NCBI GenBank assembly: GCA_032358255.1
Contig: JAULBX010030263.1
Coordinates: 124,001 to 188,000 of the forward strand
DNA length: 64,000 nucleotides
Direction: 5' to 3'
Origin: Heterotrichella gracilis
Lineage: Eukaryota; Sar; Xanthophyceae; Tribonematales; Xanthonemataceae
Part shown: piece after piece, positions 1 through 64,000 of the stretch
Layout of the letters: the number at the start of each line of letters is the position of its first letter
Position numbering within the stretch: the first letter of the stretch is position 1
Program-made: the position numbers and the translations under genes
Notes under the pieces: model-generated
Seen by the model: the letters and a program-made list of their open reading frames with translations, nothing else
What the model was told of the DNA's origin: nothing
Databases searched by the model: none

Positions 1-61
1 TTACCATCTACAATCTACCACCCCTCTCCACTCACTCCCTTGCCCCCCGCCTCCCCTCCAG

Positions 62-3000
62 TACTGGGTGCGCCACCCCGAGCTGCACAATGTGCCCATC
101 TACCAGGCCAGTTCCATGGCAGCCAAGGCGCTGTCGGTGTACCAGACATACATAGAGATGATGAACGACAACATCAAGGCGGCCTTCCAGGTGCGCAGGG
201 AAGTCCTAGCACGCTGCTGTACTTGAGACACATACATTAGAAACATGGAGCATAGTAGATGTTCATGCGCGCAACCTGATACCCCTCCCAACCCCCAAAA
301 ATGACCCTTGGCCCCCTTGGGCTCCAGGTGTCCACCCCTCTTATGTACAAGCACGTGCGCCACTTCGAGTTTTTCAAAACCTAACAGAACTCTTATAAAA
401 CCCTAGCACAAAAATAACCCGCCTGTTCAGCCCCTTCGTTTTCAAGCATGTTGCTCCACCTCCAAACCCTTCCCAAAACCCTCCAACCCCTAACAACAAG
501 TCTCCCTTCCCCCCCTGCCCCCAGGTGTCCAACCCCTTTGTGTTCAAGCACGTGCGGCACCTCAAGTCCATCCAGGAGTTTGACGACGTGGGTCCCTGCG
601 TGGTCATGGCCACACCATCCATGCTGCAGAGCGGAACCTCAAGGGAGCTGTTTGAGGCCTGGTGCGAAAACGAGAAGAACGGGGTCATCATCGCAGACTT
701 TGCGGTGCAGGTGAGGGAAGGATTGGATAGGTTGGGGTGCCCTTCCTTAGGGTTGTGGGTTGAAAGGGTGTGGGATTGCGGATACCGGAGTCATCATTGC
801 GAACATTGTGGTATAGGTGAGGAGGGGTGGGGAGGGATTCCGTTGGAGTTAAGGGTTGGGGTTGGGGTTTGAACAAGGGTGCAGGGCGGGTCATCGTCGT
901 GGACTTTACTGTGCAGGTGAGGGTGATAGACTCTTCACAAGGGTTGCATGTTTGCGATGTGACATGGCAATGAGAGCAACGGGGTCATCTTGGCGGACTT
1001 GGGGGTCCAGATGCACCTAGCAAAGGTACTAGGGTTTTCACCCCTCGTGGTTGCTGTGCGCAGGGAACCCTAGCTAGGGACATCCTGGGTGAGCCGGCTG
1101 AGGTCATGACACGGGCAGGGGTCAAGGTGAGAACGCCGAGAATGGGGGTGGAGGATGCAAGCCATACCATATAAATTGTTGTATATATTCAACTGGCATA
1201 CTTTATGCACACACACAGCTGCAGATACATGCGTGCCCTCAAAGATTGCACCCACTGGCAGTATGCACACGCCAAGCATACATGCCATGCTAATTGTCAT
1301 TTATATGTCATCTTTTGAGCACTTCTCGTGTTGCGCAAACCCTCCCCAAAACCCTAATGCACAATACCCACCCGTGTGCAGGTGCCCCTGCGCATGTCGG
1401 TGGACGCCATCTCCTTCTCAGCACACGCCGACTTCGCCCAGACCTCCGAGTTCCTTGACGCGCTGCAGCCCCCCCACGTGGTGCTGGTGCATGGGGAGGC
1501 CACCGAGATGATGCGGCTCAAGCGGGCGCTGGAGCAGCAGGCTGCCGCGCTGAATGTGGTTCGCAACGTGTACACGCCCAAGGTTACGCAGGAGGTGCTG
1601 CTGGAGTTCAAGGCGCACCGGCGGGCGCGGGTGAGGGGCCAGGCTTAGGTGCATCTGGTGGGGTTGAGAATTAAGGGTTTAGTAAAGCTGTCAGGGTTGA
1701 GGGTTGAGGACGCACAGGCGGGCGCGGGTGAGGGTACAGGGTTTTGGTGTACCTTTTAGGGTTGAGGGTTTAAGGCGCACCAGCGGGAACGGGTGAGGGG
1801 CCAGGGTTTTTGGTGTAATGCTAGGGTTCAGATGTAGCTGTTAGGGTTGAGGGTTCGAGGCGCACAGGCGGGCGGGGGTGAGGGTTTAGGGTTTAGGTAC
1901 AGCTGGTAGGGTTGAAGGTTGAGGACGCGCAGGCGAGGCACCTGGTGTTTAACGAGTTTTCCCTTATGGTTTTGAGCCTATTTGGCGTCTCCCTGGGGTT
2001 TTGGTAGGGTTATGCTGAGTCAGGAAAGGACTGGTAAATTGGCGGAGAGCTTTTCAGGTTGCACAAGCAGCCCATGGCACCAAACCTTTGTCAAGGAAAC
2101 TGACACTACCTGAATAACCCTGTAGGTGGTCGGGAGGCTGGCAGACAAGGTGCCTGGTCCAGGGGGGGTCGTTCAAGGCCTGCTGGTTCAACGGGGAGGT
2201 AACGACCTCATCATGAGCCCGCAGGACCTACCTGCACTCACGCAGCTGCGGGCGGCCGTGGTGGTGCAGCGGCAGTGCATCACGCTGCGAAGACCCTTTG
2301 GGGAGGTGCGCAGACCCTGGCAGAAATCCTAGGGAAGGGTTTCTAATGCGGCTGCACTGACATAATATTGTAATAAATGATTTGAGGAAGTGCATTGTTC
2401 CCATTCCCGATGTATAGCCATATGTATAGTGTCCGCCTCTATATCTTCTTTTCCGTAAGATGTGTCCTCCCCTATTCTAAGTATGACTACCCCCTTTTCG
2501 CAGGTGCGGCAGGCACTGGAGAACATGTTTGACTCGGGGGTGGAGGGCGCCACAGGGGTGAAACAGGATGGGGCTGTGGCAGGGGAGGAGGAGCAGAGCG
2601 TGCGCGTGGGGGAGCTGGTCACTGTCACCTTCAGGCCCAAGGCGGCGCCCTCGGACCCCGCCCCGCACGTGGTGGTGGAGTGGGAGGGGGGCTCGGTGTC
2701 TGACATGGTGGCGGACGCGGTGGTTGCCGTGATTCTGCAGGTATGGGGTTTGGGGATGGGTCGTAGGAGTCACCCTGGGAACTGTTTTGCACTGGGCACT
2801 ATATAAATACCCATCTGGGGGTGCATCTGCACCGGAATGTGTGCCATGGAAATGCGCAGCGTGGTGTCAGCCACCGCAATCCCCCGCAGGTAGCATGACT
2901 GCACTCAAGCCCTTGCATTTGGTAGGTTGGACACCTCTATACCCGGTCAATTACAAATCATCTCAAACGCCTCAACTCCACAAACCGAGTTGTACAACCC

Positions 3001-3334
3001 TAATTCCAACCCCTAATTTCAGGTGTCTGGGGACGCTGTGGGCGCGATGCCTGGCCATGAGCGGCTCATCGACCAATTGAAATGCGGCAAAATCGACCAC
3101 GAGGTGGCGGAGCTCCACATTCTGGCGAATTTGCTGACCTCGCAATTTGGCCCCGCGGCTGTGGATGAGAAGCGGGGCCAGGTGGTTTTCCTGGTGGACG
3201 GGCTGCGGGTGGTGGTTGACTACCGGGGGGGCAAGGTGATGTGCGTGGACCACGGGGTGAGGGACAGGGCGGAGCGGACGGTGCACCGGCTGACTGCCGC
3301 GCTGCAGCCCTGCGCGATTGAAGTGGGCGAATGA
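62..3334 (+). CDS. CPSF73-I (CPSF3): CPSF73-like 3'-end processing endonuclease, 3' part
   Basis: This is the C-terminal 451 codons of cleavage and polyadenylation specificity factor subunit 3, the zinc-dependent nuclease that cuts pre-mRNA at the poly(A) site in the nucleus. Exons are 62-190, 525-710, 1064-1126, 1382-1630, 2126-2305, 2504-2740 and 3023-3334. All junctions are GT-AG and phase 0, and the stop is at 3332-3334. Exons 1-4 hold the end of the beta-CASP region and the return to the metallo-beta-lactamase fold, with the family blocks [29 protein letters not shown] (catalytic His) and VLVHGE (second His). Exons 5-7 match the CPSF73 C-terminal domain (LADK, then the VDG strand region). 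The 5' part, including the HxHxDH metal site, lies left of the window. Introns 1, 2 and 4 carry decayed tandem copies of exon edges, described separately. Identification is firm. Confidence 0.95.
328..463 (+). repeat. Decayed copies of the exon 2 start inside CPSF73 intron 1
   Basis: Bases 328-376 repeat the start of the true exon at 525-569, including the preceding CCAG acceptor and the stretch encoding VSxP...KHVRH. A third, more decayed copy follows the CAG at 428-430. The first copy opens in the same frame but stops after about 17 codons, so it looks like a relic rather than a usable exon. Confidence 0.75.
671..1010 (+). repeat. Four-copy tandem array of exon end plus 5' splice site (CPSF73 intron 2)
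   Basis: The end of exon 2 (GGGGTCATCATCGCAGAC...GTGCAG, donor GT at 711) recurs in degenerate form with splice-like junctions at 817, 917 and about 1011. Spacing is 106, 100 and 94 bases. The second and third copies keep a GTGAGG donor; the fourth has lost it. Only the first donor keeps the CPSF73 reading frame. Confidence 0.85.
1605..1945 (+). repeat. Five-copy tandem array of exon end plus donor (CPSF73 intron 4)
   Basis: The exon 4 end, AAGGCGCACCGGCGGGCGCG followed by GTGAGG at 1631, is repeated with donors at about 1728, 1793 and 1879, and a fifth donor-less remnant lies near 1920-1945. Between copies lie words such as AGGGTTGAGGGTTTAGGG, which resemble plant telomere repeats. Copy divergence rises without a clear gradient. 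The first donor is the one that gives a normal protein. Confidence 0.85.
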
Positions 3335-4527
3335 AGCGGGATCGCGGTGGTTGTTGGCTCCACGGACAGCCTACCGTGGCTAGGCTGCTATGGTAGCCAG
3401 GAAAGGGATGCTTTGTTGTGGATAGTATGTGTACTCTTGCAGGGCTTGTGGTTGATGGTTACCCGATAGCCTGAGGGGTGGCATGCGGTGGATGGGACGC
3501 AGCATGGGAGTTGTGGCAATTTGGGGTGCAGGATTTAGGGATGTGGTACAGCCTGGCCACGTTGAGTCATACTAAGGATTATTGAATAGTGCTACCAAGT
3601 GACAATTTACCTTCGCTGCAGTTTGTGAGTGTGGTGTGGCTGTGTTCATGGCAGGGGGGAATTTGTAGGAAACGTTTTCTTTAGATACAAAGAAAGAAAA
3701 TGTTGCCTACAGGGAACAAGCTATGTACAAAGAACTGAATCAAAGCCTACAAGTACTGTTGAATTACACCAATGACTGGATCAATATTGGCCGGGGCTGT
3801 GTGATTTCCACTTGTAGATTCTTACCATCACAGCAAGCAAACACCCAGAGACAGCCACTTCTATTGCGTGACGTTGATTTTCAAACTTTTGTTGCGCTTA
3901 AAATTTTGGTGTTGCGGGGGCGCTTGGGACTTACTGTAAAGACATGACATGAGTGTACCAACTTGCGTGAACCGCCAATGCACTCTTATGGTAAGGCCTT
4001 TCTGAACGCCCTTGGGCGTCCATTGGGCCAACAGCTCCAAGGAGATTTCTCAAGGCCCTTCTGCCAGAAGTTCTGGCTACCTGTGCCTGCTTATCCACGA
4101 GGCATTTTTCCAGTGAGACAGTAAAACAATAAGGTTGTCAATTGGAAAGCCCTGCCAACTTTTAGAAAAGTTTTGCAAGTGAATATCCTACAAAAATAGG
4201 GAGGAATTTTATCCTCGTTCGGTTCCTGTTGCTTCACCCCTGGCAGTTGCAGGCCGGAGTTGCAGGCATAAAAGACTCTGCCAAAGGTGCTTGCTTTGGT
4301 AGGGTAACATTAACTTTACAAAACTGTCGAAACGATCTCGACTTCAAGGTTGGGCTCTTGACGCGCGAATCAGAGGCTAGTGACCGGTTGTTCGCTTCAG
4401 TCTTGCTGAGGCAGTTGCACGCCGTGCCGATCTGCAGCCGTGTGCCGTTCATATATCTGCCAAACCCAACTGCAGCAGCCTTGGCTGTCACTCCACTTCT
4501 TTCTGGGAAGGTTGCGTCTTGACCACG
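3335..4527. other. Intergenic: CPSF73 3' region and SCAMP 5' region
   Basis: No supported gene. It should hold the CPSF73 3' UTR and the SCAMP promoter and 5' UTR. A TGTAA word, the usual green-algal poly(A) signal, occurs near 3934. Nothing else stands out. Confidence 0.5.
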
Positions 4528-7390
4528 ATGTCGTCAAACCCTTTCAATGACTCTGACCCGTTTGCGGTAGGTGGTATGGTGGAGGTGGTTGTGCCGCAAC
4601 ACCCAGCTCGTACCCAGCTCTCAACCACCCTCCCCACTGACACATACCTCTCTTGCTCTTGCAGTCAAAGGGCAAAAAGGGGAGCAAGAAGGTAGGTTTT
4701 GCTAGTCGGTTGAGTTCAACGTTATTTGCATGCTCTGTAAAAAGCAAACGCAAGAGGTGCCATCTTTGCTAACGATCTTTTTTCCTGGTGGCGTGCAGAG
4801 CTCATCGACCTCTCCAGCAACAGGTACAGGCTCCAACCGCGTCACCTCGGGTTCACTTCTTGACGAGGGACTTCTTTCGCTGTGACAGCATAGACCAAAA
4901 GCACAGTGATGGTAGTGTGCAGTGTATATAGCATGATCTGCAGATGGGGTATACTGCAGAAACTGGTCAACTGGGCAGGAGTGGAGCGTTGGGCTCATCT
5001 CAGGCAAACGGTTGATTCTTGGCCTTTGCTGAAGCAAGCATTGCTTCTGTTTTTGAAGTGCAACCCTCCAAGGCCACTTTAATATTTCAGAGCACAAAGT
5101 TGGGCAGTTTGAAATTGTCACCTAGGTCAAGCCAACAGAAGGCGAACTAGTTGCTATGCTCTTTGCACTGTTGGCTATATCAACCTGGTATTACAGCATC
5201 TGCCATTAACATGGATCCCCAGTGCGTTGTACCCTTGCCCACTTAGCTATTGCTTGCAGGAGGATACAACCCGGCTGCAGGCAGCGCGATGGGTTGGGGC
5301 AGTTTGGGCAAAAGTGCCCCGGTGGCTGGAGGCGCCTGGGGAGCCCCAGCTGTACCAGCAGTCGTAGAAGACAGCGCACCAAATGGGGAATACGAGGAGC
5401 CCAGCGCATCGTCACCCACATACGGCAGCGTGCCTCCTGTGCCACTTTCCATTGCAGCCCCACAACCGGTAAGGGCCGATCATGCCGCAGGTTGACACTG
5501 GTCTCAGGTTGCATGGCTGCTCACTGGTGGGAGTGTGTGGCTTGTAACCGCTGTTTTTGTTTCAAACAGTCCAAGAAGGGTGGAGCCAAACCGGACAACC
5601 TGGCTGCGAAGGAGGCTGAGCTGAAGAAGAAGGAGGCTGAGCTTGCGGCCAAGGAGAAGGAGTTGCAGCGCCTGCAGATTCAAATCCAACAAGCTGGCGG
5701 ATCCATCCCCACTGGTACGGCCACACAACATTCACTAAGCGCTGAAGTGGCGCGGTCATCATCCAGCTCAAATCTGTCTTCGCATGTTGAACCATTATAT
5801 TTATATTGTGTTATGTATGTGTTATGTGGGATGATGTGGGCCGTGCTGGGCAAAGTTGGGAGGCTGTGCGGACGTGCGAGGAGTGCACCAGCAAGCAGAT
5901 GTGGCCGGCATACTCATTTTGAACGTGCATGCGCAGGGCCACCCAAGAACTACCCGCGGTGCTGCCCCATGGTGCGCCACAACATCAAAGAGGACATCCC
6001 CGACAGTATGAAGTCAACTGTGGGTTTTGCATACATCGCCTATCTGGTGAGTCGGTGCAGCACGGGTGTAGCGTTTATAAAGCGCAGCATGCAGTCAAGC
6101 TGGCAGTCCCTGCCAGCCTCAGACCGCATGGAAGGGTCTGTGCATTGTGGTGAACTTTTGAGGCGGTATGTTGAACTTTGGTCATGCATGCATGTTGCCC
6201 ATTTGACCAGAGTTCCCACGAGTGCAAATGCCTCCTGTTCCATACAGTCCTATGATGACACAATTACTTGGACTCACCCCTGTGAGGTGCAATGCTTGAA
6301 CTGGGCTGACGTGAAGCTTCTTGAGAGTGACATCCGTTTAAGTTATGCTGTGCTGGCGCAGGGTCTGGTGCTGTGCACCATCTACAACATGATTGCAGTC
6401 ACGGTTTCGCTGATTGTGACGGGGGGCTGCACCACCGGATTCTTCTTCTCATGTGCGTACGGCGCTTTGCTTTTGCTTTTCCTGTGAACGTTTCTTATTA
6501 TGCAGCAACTGTCTGAATGTTGGCATGCCTGTTGCAGTGATCTACATGGTTGCCATCCCCCTGGGCTGGCTTCTGTGGTACGGCCGCGTCTACAACGCAG
6601 CAAAGAGCGATGGCACCTTTGGATTTGTGATCTTCTTCCTCGTCTTCTTTGCACACCTTATCTTCTGCATCTGGAGCGCCGTTGGTAAGCCAGTGCACCA
6701 CTAGCGCTCGTTGTTGGGCAACATGTCTGGGCGGCCCATGTCGTTACTGCCATTTCAAAGTAATACCAGACTGGGCCATGTCGTAATACCAGACTGGGCC
6801 CATGCCAGACTGGGCCCATGTCGTTACTGCCATTTCAAAGTAATACCAGAATTAAGTGTCTTGCTGTGACGCATTGTTTTTGTTGCAGCACCTCCCCTCC
6901 TGGGCGCACAATGCTCACATGCTGGCTTCATCTACGGTCTGTCCAACATGGGCAACCTTGTGGTTGGCGTCATGTACCTCATTGGTGGCGGCCTGTGGAC
7001 GCTGGAATCTATTTGGTCACTGTGGACCCTGCAGGCGGTTCGTGCCATTCTTCGCCATGTGCCGACAGTCCTAAAGAATGCACATTATGAGCCATGTGTG
7101 CACTGTTGTGACCGACAGACAATCATACCCTGCCATGGGGATCACCAGGCTGCCTGCATGCGTTGCGGTGAAATGCATCCACTCACAATCTTACCTACTG
7201 TTGATCGGTGTGGGTGGCTGCATGCACCCTTGTGCCAGTATGCCTGCTGTGCCTCTGGATCCACGTTGCGATTGATGTGCATGGCTGGGCGCAGGTGTAC
7301 CGCTCCTTCCGCGGCAACAAGGGGCCAGAGCGTGTGCAGGGCCAGGTCCGCAGCAGTGTGACCCAGGCTGCCCTGGCACGTGTGGTGTGA
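4528..7390 (+). CDS. SCAMP: Secretory carrier-associated membrane protein (SCAMP)
   Basis: Four-pass membrane protein of the trans-Golgi, secretory vesicles and plasma membrane, with a role in vesicle trafficking. The start ATG at 4528 opens with MSSNPFNDSDPF, the NPF endocytic motif typical of SCAMP N-termini. Exons are 4528-4566, 4665-4691, 4799-4823, 5260-5468, 5570-5714, 5937-6046, 6362-6452, 6538-6684, 6889-7034 and 7295-7390, giving 344 aa (family about 280-340). Exon 5 encodes the Lys/Glu/Ala/Leu coiled coil, exon 6 the PKNYPRCCPMVRHNI block, and exons 7-9 the four hydrophobic helices with the IPLGWLLWYGRVYNA loop. The tail VYRSFRG is also family-like. The donor of exon 9 is ambiguous: either GC after CAG (7034) or GTTCGT after GCG (7037). 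Both keep frame. A short exon between helices one and two could have been missed. Confidence 0.92.
6735..6850 (+). repeat. 80-base tandem repeat in SCAMP intron 8
   Basis: The 36 bases at 6735-6770 (CCCATGTCGTTACTGCCATT onward to ACCAGA) recur identically at 6815-6850. Shorter partial copies of CCAGACTGGGCC lie between them. The period is 80 bases and the repeat is entirely intronic. Confidence 0.85.
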
Positions 7391-8410
7391 GCGCCGATTG
7401 CGCTGTAATTGCTGAGGTCGATGGTGTGCGCTCAGCTTCAAGGGTTTCGTGACAACCCTGTGCAGCGCAGCGAAGGCGGATGCGTGTGGCTGCTGTTTCA
7501 TGGGCCATGACCTGGGTGGGGTTTGTGGGGCGCAGATGGGACTGCGGGGAAAGTACGTGACCATCAGCTCAAAATTGGCGCCAGCTGTTACATAACAATA
7601 TGTACTTCACGGACATGGTGGCGTTGGACACACAGGGCATGCACTCCAGGCGTGCATTTTTGCCCGGAGCGCAAGGTGCATGCAGAAAATCTTAAGGTTT
7701 TATCGCCCAGAGCATCAAGGCTGCAGATTGCTGCTGGAGTGTTGACAGTTTTAAACTTTGATTAGGCCACTGCTCAGTTTCAAACATCTCTATTTACTAG
7801 GCTTTGGCAGTACCTGTAGCAACATCGCTTCAAACTGGGTATCCTGGGGGTGGGTGCGGGATACTGGGCAGAACACATGTGTATGCGGTCTCATCGCAGT
7901 GAATACAAGGTGGGCGATGCACTTTAATGCTCACCTGACAGTGGTTGTAATATTGGGACGTGCGTCGTTGCATACCAGCTGACCGGGACCACCGTGTCAG
8001 GACAACGCAAAATGCAAACGCAGTAAGTTGTGGCTACTTGCCCAACAGCTGCACTCTGCCATCAGTTTAGAGTGCGTGATCCAGCTGTTTCTCAGCTTGC
8101 GTTGAGCACTCACATGTCGCAACAAGGCGGCGTTGATCAGGATACGTTGATGTCTTGTTTACAACTTGATGAACTGCTCTTTCGCTGAAAATATTATTAC
8201 TGCATGATGGTCTGCTTGGGTAGGAATATAAAGCACCAGCAGTGTGAACAAACGGACATAGGATACAGGGGTGTTGGCACGCTATTCGTTGTTCCTATAG
8301 TATAGAGTCTACCTACGTTGCAACGCCGTTATTTTCGACAGTGAGCTGATCATGGGTGCATAGGGTGATCATCATCCCAAGCGTCAGTACACACCAGCAC
8401 TACCGTGGCA
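7391..8410. other. Intergenic: SCAMP 3' region and TMCO1 promoter
   Basis: No supported gene. A TGTAA word sits at about 7403, right after the SCAMP stop. A TATA-like box is listed separately near 8227. Confidence 0.45.
8227..8233 (+). promoter_or_regulatory. Possible TATA box for TMCO1
   Basis: TATAAAG lies about 185 bases before the TMCO1 ATG, a plausible distance for a short 5' UTR. It was found by eye only; one AT-rich word is weak evidence. Confidence 0.25.
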
Positions 8411-9201
8411 ATGGCAGTAAACTCGCCAGACGCGTTGTACATTGTGCTGGCGGTGGTGCTTGCGTCGTGCCTGTTGGAGGCGTTAACTTGGCAGTTTGTG
8501 TACAAGCGTGCGAACTTCAAGAGTTTGAAGGACTCCTATGTACGAACTGCCAAGAGGCTGGAGACCTTGAAGAATAAGTCACACAAGAAGAAGAAGGAAG
8601 AGAAGTTGCAAAAGCTCCTTGTGGATGGTTCAGCCACGAAGGACATCAACTGGGTCCGTATGTGGCAAGGAGGACTGGTGGGTGGCCACCAGACATATGC
8701 ATGCATTGCAAGTTGTGTGGTTGAAAACATCTCCTTGCAGCTCGTTTCCAACGATGATCCAATTACCCAATTTTCCTCTACTGCAGACGATTGTCACCAT
8801 GGGGATCTTGTACAGGCTCTTGAGCATGAAGTAAGTTTTGATGCATGATGTGCAATGCATGCATGCATGCATTGATGATTACTGCTTTCTGCTCTAGTGC
8901 TGCTTTTTGCAAGCGTCTGCCGCTGAGGATCAAGGTCATAACACTCTATTGTCACAGGTATAACGGAGTAGCGGTGGCCAAGCTGCCCTTTGAGCCGTTT
9001 AAGATGCTTCAGGGCATGACCCATCGCGGTGTGGACGGAGATGACCCCACAGACTGCTCCTTTGCTTTCATCTTCATGCTGAGTCAGACTTCCATCCGCG
9101 TCATTTTCTCCAAGTACCTTGACCTGGGCCTGCCACGGAACCTGATCAACAACGCCTACAACCAATTCAGCGAGAAGTATGGCATCAACAAGATGAACTG
9201 A
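8411..9201 (+). CDS. TMCO1: TMCO1-like ER membrane protein (calcium load-activated channel / insertase family)
   Basis: ER membrane protein of the DUF106/Oxa1-like superfamily. Animal TMCO1 forms a calcium-leak channel and is part of a multipass translocon. Exons are 8411-8677, 8787-8830 and 8958-9201, giving 184 aa (human 188). The chosen junctions make the VRM-to-YNG segment 26 residues long, exactly as in the human protein. Visible features are an N-terminal hydrophobic helix, a Lys-rich coiled coil (residues about 35-75), then VAVAKLPFEP and the signature GDDPTDCSFAF followed by a second hydrophobic helix. The ATG at 8411 is the first good start; an in-frame GTG lies two codons upstream. 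The C-terminus lacks the Gly/Pro-rich tail of animals. Confidence 0.93.
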
Positions 9202-9742
9202 GAGTACCCAGCTGGGTGGCAGCCACTGCCGCAATTTACCTTCAAACTCTGCAAGGGCTGTGCATCTGAGATCTTGACACCTGCTTCAGCTGCCATCATA
9301 CACCACCCGGTTGAAGCGGAAGGCCAGGGGGGCGGCTAGGGTTGCCGCTGGTTTGCCGGGCTTTGCAAGCAGCAGGGATGGGAAACAGGTTAGCTATGCA
9401 GTGAGTGGTTTTCTGGGTTTCGTGATCTGTGTAGGGATGAATGTTGCCATTTCCCTGGACAACTTAGGCCAGGCATTCTGCACGAGTGCCCGAGGGTGGA
9501 CGGGTTGGCAGAGGTAAAACACTGCACAGTCAACCTGTGTACACTGTAAGTTATTACAGAACGATACAAATATTTGTGAACAACTTGTCATGTAACAAAC
9601 CCTATCGGCGAAGCGCATGGCAAGTTGCAACCAAGGCAACCGCACTGCAGGGATCAATCACCCCCCTTCACTGATAGGTTCAAAAGCTTGCTCCCTTACT
9701 GGTTCACGCTGCACAACTTGACCTCATGTTTGTAGGGTGTGC
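9202..9742. other. Convergent intergenic region
   Basis: This lies between the TMCO1 stop and the stop of the minus-strand gene. TGTAA words near 9545 and 9590 could be TMCO1 poly(A) signals. Short ORFs here look like chance. Confidence 0.45.
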
Positions 9743-10415
9743 TCAGGTTTCTGATGTGCCCACAAACAGCGCAAACATGCCTCGTCGCACTGAGAGGGAT
9801 TGTGATCGGAGGCCAAAGTCCTCGCCATAGGCTTGCTCGAGGGCGTCCAGCGTGTTGTAGGTGAGCATTTGCATTGCCTTCCTGTCACTGGGGAACCTCA
9901 AGCCCTGCATTAAGAAGACAAGTGTTGCTTGCACTATGTGCCAAGAGTCAGCACGTTTCCCCTTGAAGCAGACAGAACATTGGCCCTGCATTGGTGCATA
10001 CCTGTGGCTCACTCCCGATTGGGCTAGTGCCGTTCTGCTTCTCAACACGCAGTTGAAATAGCTCGTCATGCGGTTCGGTTGCCATGGAATTCGCTGCGCG
10101 CAGCCTGTCGTTGCGCTGCGCTTCTGAGAGTTCCTGTAATTGCCCTGAGATTGTGCTGCACAAAACCTCGAATTCATTGAGCATACCCCCAGTAGTGTTG
10201 CACATACCTCCGAATGTGTTGATTATGCCTGTGTGCGTCCCCTTTCTTTCTTTCTTGATTCCCCTTCCTTGGCCTCCCCCTCCTCCTTGGCCTCCCCCTG
10301 CGTCAAGAAGCAAGTTGGAGCGAAAGGTGACTTGGACCAACAACAAATGGGGTGTTGCAACTCACTGTGGCACACTCCCACTCCAAAAAGCCAACGTACC
10401 TCCAGCTTTGACCAT
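9743..10415 (-). CDS. Small unknown gene, at least three exons
   Basis: Not recognised. Reading on the minus strand, exons 10436-10400, 10297-10002 and 9904-9743 join in frame through good GTACGT and GTATGC donors and AG acceptors. The first exon may start earlier, or translation may begin at the ATG at 10415, which would give 157 aa. The protein begins with a Gly/Gln-rich stretch and a basic patch (IKKERKG). Next comes a helical segment (SGQLQELSEAQRNDRLRAAN), then a block ending in ALEQAYGEDFG. The helical and C-terminal parts look like constrained sequence. The gene is convergent with TMCO1 and divergent from SF3B1. The 5' end is uncertain. Confidence 0.55.
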
Positions 10416-10436
10416 GTTTCTAGCTGCTCCTGCCAG

Positions 10437-11093
10437 CTAGCGATGAACTACCTGATTTATCACGCCTGCAACAGGAGACCACACACACTCATCACGTGGA
10501 TGGTATCAAGAGGAATGCCTGAAACTTGAAAAGTATAAAAGCACGGAGTAGTTGTTTGGCACTGCAGTGCCGCATTGCAGTGGGACCAACTCCTACCACC
10601 AGGGTGTTAATATATAGGAGTTCCTGGTTTATATATGACCACAATACTGCTACCATATGTGGTGGGTCATGCCCTGAAGCACGCTGGAAGCACGTGTGTA
10701 AAGGCGTTCTGAGTACCTCTACAGACTTGGGAGTGCGCCTAAATTTGGAAAGGGCATGCATACTTACGGTTCCTATACTTGATGGCAACGGGGTTTGGGC
10801 CATATTGGAGGTAGCTCATTTGAACATAACAACTGGGGCAACAAACACTTGTCGGCAGCACTTGACAGGTGGGTAAAATAGATGAAAAAGGAGCCAGGAG
10901 GATTCTACTGTCAAAGAAAACGAGAAGGTTACTGCCCAGCAAAAACTATTTCAGTGCCAGTCACTGCACAAACAAGGCCTTCTGTGCTCCAGCAGCGAGC
11001 AGATCGTTCCTCCATCACACCTCACTTGGTCTTTGGAGAGCGTGGAGAAAGCACACCGAGCCTTGGTTGCTGCACCACCCGTGCCGTCGTCCC
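10437..11093. other. Divergent promoter region of the unknown gene and SF3B1
   Basis: No supported exon. A TATAAAA word at 10534-10540 is on the plus strand but 550 bases before the SF3B1 ATG, so its role is unclear. Open frames here lack family-like sequence. Confidence 0.4.
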
Positions 11094-14000
11094 ATGGCGG
11101 ACACCGAGGAGCCCGGCATCCCACTGGTGCCTGGCAAGGCACCAGGGTTCGACTCAGACCTGTATGGAAGCGCCACAGGGGACCGTTATGCGGGCTACGA
11201 TATGTCCATCCCAGTTGGGGAGGATGGGGGCGATGGGTTGGACGACCGGGAACGGGCCATGGCAAGGTACGTTTTGGCGTTGCATAGTGCATGCATATGG
11301 GCCATCATGCCCTCCTTCTGGTTTTTGCTTGCAAGCAGGAGCCACGGACAGCTTGATGACGCTGGTTTTCCACTGCAGTAAACTGGCTTCCTTCTCCGCG
11401 CCCAAGAGCGTCCTGAACGACCTGCCAGTGGGGGAGGTGGATGACCAGGGCTTTGCCCGGCCGTCCCGAATCATAGACCGGGAGGACGACTACAGGAAGC
11501 GGCGGCTGAACAGGGTAATCTCCCCGGACCGCAACGATGCGTTTGCCATGGGGGACAAAACCCCAGACGGGCGGGTGCGGACCTATGCTGATGTCATGCG
11601 GGAGCAGCAGCTGGCCAGGGAGAAGGACAACACCCTTGCCAACATCGCAGCCAAGAAGCGGGCAGAGGAGGAGGAGCTTGAGGCTGCCAACCTGGACAAG
11701 CCCACCAAGGCATCAGCTGGTGCAGCCCCCCTGCCCCCACCCCCGGCAGCTGTTGGGGACAAGCGCAGGAACCGCTGGGACGCAACCCAAGACGCCGATG
11801 CGTAAGCCACGGCACCCTACTGTGCACCTTGCGGCCTTCCCTGTTGATGTGCTGTGGAAGCAGCTGCAGCACTAGTTTTACAGCAACGCAATGCATACAC
11901 ATCAAGCCCATATCAGCCCAGCTGTAATAATCAGTCGCACAGTGCCACAGTCAGCCATATACCAAAGAGGGATGCACTGCCACCACCAAAGCACCACATA
12001 CATGCACACACACTACCCTCACGCACCAACACACTGCCCTAAACCAGCCACCCACCCTCAATTACCCCTTTGCACCACCTCACCCACCGCCCACCTCCCA
12101 CAGGAAAAAGGCAAAGTCGTCCGACTGGGACGCGGTGGAGGCCACGCCAGCTGTCAGCCGATGGGACGCGACACCTGGCGGCGCCACACCCAGCGCCACA
12201 CCGGGCCGCTGGGATGCGACACCTGGCGCAGGCTCCCGCTGGGACGCCACCCCTGCTGCGGGTGCCACGGGTGCCACGCCCAGGCGAAACAGATGGGACT
12301 CAACGCCGTCTGCGGTACGCAACCTGCAGCATACCCTTTTTGCGTAAATAAATGAAGCACAGCTCAGGTACTGGGCATTTTACCTTCTAGAAGCAGAGAG
12401 AGGGTGTGGAGGGGGAGCAAATGCACAGGACCTTATTGCACCGCAAGTAGGACATCTTGCACACCGCAAGGGAAAACTGCAAAATAAAATATTAAATCTT
12501 AGGGTAGACGTCCATCACAACCCTGCCTGTTATGCACCTAAACCAGGGTGTAACAGCGCCAACAGACAAACATCATATGCAAACCGCTGCGCATTGCTCC
12601 TAACCCTCAGCTTGCATCTTACACGCGCTCCCCTGTGTAGGTTGAGCCAGGCTCGACACCGGGCTGGGGTGGCGGCGCCACGCCTGCCGCAGTGGGCGCG
12701 ACACCCACACCAGCCCGCGGGCGGTCGAGGTGGGATGAGACCCCTGTGGGGGCAGGGGGAGGGGCCGGCGGCGGCGGTGGGCAGGCGCAATATGGGGCCA
12801 CTCCCATGGTTGGCGCCACGCCCATGATGACGCCAGGATTCGGTACGCTGGCCCCCTCCCACGCACACCAATGATGCCTAGCTGGCCTGATTCACCTTAG
12901 TCAAGGGGTAGCTGCACATGGGTGAGCATCGCTGTGATGAGGGCGCATTTCCAGCCATGGACTATTCTCAGACATGCTTTTGTCACTGTATGTGCCCTAC
13001 CCTTTATGGCAATATGCATTACAAACCCTAATAACCTGGCATGGCTTGGACTGCTTATTTGGCTGGAACACGTGCAACTGACTAAATACCATGGCGTGGC
13101 AGGCAAGTACCTCTCATCCCTACCTAATTACGGAGGGCATTGATGGGTATGAAGGTGTTTTTTCCTGACAAAGGTTCTACCCCCTTGCAGGCGTGACCCC
13201 CATGGGCGGCATGGGCATGGAGACCCCCAGCCCCTCCTCGATGCAAAACGTGCCCCTCACCGCCGAACAGTACCAGTCCATGCGCTGGGAGCGAGAGATC
13301 GAGGAGCGCAACAAGTTCCTGTCAGACGAGGAGCTAGACACCATGATGCCCACAGAGGGGTACAAGGTGCTGGAGCCGCCCGCGGGCTACGCCCCGGTCC
13401 GCACCCCGGCCCGCAAGCTGATGGCCACGCCCACGCCCATTGGAGGTACCCCACTGTACCAGATCCCTGATGAGGACCGGGGCCAGATGTTTGATGTGCC
13501 CCAGGCGCTGGAGGGGCTGCCTGACCTCAAGCCCGAGGATCACCAGTACTTTGGCAAGCTGCTCAAGGTGCGGGGTCGGGTCAGGGTGGAACGGTTAGGG
13601 TTTTGTGGCGCCAGGGTGCAGTCGATAGGGAATTCAAGCGCAGGTTTTGGGGATTGACAGCGCATTGGGGAGCCGCTGCATTGCATCCCTTTAGTATTAT
13701 ATGCTCCTCAAAGGTGCCCGATTTCTGCGCCCCAGCATATTCTGATCATCACATGTGGTTGGAGCGTTGTTATACAACGCCTAACCCCTCCGTAAGAGGA
13801 TGAAGACCCTCAACCCTAGCCCTAACCCTCAACCTACCTCCCCCAAGAAGGTTGATGAAAACCCTAGCCCTCAACCCTACGCCCTGCCTTCCCCCAGGAG
13901 GTGGACGAGAACGAGATGACTGGGGAGGAGGCCAAGGAGCGCAAGATCATGAAGCTGCTGCTCAAGGTGAAGAACGGCACCCCCCCGCAGCGCAAGTCCG

Positions 14001-17000
14001 CCCTGCGTCAGCTCACAGACAAAGCCAGGGACTTTGGCGCTGGCCCGCTGTTCAACCAGATCCTGCCGCTGCTCATGTCGCCCACACTGGAGGACCAGGA
14101 GAGGCATCTGCTGGTCAAGGTCATCGACAGGGTGCTGTTCAAGTGAGTGGGCGGTGGGAGTGGGTCGGTGGGTGTGGGGGGGAGGCGTGGTGCCTCGGCC
14201 ATGGGTGGGGAGGGGCGCGTGCTGCTGTGTGTGTATTCTCATCCTTGGCACCATTTGAAGTGTCGGCATGTGTGGTCATCAACACGATATGGTTGGCGTG
14301 GATGTGGGTTCAGCGACACTTGTGTAGTGGATTGTCACAACGTCAGGTGCACAGGGGTGCCATTGCTGCCTCCCCAGTCCCCGTCGAACCCCAAGTAAAA
14401 TCCCTAGGGCTTTGAACCCTAAACCCTACCCCCCCACCCGCAGGCTGGACGAGCTGGTGCGCCCCTTTGTGCACAAGATCCTGGTGGTCATCGAGCCCCT
14501 GCTGATTGACGAGGACTACTACGCGCGCGTGGAGGGGCGGGAGATCATCGCCAACCTCTCAAAGGCAGCGGGCCTAGCCACCATGATCGCCGCCATGCGC
14601 CCCGACATCGACAACATCGATGAGTACGTGCGCAACACCACCGCGCGTGCCTTCTCGGTGGTGGCCTCGGCGCTGGGGATCCCCGCGCTGCTGCCCTTTT
14701 TGAAGGCGGTGTGCCAGAGCAAGAAGTCGTGGCAGGCGCGGCATACAGGCATTAAGATTGTGCAGCAGATTGCCATCCTCATGGGCTGCGCGGTGCTCCC
14801 CCACCTCAAGTCGCTGGTGGACATCGTCAAGCACGGGCTGGTGGACGAGAACCAAAAGGTGCGGGGTTTAGGGTTTACGGTGTAGGGCTGATGTTGCAGG
14901 CAAGATGTGCCATGGCATTGGTTTAAGTAGCGCATGCTCATGTCGCTTTCAAATCCTGCTGACGAACCATTCAGGGATGCAAGGACAGGGTGAAGTGGGT
15001 AATGCCTGTGCAAGGCTTGCTGCTAATTTAGCTGTACCGTTGGAATGTATGCAAGTATTACGACCTGCTGACACGCACACCTGCCCCACCCCTAGGTGAA
15101 AACCATCACTGCGCTAACGGTGGCGGCCTTGGCGGAGGCGGCTGCGCCCTACGGCATTGAGAGCTTTGACGACGTGCTGGAGCCGCTGTGGAAGGGGATT
15201 CGGCTGCTGAGGGGCAAGGTGCTGGCGGCGTTCCTCAAGGCAATTGGTGCGTGGCGGTGATTGGGAAGGGGGGTTGGTGGCGCATGCTGGTGGTGGTTAC
15301 GTGGGGTGTGTTAAGGGGGATCCCAGTGATGGATAGGGGTGGGGAAGAGGTATAAGGGGCCGCTGGAGGTGTGTGAGCTGGTGGGAGGGGGTTGGAGTGG
15401 ACCGGCGTTGCAGGGTCTGGTTAGAGCTTAGGATTGTCTCCACCCAGTAGCGATGTCATCACATTGCACACCTTGCCTGAAGACACTGAAACCCTGGCTG
15501 CACCCTAACCCCCCCCCCTCCCCCTATTCCCCAGGTTTTATTATCCCCCTGATGGACGCCATGTACGCCAACTACTACACGCGCGAGGTGATGGTCATCC
15601 TGGTGCGAGAGTTCCAGACGCCGGATGAGGAGATGAAGAAGATCGTGCTAAAGGTAGGGGGCAGGAGGCTGGGGACCTAGGCCATTCTGTTCGTTATCTA
15701 CAGTTCTTGCCCTTAAAGGACAGTTTGTTGTTCAAATGCATTCCAGCAGCACATGCAGATGGCAATCGCACCGTGCAGTCTGCGCTAACCAGAACTGCCT
15801 TGGCAGGCGTTTCATGGCTAGGCTCTGTACATATCTGTTATCCCTGGGCTAACGTCATGTGAGTACATGCTTATTTTCTGTCTTCATTTCTTGCCACCAG
15901 GTTGTGAAGCAGTGCGTGGGCACCGACGGCGTTGAGCCCGACTACATCCGCGCAGAGATCCTGCCTGAGTTCTTCCGCAACTTCTGGGTGCGGCGCATGG
16001 CGCTGGACAGGAGGAACTACAGGCAGCTGGTGGAGACAACGGTGGAGATTGCAAGCAAGGTGCGAAAACCCTAATGAAAAAGCTACTTGAACCCCTAAAC
16101 CCTAGATGGTGTGACCAGCTGGTGGAGATTTCCTGCAAGGTGTGGGGCTGGAATTCTATTGGGAAAACGCCACTGAACTCCTTAAAAGCCCTAGATGGTG
16201 TTGTCAGGTATCTGTGGAGCATGGTACATTGCATGAACTGTGCAACCAATTACGATGCCACAGTGAATGCAACGTAAAACAGGTTGTGAACCCTGGCTCC
16301 CACCCCACCCTCTACCTCTGAGAGAGCACTTCGTGCTTGCACTTGGCTCCCTGGGTGCCCTACTGTTTTGGCATGCCCCCCACTCCTGCTCCTCATCCCC
16401 ACCCGCCCATTCCCCAGGTTGGCAGCGCCGACATCATCTCTCGGGTGGTTGAGGACCTGAAGGACGAGTCGGAGCCCTACCGGCGCATGGTCATGGAGTC
16501 GATAGACAAGGTGGTGCAGGCGCAGGGCACAGCCAACGTGGATGCGCGGCTCGAGGAGGTGCTCATCGATGGCATCCTGTACGCCTTCCAGGAGCAGGTG
16601 TCGGATGACGCCAACGTGATGCTCAACGGGTTTGGGACGGTGATCAACGCGCTGGGTGAGTGGTGGGGAGTGTGGGGGGATCGTGTGTGGGGGATTGGGG
16701 ATGGTGATCGCTGTGATGTGCCTGTACTGACAAACCCTGAAGCCCCTCTTCATAGAAAACAGCAGAATGAAACAGAAGAAGCATGTTGCAAAATGGATGA
16801 TGTGTAGCCTGCTGCGGCAGCCTGACTCGCATTCGATGTTCCTCTCATTGCGCGGTGGACCTGATGCACTCCTCTCATCATTCTTGGATGCCTTGTTGAA
16901 TAGGCCCCCCTCCAACAGGCCTATTCCCTGTCTTGGAATAGCGCCCTTGCATCCCTTCCTCCCTCTCACACTCAAACCCCTCCCCTCCCCTCCCAGGCAA

Positions 17001-19523
17001 GCGCGCCAAGCCCTACCTGCCCCAGATCTGCGGGACCATCAAGTGGCGCCTGAACAACAAGAGCGCAAAGATCAGGCAGCAGGCCGCGGACCTCATTGCG
17101 CGCATTGCGGTGGTCATGAAGGTGAGGGTTTTGGGGGGATTTGCAGGTCATGTTTGTATGCATTGCCGTCATCACTGAGGCGAAGGGGGAACCGGGGGGT
17201 GCATGCGGAGGGGCCCATGCTGGTGTGCATTGTCCACGTGACTTGCAACACCTCGCAACCCTCGCTCACCCAGATTATCACCCCACCCGCACACTAACCC
17301 TGCCGTGTGACGCATCCGCCGTTGACCTGCATTGCCCACTCGCGCGCCACCTTCTGGCCTTACATTTGAAAAGCCACCCACCCACTCCCCCTCCCTCCCC
17401 TTGCCCCAGGCGTGCGACGAGGAGAAGCTGCTTGGCCACCTGGGTGTGGTACTGTACGAGTACCTGGGGGAGGAGTACCCCGAGGTGCTTGGCTCCATCC
17501 TGGGTGCGCTCAAGTCCATCGTGAACGTGGTGGGCATGACCAAGATGACGCCGCCCATCAAGGACCTGCTGCCGCGACTCACGCCGGTGCTCAAGAACAG
17601 GTGGGGGTGGCGGAGGGGGCGGTGCTGTGATGGTGGGTGGTGGATTGCCTGACAGAGGATGTTGCCGGCCATCCACGGAAAAATTAAATAGCTTGTATAT
17701 CGGACCCCATTTCTTCATGCTAAGTCCCTGGAGTGCCTCTGCTGTATTGAATGTACTTTACTTTACTTGTGTTTGGCTGTTAACCCCTCGCACCCTCCTC
17801 ATTACCCTAACAAAACCCCTACCCCATCCACGCCTTTGCAGGCACGAGAAGGTGCAGGAGAACTGCATCGACCTGGTGGGGCGCATCGCGGACAGGGGCG
17901 CAGAGTTTGTGCCTGCGCGTGAGTGGATGCGGATCTGCTTTGAGCTGCTGGAGATGCTCAAGGCGCACAAGAAGGGCATCCGGCGCGCCACCGTCAACAC
18001 CTTTGGCTACATCGCAAAGGCAATAGGACCCCAGGTGGGTGGATCAAAGATCAGTAAATGGGAATCACAGCGCCAGGATAGACCTGCCTGGGCATGCTGG
18101 CTCATCTGGCAATGTTGCTAGAGTGTCCTTGCATGTAACGGCAGCGCGTGATTTGCCAGGATCTTTTCAACCAGTGCTGTGTGCCCTGGTACCTTCCCGG
18201 TGCATCGCCATGACCCACACCCGACATCACACACCCCACCACCCTGCTCAAGCTCCTCTAGGTTTCACATGCACCACACCTATCCACCCGCTCACACACC
18301 CTACTCCCTCACATACCCCACCCTACATACTCACACCCCCCACCCCTTCACCTCCCGCAGGACGTGCTTGTGACCCTGCTGAACAACCTCAAGGTCCAGG
18401 AGCGCCAGAACCGCGTGTGCACCACTGTGGCCATTGCCATTGTGGCGGAGACCTGCTCCCCCTTCACGGTGCTGCCTGCGCTGATGAATGAGTACAAGGT
18501 GCCCGAGCTGAACGTGCAGAACGGGGTGCTCAAGGCGCTGAGCTTCATGTTTGAGTACATCGGGGAGATGGGCAAGGACTACATCTATGCGGGTGGGTTG
18601 CAGGGCCCTGTGGGGTGGTCGACCTATTAGCCATGTGGGAAATGAATGATGCAATGTACAGTAACTTGATCCTTGCAGCTTCTACCCTGGTTTAGCACTG
18701 AATCAAGAGTGTGGTAGTGCATTTCACGCAAACACAGTCAGGTTAGTCAGCATTGCACATGCGCTTTGCATGTGATGCTGTAGGTACGTACTGGAGTATG
18801 TATGCTGGTGTTCCTTGACATGCGATGATCACATGAAAGCCGCTGACGCCAGTTTGCTCCTCCTGCAGTTGCCCCCCTGCTGGAGGACGCGCTCATGGAC
18901 CGCGACCTGGTCCATCGCCAGACCGCCGCCAGCGTGGTCCAGCACCTGGCGCTGGGCGTGGCGGGCCTGAGCTGCGAGGACGCGCTGCTGCACCTGCTGA
19001 ACTACGTGTGGCCAAACATCTTTGAGGTGTCGCCGCACCTGGTGCAGGCGGTGACGGGGGCCATCGACGGGTGCAGGGTGGCGCTGGGGCCGGCCATCGT
19101 GCTGCAGTATGTGCTGCAGGTGCGGAGGGTCCCCCTGCATGTTTGGGCTCTGGGTTCTCCCCTGTCTTGCATCTGCATCCTTTCTGATGTGCGGATGTGT
19201 TTCGGGGCTTCACCATCTTGACATGCATGATTCGGGTGATGGGTTATTATTGCAGTTGTGATTGTTGATTGTAAATAATTTTGTACTTTTGCAAGTGCCA
19301 TTTACAGTAGTAAGTATAATATGAAACATGGCAATCATTGTGACGGTGATTGTGTGTGGTGCAGGGTCTGTTCCACCCTGCGCGGCGCGTGCGTGAGACC
19401 TACTGGAAGCTGTACAACAACCTGTACATAGGGGCGCAGGACGCGCTGGTGGCCAGCTTCCCGCGCCTGGAGGATGATGGGATCAACACATACACGCGGC
19501 ACGAGCTGGATGTGTTTGTGTGA
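11094..19523 (+). CDS. SF3B1: Splicing factor 3B subunit 1 (SF3b155)
   Basis: Core HEAT-repeat scaffold of the U2 snRNP SF3b complex, which clamps the branch-site duplex during spliceosome assembly. Seventeen exons close exactly to 1288 codons (1287 aa; human 1304): 11094-11266, 11379-11801, 12104-12314, 12641-12842, 13191-13567, 13898-14142, 14444-14858, 15096-15246, 15535-15653, 15901-16059, 16418-16655, 16997-17121, 17410-17600, 17842-18034, 18361-18592, 18869-19119 and 19365-19523. Exons 2-4 carry the Trp-containing RWDxTP repeats (U2AF-ligand motifs, CDK-type TP sites). Exon 5 has [20 protein letters not shown], the block near the p14 contact. HEAT repeats fill the rest. The residue equivalent to human K700 is Lys in ENQKVKT, with an intron inside that motif. 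The pladienolide-site residues R1074 and V1078 (IRRATVNTF) are conserved. Confidence 0.98.
13783..13915 (+). repeat. Tandem copies of an exon start in SF3B1 intron 5
   Basis: The exon 6 start (CCCCCAG, then GAGGTGGACGAGAAC at 13898) is preceded by two degenerate copies. One is CCCCCAAGAAGGTTGATGAAAAC near 13840; the other is CCGTAAGAGGATGAAGACC near 13790. The units are about 50 bases and are joined by telomere-like ACCCTAGCCCTCAACCCT words. Confidence 0.65.
16021..16217 (+). repeat. Tandem copy of exon end plus donor in SF3B1 intron 10
   Basis: Exon 10 ends CAGCTGGTGGAGAC...GCAAGCAAG with donor at 16060. A copy reading CCAGCTGGTGGAGATT, then CTGCAAG and GT at 16140, follows 80 bases later. 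The flanking CCCTAGATGGTGT is also repeated (near 16101 and 16191), so the duplicated unit spans the splice site. Confidence 0.8.
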
Positions 19524-20607
19524 GGGGAGGAGGAAGATTGGGGGGGGAGAAGGGCGCTTTGCTGAGGGAGGATCCAATGCGGTGGTGCAGCTAGGGTTTA
19601 TACCCTAATCCTGCAGCTGTGTGTGCGGCGGGGGAGGATGGGTTGGGTTGGGTAAGGGTACTGGCGCTGGTGTAGTACTCATGGGTTACTGGGACGGGCA
19701 TTTGGGGGACCCTTTTTAGCCGTTGATTTGAACATTATCAACCTTCGACCTAGAAAAGGTCAGGAGGTTATGGGGACGGGGCATTAATGGGCAGCAGCGT
19801 GGGCATGGGATCGGTTTGCTGCCACTGCCACTTCGCATATCACGGGGGGGTTGGGATGATCATTCAGGGCTCCGTGGTGCGCGGCTGTGAGTTAAAAAAA
19901 AAACTGCTTTCCATGCAGTTGAAGTGCTGCATCTGATTTTTAAGATCAATCTTTTTTTAGCGCAGTGCACTGCTAGGGTCAGCGAGATGCAATCATTGAT
20001 ACCCATGAGAGGCAGAGCTGGGTGCCTGTGCCATGCTACCAACTAGTTTACAAAATTTACAACTTGCATGTTCCACTCAGTGGCTCAGTTGAAAAATATT
20101 TCCAGTACACTACGTGATGATTTTTCTGTGGACAGCCTGTCAGTGAGCGTCCTATTGTAATCAATCAATTGCCCCATGCGAGTGTCAACATACCCAATGA
20201 TTGGTCACCAAAATTTCAACTGCTACCGAGGCAGCAACAGGCCGGCAATTGATGAACATTTGACAGGTCACCTTGGCAGACTCTTGCTGTCAGCCAGTGA
20301 GTAACCTTGCCTGGCATTGTTTCTCAGTCCTGAGTGCGCGCTGCTGCAGTGCCTGGGCCAAAGCTGCTACAGTGCAGTCCAGAGTGGCCAGGACTGTGCA
20401 GACACTTGTCAATAATCATGAATACAATGTATTCATGCTCTGATGTCATCAGATCATCACGATTATCGTATCATACGGCAATTATGCATCTTTATTAGCT
20501 ACTAGCAACTTGGCAACTAAGTTTGACATTTGCGCCCCAACTAAGTTTGAGAGTTGCACCCGCTGCTGACAATGTGGCCCAAACAAGCAGGGCCATGGAC
20601 TGGGCAG
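19524..20607. other. Convergent intergenic region after SF3B1
   Basis: No supported gene. It should hold the SF3B1 3' UTR; a TGTAA word occurs near 20155. Two AACTAAGTTTGA copies lie near 20515 and 20540. Confidence 0.45.
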
Positions 20608-22684
20608 TCACAACTCTGCCTTCAAACGGTTACCGGCACTGTCTGCTGCTGCAGGCACGATGACAGTGCCTGCCTTCCTTGCTGCGCCCAGCTGCTCATC
20701 ATGAACCTTGCCTCCAGGCTGCTGTTGCTCCTGCTCACTGCTGGTTTGCTCAGCTTCAGCAGGCCCCCCATCCTCTCCCTCCGCCCCCAGCTGCCTCCCC
20801 AGCACCTGCTCTGCTTGCGCCATCAGCAACCTGCGCAATACACATATTCAAATCAAATGAGCAAATGGATAATCACGCAGTTGGTCCGTGAACAGACGCG
20901 TTGGGTGAACGGAGTCAGGAAAAATAAGAAAATACAATAAAATTAATATCTACGCAGCCTGTAGTCAGCAAAGAGGATTCAATAGCAACCTGCGCAGCTG
21001 GACAGTCATCTCCCGCAGCGCCCTCCCGGTGCTGCTCTTGGGCAGCGCGCACTTGTCCCAACCGGGGTCCAAATCCAGCTTGATGGGGTTGGATGCGTTG
21101 CGAATGTTGTAGATGTTGCCGCTCACCCTCCCCACGTAGTCCCCCTTGATGTTGACGTACCAGCGCCCGTCGATGACGTCCATGGTGCTGAGGCTGGTGC
21201 CGCGCAGCTGGGTGAAGCCCTGGTCCTCTGAAAACCTGGGGAGTGGATCAGGGTTTAGGGTTGATGGTCTAGGGTTATGCAGCTGAGGTGGAGTTACCGC
21301 CAATCCTGGGGAGGCTGCGCTAAGTGGAATGGATGAAGGCCAAGAAGGATCATGCAGGCGGGTGGTGTGCCAAGAACTGAATTGGCATGGTGGCGGGGTA
21401 GATGCATGCAGCAGTCACCATCCTAGAACTGACTGCGCTTGTGGACGCAGTGCAGGGGGAAGCAATTGACATAAAACCAACAAGCCCATGCATGCCTGAA
21501 GTGTAGTGCAAGCGGCTGGCCCCTGTAGCTATGTACATGTATGTGAACTTTAGGGCCTACCAGCACAGGTCGCTTTGCCCCCTGTGCGCCCTTGTGAGGT
21601 CGTTGAGGCACAGGTTCCACTTGGCTGCCACCATGAGCACGCGGGAGCTGATCTTGGGGTGGCCAACAAAGTCTGACTGCACCTGCACAAGGATCTTGGT
21701 GGTCTGCACCTCAAGCCCACAGTCTGCCCTGCAGGCGCACACGCAAGGGGATCCATGGGTTGACCAAAGCACAGCGACAAGCGGGGCTGCAAAAACGCAC
21801 TATGGAAGTGGTGGCAGAGAGATGGTACCCAGAGAAAGGCATGAGTGGCACAGGGTGATAGCAGGTTGCACCCTATGCAGCATGGGCTCCATCGCAAAGC
21901 ATGTACCACCATGCAAACCTGGCGAGAGCTGTCAATGTACTGTTACCTGCAGCCAAATCTGCCCCAGGCAGGAAACTCCCACGGGTATTCACACTTGTTG
22001 TCCCCGCACACGGGGTCCTTCCAGGTGGGCTTCACAATCTTGTTGGCAATGTAGTCCAGGACTTCGGCGTTGCTCTTGAAGGTGGTGTGGAGACCACCGT
22101 CTGCAAGACGGTACACAGCCATAATCAGCCTACATACTCCAGAACACTCCAGTGGACTTGATAATCAGCTCTCAGACACTACAGCATAGGTGTCTGTGTG
22201 ACCAATGGCAACCACTCAGTAGGGCATGCTTGGTTGTGGTATGGAGCAGGCATGCTGTACCTGGAGCAAGGGCTTGGCGCAGGGTAGACACCACCTCGCC
22301 CACGTTGTACGCGCTGGCTTGGAGGTAGAGTACCGCAAGGTAGGCTGCGACAAACAGGCTGTAGAGCAGCACGTTCCTGTAGTTCCTCTGTGTTTCAACA
22401 GCCTCGACCAGCAGCGCCTGCACAGCTCTCGCTATCTCCTCGTTGGTGGGTGCTGGCTTTGTGTACGCAGGTGGTGGCGTTACGTCGTTATTGGCTGCTT
22501 GCAGGGACCTCCTGTGGCCAAGTATGCTGCCTGACCGCCCGCTGACGTTGTATTGGAAGCCTGTCGAGGTGCCTGTGGCTGCTTGGTCGTCACGCAGCAA
22601 TGGGCTCCTTGTGGGCGATTTCCTTCCGGAGGTATCTCCTGTCCCGGCCCTGATCTCCCAGTTATGGTCCTCACTGTCCTCCAT
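20608..22684 (-). CDS. Single-pass membrane protein with a Cys/aromatic CxEYPWEFPAWGRFGC motif, unknown
   Basis: Not assigned to a named family. Exons on the minus strand are 22684-22261, 22100-21947, 21728-21561, 21235-20990 and 20830-20608; they join in phase to 404 aa. The first 90 residues are Ser/Thr-rich and polar. A hydrophobic helix follows (LLYSLFVAAYLAVLYLQ, about residues 105-122). The part beyond holds a Cys cluster with CEYPWEFPAWGRFGC followed by DCGLE, likely a disulfide-bonded lumenal or extracellular domain. Exon 4 looks beta-rich (DGRWYVNIKGDYVGRV). The last exon is Gln/Glu-rich. The last intron is flanked by a 13-base direct repeat; if it is retained, the protein ends instead at 20965 with LLLNPLC. 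Divergent from SRPK. Confidence 0.72.
20825..20996 (-). repeat. 13-base direct repeat bounding the last intron of the membrane protein gene
   Basis: The plus-strand word AGCAACCTGCGCA occurs at 20825-20837 and again at 20984-20996. On the coding strand it reads TGCGCAGGTTGCT and contains both the donor (CAG then GTTGCT) and the acceptor of the intron between. The donor is a poor GTTGCT. Confidence 0.75.
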
Positions 22685-23299
22685 CGGACACCAGTTTTGT
22701 TTGGGCAGTTACTCAACGCCCCGCACGCTGACTTACAGGTTAATGGTGCCTACACTGTTTTCTGTCTTGAAACACCGACTCGGCACGCAGACCACCCGTG
22801 GCATCTGAGGGATGGGGAGTCACGCGGTTTAGATTCAGTGTAAAACTGTTTGGGGGGTGCAGAGAGAGGCTGTCCATCTGATGTGTATATGCATGCCGAT
22901 ACTCGGCATGCCCCGAGGCATGTGCACTCCACCCAGTTGGAAGGGCCAACCAAGACGTGCACACTGTTTCTCTATGCATCCATGGAAACAACTGCCATAC
23001 TGTACGTTACAGCGTCCTCTGTGCTTTCCTGCACCCCAGTCTTCAGCCAAGAGCAAGACTGTATCAGGGGAGGCGAGTTTTGTTGACCGTACCCCCCTTG
23101 ATGTGTCTGGCAGCCACTTGCATGCATTGTGCCGTCGCAGATTGATGGCAACCTCTATCAGGCGTGCCCAGGTGGATGCCTGCTGTATTGTGCTATACTA
23201 GGCAATATACTAGTTTTGACAGCAGTGTCTTCGAGATATCCTGTGAGTGGCGACAATAGCGCAACCCAGAAGCATCGCTAGCTTCGTTGGCAAGTCAAG
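22685..23299. other. Divergent promoter region of membrane protein gene and SRPK
   Basis: 615 bases between two ATGs facing away from each other. No supported exon; no clear TATA box. Confidence 0.4.
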
Positions 23300-26200
23300 A
23301 TGCCCAACGTCAAGAAGTCCGCCAAGCGAGTGATAAAGAAGGCCCCCACCAAGTTCAGCGCACCCACGTCTGACAAGCACCAAGGGGACAGGCATGGTGG
23401 CGACGATGACCACGATAGCTCAGACAGTGACTTTGAGGATGCTGAGGGCTACAGGAAGGGAGGCTACCACTCAGTGAAGGTTGGGGAGACCTACAAGAGC
23501 GGGCGTTACACGGTGCTGCAAAAGCTTGGATGGGGCCACTTCTCCACGGTGTGGTTGGTGCACGACTCAGTCACTGGGGGCAGGTCAGCCATGAAGGTGC
23601 AGAAGAGCGCCTCACACTACACCGAGGCCGCTGAGGACGAGATTGAGCTGCTGACCAGGATTAAAGACGGAGATCCCGACGGCCACCACCATTGCTGCAG
23701 ACTCCTGGACCACTTCAAGCACTCTGGCCCCCATGGCACGCACATCTGCATGTGCTTTGAGGTCCTGGGGGACAACCTGCTGGCCCTGATCAAGCACTTC
23801 AACTACCGGGGGATCCCCATCCCAGTGGTCAGGAAGCTGAGCCAGCAGATCCTGGAGGGCCTGGACTACCTCCACACCAAGTGCGAGATCATCCACACCG
23901 ACCTCAAGCCAGAGAACGTCATGCTTACCGAGACGCTGTTCCCCAGGCCCCTGGTGTGTATCGAGGACGTGCAGCTCCAGCTGGCAGCTTCCAGGGTGAC
24001 GGCTGACGAGGAAGGCAGCTACGCCCCTAAGCAGCAGCAGCAGCTGTCCAAGAACCAGAAGAAGAAGCTGAAGCGGAGGCAGAAGAAGGCGGGGGGCAGC
24101 GACGCCACCAGCGCGGTCAGCGGGGAAATCGACTCGGATACAGAGCTGGCACCCAACGGCCAATCAGCAGCTTCAGCCGATCACAGCATGCCCCAGCAGG
24201 AGGCGGGCACCGCTGGGGACCATCCGCAGCCCCTCCCAGAGCTAGCAGGGCCCAGCCACGCAGGGTGTGTGGTTCCCCCACCGGCAGCTGCTCCCGCGGG
24301 AGTGGGTACGACTCGGGTGCCCGCGGGGGCCCCGCTGGTGGAGCGCATGTCTGAGGCCAACTGCAAGATTGTGGACTTTGGCAACGCCTGCTGGACCTTC
24401 AAGCATTTCACGGATGACATACAGACGCGCCAGTACCGCTCTCCCGAGGTGGGCACGGAAACCCTAAACCATAAACCCCGACAGCACTGACAACCACTGG
24501 CGTTGATCCCACCTGCTGCAGATCCCATGCATGTTTCCCGACCTCATGCTTGATGCACATGTGCGTGTGCGAGCCTTTCCATCGCACCACCACATACCAA
24601 TAAATGTGTCATGATGAATGGGCGTTGTCATGGTGGCATGGGCAGGGACCATATCAGTGCGAATTTCCAAACCTACCCATCGCCACCTCCTCATGAAAGC
24701 ACCATTCCCTCCAATCCATCCCTTCCCCCCCCTCCGTGCCCTCCCTCCTCTCCACACCACCACGCTCCCCTCCTGAAATCCCCACCACCGCTCCCACCCC
24801 AGGTGCTGCTAGGCGCCAAGTACGACTCCTCCGCCGACATGTGGTCCCTGGCATGCATGATCTTTGAGTTGGTCACGGGGGACTGGCTGTTTGACCCACG
24901 CAGCGGGCGGGACTATGAGCGGGACGAGGACCACCTGGCGCTCTTCATTGAGCTGCTGGGGCGCATGCCGTCGCGCATCAGCGCCACAGGTGGGTCACAT
25001 GGGATGTAAACAAATGCATGCATATGTAACGGGAGCAGTCAGGTATTGCACAGAATCACTGGGTAATGGTGCACTCCAGGGTATATCATGGTAACAGGCA
25101 GCCTTGCACCATGTGTGGCTTACGAGATGAGAACCACCTGGCGGTCTTTGTGAAGCTGCTGGGGGCATGGCAACGCGTATCAGTTCCACAGGTGGGTCAC
25201 GTGCGATACCCCCAGGTTGATGGTCAGGCATGCATAGCACCACAGGTTAGGCACATGGCGTCGCAGCGGGTATCCAGGCTACTATCCCAGCGTTCACAGC
25301 AGCATGGCGAGGGGAGTCACAAGGGCTGCAGTTAGACACATGTATGAACAGCAAAGTCTTGCATGGCGCAACAGGGTAGTTTTACCCCCACAACCACACT
25401 CACACCCCACCCACACCCAAACGGGTATCCAGGCTACCATGGAGGCTTGCACAGCCACCCACCACTCATTCATTATCCACCCCCTTGCACAGGCAAGTAC
25501 GCGCGCAAGTTCTTCAGCCGCCACGGCGACCTGCGCCACATCAAGAAGCTGCGATTCTGGCCCATGGACCGGGTGCTGGTGGAGAAGTACAACATGCGGG
25601 AGGAGGAGGTGGTTGGAGGGGGTGGGGGGTGGGGAGGCAGGGGCAGGGGCAGATGCCGGGGGTGCATTACGCAGGGAGAGGAGGTGGGCGATAGTGGTGA
25701 TGGTCTGGGGGGAAAGGGGCCTGATGCTGGTGGGGACGTACAACATGCGGGAGGAGGAGGTGGGTTAGGGGAATGGGGAAGATGCATATGCTGCCAGCAC
25801 TGCGTGCGGCGGTTTGGCATCATCGTCTTCACAACAGGAGTGCATTGCGTAGGTCCCATGTTGGTCAATGCCTTACTGGAGCATGTACGACACGGGAGCT
25901 GGCATGAACTTCTGCTATTTTCTTAATCATAGTATGCAATTTTTTCTTCGAATGAGTTTGCGTAGAGCAAGGGCGGTGTTCTCCCCTGTCTGTCATGATG
26001 ACTCGTGGCAAACACACCTCCGACAGCCTAACGAGGCGGGGTTGGCCCCATCGTAACTGTCCTCTTAGGCCTTTGTTATTATGCATCCATTCGGCTGCGA
26101 TGGGGCATTAAATTGGCTGTGGCCATGCAGGCGCATGCCTTGACCTCCTTCCTGGTGCCCATGCTCAACTACATCCCTGAGAAGAGGGCCACTGCCAGGG

Positions 26201-26797
26201 AGATGCTGGCGCACCCGTGGCTGAGGGGGGAGGTGGCGGAGGGGGTGGGGGCTGGGGAGGCGGGGCCAGCGCGCAGGAGGGAGGGCAATGGGGGCGCAGC
26301 AGGTGGGTGGGCGCTGGCACCATGGGTGGAAGGAGCCGGGGGCGGGGGTTGCCTGTGCACTCTAGTAATGTTATATTGGGAATGGTTGGAGTGGGTGATT
26401 ATCGCTAGGTGGATTAGGCCATGCCCAATGTCCCAAAGCCTTTCATCCTCGAGCTGCTGAAAGGTGGCGGGCAGGTAATACAAAGCCACGTCGCCCACAA
26501 AGTCTGCACCTTCACGCTACCCTTTTTGGGTATTGCACAAAATCCAAAACGATGGCAATTTGAAGGGCACAATACGTAACATAATAAGCCAGCTCTGTTA
26601 TAGCTTGCAATTGTTTATGTGTTTCTCTCTTTGATTTTGAACACTTTGTGCAACCCGCAGGTCCCCTGGGTTCCAGCGGGCACCATCGCTCGGCCTCACC
26701 GTCACCCTGCAAGCGCATCCGCTCGGCATCCAATCGCGCCCCCACCAGCGGCGCGCAGCACAGCCCTAGCAGCAGCCCCGAGAAGGCCAGGCGCTGA
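23300..26797 (+). CDS. SRPK: SR-protein kinase (SRPK family)
   Basis: Serine kinase that phosphorylates RS domains of SR splicing factors. Exons are 23300-24448, 24803-24989, 25493-25608, 26131-26302 and 26661-26797, giving 586 aa. An acidic N-terminus (DSSDSDFEDAEGYRKGGYH) leads into the glycine loop GWGHFSTV (77-84) and the lysine in AMKVQKS (99). The catalytic loop HTDLKPEN (199-206) has the Thr typical of SRPKs in place of the usual Arg. A spacer of about 140 residues with a Lys/Arg-rich patch (KKKLKRRQKKAGG) interrupts the kinase, as in SRPKs, where it controls localisation. The DFG region reads VDFGNACW, and QTRQYRSPE is the activation segment. HPWL closes the domain, followed by a Gly/Ser/Pro-rich tail. 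Introns 2 and 3 carry tandem donor copies. Confidence 0.95.
24921..25250 (+). repeat. Copies of exon end plus donor in SRPK intron 2
   Basis: The exon 2 end (GACCACCTGGCG...GCTGCTGGGGCGCATG...CCACAG, donor GTGGGTCAC at 24990) is repeated 202 bases later with the same CCACAG then GTGGGTCAC at 25192. A shorter copy, CACCACAG then GTTAGGCAC, lies at 25246. The long copy covers about 70 bases of exon and keeps recognisable codons. Confidence 0.85.
25573..25765 (+). repeat. Near-identical copy of exon end plus donor in SRPK intron 3
   Basis: The exon 3 end is repeated 151 bases downstream with 26 identical bases across the junction: GTACAACATGCGGGAGGAGG then AGGTGG. Donors are at 25609 (used) and 25760. 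The flanking GTGCTGGTGGAGA and ATGCTGGTGGGGA also match. Confidence 0.9.
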
Positions 26798-29061
26798 GCT
26801 GGCGGGTGGTAGGGGTGGAACAACTCCATCGCCGTGTCAGTGCACGCAGCTAGCGGTGTGGATGGCGGCCCGTCGACTGAGCTTGTTGCGCCAGGAGCGG
26901 TGGGGCGATGGCAACCCCTGTGCGGGCCAGAAGCTACGGCATTATGGTGTGTGCTCTTGCGCAGCGTGCCACACTGCCCGCCATGAGCCAGGTGGCACCA
27001 GCAGTTATGGGGTTGTGATCATGACCCTGCTCAGTATCTGGGTACCAGCATGTGCTGTGCTTCCGCACGTTGGAGTACCTCATCCTCAATTTTTTTAAAC
27101 CGCATAGGCATGCTGGTGAGTGCGGTTGCGAGCCATGTGGCGGACTGTGGGCGAGGGGCCCATAGCCTGCATTGCCATACAGTGGAGTGAGTGTTACAGC
27201 AGTAGCCTTAGACCCAGCCTCAGAGGGAAGGGAACGATTTAGTGTTAAGTATACTACGTACGGAACTACATTTTTGCTATGTTTTTTTTTGTCGAGTGTT
27301 GCACTGCAAGATTGAACTACGAAACACATAACATGCACTCAAAAGTTTTGCTCGGCCCGGGGCTGGTTTCAATCTGCAGTCTCGGTGTGCATGCATTCAT
27401 GCCATTCTTTGCATCGGATGAGCCTAACAGGCTATGCCGCATCCGTGTTTGAACTTCAAGTTGAATTGTATTCATTCTGAAGCAGCGGCAGCAGCACTGA
27501 TGGTATTGGGCCTGCCTATGATGCCGCAATCATGCATGATGCATGCGCATGCCATTGCAATTCACTGAGGCTGTAAGATAGGACTCCCTTGGCGGCAGGG
27601 GGATAATACCATTGCGGTGGGGGATAATACGATGATGCCATCATCGAGGCTCGGCCCAAACCCACAACAGTGGGCACTGCCGACCCATGATGGCACTGGG
27701 CCAGCAGCCAGTGTGGTGCTCCTGGGCGTGAAGTTAGTAAATTGCATCTCAGATGCCATCTGATAGCCCGGCTCCGAATCCCGAGAGACAATATTGCATT
27801 GAATTTCCCCACAATACCAACCCTCTGGGAGTCTCCTGGACTAGTGGGGCAGGGATGAATTTGAAGCGGCAACAGCGTCCCAGCATTGCAGCCTCATCGA
27901 GCCTGACAGGCCGACTCAGTGAGTCAGCTGCTGCTCCTAGCAATGAATTTGATGAGCCTCCTGAGAATCATCTCATGGTATTACATGCTCCTTGCCTAGC
28001 TGGCGTGCAAAACTGCCAAAACCTGGATCTCAGGCTACCTATAGCATCGTCATATTATAACTCCACCAAACCTTGGCAAAATAATAACGCTGAGAAAAAA
28101 TGACTAGCTGCAGCACAAACTGTTTGAGGCTCATTGACAATGACAGCAGGGTTTCATGCATGAAGTTCATATTCCACATGGCTTGAGCTCACAGCACTGG
28201 GACCTTCCAAGTTGCAGCCCTTAGGGAGGCTATCCATTCCCATTTACTAGTGCCAAACATTGCCAAGCCTATAATAGTCATAGCATGCACAATGAAATCA
28301 TTGTGTGCAGAGCCGTGATGAAAAAGACCTATAAGGGTGTGAATCATGCGCTGTGGCGTGCCCCGGCTGATATGTCCAATGCTGTGTTTGCCCTACATTG
28401 TAAAAAGGGACATGCAGTGCATGATACGATACTATGTTGCATCCTGTGCGCCTGAAACTCGACAGCGAGACAGGTGCCATTGTGCAACTATTTTATTGCC
28501 TCGCCATGCTGTACTCACATTGGAAAAAATCACTGTGCTGTTGCTGGCATTGAGCGACCTTGTGCGTCGCCCTTTGGTGCATGCACAGACTGCTCGTTGC
28601 CTACCTAGGGTCCTGAATGGGATCATCGTTCAGTGGAAAAGTGCCAAGCGGATATAAGCTACTGCCCTCAGACCAGCCCCCTCGAGGTTCAAAATATAAA
28701 AAGTTAGGTCAAAGATTTGAAGGCAATGGTTTAGCACCGCTGACAAGGTGGACCAGCAACAGCATGTTCTACTGGTTAAGAAACTATGTAGGATTGGACC
28801 CGCTTGTAGCGCTGGACCCATCAGCAAGTATAATGTATTACTCATGCTATGTGGTACCAGAATCACTCACAACAGTTGCACCACAAATCACCCTGGTGAC
28901 TACGCTTAACTCCCCAAAATTGTTAGTACTCGCTCATGGCTAGTACCTGCACTATGCGCTCAAAAGTATCGCATCCATATTACTCACACTCACTGGCACC
29001 GCTACCTTGGAGCCCCCATTGAGACCCCACATCACACAGCCCCATCCCACCCACACACAGA
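26798..29061. other. Long convergent intergenic region
   Basis: About 2.3 kb between the SRPK and STY kinase stops. No ORF has family-like sequence or convincing splice sites. I see no transposon ends or RNA gene here. Confidence 0.45.
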
Positions 29062-31989
<2,928 letters not shown>

Positions 31990-32773
31990 CGCTGGTGAAC
32001 AAAAGGAGGGCGAAGAGTGACCAGGAGACCAGCCTCCGGGACTCCGGGGAGCAGCAATTGTCACCATTCACACCATAGATACTTTTCAACATAAGAAACT
32101 GCACCATAAACTGGGTTACTTGACGGCCACTGAAAGGTGGTATGTGCTGGCAGCACCCCGACAGGGGCGTGTGCGCTGTGGAGCCGAGCCACCAGGCAAA
32201 CAGAGCTGTAACCGTCACAAGGGATTCACGCTTCAAACTGCACCAGCCGTCAAACAGCGTCCAGCATGCAGTTGTTCCAAACATATACAAGTTGTAGGCC
32301 TCCGGAGAATAATACTGGGAAATTCATCTCACGTCATTTGTAACACGTTTTTCAGGGGGTTCAAAAAGTTTCGAATTCGGGCTGCGTCAGCCAGCATGCC
32401 ACTTGGCATCAGGCACCGCGGACTTGGGCGCCCCCTGCGCTGTGTTTGGTATATCACAGTCAGCGGCGCTTGCGCTGTTGCACTATGAACTGATGGCCTG
32501 CATGACATTGGTGTGTGCCCATGTGTCCTGGCACCTCTCAAGTGCCACTGAACTGAACTTGCCGCCATCCTGACTGTAGTATTAACCCCCGCATGCTTGG
32601 CTTGACACAGTACCCAAGTGCAATTGAGGACCCCAAGTGACACTGAATAAGTGGTACACATCACCTGTTGCGTGTAGCAGTAACACAGGCACAGTTTGGT
32701 CACTCTGGGTTGTCAAACAGGATCACATTTGCTGTGCACACCTGTGGGAGATCACCCCACCACATCTGGCAGC
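31990..32773. other. Divergent promoter region of STY kinase and mitochondrial carrier
   Basis: 784 bases; no supported exon or clear core-promoter motif. Confidence 0.4.
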
Positions 32774-33932
32774 ATGGGCAGCCTCACAGCAGGGGAGCAC
32801 CTGATAATTGGTGGCATCTCTGGGGTGGTGGAAGTGAGCATAATGCAGCCCACAATCGCCATCAAGAATGCTCTACAGGAAGGGCGCTCAATACCGCTCA
32901 ACCCCCGCATGCTGTATAGAGGCTTTGTGGTATGCCTGCACTGGATGTCAACGTTTTTCCTTGTGCAATTTGATTATGAGTCTGTGATGCTGCTCCATTC
33001 ACTACGTGCAACGCATCATGGAGGAATCTCAGGAACGCCATGGTGAATCGCTCCTCCTCTTGCAGATCAACGCATCCACATTCTTCCCCATCACGGCAAG
33101 CCAATTTGGCACAGTCCGGCTGCTGGAGCAAGCCGTCAAATCTGTTACAAAAAAGGAGTTGGACCAATCAGCCATCATCGGCAATGCAGCCATAGCGGGT
33201 GGTTTATCCGCCCTCATGTCATGCCCCGCCGAGCAGATCATGATCCAGCAACAAAGGACAGGGAGGGCTTTGGCTGCAGAGGCCCAGCACTTTTTGTCGA
33301 CATATGGATTTTCACGCCTATACCACGGCTTGGTGGGTGACCATAATCCTATTTTCAGTCATGGACATGACTGGCATGACAAAACCTTGAGCGGAGTTGG
33401 CCCCTGTCAGCTTGCTCACAGCCGTTTACATGGCTGCAGGTGCTACAGGCATCCAGAGAAAGCATCTACACCGTGGGATATTTGGGATTGTGTCCTGTCA
33501 TTGAGGATTACTTGAAACAGCAGCCGTACATGCAAGCGTATCCAAGTGGCACCTCGATGATGGTTGGCGGGGTAACGGGCGGTCTGACTGCAACAATCCT
33601 GTCCCACCCATTTGATACTGTCAAGACGCGGATGCAGGTATGCTTGTGTTGGATGCACTGTGCTGACATGCTGTGGGCACTTATTGCTTCTCACATCCAA
33701 CGCCAGTGCATTACCCGATATCCTGGATTTGCAGGCCTTTATCGATCCCAAGGAGTACCCACAATACAAGACCACGCTATCCGCCTTCAAGCATGTTTAT
33801 CAAACAGAAGGGTTGATGACGTTTTTCAGCGGGCTAGTACCACGAGCTGTGCGCATTGTTGGGGCTACATTCATACTCACTGGCTGCCGCAAAGCCATGA
33901 TACCTGCGTGGGAGGACTATAAGACTACCTGA
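32774..33932 (+). CDS. Mitochondrial carrier family protein, substrate unknown
   Basis: Inner-membrane solute carrier (SLC25-like). Exons are 32774-32929, 33066-33332, 33440-33637 and 33735-33932, all phase 0, giving 272 aa, a typical length for three repeats of about 90 residues. Repeat ends are QPTIAIKNAL, CPAEQIMIQQQ and HPFDTVKTRMQ. Only the third fits the PxDxxK signature well. The first has Ile where the acidic residue should be, and the second has Glu but no basic residue at the usual place. Gly-rich helix motifs (GGISGVVE, GGLSALMS, GGVTGGLTA) precede each signature. The fold is clear, but the substrate cannot be assigned. Confidence 0.88.
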
Positions 33933-35197
33933 CGCAGGGATTTGCCAGGGTCAAAATAAAACAATTGCAGATCAGCTGCCTTGTGTGCCAATTTTTTGGC
34001 AGGTAGAAGTAGTGCTGACGTCTGTGTGCCGGCTAGGACCATCTTGGGTTTCTTAGGAACGATTCTTTTACAACAAATGGGATTTTGCAAACGACAACTC
34101 TCTATCAATAGGATTATCGTTGACAAGCGTTCAGATTGGTACCATTTTTAGTTAGCAACGGGTACGCCATTGACTATATTGCAAATTTCAACTGCGGTTT
34201 CATACAGTACGGTGTCGTGCTTACTGGAAACCCGTGTCATGGCTGCCCTGAATTATATTGCAAATTTCAAGTGCGGTTTCCTACAGTAGTATATTGTGCT
34301 CACAGGGAACCCATGCCATGTCTGCCCTGATTATGTTTGCCCTGTGTAGCGCCCTGTAGTTTCTCACTTTACCTGTTTGTAGTATATCTTTTGTTATGCT
34401 CAAGTCATGCTGTGCCACCAATTCCTAGGAATAGCTATTCCTATAGGTCAGTATTACAGTTAGTGGCCACCAAGTACTGAAATTCCTTCAGTGGGTTTGT
34501 GGCCTGCGCAGTTGCAGTGCAGTGACAGATGCATCTTCATGAGTGCAGGCATGCTGCAGCAGCTGGCTTTTGAGGATGCTTATGGCAATGTACCGAGCAG
34601 CGGAATAAATTGGGTAGGTCAACGTCCAGCCTGCCAGGCAGGGCCTAGCTCATTTGCATATTTTATACCTGTGAGTCAAGCCACAACAGCCCACTGGAAA
34701 GTCATAACAGAATGGGGCATTTTGGTGAGTGCGTTCCCGTTCGTTTGTTTGTCCTGGGAAGTGGGCTTCTGCAGGCATTGCCAAGGACATGCCAGGGACA
34801 AGGACCATGTATGGCATCAGTTACTGGGGTTTAATCACCGGTTTAACCAGGATTCTTAATGCCAGGGTCTACAGTCAAATCATGTGGCACGAGGAATACA
34901 TTACAGGGGGCAAAAGTGGGACTTCGAGCTCAAGACGCCAGAGCGGGTGGCCCATCGAGTGATTGTTTGGAATAGATGGAAACTTGGTGTGGATTGTTCT
35001 TCCCTTTCCGACTTCCAGTGAGCACAATACAACGGGCTTGGCATTCACACAGCTTCATGCGGCTGTTTGGCTGCAGTCCACCACCCTCAAAGTGTCCTTG
35101 CCATAGCTAGGGTTCAAACCACACTCAATACAACCCTCGCTTATACATGCACAGTTCTGTCAACGCCTGTGTCAGAAACTGTGGCAAAAATTGGCAA
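33933..35197. other. Convergent intergenic region with a 79-base tandem repeat
   Basis: No supported gene between the carrier stop and the glycosyltransferase stop. The only structure seen is the tandem repeat at 34175-34332, listed separately. Confidence 0.45.
34175..34332. repeat. Two copies of a 79-base tandem repeat
   Basis: TATATTGCAAATTTCAA begins copies at 34175 and 34254. The unit continues with TGCGGTTTC, TACAGTA, GTGCT, GGAACCC and TGCCCTGA in both. The copies differ at scattered bases. No coding capacity was seen. Confidence 0.85.
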
Positions 35198-36139
35198 TCA
35201 GAACTTCAGATTGTTAACCAGAGTAAGGGCATCGGTGCAGTTTGCCCTGGCTTCCAAGTCCGTGGCCCAAAAGAAACGCCAGGACTTGAAGTTCCCCATT
35301 GCTGAGCCACGCTTCATCTTTGCCCGGAACTCCTCTTCTGACTTTAGGAAATAGTGGTGCAAGGCAATCTTCTTGGTGCTGACGTAGTCAGTCTGGGCAC
35401 CATCCACCCTCTCAAAGTTCTCGTTCACTGCATGGTACCCCTCTTTGTACTCAAAGAAGTGAGGGTTGACAGCCAGCTCGCCATACTTGCAGTGGACAAT
35501 AGACTTGATCTTCTCGTTCATACAGTGGTCTGGTGGGATGCATTTCCAATAGCTTGCAAGTACTGGGCCGTCTGGTTTCTTCTTGTAGCCGTTGGAACCA
35601 AACAGAATCCAGTTGACAACCAGCCCCCCATATGGCTCATAGGGCTTGAGGAACGTGTCAAGGTTGGGCTCCACGCCATTCTTGAAGACCAGATACTCGT
35701 CAGCATCAATGAAAGCCATCCACTCGTGTTTGGGTCCAAACTCCTGGAGGCACTTGTCATACACATACAGCTGCGGCCGTCCAGAGTAGTGATCAAACTT
35801 GTCTGGAAAGGGGAAGTACTCCACCAGCCCCTCATCAATGAAATCCTGAATTGTCTTAGACAGGGGAACCTCGCTGTGGTGGTCAAAGATGTATATTTTG
35901 CTTGCTCCCAAAAACTTGTAGTAGGCAAGCCACTCGCGGATGTCAGTGTGCTGGTTCTTTGCAATCAGGCACATTGCAAAGTACCCTGACTGGTTCACGC
36001 CCTCCAGTAGGGTGCGCCCACTGCCTGTCGTGGCTGCACATTGTAGCGCAACTGCTGCCAACAGGAACAAGCCTGACAGCCACCGCAAACTTCCAAGCCC
36101 TGCAAAGAGTGGGTTCATTGAGCGCTTGTGTGGCGCCAC
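35198..36139 (-). CDS. GT92/DUF23-type glycosyltransferase, single exon
   Basis: Likely a type II Golgi membrane glycosyltransferase of 313 aa in one uninterrupted frame. A short basic N-terminus and a hydrophobic helix (about residues 18-35) form a signal anchor. The family block KNQHTDIREWLAYYKFLGAS (61-80) is followed by IYIFDHHS and the DxD metal and nucleotide-sugar motif in FIDADEYL (143-150). Further family-like blocks are VNWILFGSNGY and KSIVHCK, and a histidine pair sits near IALHHYFLKS. GT92 enzymes in animals and plants add galactose to glycans; the acceptor here is unknown. The lack of introns is unusual for this window. Confidence 0.85.
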   Translation of the reverse strand: MAPHKRSMNPLFAGLGSLRWLSGLFLLAAVALQCAATTGSGRTLLEGVNQSGYFAMCLIAKNQHTDIREWLAYYKFLGASKIYIFDHHSEVPLSKTIQDFIDEGLVEYFPFPDKFDHYSGRPQLYVYDKCLQEFGPKHEWMAFIDADEYLVFKNGVEPNLDTFLKPYEPYGGLVVNWILFGSNGYKKKPDGPVLASYWKCIPPDHCMNEKIKSIVHCKYGELAVNPHFFEYKEGYHAVNENFERVDGAQTDYVSTKKIALHHYFLKSEEEFRAKMKRGSAMGNFKSWRFFWATDLEARANCTDALTLVNNLKF

Positions 36140-37894
36140 AGTCCCTGAAGCAGGGTGGGAAATGCATTACAGTGTTGCAACGCACCTGGCATACTCGCGT
36201 ATCCCTGGGGCAGGGAAGCCAGCAGCTGCAAATTGGGCCAACCTATGCGCTTTTGAAGACCTGCAGAAAGCAATTGCTGAGCGCGTGTCACAAAAGTCTG
36301 CTGCCCAGGCATGGCGATCGGTGTGCTGGAAAAGTGATGCAGTCAAGTATTGATCAAGTTGTAAAGCAATAATTTTGTGCTCTGTTGCGCACCTTCATCA
36401 GTTTGCACCAGTCACATACCGCAGCGTTATAACCTACTGCAACCCTGTGGCGTATTGGTTGGTCACCACTGTGCCTGGTCCCTGGAAGTGTAGTGCAGGT
36501 CTGTTAGCATGCTAAGAAAGTACTGGAAAGAAGGTGTGGCAACAAGCACAGCAAAACATGCCCTAAGCGACAGAGCCCACAATACAGTACTTGCCTAAAA
36601 TGCCTAGAAACGTGGCTAGTATTGATTCACCTAGCCAAGGCAGAGAAAGGGTTGCCTGGGGATCACAGGTATTTGTATAAGCTACATGTTGGACACCCAA
36701 AGGCAACTGTGACAATTTGAGAATGCAACACCAGCAGCAACCCCCGTGCACGCCCTCGAAGTAAAGGGTTACACAACTACACTCTACTTTCAGGCCACAC
36801 TACCCAAGTCGAGTGCACTAGTACCGGTACTGTGGCCTGAAGCAAGGTATTGTCCGAACACTAGAGTACTAGGATCTCAAGCACTAGCAGCGACAGGAAT
36901 ATATTAGACGTCGCGGAACAGGTTGCCACACTATGCTTTTGGGGTTGACATATATGCATGCCCCGTGATGCATGGTTTGCCCACCTCAGTCCAGACTCCT
37001 CTGCATCACTCCACAACCTAACCGTGCTTCACTTGCATAACACTGGCAAGAAGGGGCAATTGATCTTTTGAGCTGTGTGCGCCTCGCTTGCTTTGTTCAC
37101 ATCACAAAAGTGGCATTGCAAGCACTTAGGATAAAGAAAAGACAACGGGGAGTAAGGGTTTTGCATGCATATGTGGGGGTCCGGGGTTATTCCTTGCTTA
37201 GCCCATACCATCTTTACAGGGTCTGTGCTTGGCAGCAATACGCCACTGTGCTGCATCATCTAAAGAAAACACAGAAGCAGCTTGGAAGCACTTGCAATGT
37301 CTCTTGCGGGTATTGCCTCAGGATCGGGGGACAGGCAAAAACTGGGGTACTTGATGGCAGGCAAAAACTGGGTTACACTGGAATGCATAGCCATTGAGCC
37401 TGCCCTGAAAGCCTTCCAAAAAACATGTGCCATTGATACACTCAATTTCACATTGGCGGTCATTTCCCCCTGCCCACTCCACTCCAACCTTGTCTGATTG
37501 TGTCCCCAGCACCCGAATTGAACATCGAACCCCAAACAAAAATATACCAGCAGATGCTTAAACCAGGATTTATGAATTAGTACTGGTAAAAATGCTGCGA
37601 CTAAATGCTTTTTCTGCATCACAATTGTACCGATCGCCATATCATTTGCCAATTATGTGCCATACGTTGTCAAACTACAACTGGTATACTCCAGCTGTCT
37701 GTCACTTCTCCGGACTACTTGCAAGGCACAAGCTGTACATGTTGCTGCCACTGTCCCGTACTACTATGCATGCACATATGTTTATGTCCAAGCATCCTTA
37801 CTGCCCAATGGCAAGTGCAATGCCCAGGCCGCACGCTTGCCTGGGACATTGAAGCAAACTGTACAAAATGCCCAAAAGGAACAGATTAAGAGCT
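36140..37894. other. Intergenic region
   Basis: About 1.75 kb with no supported gene. A short imperfect duplication (GGCAAAAACTGGG twice, near 37334 and 37358) is the only structure noted. Confidence 0.45.
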
Positions 37895-39403
37895 TCAAGA
37901 TTTTGTGGTAGTTGGCATCTTGATCACAAACTTGCGGGCGGCGTTCAGAACTTTCTCCATGAACTCGGCTGCCTGCTCCTGCCCTGAGGCCCTCGCCCCG
38001 TTGATGTTGCTTTGCAGCAGCTCCATGAATGGCTGGTCAATCTCGTTGTTACCTGCAGCACCACGAAATGCCCTTAAAATATGTACATAACGATCAGGTT
38101 TGGCAACACCGCCACGACCCAGCAGGGCAAAGTTGCGATCCCGAAGGCATCCATAATGTAATGCCGACGCCAACCGTCAATTACATCAAGGGTGGGTGCC
38201 AACTGAGCTTAGAGCACCCTGACATGATAAGTGCATGCAAGAGCTGTGTAAATAATATGTGCATCCATAACTCACCTGCCATTTCCAGAAGCTTGGCTTT
38301 CTTGTCAGGGGCGGAGAGCAGCGCCTTGAGGCGGTCCACAGGGGCAACGACAGTGGCAGTCTTCTGATCAATGTCCACCACTGCAACCTTCAGGTAGTCT
38401 CTCAACGTCTCCAGCTCTGCCAGGCGGTCCTCGTTCACAGTGGCAGCAAACCGCAGCTGACCTGCACCAAGGCAATGCATGCACACACTCAGGACCACTG
38501 GACACTGGGTGGACAAGGGTTGCTAGGCTCCTGCAAAGATCTGCCTCCAGTGGCAAATAGTGCTCACCAAATGCAGGTGCTAATCAATAGTGCAACGCCC
38601 ACAAATAGCAATCAACAGCGATCATGTGTGCACTCCAGCAGTTGTCACTTGAGGCCACGCACCTATGGCGCCGTCCAGGTGTTTGAAGAACTCTGCAGTG
38701 ACCAGGGGCCTGCACCGGGCCACCTCGTACTCCATCTCAGAGCCCTCAGTGTCCAAAAAGAACTCCACAAGCTTGCTGTGCTCCCCAGCGCCAGGGACCA
38801 CGCGGGCCTGTGTGGGCACCCACGATAGGGTTAGGGTTTTGGCTAACCACCGCCCACAGGTGTGAACACAGGTGCAGATGCCGCTGTGACACCACTGCGT
38901 ACTGCACTGACTGACCTCGCGCTGCTGCTCCCGCTCCTCGCGCATCTGCTGCGCCTGCTCCTCCACCTGCTTGGCAAACTCCTTGTTGGCCTGCATCTCC
39001 TTGGTGATGGCGCGGCGCTGGATGTGGCCACCTGTGGGGGCTCCCAGGACACCCTCGGGATCCTGCAACGCAAAGCCAGCTGTTGTAGAGCGGGCATTGT
39101 CTAGTATAGCGCCTGGCTGTAAGAGGTGTTGAGAGTCACAGCTGGAAGGGTGGTGGTGCTACCCTGCCCAGGCTGCCTAGGATAACCAGAGTTGGTACCA
39201 CACACCAGTGGTGCCAATGCAGGAGAGAACTTGAAGTGCAGGAGGCGACGTGGAGGTGTTTCTGGTTGTGCAGGCGCTGGACTCACCCAGCCTACGGCGT
39301 TCAGCACTTGCAAGTTGTGCCTGGCAGGTCTTGTCCTAGCTTGCCCCAGCTTGCCAGCTGTGAAGGGTGGGCAACAGACGTGCGCATGTTTGGTCAACAA
39401 CAT
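37895..39403 (-). CDS. Unknown protein with organelle-type leader
   Basis: Family not recognised. Minus-strand exons are 39403-39287, 39062-38916, 38807-38663, 38461-38276 and 38051-37895 (the last starts at 38052 when its acceptor is read as TGCAG). All join in phase to 250 aa. Residues 1-39 are basic, Ser/Ala-rich and poor in acidic residues, like a plastid or mitochondrial leader. Next comes a charged helix (KEMQANKEFAKQVEEQAQQM), likely coiled coil. A mixed alpha/beta region follows (VEFFLDTEGSEMEYEVARC; LKVAVVDIDQKTATVV). The tail is helical (EIDQPFMELLQSNINGA ... FMEKVLNAARK). The clean splice model and balanced composition argue that this is a real gene. Divergent from the WD40 gene. 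Confidence 0.75.
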
Positions 39404-39995
39404 CGTTAAAGTAGCAAAGGGCTAGGGGAAAGGTAGACTAGTGCCTGGGACAGAAACTTGTGGTAGTTGGGGTGGGGCAACGCTCCTCACAACGTGTGCT
39501 GCGATACAGCTGGGACACTGCGCACTAGCGGGCACGCCGGTGAACTTCGAAACAACAGTGCTGAACGTTTGTGTTGCCACTAGGCGCAACTTGCTCTATG
39601 TAGGCGGGGGCACAAAGAGTGCGAACAGTCTGCAGCCACTACCAAAACCAGCTCCAACAGAATCACGTGGGCGCCCACGTGCATCTCCTCTGGGCGCGCC
39701 GCCTCAAAAACGCTATCCCCTCTCATTGCAAAAGGCTTTGCACACAGCACATATGCTAGCTTACGCGCCGCAGCCCACTTTTGTAGCGTTGTGTTGAAGT
39801 CTATCAAGGTGTTGGCGCCGTTAACAACGGTGGTACGTACACCGGGGTTTAACCGGTAACATGGTGTGAGACAATCGGGGTTGGCGGCCTGCTTGGATAC
39901 CAAATGTAGAGCTTTGTGGCCACGGTGCACACCCAGCAATAACAATTTAGTTCCATGACGTATTTTTATGCCTCGCTTTGGCGCACACAATAGCC
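39404..39995. other. Divergent promoter region of the unknown protein and WDR89-like gene
   Basis: 592 bases; no supported exon and no clear core-promoter motif. Confidence 0.4.
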
Positions 39996-42721
39996 ATGCA
40001 TATCCGGTTTGGAGATGGCGGTGGGGCCGCCATGGACGTTGCACAGGAACGGGTGCACACCCGTTCGTTAGCACCCACCTCCAGCCCCCAGCCTTTGAGC
40101 CGCTGGCACCTTGCGTCCTCTGTGCGCACAGACTATGACAACCAGAACCAGTGCTACGTCTTTGACCTTGCTACTGCGCCAGGCAGCAACCTCATCGCGG
40201 CATCCCTGTCGAACAACCTGATCAAGCTGTACAGCGTGCAAGCCGGAGGGGTGGGCTTTGTGAGGGACCTTGCAAAGCACCGAAGGGCGGTCAACTGCCT
40301 AATTTTCCCATCCGAGGCCTCTCCACATGAGCTCTATTCGTGCTCCAGTGATGGCACTGTGCTGGGGTGGGATACAAGGACCGGGCAGAATGTTGAAACG
40401 TGAGTGGCTTGTGTGTTTTGTTCATGCCCAGCAGTGGCCCACACAACATACCTTGCAGGCACACACTACATGCTGCAACCCACTCTTTCCTGGCTTGCAT
40501 CGGCTTGTGGCTAGGTGTCTCTACTGTTATCCTGTTGTCAGTGGCGAGGCAGCATACCTTCCAGGCACAAGTAAATGGTCAATTTCCTGCATGTATATGT
40601 AGGCAATGGCTTGACTGACACTGCATTGCTTGTAACAGGTACTCTGCAGGGTCTCGTGAGCTGTATTCGTGCAGTGTCTCGGAAAATATCATTGTCGCTG
40701 GGTCAGACGGCGCGCTGCTCTTTTGGGACAGGCGAAAACAGCAGAGCTGTGCTCGCTATGAAGACACGCACGCTCAGGACGTGACACAGGCAAGTGCCTG
40801 CTGGTTATCCTGTTAGGGAGGCTAATGGTGACTTGGGCTGACTCTGGCCAGCGGGAACTTATGCGCAAGATCAGCGGTTGGGTATGAATAGATAGGACTC
40901 ATATGGATTTGATGACTGCTTATTGGGCTGTGCGTTGGAACGCACACAACCAACTAATACCATGTTAACTGCAACATCGGCACCGGCGGGCATTTTGCAG
41001 CCATGCGAGCGCGGACGAGTGCAATGTGTGAACCTGTTACCAACCCCTCGATTTCCTGCAGGTCCACTTCCATCCTGTGTTCAAATCCAAGCTGCTGAGT
41101 GGGTCCACAGACGGCTTGATTGCTGTGTTTGACGTGGCACAAGGGTTGGACGAGGACGATGGGTTCCAGGTGGGTCGGCATGCTTTCAACCTTGTAACTC
41201 GCTTTGACAGCATGCACTACATAAACCACTGCCAATACGCACTGATCTCTTTTCCCTTCTTGGCTCCAAATAGTGCCTTTGGAGGATGTAACCCGGTGCA
41301 ATACTGACTGCCTGCACCCTTTCATGCGGCGTGTGCATCTCTGCATGTCGCGCAGGGGTGTTGCTCACATTACATCATGCAGTGTCATCAATGAAACTGC
41401 AATTTGCATGGCGATACGCTGTGCCCCTGTCCACGACTTGCTCGGTGATACGCCTGTGTCCATGACATGGGCACATGGCCTCATGCCGCTGTGACAGAAC
41501 CTGGTGCTGTGTGTGTATATAGGCGGCCTGCAACGTGGCAAACTCTGTGGCCAAGTTTGGCTTCTACGGGCCGCAAGGCGAGGTCCTGTGGTGCACCACC
41601 CACACAGAGTCGCTCTACATGTGGGAGTGGGCAGCGGCATGTTCAGATGACATGGAAGGTACGCCACAGACAAGTGTACGAAGGCAGCGTCCCACATGCA
41701 CCCTCAATTGGTTGATGATTTGCTTGCTTTGTTGGCAGCCTTACACCACATGCACTGACGTTGCGCTCTTTACACGCAGCACATTACCAACTGCTTTCTT
41801 TTGCCATGTCCAGGTGGCGATGGCCCGTTGACCGAGTGTGATGACATGCGCAGCCAGCTGTCAACCATCCTGCAGTCCTCCCCTACGGCCACAGCGCTCG
41901 ATACCCAGGTGGACTACCTGTTGGACTGCCACTACAACGCCGCCAGTAACCAGCTGTGCCTACTTGCGGGCAGCAACAGCGGTCCTGTGGGCTTCTTCCC
42001 CCTGGCGTCCCCCCAGGAGCTGAGGGCAGGGGCGCAGCTGGCAAGGCCGCCCTGCGCCGTGATGCAAGGGGGGCACAATGACACGGTACGCAGTGGATCA
42101 ATAATTATAATAATGAGAGTTCTAAATTACATGTTGGTAGGGTACGCGATGGATCAATATTTACAATATGATCCGCTATAGATTACATGTTGGTGGGTAG
42201 CTGATGGCGGCTGTGGCGGCGCGCAGGTACGGTCAGTGCTGTGGTCTCAGCCCCAGGGATGGTGCTGCAGTGCTGGGGATGATGGGGGCATCTGCGCATG
42301 GCAACAAACTTAATCCTACTAACCTGAGCCAACATTGGTGCTGCAATTCGTCATTGCTCCCGCAACAATGGTACGCCCTGCGACATTTACACTGTACACC
42401 GCAGTAGAGTGTGCAATAGGTGCAATTAATGAAAAATGGTGAATAAAACCGGCTATTAGCATGCAATATGGGTACCTGCATTTTCCTGTCGTTCCGTGCT
42501 CACAGAGCTTGTATACGTGTGTTCAGGTGCGCTCAGTGCTGTGGCCTGGGGCCCAGGGGGAGCTGTGCTTATCAGCTGGGGAGGACGCACGCATTTGCTT
42601 GTGGAGCGTGCACCAGCAGCAGGCAGCGGAGCACAAGCACCGGCAGGCGGGTGGTGGGAATGGGCATGGGAGTGTTCGCAAGCAGCATGGGAGCAAGCAG
42701 CACCGCTTTGGGCCATACTGA
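39996..42721 (+). CDS. WDR89: WD40-repeat protein, WDR89-like
   Basis: A small beta-propeller protein of about 422 aa resembling WDR89, whose function is poorly known. Exons are 39996-40399, 40639-40789, 41062-41169, 41523-41658, 41814-42085 and 42527-42721, joined in phase. An in-frame ATG at 40032 is an alternative start. WD-like blades end in SDGTVLGWDTR, SDGALLFWDRR, STDGLIAVFD, TESLYMWEW and GEDARICLWSV. The block SKLLSGSTDGLIAVFD followed by an acidic stretch (LDEDDG) is characteristic of WDR89. Intron 2 uses a GC donor (CAG then GCAAGT at 40790). An in-frame duplicate of the terminal exon lies inside intron 5. Convergent with TatD, 270 bases away. Confidence 0.85.
42086..42195 (+). repeat. 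Tandem copy of the donor region in WDR89-like intron 5
   Basis: The donor GTACGCAGTGGATCAATA at 42086 is repeated as GTACGCGATGGATCAATA at 42142. The following TTACATGTTGGT is repeated at about 42128 and 42184. The period is 56 bases. Confidence 0.8.
42227..42313 (+). pseudogene. Duplicate terminal exon of the WDR89-like gene, in frame
   Basis: A copy of the last exon (42527 onward) lies 300 bases upstream, after a GCGCAG acceptor. It opens in the same phase and reads VRSVLW ... SAGDDGGICAW before a TAA at 42311; the annotated exon reads VRSVLW ... SAGEDARICLW. Splicing to it would give an intact final WD blade and a shorter tail. It may be an alternative terminal exon rather than a dead copy. 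Confidence 0.7.
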
Positions 42722-42991
42722 CTGCATGTGCTGGGCCACGGCACTCGCAGTGCAGCCTCATTGTACATGTAGATTACTGACCTGGGCGTACTGGGAGTAT
42801 CCCTTGAAAACCCGTTGCCTCAATGTATATTAGACAGCCAAATAGATGGGCAATCCATTGTTCATTAGGAATGATAGAACATACTGCAGAGTGAGTCCGC
42901 ACGTGATACCAGTTAATTGACGCTGTGCCATAACGTTTTTCAAGTTTCAAACTTTAAGTTGCAAGTTGCAAAGAACTCAGAAGTTTGATGA

Positions 42992-45333
42992 TCATTGACT
43001 ATGTCCTGACAGGAACATCCTGCGCGCATTACTGTAAACCTGATCCGTCACCATCGCCGCGTCCTCCACCCCACGGTGCCCCACCACCACCTCCAGCACA
43101 TTCACTATGGTGCACGGCTCATTGCGCCCCTTCACCATGTGGGTCTCCTGGTGCTTCTTCTTGTCTTTGGCCTCCCATGTGGTGTTGACGTAGCGCTTGC
43201 CGGCGTGTGTGGGGCGGATGTCACACCAGGGGCAGTCGGTCTCCAACATGAGCCGATCCAATGGGATTTGAGCCATCACATCCAGGTTGTCTGCAGTCTT
43301 CAGCGAGCAGCCGTTGATGCCTGCATGCATATTTGACACACTTGTTTCGTTTTTGAGACAGTTAAACTGCAATCGCGCGATTGCAGTTTGCAGAGCTGCA
43401 ATGCCCTTTGCAACGCCATGCCAGTGACGTGACGTGACGTGACGGTCATCATTCATGGGCAATGACCAATAATATGAAGGGCGGACTGCATGAACAGGGC
43501 CATGTAAATGGGGACGCTGGGTGACATTAGCAAACCATGCAAGATAAGTGGCAAGTTTGACCTGGTTGCTAAGAGCCTGTGCAGGGACTGATGGCAGGCC
43601 CTCCCAAATAGTAGGAAGGAAAGGAAAGGAAAGGAAAGGGAACGCACAGAGGCATAGTTGGGGGGCCACTGCGTATGTAACTGCTTGGACAATTTCTGAG
43701 TCAGGTGAGGTGCCAGAGTGTGGGCATTGGATGTCATCATTCATGGGCAAATGCACAACAATATCAGGCACGATGCAGGCTGCATAGCATGGATGTATTG
43801 CGTATGCAGTACATGAGCGCTCCAATGTTTTTCATTAGAAAATACTTGTGAATATTGCATGCCTGGCCCAGCATTACAACGGCAGCAAGTCTTCAAGGAT
43901 TGGATAGTGTTGCACCTCACAGGTATCTTAACCCTCAGCGGCTCAAGGTGACACAATTCTGGTATGTGCACAGCCCTCACCAATGGACACGTTCTCCAAT
44001 TTTAGCAACTCCCCAAGCTCTTCAACTGTCCCATCAAAGGAGTGCACCACACCTCCACCAAAGTCTTCTCGATGCTGTTTGAGGATCCGCACAAAATCCG
44101 CAGCCGCAGCCCGCAGGTGCAGGAACATTGGCATGTTGCTTCTCCGGGCCAGCTCAAAGTGGCGCTTGAAGTACTTTTGCTGCGTCTCGGCGTCGCAGAA
44201 ATGCAACCTGACACCCAGCCCACAATGCATGGTTCAGCCACAGCTCCGCCCATGCAACAGTTGCATACGCCAAGGTAGTGGAGAGGGCACAGCCATGCAC
44301 CGCAGTGTGCAGCTGTGTGAGTTTCAATTGTCCATTGGGCCAAGTCCCCTTGTATAAAGAAGGGCGTCACCCAACATTAAAGAGCAGAGACCCCGAGTGC
44401 TGGTTTGTCTTATCCACCGCTGGCACCACCCATAGGCCATCAAGGGGGTGTACCTCCAACAAATTACTCAAACTCCTTGGTTGCCCACATGCATGTGCAC
44501 CGTGCTGTGACGAAACAAACATTGATCCGCAACCCTCAAGCAAGGTCACCTGTCATAATCCAGTCCGCACTCCCCCACAGCCACCACTTTGCCCTCTGCA
44601 GCTCCCTCATTGAGTACTGATGCCAGCTCAGCCATGTATGCCTCGGGGCCATCAGGGTGCGCGTCAAACTCCCCACATCGCGTGGGGTGCACACCCACAG
44701 TGCAGAATAACCGATCTGCACCAACGGAGTTCACTTCAGGCCCTGCTCTGACTCAAGATCCTTCCCAGGGAGGGTGCCAGTCTGCTATAATCCCACACAG
44801 TGCACCGGATACCACAAATTCTACTATTGATGCATGTGCAGCGTCATGCACCATTAAACCCTAAACCCTGAAGTACGCTTGCAGCGAAAAACAGCAGGTG
44901 CACACTGTACGACACCCTCACCGTCCGTACGCGCCAGGTCCAGTGCCTTGCGTGCCTCAGAGAGGGACCCAGCTGTGATTATCATCCCCTCCACCCCTGC
45001 ACAGTGTGCGCGTGCTCTGTGTTGTGTTGTTCGGTACCGTCCATTGCACGGCAGGATGGCAGAGGCTGCCATCGCACCTTGTCAGGATTAAGCACGCAAG
45101 TATACAATGATCCACAGTAAATCACTAACTGACCGCCAGTGCCTTTGGTATGTCAAGGGCAGCCGCAGGAAGCAAGCAGCCTGTCCCAATACAAGTGTGT
45201 GTGATGCGAGCTTACCACCTGTCCAGGCCCTCTGCAGTACTGCCTGCAAGTCAGGTTGATGATAGGTCTTGCCATTGTACTCTCCCTGGTACATGTCATC
45301 CAGCAAATTGACTCCGATATCTAGGAACTTCAT
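42992..45333 (-). CDS. TATDN1: TatD-type DNase (TATDN1-like)
   Basis: Metal-dependent 3'-5' exonuclease of the amidohydrolase superfamily, linked to DNA repair and apoptotic DNA breakdown. Minus-strand exons are 45333-45216, 44996-44922, 44715-44550, 44207-43981 and 43320-42992, giving 304 aa (human TATDN1 297). Visible family blocks are [38 protein letters not shown] (metal-site His), [11 protein letters not shown] (metal-site Glu), MFLHLRAA (His), GVVHSFDGT (His) and LMLETDCPW (Asp). The usual short loop between HPTRC and the acidic block is present. The frame stays open upstream of the chosen ATG, so a longer N-terminus is possible. A stretch of simple repeats lies in intron 4. Confidence 0.93.
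43428..43790. repeat. Simple repeats and a diverged duplication in TatD intron 4
   Basis: GTGACGTGACGTGACGTGAC lies at about 43425-43444 and an (AAGGA)n run at about 43617-43640. The sequence CATCATTCATGGGCAA with following GGGC...GCTGCAT-type bases occurs near 43447 and again near 43736, a spacing of about 290 bases. Confidence 0.7.
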
Positions 45334-46351
45334 CGCTGGTGCTGATTGGTGGGCAACGCCTTCAGGCGGGGAGATAGCCTGCTTTCTGGGCGTGGGGCCA
45401 GAACTGAAAGCTGGGCTTTGCACAGCCTGTGCGAAAGTCTGAAATCTGAATGGAATGCGACCCCGAGCAAACCCTAGTGCTGTGGTGAGACAGTGCCTGG
45501 GCATGCCACATGCATGCATATATGGGCAACTAGGCCGGTTGAGATGTCCTCCAACTGCACACGTGACAGGCACCTATGGCAACGGCATACGAGGGTTGTA
45601 CACGTTTCTCAAGGCGTTCATTGACTGTATACACACTACCATAGACGCACGGTTTGATCCCTGAATGCATGCATCACCAGGCATGTGAGATGCCAAGTGG
45701 CGTCACATCCTGTTCCGGTAGTAACTCCAGCTTCTTTTCAACTCGTACAAGACGGTTGTCAGAGCGATGGCATAGGGCCATTGGTTTACTGTCTCAAGGT
45801 GTTTGGTTGGTAGAAAGATCTTGTGTACCGAGAGGCACGCCTTTATTTCCGATATTGATGTGCATGACTTGGTGACGAGCTGCTGACAGTGGCGGCAACG
45901 TGTGCGAGCCACCCGCTTAGCCACAAAGCGTAGCACAAGGCATATAAATTCTGGCGTGTGTACTACACCGCTGTTCCAATTTGATGGTGGGTGGTCCAAC
46001 GAACAGACTCTGCATTGTTGGGTAGCGTTTTGATCTCATTGGCATCCAGCCTGCCCAGTGGCCCTGTCGATGCCCACGCAAACCTGTACATGATTTATTG
46101 ATGCCTTGCTCAATTGCGAACGTAGCACGTATGTTGCGTGCATGCTTGCGGGCTTGCACCATGCACATGCATGCATGCATCTGTGTAGCACCTTCCGAAA
46201 CGCGGTTCACAACATGGCTTCATGACCGTGTAATTCCTACAGGTAATTGTAGCGCGCGCAATCGCGCGTCAACCTGAAGTTGAAATCAGAGCCCCGTGCA
46301 GTGTGCTTCCAACAAGGTGTGATACCTTGTCTGAGCTCGCTGCCTGGCATC
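45334..46351. other. Divergent promoter region of TatD and carbamate kinase
   Basis: About 1 kb with no supported exon. GCATGCAT-type palindromic words recur (for example near 45510, 45664 and 46168), as elsewhere in the window. An inverted TGTAGCGCGCGCAATCGCGCG patch lies near 46247. Confidence 0.4.
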
Positions 46352-49118
46352 ATGCACATTCGTGCTTCCAAACTCTCTAACCTGCTAACAAGGACACTGA
46401 TTCGTACTAGGCGCCGCAAGTCAAGCTCGAGGCGTGCTACTGTAATCATGGCAACAACCCAGCAGGTCGAGGTGCGAGGAAGCCAACCCCGCAGTTACCC
46501 TTTCAACCCTAAACCCTAAAAACCGCACTAGGGACGCGGAAGGATGGACAGGGTTGCTTTGAGGTTCCGGGTATCCATGGCAGCTTCCTTTATTTCAAGC
46601 ATATTGTCAGCGTGCTTGAGCAGGCACTTGCCCCAAAATTCCTGCAGGGTTTGAGTTTAGGGTTACAAATATCTTCCGGTATGTACCCATGACCCTTTCC
46701 TTTGCTCCAGGAAGCTTCCCAGCGTGCCCGAGCCGGCAACCGCCCCAAGGTGGCGGTTGTGGCTCTGGGCGGCAACGCACTGCTCAAGCGCGGCGAGCCC
46801 CTGACCATGGGCAGGCAGATTAAGAACGCGCGCGAGGCGTGTGCCGCCCTGGCCCGGCTGGTGACAGAGGAGGGCATGGCACTGTGTGTGACCCATGGCA
46901 ATGGGCCGCAGGTTGGCATGCTGGCGCTGCAGGTGCGGGGGCGCGGTGGATGATACCTATTTTTGCGGTGTTTAGGGTTTAGGTTTAGGTTTATGAATGA
47001 TACCGTGGTGCCTATTTTTGCGGTGTGTGGTATAATGTGTGGTATATCTGCGCGGTGTGCATGTATGATGTATGTGGCATCCAGTACCTTGCATTGCATG
47101 ATATGATGTCAACAACACTGCAATCGATTTGCAATGGTGTGGGTCCGGGCCACAATGTAATGCATCACTCTTGCTGCCTTGGCCTCGATCAAAGTGGTGG
47201 ATAGATATGTTGAGGCCAAAGCAGTGAGTATGATGCAATTCATTCTGGCCAGACCCCACGCCAATGCGAATCGCATGCGGCATTGACATCACGCAACGCG
47301 AGGGGTTCATGGATCGTGAAAGGATGGCTTGATCCATTCTGCGTTGGACATGTTACCGAGCCATCAAGGCCAACCATACCCAATCTGTCAAGAGCGCCAA
47401 GTGGGCCTCCCCTGCAGGACCCTAACGCAGGGTTGGATGTTCTGGATGCCGAGTCAGAGGGCCAGGTGGGGTATATCATTGAGAGCGAGCTCCAGCAGGC
47501 CCTGCCAGGCGTGCAGATAGTCACCCTCCTCACACAAACGGTGGTGGATGAGTCTGACCCTGCATTCCAGAGCCCATCCAAGCCCATCGGCAAAATGTAC
47601 TCGAAGGAAGATGCTGATAGGTGCAGTGCCAAAATGCATTTTTTAACGGGGGTCAAAGGAAGATGCTAAGGAAGGTGCAGTGGCATATTGCGTCTTTGTT
47701 TATTGAAGAAAGACAAAAGCGCTTGCATGTTTGCACTGCACAGCATCACACCTAGACCCTAGGTGGGGTTCATGCATGTGCAACTACTGGCATGCTACGC
47801 AATCTGGCATCTACTAGTTTGAGTAGTATTGCATACGACCTTAATGGGCCGGCTATCTGCTGAACCTTGCCTTACGTGTTCATGCTTTCATGACCAGGCT
47901 TGCTGCTGAGAAGGGATGGAGCATGGCTGCTGATGGTGACTCGGGGTACCGGCGGGTGGTGGCCTCCCCTCGCCCCCTGGATATAGTCGAGGCTGCTGCA
48001 ATTGAGCTGCTGCTGTCGCACGGGGTCATCACGATATGCTGCGGGGGGGGAGGCATACCGGTGCGTGTGGGTCCCACCTGTATTGAATAGCAATAAACAG
48101 GAGTGATCTGGGCTTTATCGTGGTTTTTGAAGGTAGTCTGTGTATGAACGGGTTAAATAGGCAATTTGCATGTGTCAAAAGCAGATGTCCCCTCTCTGCT
48201 GCCAAAAATTGCATCTCGTTTCAAATTGAACAATTGCGTCCAAGAATGGTAGTGCATGGACTGCAATGTTGCTACCACCTTGTAGACGGACTTCATCTAC
48301 AGCCGGGTAGCGTTGCGTGTGTGTGCTCATGTCAAGAGAAACTGAAGGCATTGTAATGTAAGTCAGTATGTGTACCGTACTCTGTATGCATGTGTGTGTG
48401 TGCATATTGTGCATGTTTGTAAAAAAATACAAGGAATTTTCGTTGTGCAGGTGAGTAGGATGGAGCAAGGCAGGAAACATGGTGTGGAGGCAGTGGTGGA
48501 CAAGGATGCAGCTTCCTCCCTGCTGGCGCAGCGGATCAAGGCTGACTGGCTGCTGCTGCTGACGGACGCTGACGCGGTGTATGACCCCGACAAGTGGCCG
48601 GGGGAGAAGGTGCAAATTGCATCCCCTTCAACACCGGAAAGTAAGTGGGGGTTTGGGGGGGTGTAGAAGATGGCCTATCTTGGTGCTCGGCTTGAATCGG
48701 GGCTTTGAAGCCTCCCTTGTACATGCGGGAACGGGGGTGTCTTCAGCGTACTTTGACCAGTAATAACTTTTTATAAAGTATCATCCAAATGAATGGTGCA
48801 TTGCCCTTATCTGTCACAGGGCGCTTAGCGCTTAGCCTAGTGGGCAGTGGCAACACCTGGTAGACCATACGTCAACACCTTCCGTTGGTAAAGCTTTTGA
48901 TGCGCTGCAGTTGTTGATTGTTGATCTACTTGTGTGCAGGTTTGGAGACCAAGACGTTCCAGAAGGGCTCCATGGGCCCCAAGGTGAGTGCGTGCTGCGA
49001 GTTTGTGAGGGCCACAGGGGGCAGCGCAGGCATAGGGGCTCTCAAGGACGCTGTGGAGATTATCAATGGCAGCAGAGGGACTGTCATACGGCAGGGAAAT
49101 GGTGCAGCTAAAGGTTGA
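46352..49118 (+). CDS. arcC-like: Carbamate kinase with targeting extension
   Basis: Interconverts carbamoyl phosphate plus ADP with carbamate plus ATP, the last step of the arginine deiminase pathway. Exons are 46352-46471, 46711-46932, 47418-47620, 47898-48060, 48451-48640 and 48940-49118, giving 358 aa. The catalytic part, about 315 residues, is the length of bacterial ArcC. It contains [87 protein letters not shown] and [10 protein letters not shown]. These are all expected ArcC blocks, including the KD-AS-LLA signature. The first 40 residues are rich in Arg and Ser with almost no acid ([20 protein letters not shown]), like a mitochondrial or plastid leader. Internal introns rule out bacterial contamination. 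Intron 3 carries a copied donor. Confidence 0.95.
46942..47045 (+). repeat. Tandem and telomere-like repeats in carbamate kinase intron 2
   Basis: CCTATTTTTGCGGTGT occurs twice, about 55 bases apart (near 46956 and 47011). Between them is GTTTAGGGTTTAGGTTTAGG, close to plant telomere repeats. Confidence 0.75.
47599..47690 (+). repeat. Copy of exon end plus donor in carbamate kinase intron 3
   Basis: The exon 3 end GGAAGATGCTGATAG with donor GTGCAGTG at 47621 is echoed by GGAAGATGCTAAGGAAG with GTGCAGTGGCAT at 47675, 54 bases on. Using the second donor would break the frame at the stop near 47667. Confidence 0.8.
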
Positions 49119-49961
49119 GCTTCAAGCTGATCGTCAGCAACCCGGGAATGGCTGCCAACGGTTGGAATTGGGGTGTCCTGTCCAGAGGTTCAACCGCCCC
49201 AGTTGCCCAGCTCTGCCAGGCTTTGAATGAGGAAGTATATCATTTTCAATGATAAATTACCAGAAAGGATTGACAGTGTGACAATCCTCTGGAAAGCAAC
49301 ATTGTCAGGAGCCTCCACAGGATATTGTGTGCGCGCATGCTGCACTGTCACTGCAGTGACACTGTGTGGGGGCTCCAAATCCGTTGCACATTCAGATTGC
49401 AATTTGCCTCAAGTGGCTGTCACAGCCACAGTCCCCACAGTGGGTGGGGAGCATCCTTTTACATTGGATGCTGACACTTTTGTAGCCAAGGGCTTAGTGC
49501 CAAAGTTGCCAACTTAGTGTCAAAATTTGATTGCCGCATACAACGGCATTGCATTCAATTTGTACTGAGTGACAGATCTACCACTGAGAGTTCAACTGTG
49601 AGTCAAATTTTCTGCAAGACAGTCATCACATACTGTCCAGTTAGTAACACGCTAAAAGTGTCAAACTTGAAACATGAATGTTGTTTCCAGGTGTTTGGTC
49701 TCTTGAGACCAATGTTGAGAGTCAATGGAAAAATACCGGCGGGATGCGGGCAAATTTTGAACAAACCCATTCACAATATAACAAAGGAAGTGATTTTAAT
49801 GCATGTCACGACAACGGAAATCAACAAGGTTAATAAGCTGGTCATCGGGCCTGTGCACATGTACAAAAGTGCAGTAAGGGTGGGATCAATTCTATGAAAT
49901 CCATTTATGTTATAGCACGCAGGGTGTCTCGCGACGGGAGCAGACTTCGACCACAGTTGCC
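49119..49961. other. Convergent intergenic region
   Basis: No supported gene. Short ORFs here lack family-like sequence. Confidence 0.45.
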
Positions 49962-52900
49962 TCATCGGTGGAACTTCTTAGGGTCTGCAAACCTTGCCTC
50001 AGCCAACTCCTCTGCAGTCATCAGGATCCTGGAGGCAACACTCGATGGTCCGCCCCGGGCGGTGCGCGGGGTCTCATCCTCCCCGTCCGTCTCATCCCCT
50101 GAGTAGTCCGAGGGGATGTAGGTGGTGGGCATGGCCCGGGAACCAGGGCTGGCTGAGGCGTTTGACAGCGCCGAGGCATACAGCCTGCCGTGCATGCTGC
50201 CAGAGTTCACCAGGGGGTTCTGGGTGACGGGGATTTCCTCCGAGTTGCTGTCGCGTACCGCTCCCCTGGCAGCCAGCAAGGGGTTGGTCACGGGCCCCAC
50301 CCAGTCGTCCCTGGGGCGGTCCACTCGGGAGGGGGAGGATTGCAGCGTGGCACCGGCGGGGAGGGATCGCTGCGCCTGGGAGGTGGTCAGCACCTGAGCT
50401 GATTTCTTTTTCTGCTTGGCCACAAATGCATCTGCGCTGGCAGCAGTAGCTGTGGTCCCTTGTGTTCCTGTGAGAAGGTGTGGGGAAGGGGGGGGGGGAG
50501 GTAAACAAGGAGATCAATGGCAATTGGAGATTGAGGCATGGCCATGCAGAGCTTGCATGCAAGAACGCCTGCCGAGTATGTGTGACCCGCCTGCGCATTG
50601 CATAAAGTGGCTAACCCCAGTAAATCCTACAACATTTCTACACCATAACACGCACAATTCATCCAATCAGTTGTTGTTGATCCTGGCAGTTTTTTTGCAT
50701 GTGTGGGGACCATATACAACTGGTCTATGCTGGCATCACCACCACACAAGGCCACATGGCCACTGGGGTTTCATTTGGTTTTGTGCACAGACCTGTCACG
50801 TGGTGACCTGCATTGCTGTTGCGATCGCCCTCCAGTGCCTCCCCTGCCTCGGAGGCATCTGTGGGATGTGCTGGGCGCCGCCGCAGGGCCGCTGCATGGG
50901 GGGAAGACAATGGTCAGCACAGTAGGTGGGGGGCAGGTTGCGAGGATTTTTAGAATAGAACATGAATCTCATAAATATACACGAATCTCAATTGCATCTC
51001 AATTTCTTCTCAATTCTTTCTTTTCTGATAATGATACTTTGCTTTTGTAAATTCCAAAAGAATATTCAACACCATTGTGTGACTAAAACATGCCGGGATC
51101 GGTCGCCACAGTGGGAGTCAAATGCCGGCAGTCGGTAAAATGAACCCTCACCTGCCACCCACGCAAATCCAGCCAGGAGCCCCCTATTTGTGCCCTGCTG
51201 CTGGAGCTCCCCATCCTCGCTCCCCCTGGAGATGTCACCCGAGTCCAAAAGCTCTGACCTCTCCTCAGAGCCATCCGTTGCCGAGGGGGGCAGGAGTGCC
51301 TCCGCGGAGAGGGTGTGGGTGGGCAGCTGCAGTTTAACAAGGAGGGAATTGTATGGTCACTAGGGGCAGGAAGAGATGCACAGGTAAATGACGGAGGATG
51401 CATGGTGGATACGTGCAGACAAAGCTGCCAGTTGCAAAGGAAGCACCCATGGTCCATCTCAAACGTGCAGTGTCCAGAAGTGCATGTATCACTGCTACCA
51501 AAATGAAATGGAACCCGAAAAAAAAAAAAAAGCTGGGTGAAAGCACATTCAATGTGATGACAGGGTTCAGCGCACCTCCTCCCTGGGTGCTGTGAGTGTG
51601 GATGATCTGGGGATTGTCCTGGGGACCACATGGAAGGTGGGATACAGCTCGGGGAGGTCCCTGTCTGCCAAAAGCGGCACCCGGATGGTGGAGGCCTCAG
51701 TGCCAGGGGAGGCAACATGTGTGGAGGGCTGGGTGGGTTGGGGCTTGGGAGTGGATGTGGTGCGCTTGGCTTGCTTGGAGCTGGCTACTCCTGTGGCTGG
51801 TGCTGTGGCTGGTGCTGTGGCTGGTGCCGCGGCTGTTGATGGTGGTGGTGGAGTGGGGGCTGTGGTGGTGGTGGTGGTGGTGGGTGGGGAGGTGATGGGC
51901 TTGGGTTCCTTGGGCTCCTGGGGTGTGGTGCAATTGATGGAAGGTGGGTGCCTGACAGTGCTCGTGGGATTTTGCAGTGCGCAAGGACTGATGTGCACGG
52001 GGGGGTTCAATTGCAGTCCCATTGCAGGAGGTGCGCACACAAGCAAGAAACTGCATATCAATGATTCAAACAGACTTCTGTAGTAGCAGGAAGCAACCAT
52101 GTCGAAAGTACCTTGCGGCCAAATCTCCAGGCAAACAGGGGGAGCAGCATACTGGGGGACTTCACTCCTGGGGAGGTCACCACCGGCACACCCGCAGCAG
52201 CACCAGCAGCCGGTTTTGCCTGGACTGCATTGTCAGAAGCCCTAAGAGGGTTCTCCCCAAGCACGGTCTCGCTGACTGTCCCACTGTCAGACACCACAAG
52301 GGGAGCAATTGTGACCTTGCGGGCCTTTTTGGCCAATTGCTGCTGCTTGGGCACCTTTTGAGATGGCGGTTGTGGCACAAGAGGGTTGGTGCCTGTGGTG
52401 GTGGTTCCAGGCAGGGGGTAGGGGTCATCCCAGGTGGTGGCACTGGCTGGTGCGAGGAGTGGGGGGCGCAGCGGTTGGGGGTTTCCGTATGTGGCTGCAA
52501 ATGACCGGGGCTGTGCTGCTGCGGAGATGTGGGGGGCGTAGAGGGGAGGTGGTGCCGCCATTCCAGGGGGGGCGATGGGGATTGAAGTGGGCGGGTAGGC
52601 TCCCTCGTGGTGGGTGAGGGAGGCGGTGTCTGAAGCCAGGGAGGTAACGCCGATGGATGAGGTAGGGGAGGGGCTGCCCAGGAGCTCGCCCTCCTTCCTC
52701 TGCATCAGGGGGGGTTATTATTAGTCTGGCACTGGGGATCTGTCATTGACCTGGGTCTCCCTAGGGTCCCACAATGTGTCAATGGCATGCCGTACGTGAT
52801 GATACTAGAAAAAGAAAAGAAAATAAACGCCAAAGGCGTGCATAAGGCGGCATAGCAATTACGCATAGCCCCCACCAAAAACGAGTCAGTCACTACATTG

Positions 52901-55900
52901 GAAAAAGTGCACTAGAGCATTAAGTCAGCGTGTGATCATAACCACATCATGTGATCAACATTTGATATGATGGTACATTACGCGGCCAGCGCCATACAAC
53001 CAGCGTGCAATCGCCATATGGATATGATCGTACCTTGCGTAGCCAGCGCCATGCAAACAGTGGTGCCAGCATGGCCATTGACATTACTGCTCCTGAAGGT
53101 CCCCTGTCCACCTGAGTTGAGGCTTGGGTAGCTGTCTCCATCGCTGATTCGCTGAGAGCTCCGCCAGACATGCTGTCCCTCACGGAAATGGTGCAACTTT
53201 GAGAGGGATCTGGGGACTGGCGGCTGCTCGGCGGGGATGAAAACTGCGAGATGGAAGCCCCAGGGAGGGGAGAGGTGCGGGGTAGGAGGCGCTCCTCCGT
53301 TGCCTGCTGAGGGTACAGAGGGGTCAAAGGACTAGATGCAGTTGGGAAAGCACTGGGAATTGCATGGGAAGTTTTGTGCAGCACGTTCCTCTACCAGCTT
53401 TAAGGGGTTGCATACCGCACCCGATCAACAACTGTCCCAAGTTTACCTTGTAGGCATGCTGTACAATCTTGATTGTTATCTTATTTAAATTCAAATGGTA
53501 ACTTAAAAAACACAAGTAAACAAGCTTGCAGACACCAACTGTACCGTGGCCATACTGTACAAACCCATGCCTCACACCCCACAACACAGCCACACCCACC
53601 TTGCGTTGCCAGCGCAGCCCTGCCAGCGATGCAGTGGCAGCCCCCCACATGCCTGCCACCTTGGCACCACGGGGCCTAATCTCCCGGAGGTCAGCATCCG
53701 CTAGGGACAGCGGAATGTCGCACATTTGTGAGGGGTTTGGTGAGGCGCGGCTGATGTCACAGCTGGATCTGTCTCCATTGGAGCTGACGGTGGAGGACCC
53801 CAGCAACGGGTGCCCTGCTTGGGATCTCTGCGCCAAAATGTTGTGTTAAGTGATCAGCGCTTGAATGTGCAACTGAAGTTGCAACTGTATGTATGTGCGT
53901 GCGCAGGGCTCCAGCTGGAAGGATGCTGTGTGTCCAGCACTCAACGGCACAGGCATGTACTGCCAATTTGCAACGTATGTTTCTGCCAATCCTTCCCGGT
54001 ACGATCGGCAATGTGCGCATTTGCCCCAATTATATTCACTGCCTACCTTGAAAGGCCAGATGGCCAAAGCAGGCCATGCCCCGCAGCAGGTGCAGTACTT
54101 TGGCCCCAAAAGGACCACAGCACCCGCCACCACCACCACCAGCAGCACAGCAACGGCCACCCACCACGCCTGGAACCCCCCTCCCGAGGTACTGCTCTCT
54201 GATTGGGTGGAAGGGGTGGGGGCGGTGGGTGGTGGGCTGGCATTGAGGGGTGGGCTGGCGGTGGCGGTGGCTGGTGGTGGGGTGGTGAGCGGTGGGGATG
54301 CAATGGGTGGGGGGTTGGAAGTGGGGGCACAGAACTGCAGCTGTTGGTGACCTGCACAGAGGGAACTCCATTGCCATCGGTGCACATGGTTTTGCATCAA
54401 AGGGGTTCACAGACAGAAATCGCAATTCTTGCATTTTGTAGAATGGAAAATGCCACAAATGCACTGCTTTTTGTGAGAGCGTGAATGCAAGCACCGCCAA
54501 GAAAAAGTGCATTAAGCCGTGGTGATATTTTTGGTGCGCATGGTGTTCATCTCAACCCATTACATGGACTTTTAACAGCACATAGGCGGGAAGGCTGAGG
54601 CGGGTCACCCTTCGCCTGTTTGCGCCACAGGGATCGTATGCGCCATGCAGCATCCCCAGCACCCACCTGATATTGACATGATGGTTGCCTGGCCCCCCGC
54701 CTCCGCCTGGGGTGCCGAGATCTGCAGGGACGCCATCTGGGTCCCCGGGAAGTAGGGCGACGCCTCCGCGGGCGCCACGTCAGCAGTCACAGTGCCAGCT
54801 GGGCACGAGGCAGCCCCATCTGTGGAGGGTTTTGCTGGCGCAAGAGGCGGCTGACCGCTGGCAACACCCCCCTGAGCTGCGGGTGAGGGCATAGTGCTGT
54901 TCTGTGGCTGCTTGACGAGCTGCACGAGCCGATTTGCGGTCTCGCTTTTGGATGTGCTCTGGCTGGGTGGTTGGCTGCTTGTGGTGCCATTGATGAGAGG
55001 CAGTGCGGCAAGGAGCTGGCTGGCTGCCTGCTCTCCTTGCCTGGTGGCATTTGAGGGGGGGCTTTGCTCGAGCAGCTGTGACCTCCCCACCAGGGGTACT
55101 ATTTGCGCGAGGCGCAGCATGGTAGAATCGCCTGACTCAGGCATGGCCTGGGGTGCCCTGCTGGGATGCTCATGGATGTGTACCTGGTGCACAGGGCAGG
55201 TGGCATGAGGTGAGAATGTGAATGCGCTGGTCTTGTTGAGCGTCTACTTGAGCACAAAAAAGGCAGAGGTGAAAGCTGCCTCTACCAAATCACTCGTGGC
55301 GCATACACAACCCATCCTTTTTTTCATCTTTTTGTGTGCGCCGCATGAACGAATAGAGAGGGACTTACCTTAAGTTCCACTTCCACTGGGCTGACGCAGG
55401 TGCTCGAGATCTCCAGATGCACTGTCCTCTCAGCAGCCTGCATCGAAGTTGCAGGTTGGTGAGTTGTGCTAAAATGGGATTTGAGTAACCTACAGGCAAC
55501 ACACTGCTCATTGGGTATTAGGTTCAAGGGGCTAGAGTGTGTACCTGATAGCTGTGGATACCCAACCTTGTCAATAGCCCACCCCTGCACCAGCGAGGTT
55601 TTTGTTACTGTTCCTGTCTGGTTGTTTGTGTGGTTCTCTCCGTGCAGCTGAATGCATACTTGTGACTCACCAGGTTGGTACAGTAGGAGCACCAACTTTC
55701 TGCTGCTGAGTGCAGCCTTGGCCCCTGCACTGAGCTTGGGTGTTGGGTGTGAGGCAGTTTGCAACCTCCTCCTCGGACTTGGCAGCTCGAACCCTGCAAC
55801 AGTCGAACGGGCATTAAAAGTTGCAGATGGTAATCATAGAACTGAAAGCTAGCAAGCCGTGTACGTGGTGCAACGCTGTTGGCGGTTAAACAATCCTTGG

Positions 55901-56148
55901 CCCCACCTGACATCTGTGGCATGGCACTCGCTGTCCTTGGCCCTGGTTATCCTGGCGTCTTCAATTTCCAAGTCAGCATCGAACGCAACTGTCAGTTGTA
56001 CAGTGACACAGTGGAGTGGTCTTGCCGTGAGTGTCGTAGTCCACACTGCTGCTTGTACGCTATGAAACGACAGAAGCCCAATGCATACGAAAGCTCCCAA
56101 CCACCACCCAACTGAAGGGCGGGGTTTGTCACTGGCAAGGCGTCGCAT
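49962..56148 (-). CDS. Large modular single-pass membrane protein, unknown (model incomplete)
   Basis: No family recognised. The proposed start MRRLASDKPRPSVGWWLGAF at 56148 looks like a signal peptide, and exon 1 ends at 55907. Further exons: one near 55793 whose frame is unresolved, about 55435-55371, 55183-54667, 54351-54047, 53827-53600, 53303-53034, 52699-52112, one ending at 51576, 51326-51152, 50891-50808 and 50467-49962. The outer part is Ser/Thr/Pro-rich. A Pro-rich stalk leads to a membrane helix (AWWVAVAVLLVVVVAGAVVLL) followed by CTCC, a possible palmitoylation site. The inner part repeats Ser/Pro-rich exons ending in a hydrophobic-basic module (SLAGLRWQRK, LAPLFAWRWLRK, LLPLFAWRFGRK; LLAGFAWVAG is similar). 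The junction between 52112 and the next exon does not keep phase with any visible AG. This may be one gene or two. Confidence 0.55.
51786..51900 (-). repeat. Coding low-complexity repeats (APAT and Thr runs)
   Basis: Three to four copies of a 12-base unit (GCTGTGGCTGGT on the plus strand) encode Ala-Pro-Ala-Thr repeats. A GGT run next to them encodes a Thr tract. Both are in frame in the modular membrane gene. Confidence 0.8.
52976..53065 (-). repeat. Copy of exon end plus donor (minus strand) in the modular membrane gene
   Basis: On the coding strand, GCATGGCGCTGGCTACGCAAG with donor GTACGATCATATC (exon end at 53034) is followed 58 bases later by GTATGGCGCTGGCCGCGTAAT with GTACCATCATATC. 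The unit covers about 20 bases of exon and 13 of intron. Confidence 0.85.
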
Positions 56149-57326
56149 CGCACACGGAAAGCTGGATATGGCTGCTGTACTTGTCAGGTCATGGTCGAGG
56201 CAGCAGCTGTTGCTTTGTACCACGCTGAGGGTCGCAACGGGTTGTGGAACTGATGTCAAACGAATCCAATTTCCCGCCTTCCGAGAGTGTGTACGGAACT
56301 AAGATGTGGGACAGGCGAGGAGATATTTACTGGTGAGCCTTTCCGCAACTATTAGTCGTGCTAAGGAATTGCGTTGCCATACTGAAGGTTAGGCAGTTAG
56401 TTGGGTCCAATTCAGACTAGTCAGTTGGTGACCCATCAACCGTCATGCGGGGGTGTCAAACACTGCACACAGAAGTGGAGCTATATAACTTGAAGTGCGG
56501 TAAATGTATCGTTTGTTTGTATGATAGGTGGTTGAGGTTTGGTCGCGGTGCACTTTGTGGCCGCTCTCACATCTTGACAGTTGGTTTATTTTTGGGCTGG
56601 TCAGGGGGTGATAATATGGTGATCATCTGCCCATGACCCATGAAGTGCACTACTTGAAGCCCCAATAGTGGAGGAAGAAAGCGAAGACTCGTTGCTTTCT
56701 TTGCATAAGAAAAAGGAGATAAGGGCTTAGTACTGGTGAAAGCGGAATTGTTGCTGCAAAAAAAAGACTGCTGATCAGTGTACCGCAACTTTTGGCACGA
56801 TCCCCCCATCGGCAGGTGGTCACCCGGTCACTGGTTGTTCAATAAGACTACGTGGCACCACTAGTGATGCTGCCGCTGCTGGACTTTGACAAAGTCTAGA
56901 AACTTCTGGAAGCTGTTGATTAACAGTATAAGTATGTCTGTAAACACTGTAGACATAGCCCATTGAATGTTGCAAATTGAACAAGTGATATCTGCAACAA
57001 GTTTAGCTACTGGTAAGGCACTTGGGGCATTGTACACGAGCGCACAAGTTGCTTTCAGTGCTACACAACATGTACCCGGTTATGGGTGGTGTGTGAACCT
57101 TCATCCTTTCGTGCCCAACTCACAGCCCAGCATAGTCAGGAAAAGAACAGAACAAGATGATCTCGTAAAACCGCAAAAACAAAACAGTCACACTAGCTGC
57201 CGTCGAGGCATCTCCATTGACCCACACCTGCAGCAATCTGGGTCGCTAAAATTTGACCCTCCACGTATTTGGCTGCTCTGGTCTTCCCATCTGCCCAGCC
57301 ACCTGGCTTCTCAAGGTTTCCACTTT
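56149..57326. other. Intergenic region between modular membrane gene and photolyase
   Basis: About 1.2 kb holding the photolyase 3' UTR and the promoter of the membrane gene. No supported exon. Confidence 0.45.
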
Positions 57327-60300
57327 TCACTTCCGGCCTGCCTTGATGTCCCTTACCAGCTGGCTGATCTTGGTCACGTAGGCATCAATGTTGAACTTGC
57401 GCTTGCAGCCAGCGTAGTTCATGTACCGGATCTTGCCAAAGATGGCGCGCTCGCCCCAGCCCTGCACCAGGCAACGTGGCATCAGATGCACTGCCGCACA
57501 GTCCAACAGCCCAAATCCAAAGCATGCAGTTGTAGTGACTCCTACTGCACCGAAAACTGTGAATAGCATTCCTGACCGCCAACGGCTTGAAGCTTGTGCA
57601 CTCCTTGGGCACACTTAAGAATGCAAATCCATCCATTTTGGTGTAATGCTATGAGTACGCCTCACATGCACAACATTGGGTAGACCCCCCACTGATCCAT
57701 CACCTCCTCCACCACCCCTGCATCCCCACCTGGTCATGGATCCCCGCGATGCTCCACATGCAGCCCACGTAGCCATTGGGGTCCCTGCCGTCCAGCTCAT
57801 ACTTGTCGTTCAGGTAGATGGCGATCTCCAGCGCCTCCGCTGCGTTGTTGGTCCACTCCAGGATCTTCTTGGCCCAGTACATGCGCATGAAGCCGTGCAT
57901 CTTGCCGTAGTACACCATCTCAAGCTGGGCGGCGTTCCACAGCTCGTCGTGCGTCTTGCCCTTCTCAAACTGCTCCCTGGGGTGAAGGGGTGTGTGTGAG
58001 GGGCATGGCGTGTGGCGTATTTTAATGGATGCATCCCTCAGGTGAGGCAGGAATGCACTTGACACCATGAGGCATCCCTAATGCATTCAACCCCGCCTGA
58101 AGTCTCTTCCCCATTTAGGAGGGCTAACCACCCGTCCCCTCGTCCCTTTCTCTGTGCGCGCTTGCTCTCGCCTCCCCATGCATTTTCTCCCACCCACACC
58201 CGCCCTACACCCAACACCCAGTTAAAGACCTCGTGCGCCATTTGCCAAACCCCACTCCAACCCACACCTCATTAACAGTGCTACTCCATTCCCCACCCCT
58301 CACCTGGTGTACACCTTCTCGCGCTTGTCGGCCTCATGCACCCGCAGCGTGTCGCGCGCCCACTCATAGGCGGCAGACAGGTTGTCGTAGTTGGGCTCGT
58401 AGTGGCAGAAATTGTCGGCCAGCTCACGCCGCACCACCGTCTCCTCTAGGAAAGACTCCACGGCTTTCTACAAAGGGAACAGGGGAGAAGGAGGAATGTC
58501 ATGCGGATGGAAGATGCATTGAAAATCCACCATGTACACGCATTGAATTTGTTATGTATTTTGAACTTTGAGAAGAATATATAAAATGTTTGAGACAAAA
58601 GATATAAACAAATGCATATGTGGGGAATAGGCTACACCCACTGTGATTGCCTCCTGGAGTATGACATAGTGCCTTCAAGATCAGCCCGTCCACGCCACCC
58701 GCCGGCAAAACGACGCACCCCACGCCCGGCATGCATACAAACCCAAGACACTGTTTTCCAACAACACTATGCGCACCCACCTTGTGGCTGGCCTTGTGCT
58801 TGGCAGCCTCCAGTGCCGCCCGCTGGGGGGCAAGGTGGCCAAAGTGGAAGTAGGGGGAGAGGTTGGACAGCGCGTAGCCGTGGCTGGGGTCGTTCCGCTT
58901 GTCGTCATAGGACCCTAGCCGCGCCTTGCTCAGGAAACCCTTAGGGCCGTTCAGCGCCTGGAAGCAGGGGACAATTCCAATCCATTGGCGCAGGACATTG
59001 ATTAGGGTTGAGGATGAGGTGCAGCAAGCAGCACCTTTTGCCATGGTTTGCTGTATATTCCATGCGTGTTAAGGCTGAGGTTCAGGGTAGTCTGTATCTA
59101 ATTATTTGAAGAATGTCTTTTAGAATTTTATCTTTATGTAACAGAATAACAGGATAATATTGGAAAAGCCCGCCCCGCCCCGTAATCGATCATGCAGCAA
59201 CCACACGCTTTATCCCCTCCCTTTCCACCTCCAGCACACCCGCTGTCACCCCCTCCCGCCCCACCTGCATGGCCGCCTCCTCCCCTGGCTTCACCCAGTT
59301 CACCTCCGGCACCGCCTTGCCCCTCTCAAGCACCTCCGCAATCAGCTCCTTCCAGGCCACAGGCTGGGGCTGGTGGCCCAGGGTCGACTTGGGCTGTGGC
59401 TCAAGCTCGGGGAACTCCTTGAGGAACTCGGGCAGGTTGCGGTGCACCTTTGGGCGGATGGTGCGTGCGGCGTACTCGCGCTTGTCGCTGGTCACCCACA
59501 CTGGGAAGGTGGGGAGTAGGGTTTAAAAATAGTGCAACTCGCAACATATATTAGATAATATGGCAGTAATTGAACTGGTCACTTGCTCTCGCAATTTGTG
59601 ATCAGCGGTTTCTTATAATATTCATGTGCATCATTAGTTGTGCATGAATAAACTACTAATGCGTGTAATCCACTGAAGCACGGCAGGATCCCTGGAAATT
59701 TGCCACAACCCTCCCTCTTGCTCATGTTCATTTTCAGGGCTTGGAGGGCTGCAGTGCCGCACCCGGTACTACCCTGAACCCTAGACCCCCATTGCAATAT
59801 AGTAACGAGGACGGCTTCCATGCCAAGCAACGACTGCCATACCATTACCCACCTGGTACAACATTGTGCGCGTCCACCTCATGGAAGGGGATGTCAATGG
59901 CCTCTTTCACCTGTAAGGGATGGACAAAATGAGATCGGTTCTGTGGCTGCATTTAACTAGTCATGGGCATCTCAGGGTCATGGATGCTGCCCAAAAGGGA
60001 GCCTGGGGACCACACGAAACAAAATCGCACAACAATGGCGATGTGACACTGCAAGGCGCATGGACAATTCCAAGGCCAATGTGCTGGTGGCTCCACACAG
60101 CTTGCAGGTGACATGACCAGCGCCACATGCGGGCACCAGACACCAGACACCTGTTCTGCAACAATAATTCTAGGCAACCCTACGCCCGCACCTTCTCCCT
60201 CCAAATCCGCCCCAGGCGCAGCGGCCCAAAATCCGTCACCAGCAGCGCAGCGCCTGTGTCCTTCACCAGCTGGGGGATGTTGACCGCCGGGTCGCCCTTG

Positions 60301-61399
60301 AGCAGGAAGAAGGGGATGTTGAGCGCTGCCAGCCGCGGCTGCATGAGCTCCAGGCCGCGCACCATGAAGCCAAACTGGCGCGCACCCGCGTGCAGGTACT
60401 CCGTCACCTGAAGGCGGGTAGAGGGTGTGGTACTGAATGTTGTATATACTGTCCATTTCTTGTTCTGTGGTGATATGCAGCCTGACAGCGCAGGGCGGTC
60501 TGGCATCACCACCGTGAAATGTGGCATGGTGGTGGGAATCCTGGGGAATCGGTTAATTATTCCTCCTTATTATTATTTCAAAAAACAAAAGGTAAGGGCA
60601 GGGGAGAGGAGGGAGCAGGGGCATACCAAATTGAAAGCAACAGCCACCGGGGCGCCTGTGCGTGCAGCTTGCTCTGCGGCATACAGCAAGGCCCAGTTGT
60701 CTGCCACGCGCTGGTCTCGAGACATCCTGCAAACAAATACACGGATAAATGCAATGTAAAATTAGAATTAATAATACCCCTCCAGAGAGAGCTGGGCGCA
60801 TTATCTCAAGCGCGCTGGTGGAGGAAGACATAGAGTAAGAAAGGTGAATTCTTGTGGTTCACTCCTAGGAGCCAGTGGGAGGTAGGCTAGCTTGATTGGC
60901 ACATGAGCGGGTGTGGAAGGATGTGTGCATGTAAGGGGTGTATTGGCTGGAACAACAGAGAGGCACACGTTTACAGCCAGTAACAACCGTTGGCACGCTC
61001 CAGGGAACAGTGTTCGTACCAGTAGATCACTGGGCCATCACCAATGACGCCTGCCTTGAGAACCTGCACCCTCTTGCTGTTCACATTCCCCTTCTTGCCA
61101 GTGGCAGCTTTCTTGCTTGGCCCAGCCTCAGTGGCCTCACTTGCACGCTTGTCTCCAGCCATTGCCGCTTCCTGGTCTATGCTCTCCAGTATTTCAAATA
61201 GGGTAGGATTTTGGGTTGCAAACAGGCGAGTCGGTACTCCTATGCTGGACCAACGACGGGTGGATGGAAAGACTCTGTGGCTGCTGCAGTGCAAGACCGA
61301 GGTTCGAACCAAAGGCAGGAAAGCAGCAGCCCTTGTGATCAGTACCGAAGCCAGCGTGAGCTGTTGGCACTGCTCTCGGAATTTGCAAGCATGCAGCAC
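57327..61399 (-). CDS. PHR2: Class II CPD photolyase with N-terminal leader
   Basis: Flavin enzyme that repairs UV-induced cyclobutane pyrimidine dimers using blue light. Minus-strand exons are 61399-61020, 60726-60627, 60407-60192, 59910-59853, 59500-59265, 58957-58781, 58467-58304, 57976-57730 and 57461-57327, closing in frame to 570 aa. The photolyase part begins at [20 protein letters not shown], the class II start. Later blocks are [80 protein letters not shown] and [16 protein letters not shown], covering the FAD pocket and tryptophan path. About 110 residues precede it: a basic, Ser-rich leader (to about residue 60), then an internal Met followed by a Lys-rich stretch ([10 protein letters not shown]). 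This pattern would allow an organelle form and a nuclear form. Confidence 0.96.
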
Positions 61400-62065
61400 C
61401 CTTTTTGAAGTGAACTGGTGGATGCAAGGGGCTTCACAGGGCGCACTTACGTGCTACAGCACCAATAAATACAGCTGTGGTTCCACATTGCAGAGTTTTG
61501 CTGCTATTATTTGTACAAACGTGCGATGCCCATGCTAAGCAGGGCTTCTGCAGACGTTGCAAGCTGCTAGCCACAGTTGTTTCCCGCGTTCGTTGCGGGC
61601 ATTCGAGTGCATACTTGCAGAGGGCTCAGGGCTCACCCTTTGCTCGTTTGGCTTTGGCACTGCCCAGTGGGCAACGCCAGGGCAAGCTTGTTCCAACCAG
61701 GGGAAGCGATGGCCTGTTTCAACAGGATCTTGCCTAAACATTTCTAAGATTCTGATGAAGTGGCATACGGAATGTAATCTGGACTTCACTAAGAGCATTA
61801 CTCCTGGTAGCGTGTCACTGAGGGCATCGTGATGGCGAGAGAAGTCCTGGTGGGGATTCAGACCACCAAGTATATGATAGGCGGTGGGTTGCATTATCAC
61901 GTCCGGAGCATGCCATGTACCATGCAGCTCCATTCATTTGCTTTGGGGACACACTATCCGCCCCCACATCCGCCGCCTGAAAGGGCTTGCTCCACAAGGG
62001 GGTATTAAAAACACCATACATCATACCCCCCTGGGCATATGCGCAGCTACTGTACGCATCCGCCC
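61400..62065. other. Intergenic region between photolyase and chlorophyllase
   Basis: About 670 bases: photolyase promoter and chlorophyllase 3' region. No supported exon. Confidence 0.45.
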
Positions 62066-63997
62066 TCAGACCACCGCCCTCAGAAGGCTGAAGTTCTTGA
62101 CCCGAGTCTCCAGCTCCAGCCCCCCCGCCAGGCCTTGGCTGCGCTCCAGCAGCTCCTCGGCGCTGCGCTGGGTGGCAAAGATGAGGTGCGCTGCCTCGGC
62201 TGAGGCCAGGAGGGCAACCTGTAAGGGTGGGGACTTGGATTGGTGGTTATGAGGGTTGGGTGTGCCAGGGTGGCGAGGTTGAGTGCCGTACGTTGCATGT
62301 GCAAGAGGATTGTGGTGGTCACAAACTGTGTACGTCACCCAGGTGCATGGAGTGTGAGTAGCATCCTTGTGATGCATGGTGGCAGGTGCAAGCAACGATG
62401 CGAATGCCCAAGCAGCATCAATGCAAGTGGTGCGCAGCAATTACATGGACTGTTCGGAAACAACAGCCCGGCACGCACCATTTCGCCCCCTGCTCCCAGG
62501 CCCAGCTGCAGCCCGTCCTGCTGGTACCCACGCACCATGGTCTCGCCCCATGCCACCATCACAGCCTGAGCACAGGGCGCAAAGGGGCGGGTTGTGGAAT
62601 ACTCGCGCACATGGTTAAGGGGCAATTTAGGGACGCATTTAATGGAGCGATGAAAGGTGCGATGAAGAGTGCATCCTTTCTTTGACATTCCCCTGCCTAC
62701 CCAAATTCAATGGTGTTAAAAGAATGCGTGCTGCCAGGCTGGTGCGTCATGCTGATAGGATACAGATGCAGATCCAATGCTGCACAATGCACTTGCCCTC
62801 CCGCCACCCTTCTCAGCGAACCAACCCAACCCACAACCACAGCCACATCGAATTCACATGCCCTCGCTTTCCCATCCCAACCACCAACCACCAAGACCCT
62901 AGACCCTACCACCCCACCTGGCTGACCTCCCTCACAGCCTGATCAGGCGCCTTCCCCGTTGCACAGATCGCACTCAACAGCCCCTGCTGCTTGTCAAGGA
63001 ACTGAAAGTGCCCTGCGTTGCGCACAACAACCTCCCAGGCCGGCGCGTCACAGGTGTCGTAAAAGTGCTCATAGTTGGCCGCTTTGGGGACACAGTCGCC
63101 CCCCAGGCCGCTGCCGATGACCGCTAGAGGGAGCCGCTGCCGGGTGTCCAGCTGTGAGTGGGGTGTGTGTGAGTATTTTTCGCATTTGTATAAATTCTTT
63201 GAGTCGCGCTCAAGGGTGGCTGGGCATTGCAGTGATATAAAACACATCATCATATGGGAGTTTGAAAACATACTGTTATAAGGAATATAGCGCACATTAT
63301 TGTAAGGGAAAATATAGATATAAGATTAAAAGAAAATTCTTTCCCCACCTTGACAGTCTGCAGCATCTGCAGCGCGTCTAGCGCCGATGGGTAGCCGGGC
63401 CCCAGGGGTGCATACTGCGTGTTGTCAACGGGGTCAACCAGGCACACAGCCTTCACGCGAGGGTCCTCCACAGCAGCCAACACGCTCACCTGGTGGAGGG
63501 AGGTGGGGGTTGGAAAGATTAATCCGTGAAATAGCACTCAGCCGTCATGCCGCAGGGTATGTGCCCATGGCGTGGGCACAGAATGGTAGGATGAGTGCAG
63601 TGAGCGCTGCCGCGCTTAACACACTGCTTTCTGTAATGCATCTGTCGCCCAACTACATATACGGTACACCACAGAAAATCACATGGTTGCTGAACAATGA
63701 TTGCAATTAACAAAGAAAACCTCTTGCCATCTAGCCCCCCAAAAAATTTATTTGGATGCGCACAGAACAGCGCCCTCCTCCCTTTCCTTGGCCCCATCAC
63801 CCCCTGCATGGCCCCCCGCCATCACCCTTGTGGGTGCCCCCCACCCTCACCTTCCCCCCTCTCGAGTGACCGCACAGGTACACGCGCTCAGTGTCCGCCA
63901 GCTGGCTCAGCAGCGGGTCGTGTGATGCCCATGTGATGAGTTCACGCACGAACCTGACCTGGAGGGTGTCGGTGCAGGGCTCCATGGCAGACTCAGC
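62066..63997 (-). CDS. CLH: Chlorophyllase, 3' part
   Basis: Alpha/beta hydrolase that removes the phytol tail from chlorophyll to give chlorophyllide. Minus-strand exons in the window are 63997-63851, 63489-63349, 63151-62927, 62565-62479 and 62218-62066, all joined in phase 0, giving 217 codons before the stop. The nucleophile motif is [10 protein letters not shown], the form typical of chlorophyllases. It is followed by [11 protein letters not shown] (candidate catalytic Asp), [20 protein letters not shown] and the His in [13 protein letters not shown]. The first exon appears to start right after a CAG at the window edge (64000-63998), so the N-terminal half is outside. The C-terminal helix ([17 protein letters not shown]) extends past the usual domain end. 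Confidence 0.88.
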
Positions 63998-64000
63998 CTG

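Follow-up and report, generated by a model that had tools for sequence, protein, structure and literature searches.

Small pieces of exon edge have repeatedly been copied into the neighbouring introns of this genome. The most informative feature of these duplications is their link to the telomere repeat TTTAGGG, which is likely to be their driver, and we consider it probable that they are scars of DNA break repair, in which a staggered break was filled in, often with a telomeric insert, and the extra copy was then spliced out. The observed basis of this reading comprises the copies themselves, their excess at splice boundaries, the telomeric tracts between copies, the near restriction of such tracts to introns in a genome sample, a telomerase reverse transcriptase domain, and the greater length of telomere-bearing introns. 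The sequence-only reading of the window (the whole 64-kb stretch) had first claimed that such duplications recur at splice boundaries and that the copies are of graded age, and both claims are confirmed, the former in the window and in a wider sample. That reading overlooked the telomere-repeat link, and its interpretation as intron gain is less supported for most cases.

In the window the clearest duplications lie in the gene for CPSF73 (all copies on the plus strand). The start of the exon at 525..710 recurs in intron 1 as an acceptor-side copy at 324..370 (period approximately 197), with a further decayed copy near 426-464 seen by eye. The end of the same exon (~669-710) and its donor recur in intron 2 as three extra copies: a decayed one at 787..822, 106 nt downstream, which is present in the sequence and listed as C771 124710; a second at 888..923, identical at 31/36 positions; and a third at 969..1013, in which the donor GT has been lost. 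In intron 4 the exon end and donor at 1606..1646 are followed by approximately four further copies between 1703 and 1935, separated by TTTAGGG-like runs, and telomere-like tracts are found at 1755-1772, 1841-1855, and 1879-1898. The duplications proposed for these three introns are strongly confirmed. The proposal that the first donor keeps the protein agrees with predicted first-donor splicing, which yields an uninterrupted partial protein of 451 aa that matches Beta-Casp, RMMBL, and CPSF73-100_C.

Equally firm are two introns of the SRPK gene (plus strand). The exon end and donor at 24920..25005 (donor 24989) are copied at approximately 25123..25207 (period 203, 80% over 86 nt), and those at 25566..25612 at 25717..25763 (period 151, 89% over 47 nt); here too the predicted first-donor product (donor 25612) matches Pkinase and retains the kinase domain. 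The intron of the WDR89-like gene (plus strand) carries, as proposed, both a 56-nt unit in 2.2 copies that begins at the donor (42085..42207) and an acceptor-side copy, at 42224..42258, of 42524-42558 (300-nt period). Other cases are present but weak. In the intron of carbamate kinase the donor-side duplication (47601..47685, plus strand, period ~52-54, donor 47620) has a Smith-Waterman score of 34 against a cross-gene null 99.9th percentile of 27.2, the match at SF3B1 donor 16059 scores 29, and the repeat of the modular membrane gene (52964-53003 and 53021-53060) is an ungapped match of 33/40 bases. On the acceptor side of SF3B1, the best among the listed matches (13897) has a score of 25, at the null 99.9th percentile of 25.2, and its correspondence to the intron 5 originally named is uncertain.

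The wider sample consisted of 303 introns in 214 kb of genome, with gene models from a self-trained gene finder. Donor windows were scored against the next 400 nt and acceptor windows against the previous 400 nt, at a Smith-Waterman score of at least 30. Self-similarity was found downstream of 19/254 donors and upstream of 23/262 acceptors, part of these boundary matches being false exons called by the gene finder inside copies. By comparison, the same scoring gave 15/603 for exon interiors (Fisher p 0.001 for donors and 8e-5 for acceptors) and 46/1189 for intron interiors (0.013 and 0.0013), and the cross-gene null at this score was 0.0000 (three draws per window). The boundaries are thus more self-similar than the interiors, exceeding intron interiors about twofold (1.93 and 2.27).

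TTTAGGG arrays begin contigs C70 and C140, and many tracts are internal to contigs; genome-wide there are 2437 exact 17-mer telomere matches, versus one for the reversed-pattern control. The genome also encodes the telomerase reverse transcriptase domain PF12009 at C626 (E 4.8e-13, two stretches above the cut-off). A family search for the RuBisCO large chain found no match. Within the sample, 44 of 45 telomere-like tracts lie in introns; looser merging gave 41 in introns, 1 in intergenic DNA, and 0 in exons, the predicted classes covering 94.7, 56.1, and 63.2 kb, respectively. Eight of the 45 tracts are at most 25 nt from a donor (3.75 expected) and nine from an acceptor (3.67 expected), the tracts not being independent, with several in one intron. 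Telomere-bearing introns are longer, with a median of 330 nt (n=36) versus 256 nt (n=267; p 7e-4). Examples from the window on the plus strand are 14413..14429 (sense C, 14 nt from the acceptor), 14863..14881 (sense G, 4 nt past the donor), and 16090..16106 (30 nt past donor 16059, with a weak flanking direct repeat, score 29) in SF3B1, 24459..24478 (10 nt past the donor) in SRPK, and 46503..46521 and 46968..46986 (31 and 35 nt past their donors) in carbamate kinase; on the minus strand are 21248..21264 (12 nt from an acceptor) and 44854..44872, in an intron of a TatD-like gene (named by eye). The hexamer CAGGTG is found within 25 nt upstream of a tract 89 times (C orientation) and 129 times (G orientation) genome-wide, where approximately 62 are expected for each, and it flanks tracts in direct orientation at 23 loci versus 9 inverted (p 0.010). 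CACCTG is not enriched before C-tracts (58 vs 62 expected) and is enriched before G-tracts (102), so that part of the hexamer signal is not specific to donors.

The tracts are associated with the duplications. Of the donor-duplication introns, 6/14 have AGGGTT within their first 120 nt, versus ~10% of 280 others (Fisher 0.0024); of the acceptor-duplication introns, 7/9 have AACCCT within their last 120 nt, versus ~12% of others (Fisher 2e-5). The control counts for both were rounded from percentages, and the duplication list was curated by eye after the motif was already suspected (its 13 donor events represent 14 introns, and the acceptor event C771 123354 is absent). The survey of the 45 tracts was, unlike the curated list, automatic, and revealed flanking repeats above the 99% null at 18/45 tracts versus 20/600 random intron positions. 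Also automatic was an analysis of 24 loci selected solely by (TTTAGGG)4 on contigs other than that of the window. With the motif masked, direct repeats at up to 900 nt were present at 15/24 of these loci (14/24 without L031, where the repeat extends to the contig end) versus 34/237 control windows (p 6e-7). The tract flanks outscored all 552 cross-pairs at 9/24 loci, and an adjacent flanking copy above the 99% null is missing at 13/24. The cleanest cases are copies of 23-26 nt around pure telomeric inserts (L044, L027, L032, L036), and exon end plus donor is repeated around telomeric tracts three times at L044, four times at L026, and three times at L037.

The following course of events would account for these scars. 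The DNA near a splice boundary would presumably suffer a staggered break, its nicks some 25 to 200 nt apart; both overhangs would be filled in and the ends joined, leaving a direct repeat. In a large fraction of events a (TTTAGGG)n run would also be inserted between the two copies, its simplest putative author being telomerase that extends the broken 3′ end. A break across an exon-intron boundary would copy the exon edge and splice site into the intron, where the original exon-adjacent site probably stays in use while the extra copy, removed by splicing, decays and adds to the length of the intron; repeated rounds would produce two to five copies. Selection may act as the filter, insertions being tolerated where the extra copy gets spliced out.

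An unlikely alternative is that the runs came first, as splicing elements or fragile sites, and that the strand rich in G causes breaks or attracts fill-in by CST/Pol-alpha, resulting in tandem duplication. Pol-alpha guided by CST is described as duplicating short stretches in tandem at 3′ overhangs (PMC8355091), and the run recurs with the copies in CPSF73 intron 4 and at C2 135568, the least diverged long boundary case (94% over 102 nt). At the latter a telomere-like run follows both copies and was therefore carried along with the duplication rather than inserted. In duplication-free introns, too, short motifs are concentrated close to donors (G) and, for C, 20-40 nt ahead of acceptors, for which reason some post-donor G-runs and pre-acceptor CCCTAA may be ordinary splicing signals. 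Against this order of events, the clean inserts are pure telomere, the run at L027 separates the two copies and is missing from their outer ends (there are other runs farther upstream), and no run follows the last copy in CPSF73 intron 4, the last two points being judged by eye. A branch-site or splicing-enhancer role as the sole explanation is rejected for the longer tracts on account of the flanking copies and pure inserts. The sample introns also suggested a fixed orientation, with G after donors and C before acceptors; this is broken by L044, L026, and L037, which have C-rich runs after donors.

It is improbable that plain tandem duplication acts everywhere, with boundaries looking special only since exon copies are conserved while selection removes duplications within exons, and with the telomere runs incidental. 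Duplications do occur elsewhere, wholly within an intron (6733-6850), in intergenic DNA (34171-34334), and in exons. Moreover, 10 of the 23 curated introns (14 donor, 9 acceptor) have no motif in the orientation expected, and by eye neither SRPK duplication intron has it; telomere repeats are thus not required, and plain tandem duplication also acts. Yet random duplication with slower exon decay, simulated with four parameter sets and no indels, gave boundary/intron ratios of 0.88-1.18, which falls short of those observed, so that decay asymmetry is not the full cause of the excess. The explanation is further strained by the motif-chosen loci, which are four times likelier than controls to carry duplications, and by the position of tracts between copies. 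Very improbable is an origin from introners or from a mobile element whose tail is telomeric, inserting with target-site duplications and nearly always truncated to that tail: retroelement target-site duplications do resemble the 23-26 nt repeats, and introners are similarly confined to introns, but no carrier sequence is shared among the 24 masked loci (0 cross-locus matches at E 1e-3).

Break repair with telomeric inserts thus remains our preferred reading, and its products appear mostly to be longer introns. Intron gain by AGGT tandem duplication, which had been cited as a known model, is not borne out as a general origin, since among 292 introns there is no in-register donor/acceptor match beyond the splice consensus. 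Gapped donor-acceptor similarity is in excess (score of at least 24 in 11/292, null 0.34%), the listed matches being largely out-of-register duplications and false exons, and is not enriched in telomere-bearing introns (1/36 vs 10/256). From these two results we read most cases as the lengthening of existing introns. The sole locus seen to differ is L036, where an in-register match of 20/22 positions (by eye) accompanies a telomeric insert, and which looks like an intron created by telomeric insertion. Taken together, the data suggest that introns are being lengthened, and perhaps sometimes made, when broken DNA is mended with telomere repeats. We offer as a tentative, on balance doubtful, extension that introns in this lineage are still growing and being born through telomeric insertion coupled to transcription or splicing: transcribed genes that break would receive a (TTTAGGG)n patch, flanked by target duplications of 23 to ~100 nt, and AG|GT within the duplicated piece would, as L036 suggests, give an instantly spliceable intron, making telomerase a source of introns.

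What is known of intron gain and growth comes mostly by inference from events long past; this genome has many scars of graded age with a patch recognisable by its sequence, which renders this route testable by comparison of strains. The near restriction of telomere tracts to introns raises the question of what breaks or patches DNA solely at spliced genes.

Among known systems, direct repeats of 4-30 bp near intron borders are described as widespread (PMC11782384); those found here likewise lie near splice sites but are longer and often multi-copy, and the abstract of that study names no telomeric link. Intron gain by AGGT tandem duplication (PMC3443670, PMC4974935) shares with our cases an AG|GT within the duplicated segment, and the potato case reported there also crosses an exon-intron boundary; most cases here, however, appear to enlarge existing introns, L036 alone being in register with a telomeric insert. 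In Daphnia, introns are reported to arise and grow via staggered breaks, with internal repeats in 61.1% of new introns (PMC4202315). Both systems have direct repeats in and beside introns that are attributed to such breaks, with repeated rounds enlarging the introns, but the exon-shared repeats are 4-12 bp there and 23 to at least 70 nt here, and the filler here is telomeric, the stem "telomer" being absent from the Daphnia text. Closest are the short interstitial telomeric sequences that enter the genome when double-strand breaks are repaired (Nergadze 2007, PMC2246262; horse and human, PMC7215372), where internal telomeric runs are described at breaks, target-site duplication is among the outcomes, and telomerase is the proposed maker. 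Simple duplication is given for 4.6% of loci in rodents, 16% in primates, and 4.5% in horse, whereas flanking copies are found here at 9-11/24 long tracts. Like those sequences, the tracts described here consist of the genome's own telomere repeat at sites that are not chromosome ends, with target duplication beside the tract and an encoded telomerase domain. The human sequences are reported in introns as often as chance predicts, a random spread that is not strictly defining; by contrast, nearly all sampled tracts here are intronic (41 versus 1 intergenic).

Splice boundaries exhibit more local self-similarity than exon or intron interiors, as the sequence-only reading had proposed from copies of exon edges and splice sites recurring in the introns of several genes. 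When 60-base windows at donors were compared with the next 400 bases, and those at acceptors with the previous 400, a score of at least 30 was reached by 19/254 donor and 23/262 acceptor windows in the 214-kb sample, against 15/603 windows in exon interiors and 46/1189 in intron interiors (Fisher p = 0.013 for donors and 0.0013 for acceptors, each versus intron interior). At this cut-off the cross-gene null was 0.0000 for donors and acceptors, 0.0011 for exon interiors, and 0.0014 for intron interiors. Uniform duplication followed by slower decay on the exon side was simulated with four parameter sets, using substitutions only, and gave boundary-to-intron ratios of 0.88–1.18 versus the observed 1.93 and 2.27; an approximately twofold boundary excess is therefore left over.

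The sample was taken from an assembly of 68.5 Mb (903 contigs) and comprises positions 74001–238000 of the window's contig (C771; 575,215 bases, with the window at 124001–188000), C2 100001–140000, and C772 50001–60000. Stretches of contigs C1 and C100 were left out of the counts because their long ORFs and low GC content (0.35 and 0.40) mark them as bacterial; the ORFs are presumably Bacteroidota-like, and the presence of such contigs mixed into the assembly points to a probably non-axenic culture. A gene finder based on a hidden Markov model, seeded with exons of CPSF73 identified by reading the sequence and then trained on the sample, predicted 47 genes and 303 introns, with donors resembling CAG/GTGAG and acceptors TGCAG/G. 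The seed exons were recovered, the 3′-end of the last being shifted because CPSF73 was fused with SCAMP; two false exons were placed inside the copies in CPSF73 intron 2, and the boundary counts are therefore noisy. Pfam matches support CPSF73, SCAMP, an amino-acid kinase (named carbamate kinase in the sequence-only reading), WD40, protein kinase, and chlorophyllase, while SF3B1 and SRPK are names assigned by eye. SF3B1 and the SRPK-like kinase (11094–26797) lie near CPSF73, placing three RNA-processing genes in 27 kb, possibly by chance.

Self-alignment of the sample reveals duplication periods many of which fall at about 70–130 and 190–205 nt. Twenty-three events were aligned in detail, one of which (106698) matched itself and was uninformative; read by eye from the alignments, exon makes up at most about 0.6 of the boundary units. 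Short-period pairs lying wholly in exons have periods of 87, 90, 120, 174, and 240, and exon pairs with periods of 108 and 162 enclose a predicted 54-nt intron between the copies; all these exon-only short periods are divisible by three, the outcome expected under selection. The period of one distant exon pair, 2126, does not divide by three. A pair at 149566 with a period of 151, initially considered mostly exonic, was re-read as a donor duplication. Whole-exon repeats (periods 325, 366, and 691) are a separate kind; at C771:97499–98266 a 69-nt exon, its length a multiple of three, is found in three copies with periods of 366 and 325. In a minus-strand gene at C771:226549–226909, a duplication with a 361-nt period, whose unit seems to span a whole intron and both exon edges, leaves a 637-nt intron with a fused pseudo-exon at its middle. 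Two further repeats showed no telomere motif. One is a perfect 38-nt direct repeat lying wholly inside a SCAMP intron (6733–6850), which has a period of 80 and contains a 16-nt tandem repeat; inspected by eye, it is read as a young plain duplication. The other, between predicted genes (34171–34334), is a 79-nt tandem repeat of 2.1 copies whose unit showed no such motif.

AACCCT and AGGGTT rank among the more frequent intron hexamers, exceeding Markov expectation several-fold, and in second halves of introns AACCCT occurs 91 times versus 16 expected. The four most frequent intron hexamers are TGCATG, CATGCA, GCATGC, and ATGCAT, which are also common intergenically and rare in exons. Telomere-like tracts, defined by 14-mers with at most one mismatch, form 41 intronic, one intergenic, and no exonic loci, the predicted classes amounting to 94.7, 56.1, and 63.2 kb, respectively; stricter merging places 44/45 in introns. 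For human ITSs PMC7215372 reports 31% intronic, compatible with random insertion. Compared with 280 other introns, AGGGTT is about sevenfold denser in the first 120 nt of introns with curated donor duplications, and AACCCT about sevenfold denser in the last 120 nt of those with acceptor duplications. Among the 45 sample tracts, which are not all independent because several sit in one intron, eight are no more than 25 nt from a donor (3.75 expected; p 0.027) and nine no more than 25 nt from an acceptor (3.67 expected), and flanking repeats exceed the 99% null at 18, versus 20/600 random intron positions.

Because the curated list was made by eye, 24 loci were chosen by motif alone, as exact (TTTAGGG)4 on contigs other than C771, in printed search order and excluding contig-start arrays and sites adjoining one already chosen. 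With telomeric words masked, direct repeats within 900 nt are found in 15/24 loci versus 34/237 control windows, which take in intergenic DNA (p 6e-7); the count is 14 without L031, a locus truncated by a contig end to which its repeat runs. Similarity between left and right flanks tops all 552 cross-pairs at nine loci and passes the 99% point at 11. Copies of 23–26 nt immediately adjoin the tract at L044, L027, L032, and L036; L026 has a perfect 27-nt copy 69 nt past the tract with a further copy between, and at L042 a copy, at least 70 nt long, lies 14 nt past the tract. L044, L026, and L037 are multi-copy arrays whose unit is an exon end plus donor. At L030, a 151-nt stretch (466–615) is 91% identical to a C771 site and also matches C2 and C772 less strongly; it perhaps represents a dispersed repeat family. 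Genome-wide, the 17-mer CCCTAAACCCTAAACCC has 2437 matches, overlaps included, and the reversed pattern one. Within 25 nt before it CAGGTG occurs 89 times and CACCTG 58; before the G-strand version the counts are 129 and 102, against about 62 expected for each from hexamer frequency in the sample. The CAGGTG hexamer flanks a tract on both sides in the same orientation at least 23 times (four on C420) versus at least nine in opposite orientation (two on C325; p 0.010), two of the four underlying lists contributing 100 rows each, out of 129 and 102; the C420 and C325 loci may be related copies.

L036 presents a candidate new intron, one locus in all, in which the upstream exon end CCGCCCGCAG/GTAAAACAGGCA is followed by a telomeric tract and the acceptor CCGCCCGCAG/GTTCAACAGGCA. 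By eye, 20/22 positions of the donor and acceptor neighborhoods match in register, and removal of the intron, which holds two more exon-start copies, leaves a single open frame through the join; the spliced product has no Pfam match. Intron gain of the AGGT type, also raised in the sequence-only reading, is less well supported for introns in bulk, where 292 introns show no excess of in-register donor/acceptor similarity. Gapped similarity was found in 11/292 (null 0.34%), the printed rows being mostly false exons and duplications that are out of register. Introns with telomeric tracts are not enriched for such similarity (1/36 vs 10/256 in the others).

With regard to the order of events, the boundary duplication at C2 135568 favors a tract older than the duplication, and L027 speaks for a tract arriving with it. 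The assembly encodes a telomerase domain and has TTTAGGG arrays at contig starts; these arrays and the chlorophyllase domain were taken as signs of a probable green alga. For the plain tandem class, CST-guided fill-in, as described in PMC8355091, is a reasonable maker. PMC2246262 and PMC7215372 describe mammalian telomere repeats inserted at breaks, with target duplication in a minority, and PMC4202315 describes staggered-break repair enlarging introns in Daphnia, with exon-shared repeats of 4–12 bp. Among the matches listed in a literature search of titles and abstract openings, none joined telomeric insertion with intron growth. The novelty lies in four features occurring together: the duplications are long, telomeric filler is present, splice boundaries have been copied, and the tracts lie almost entirely in introns.
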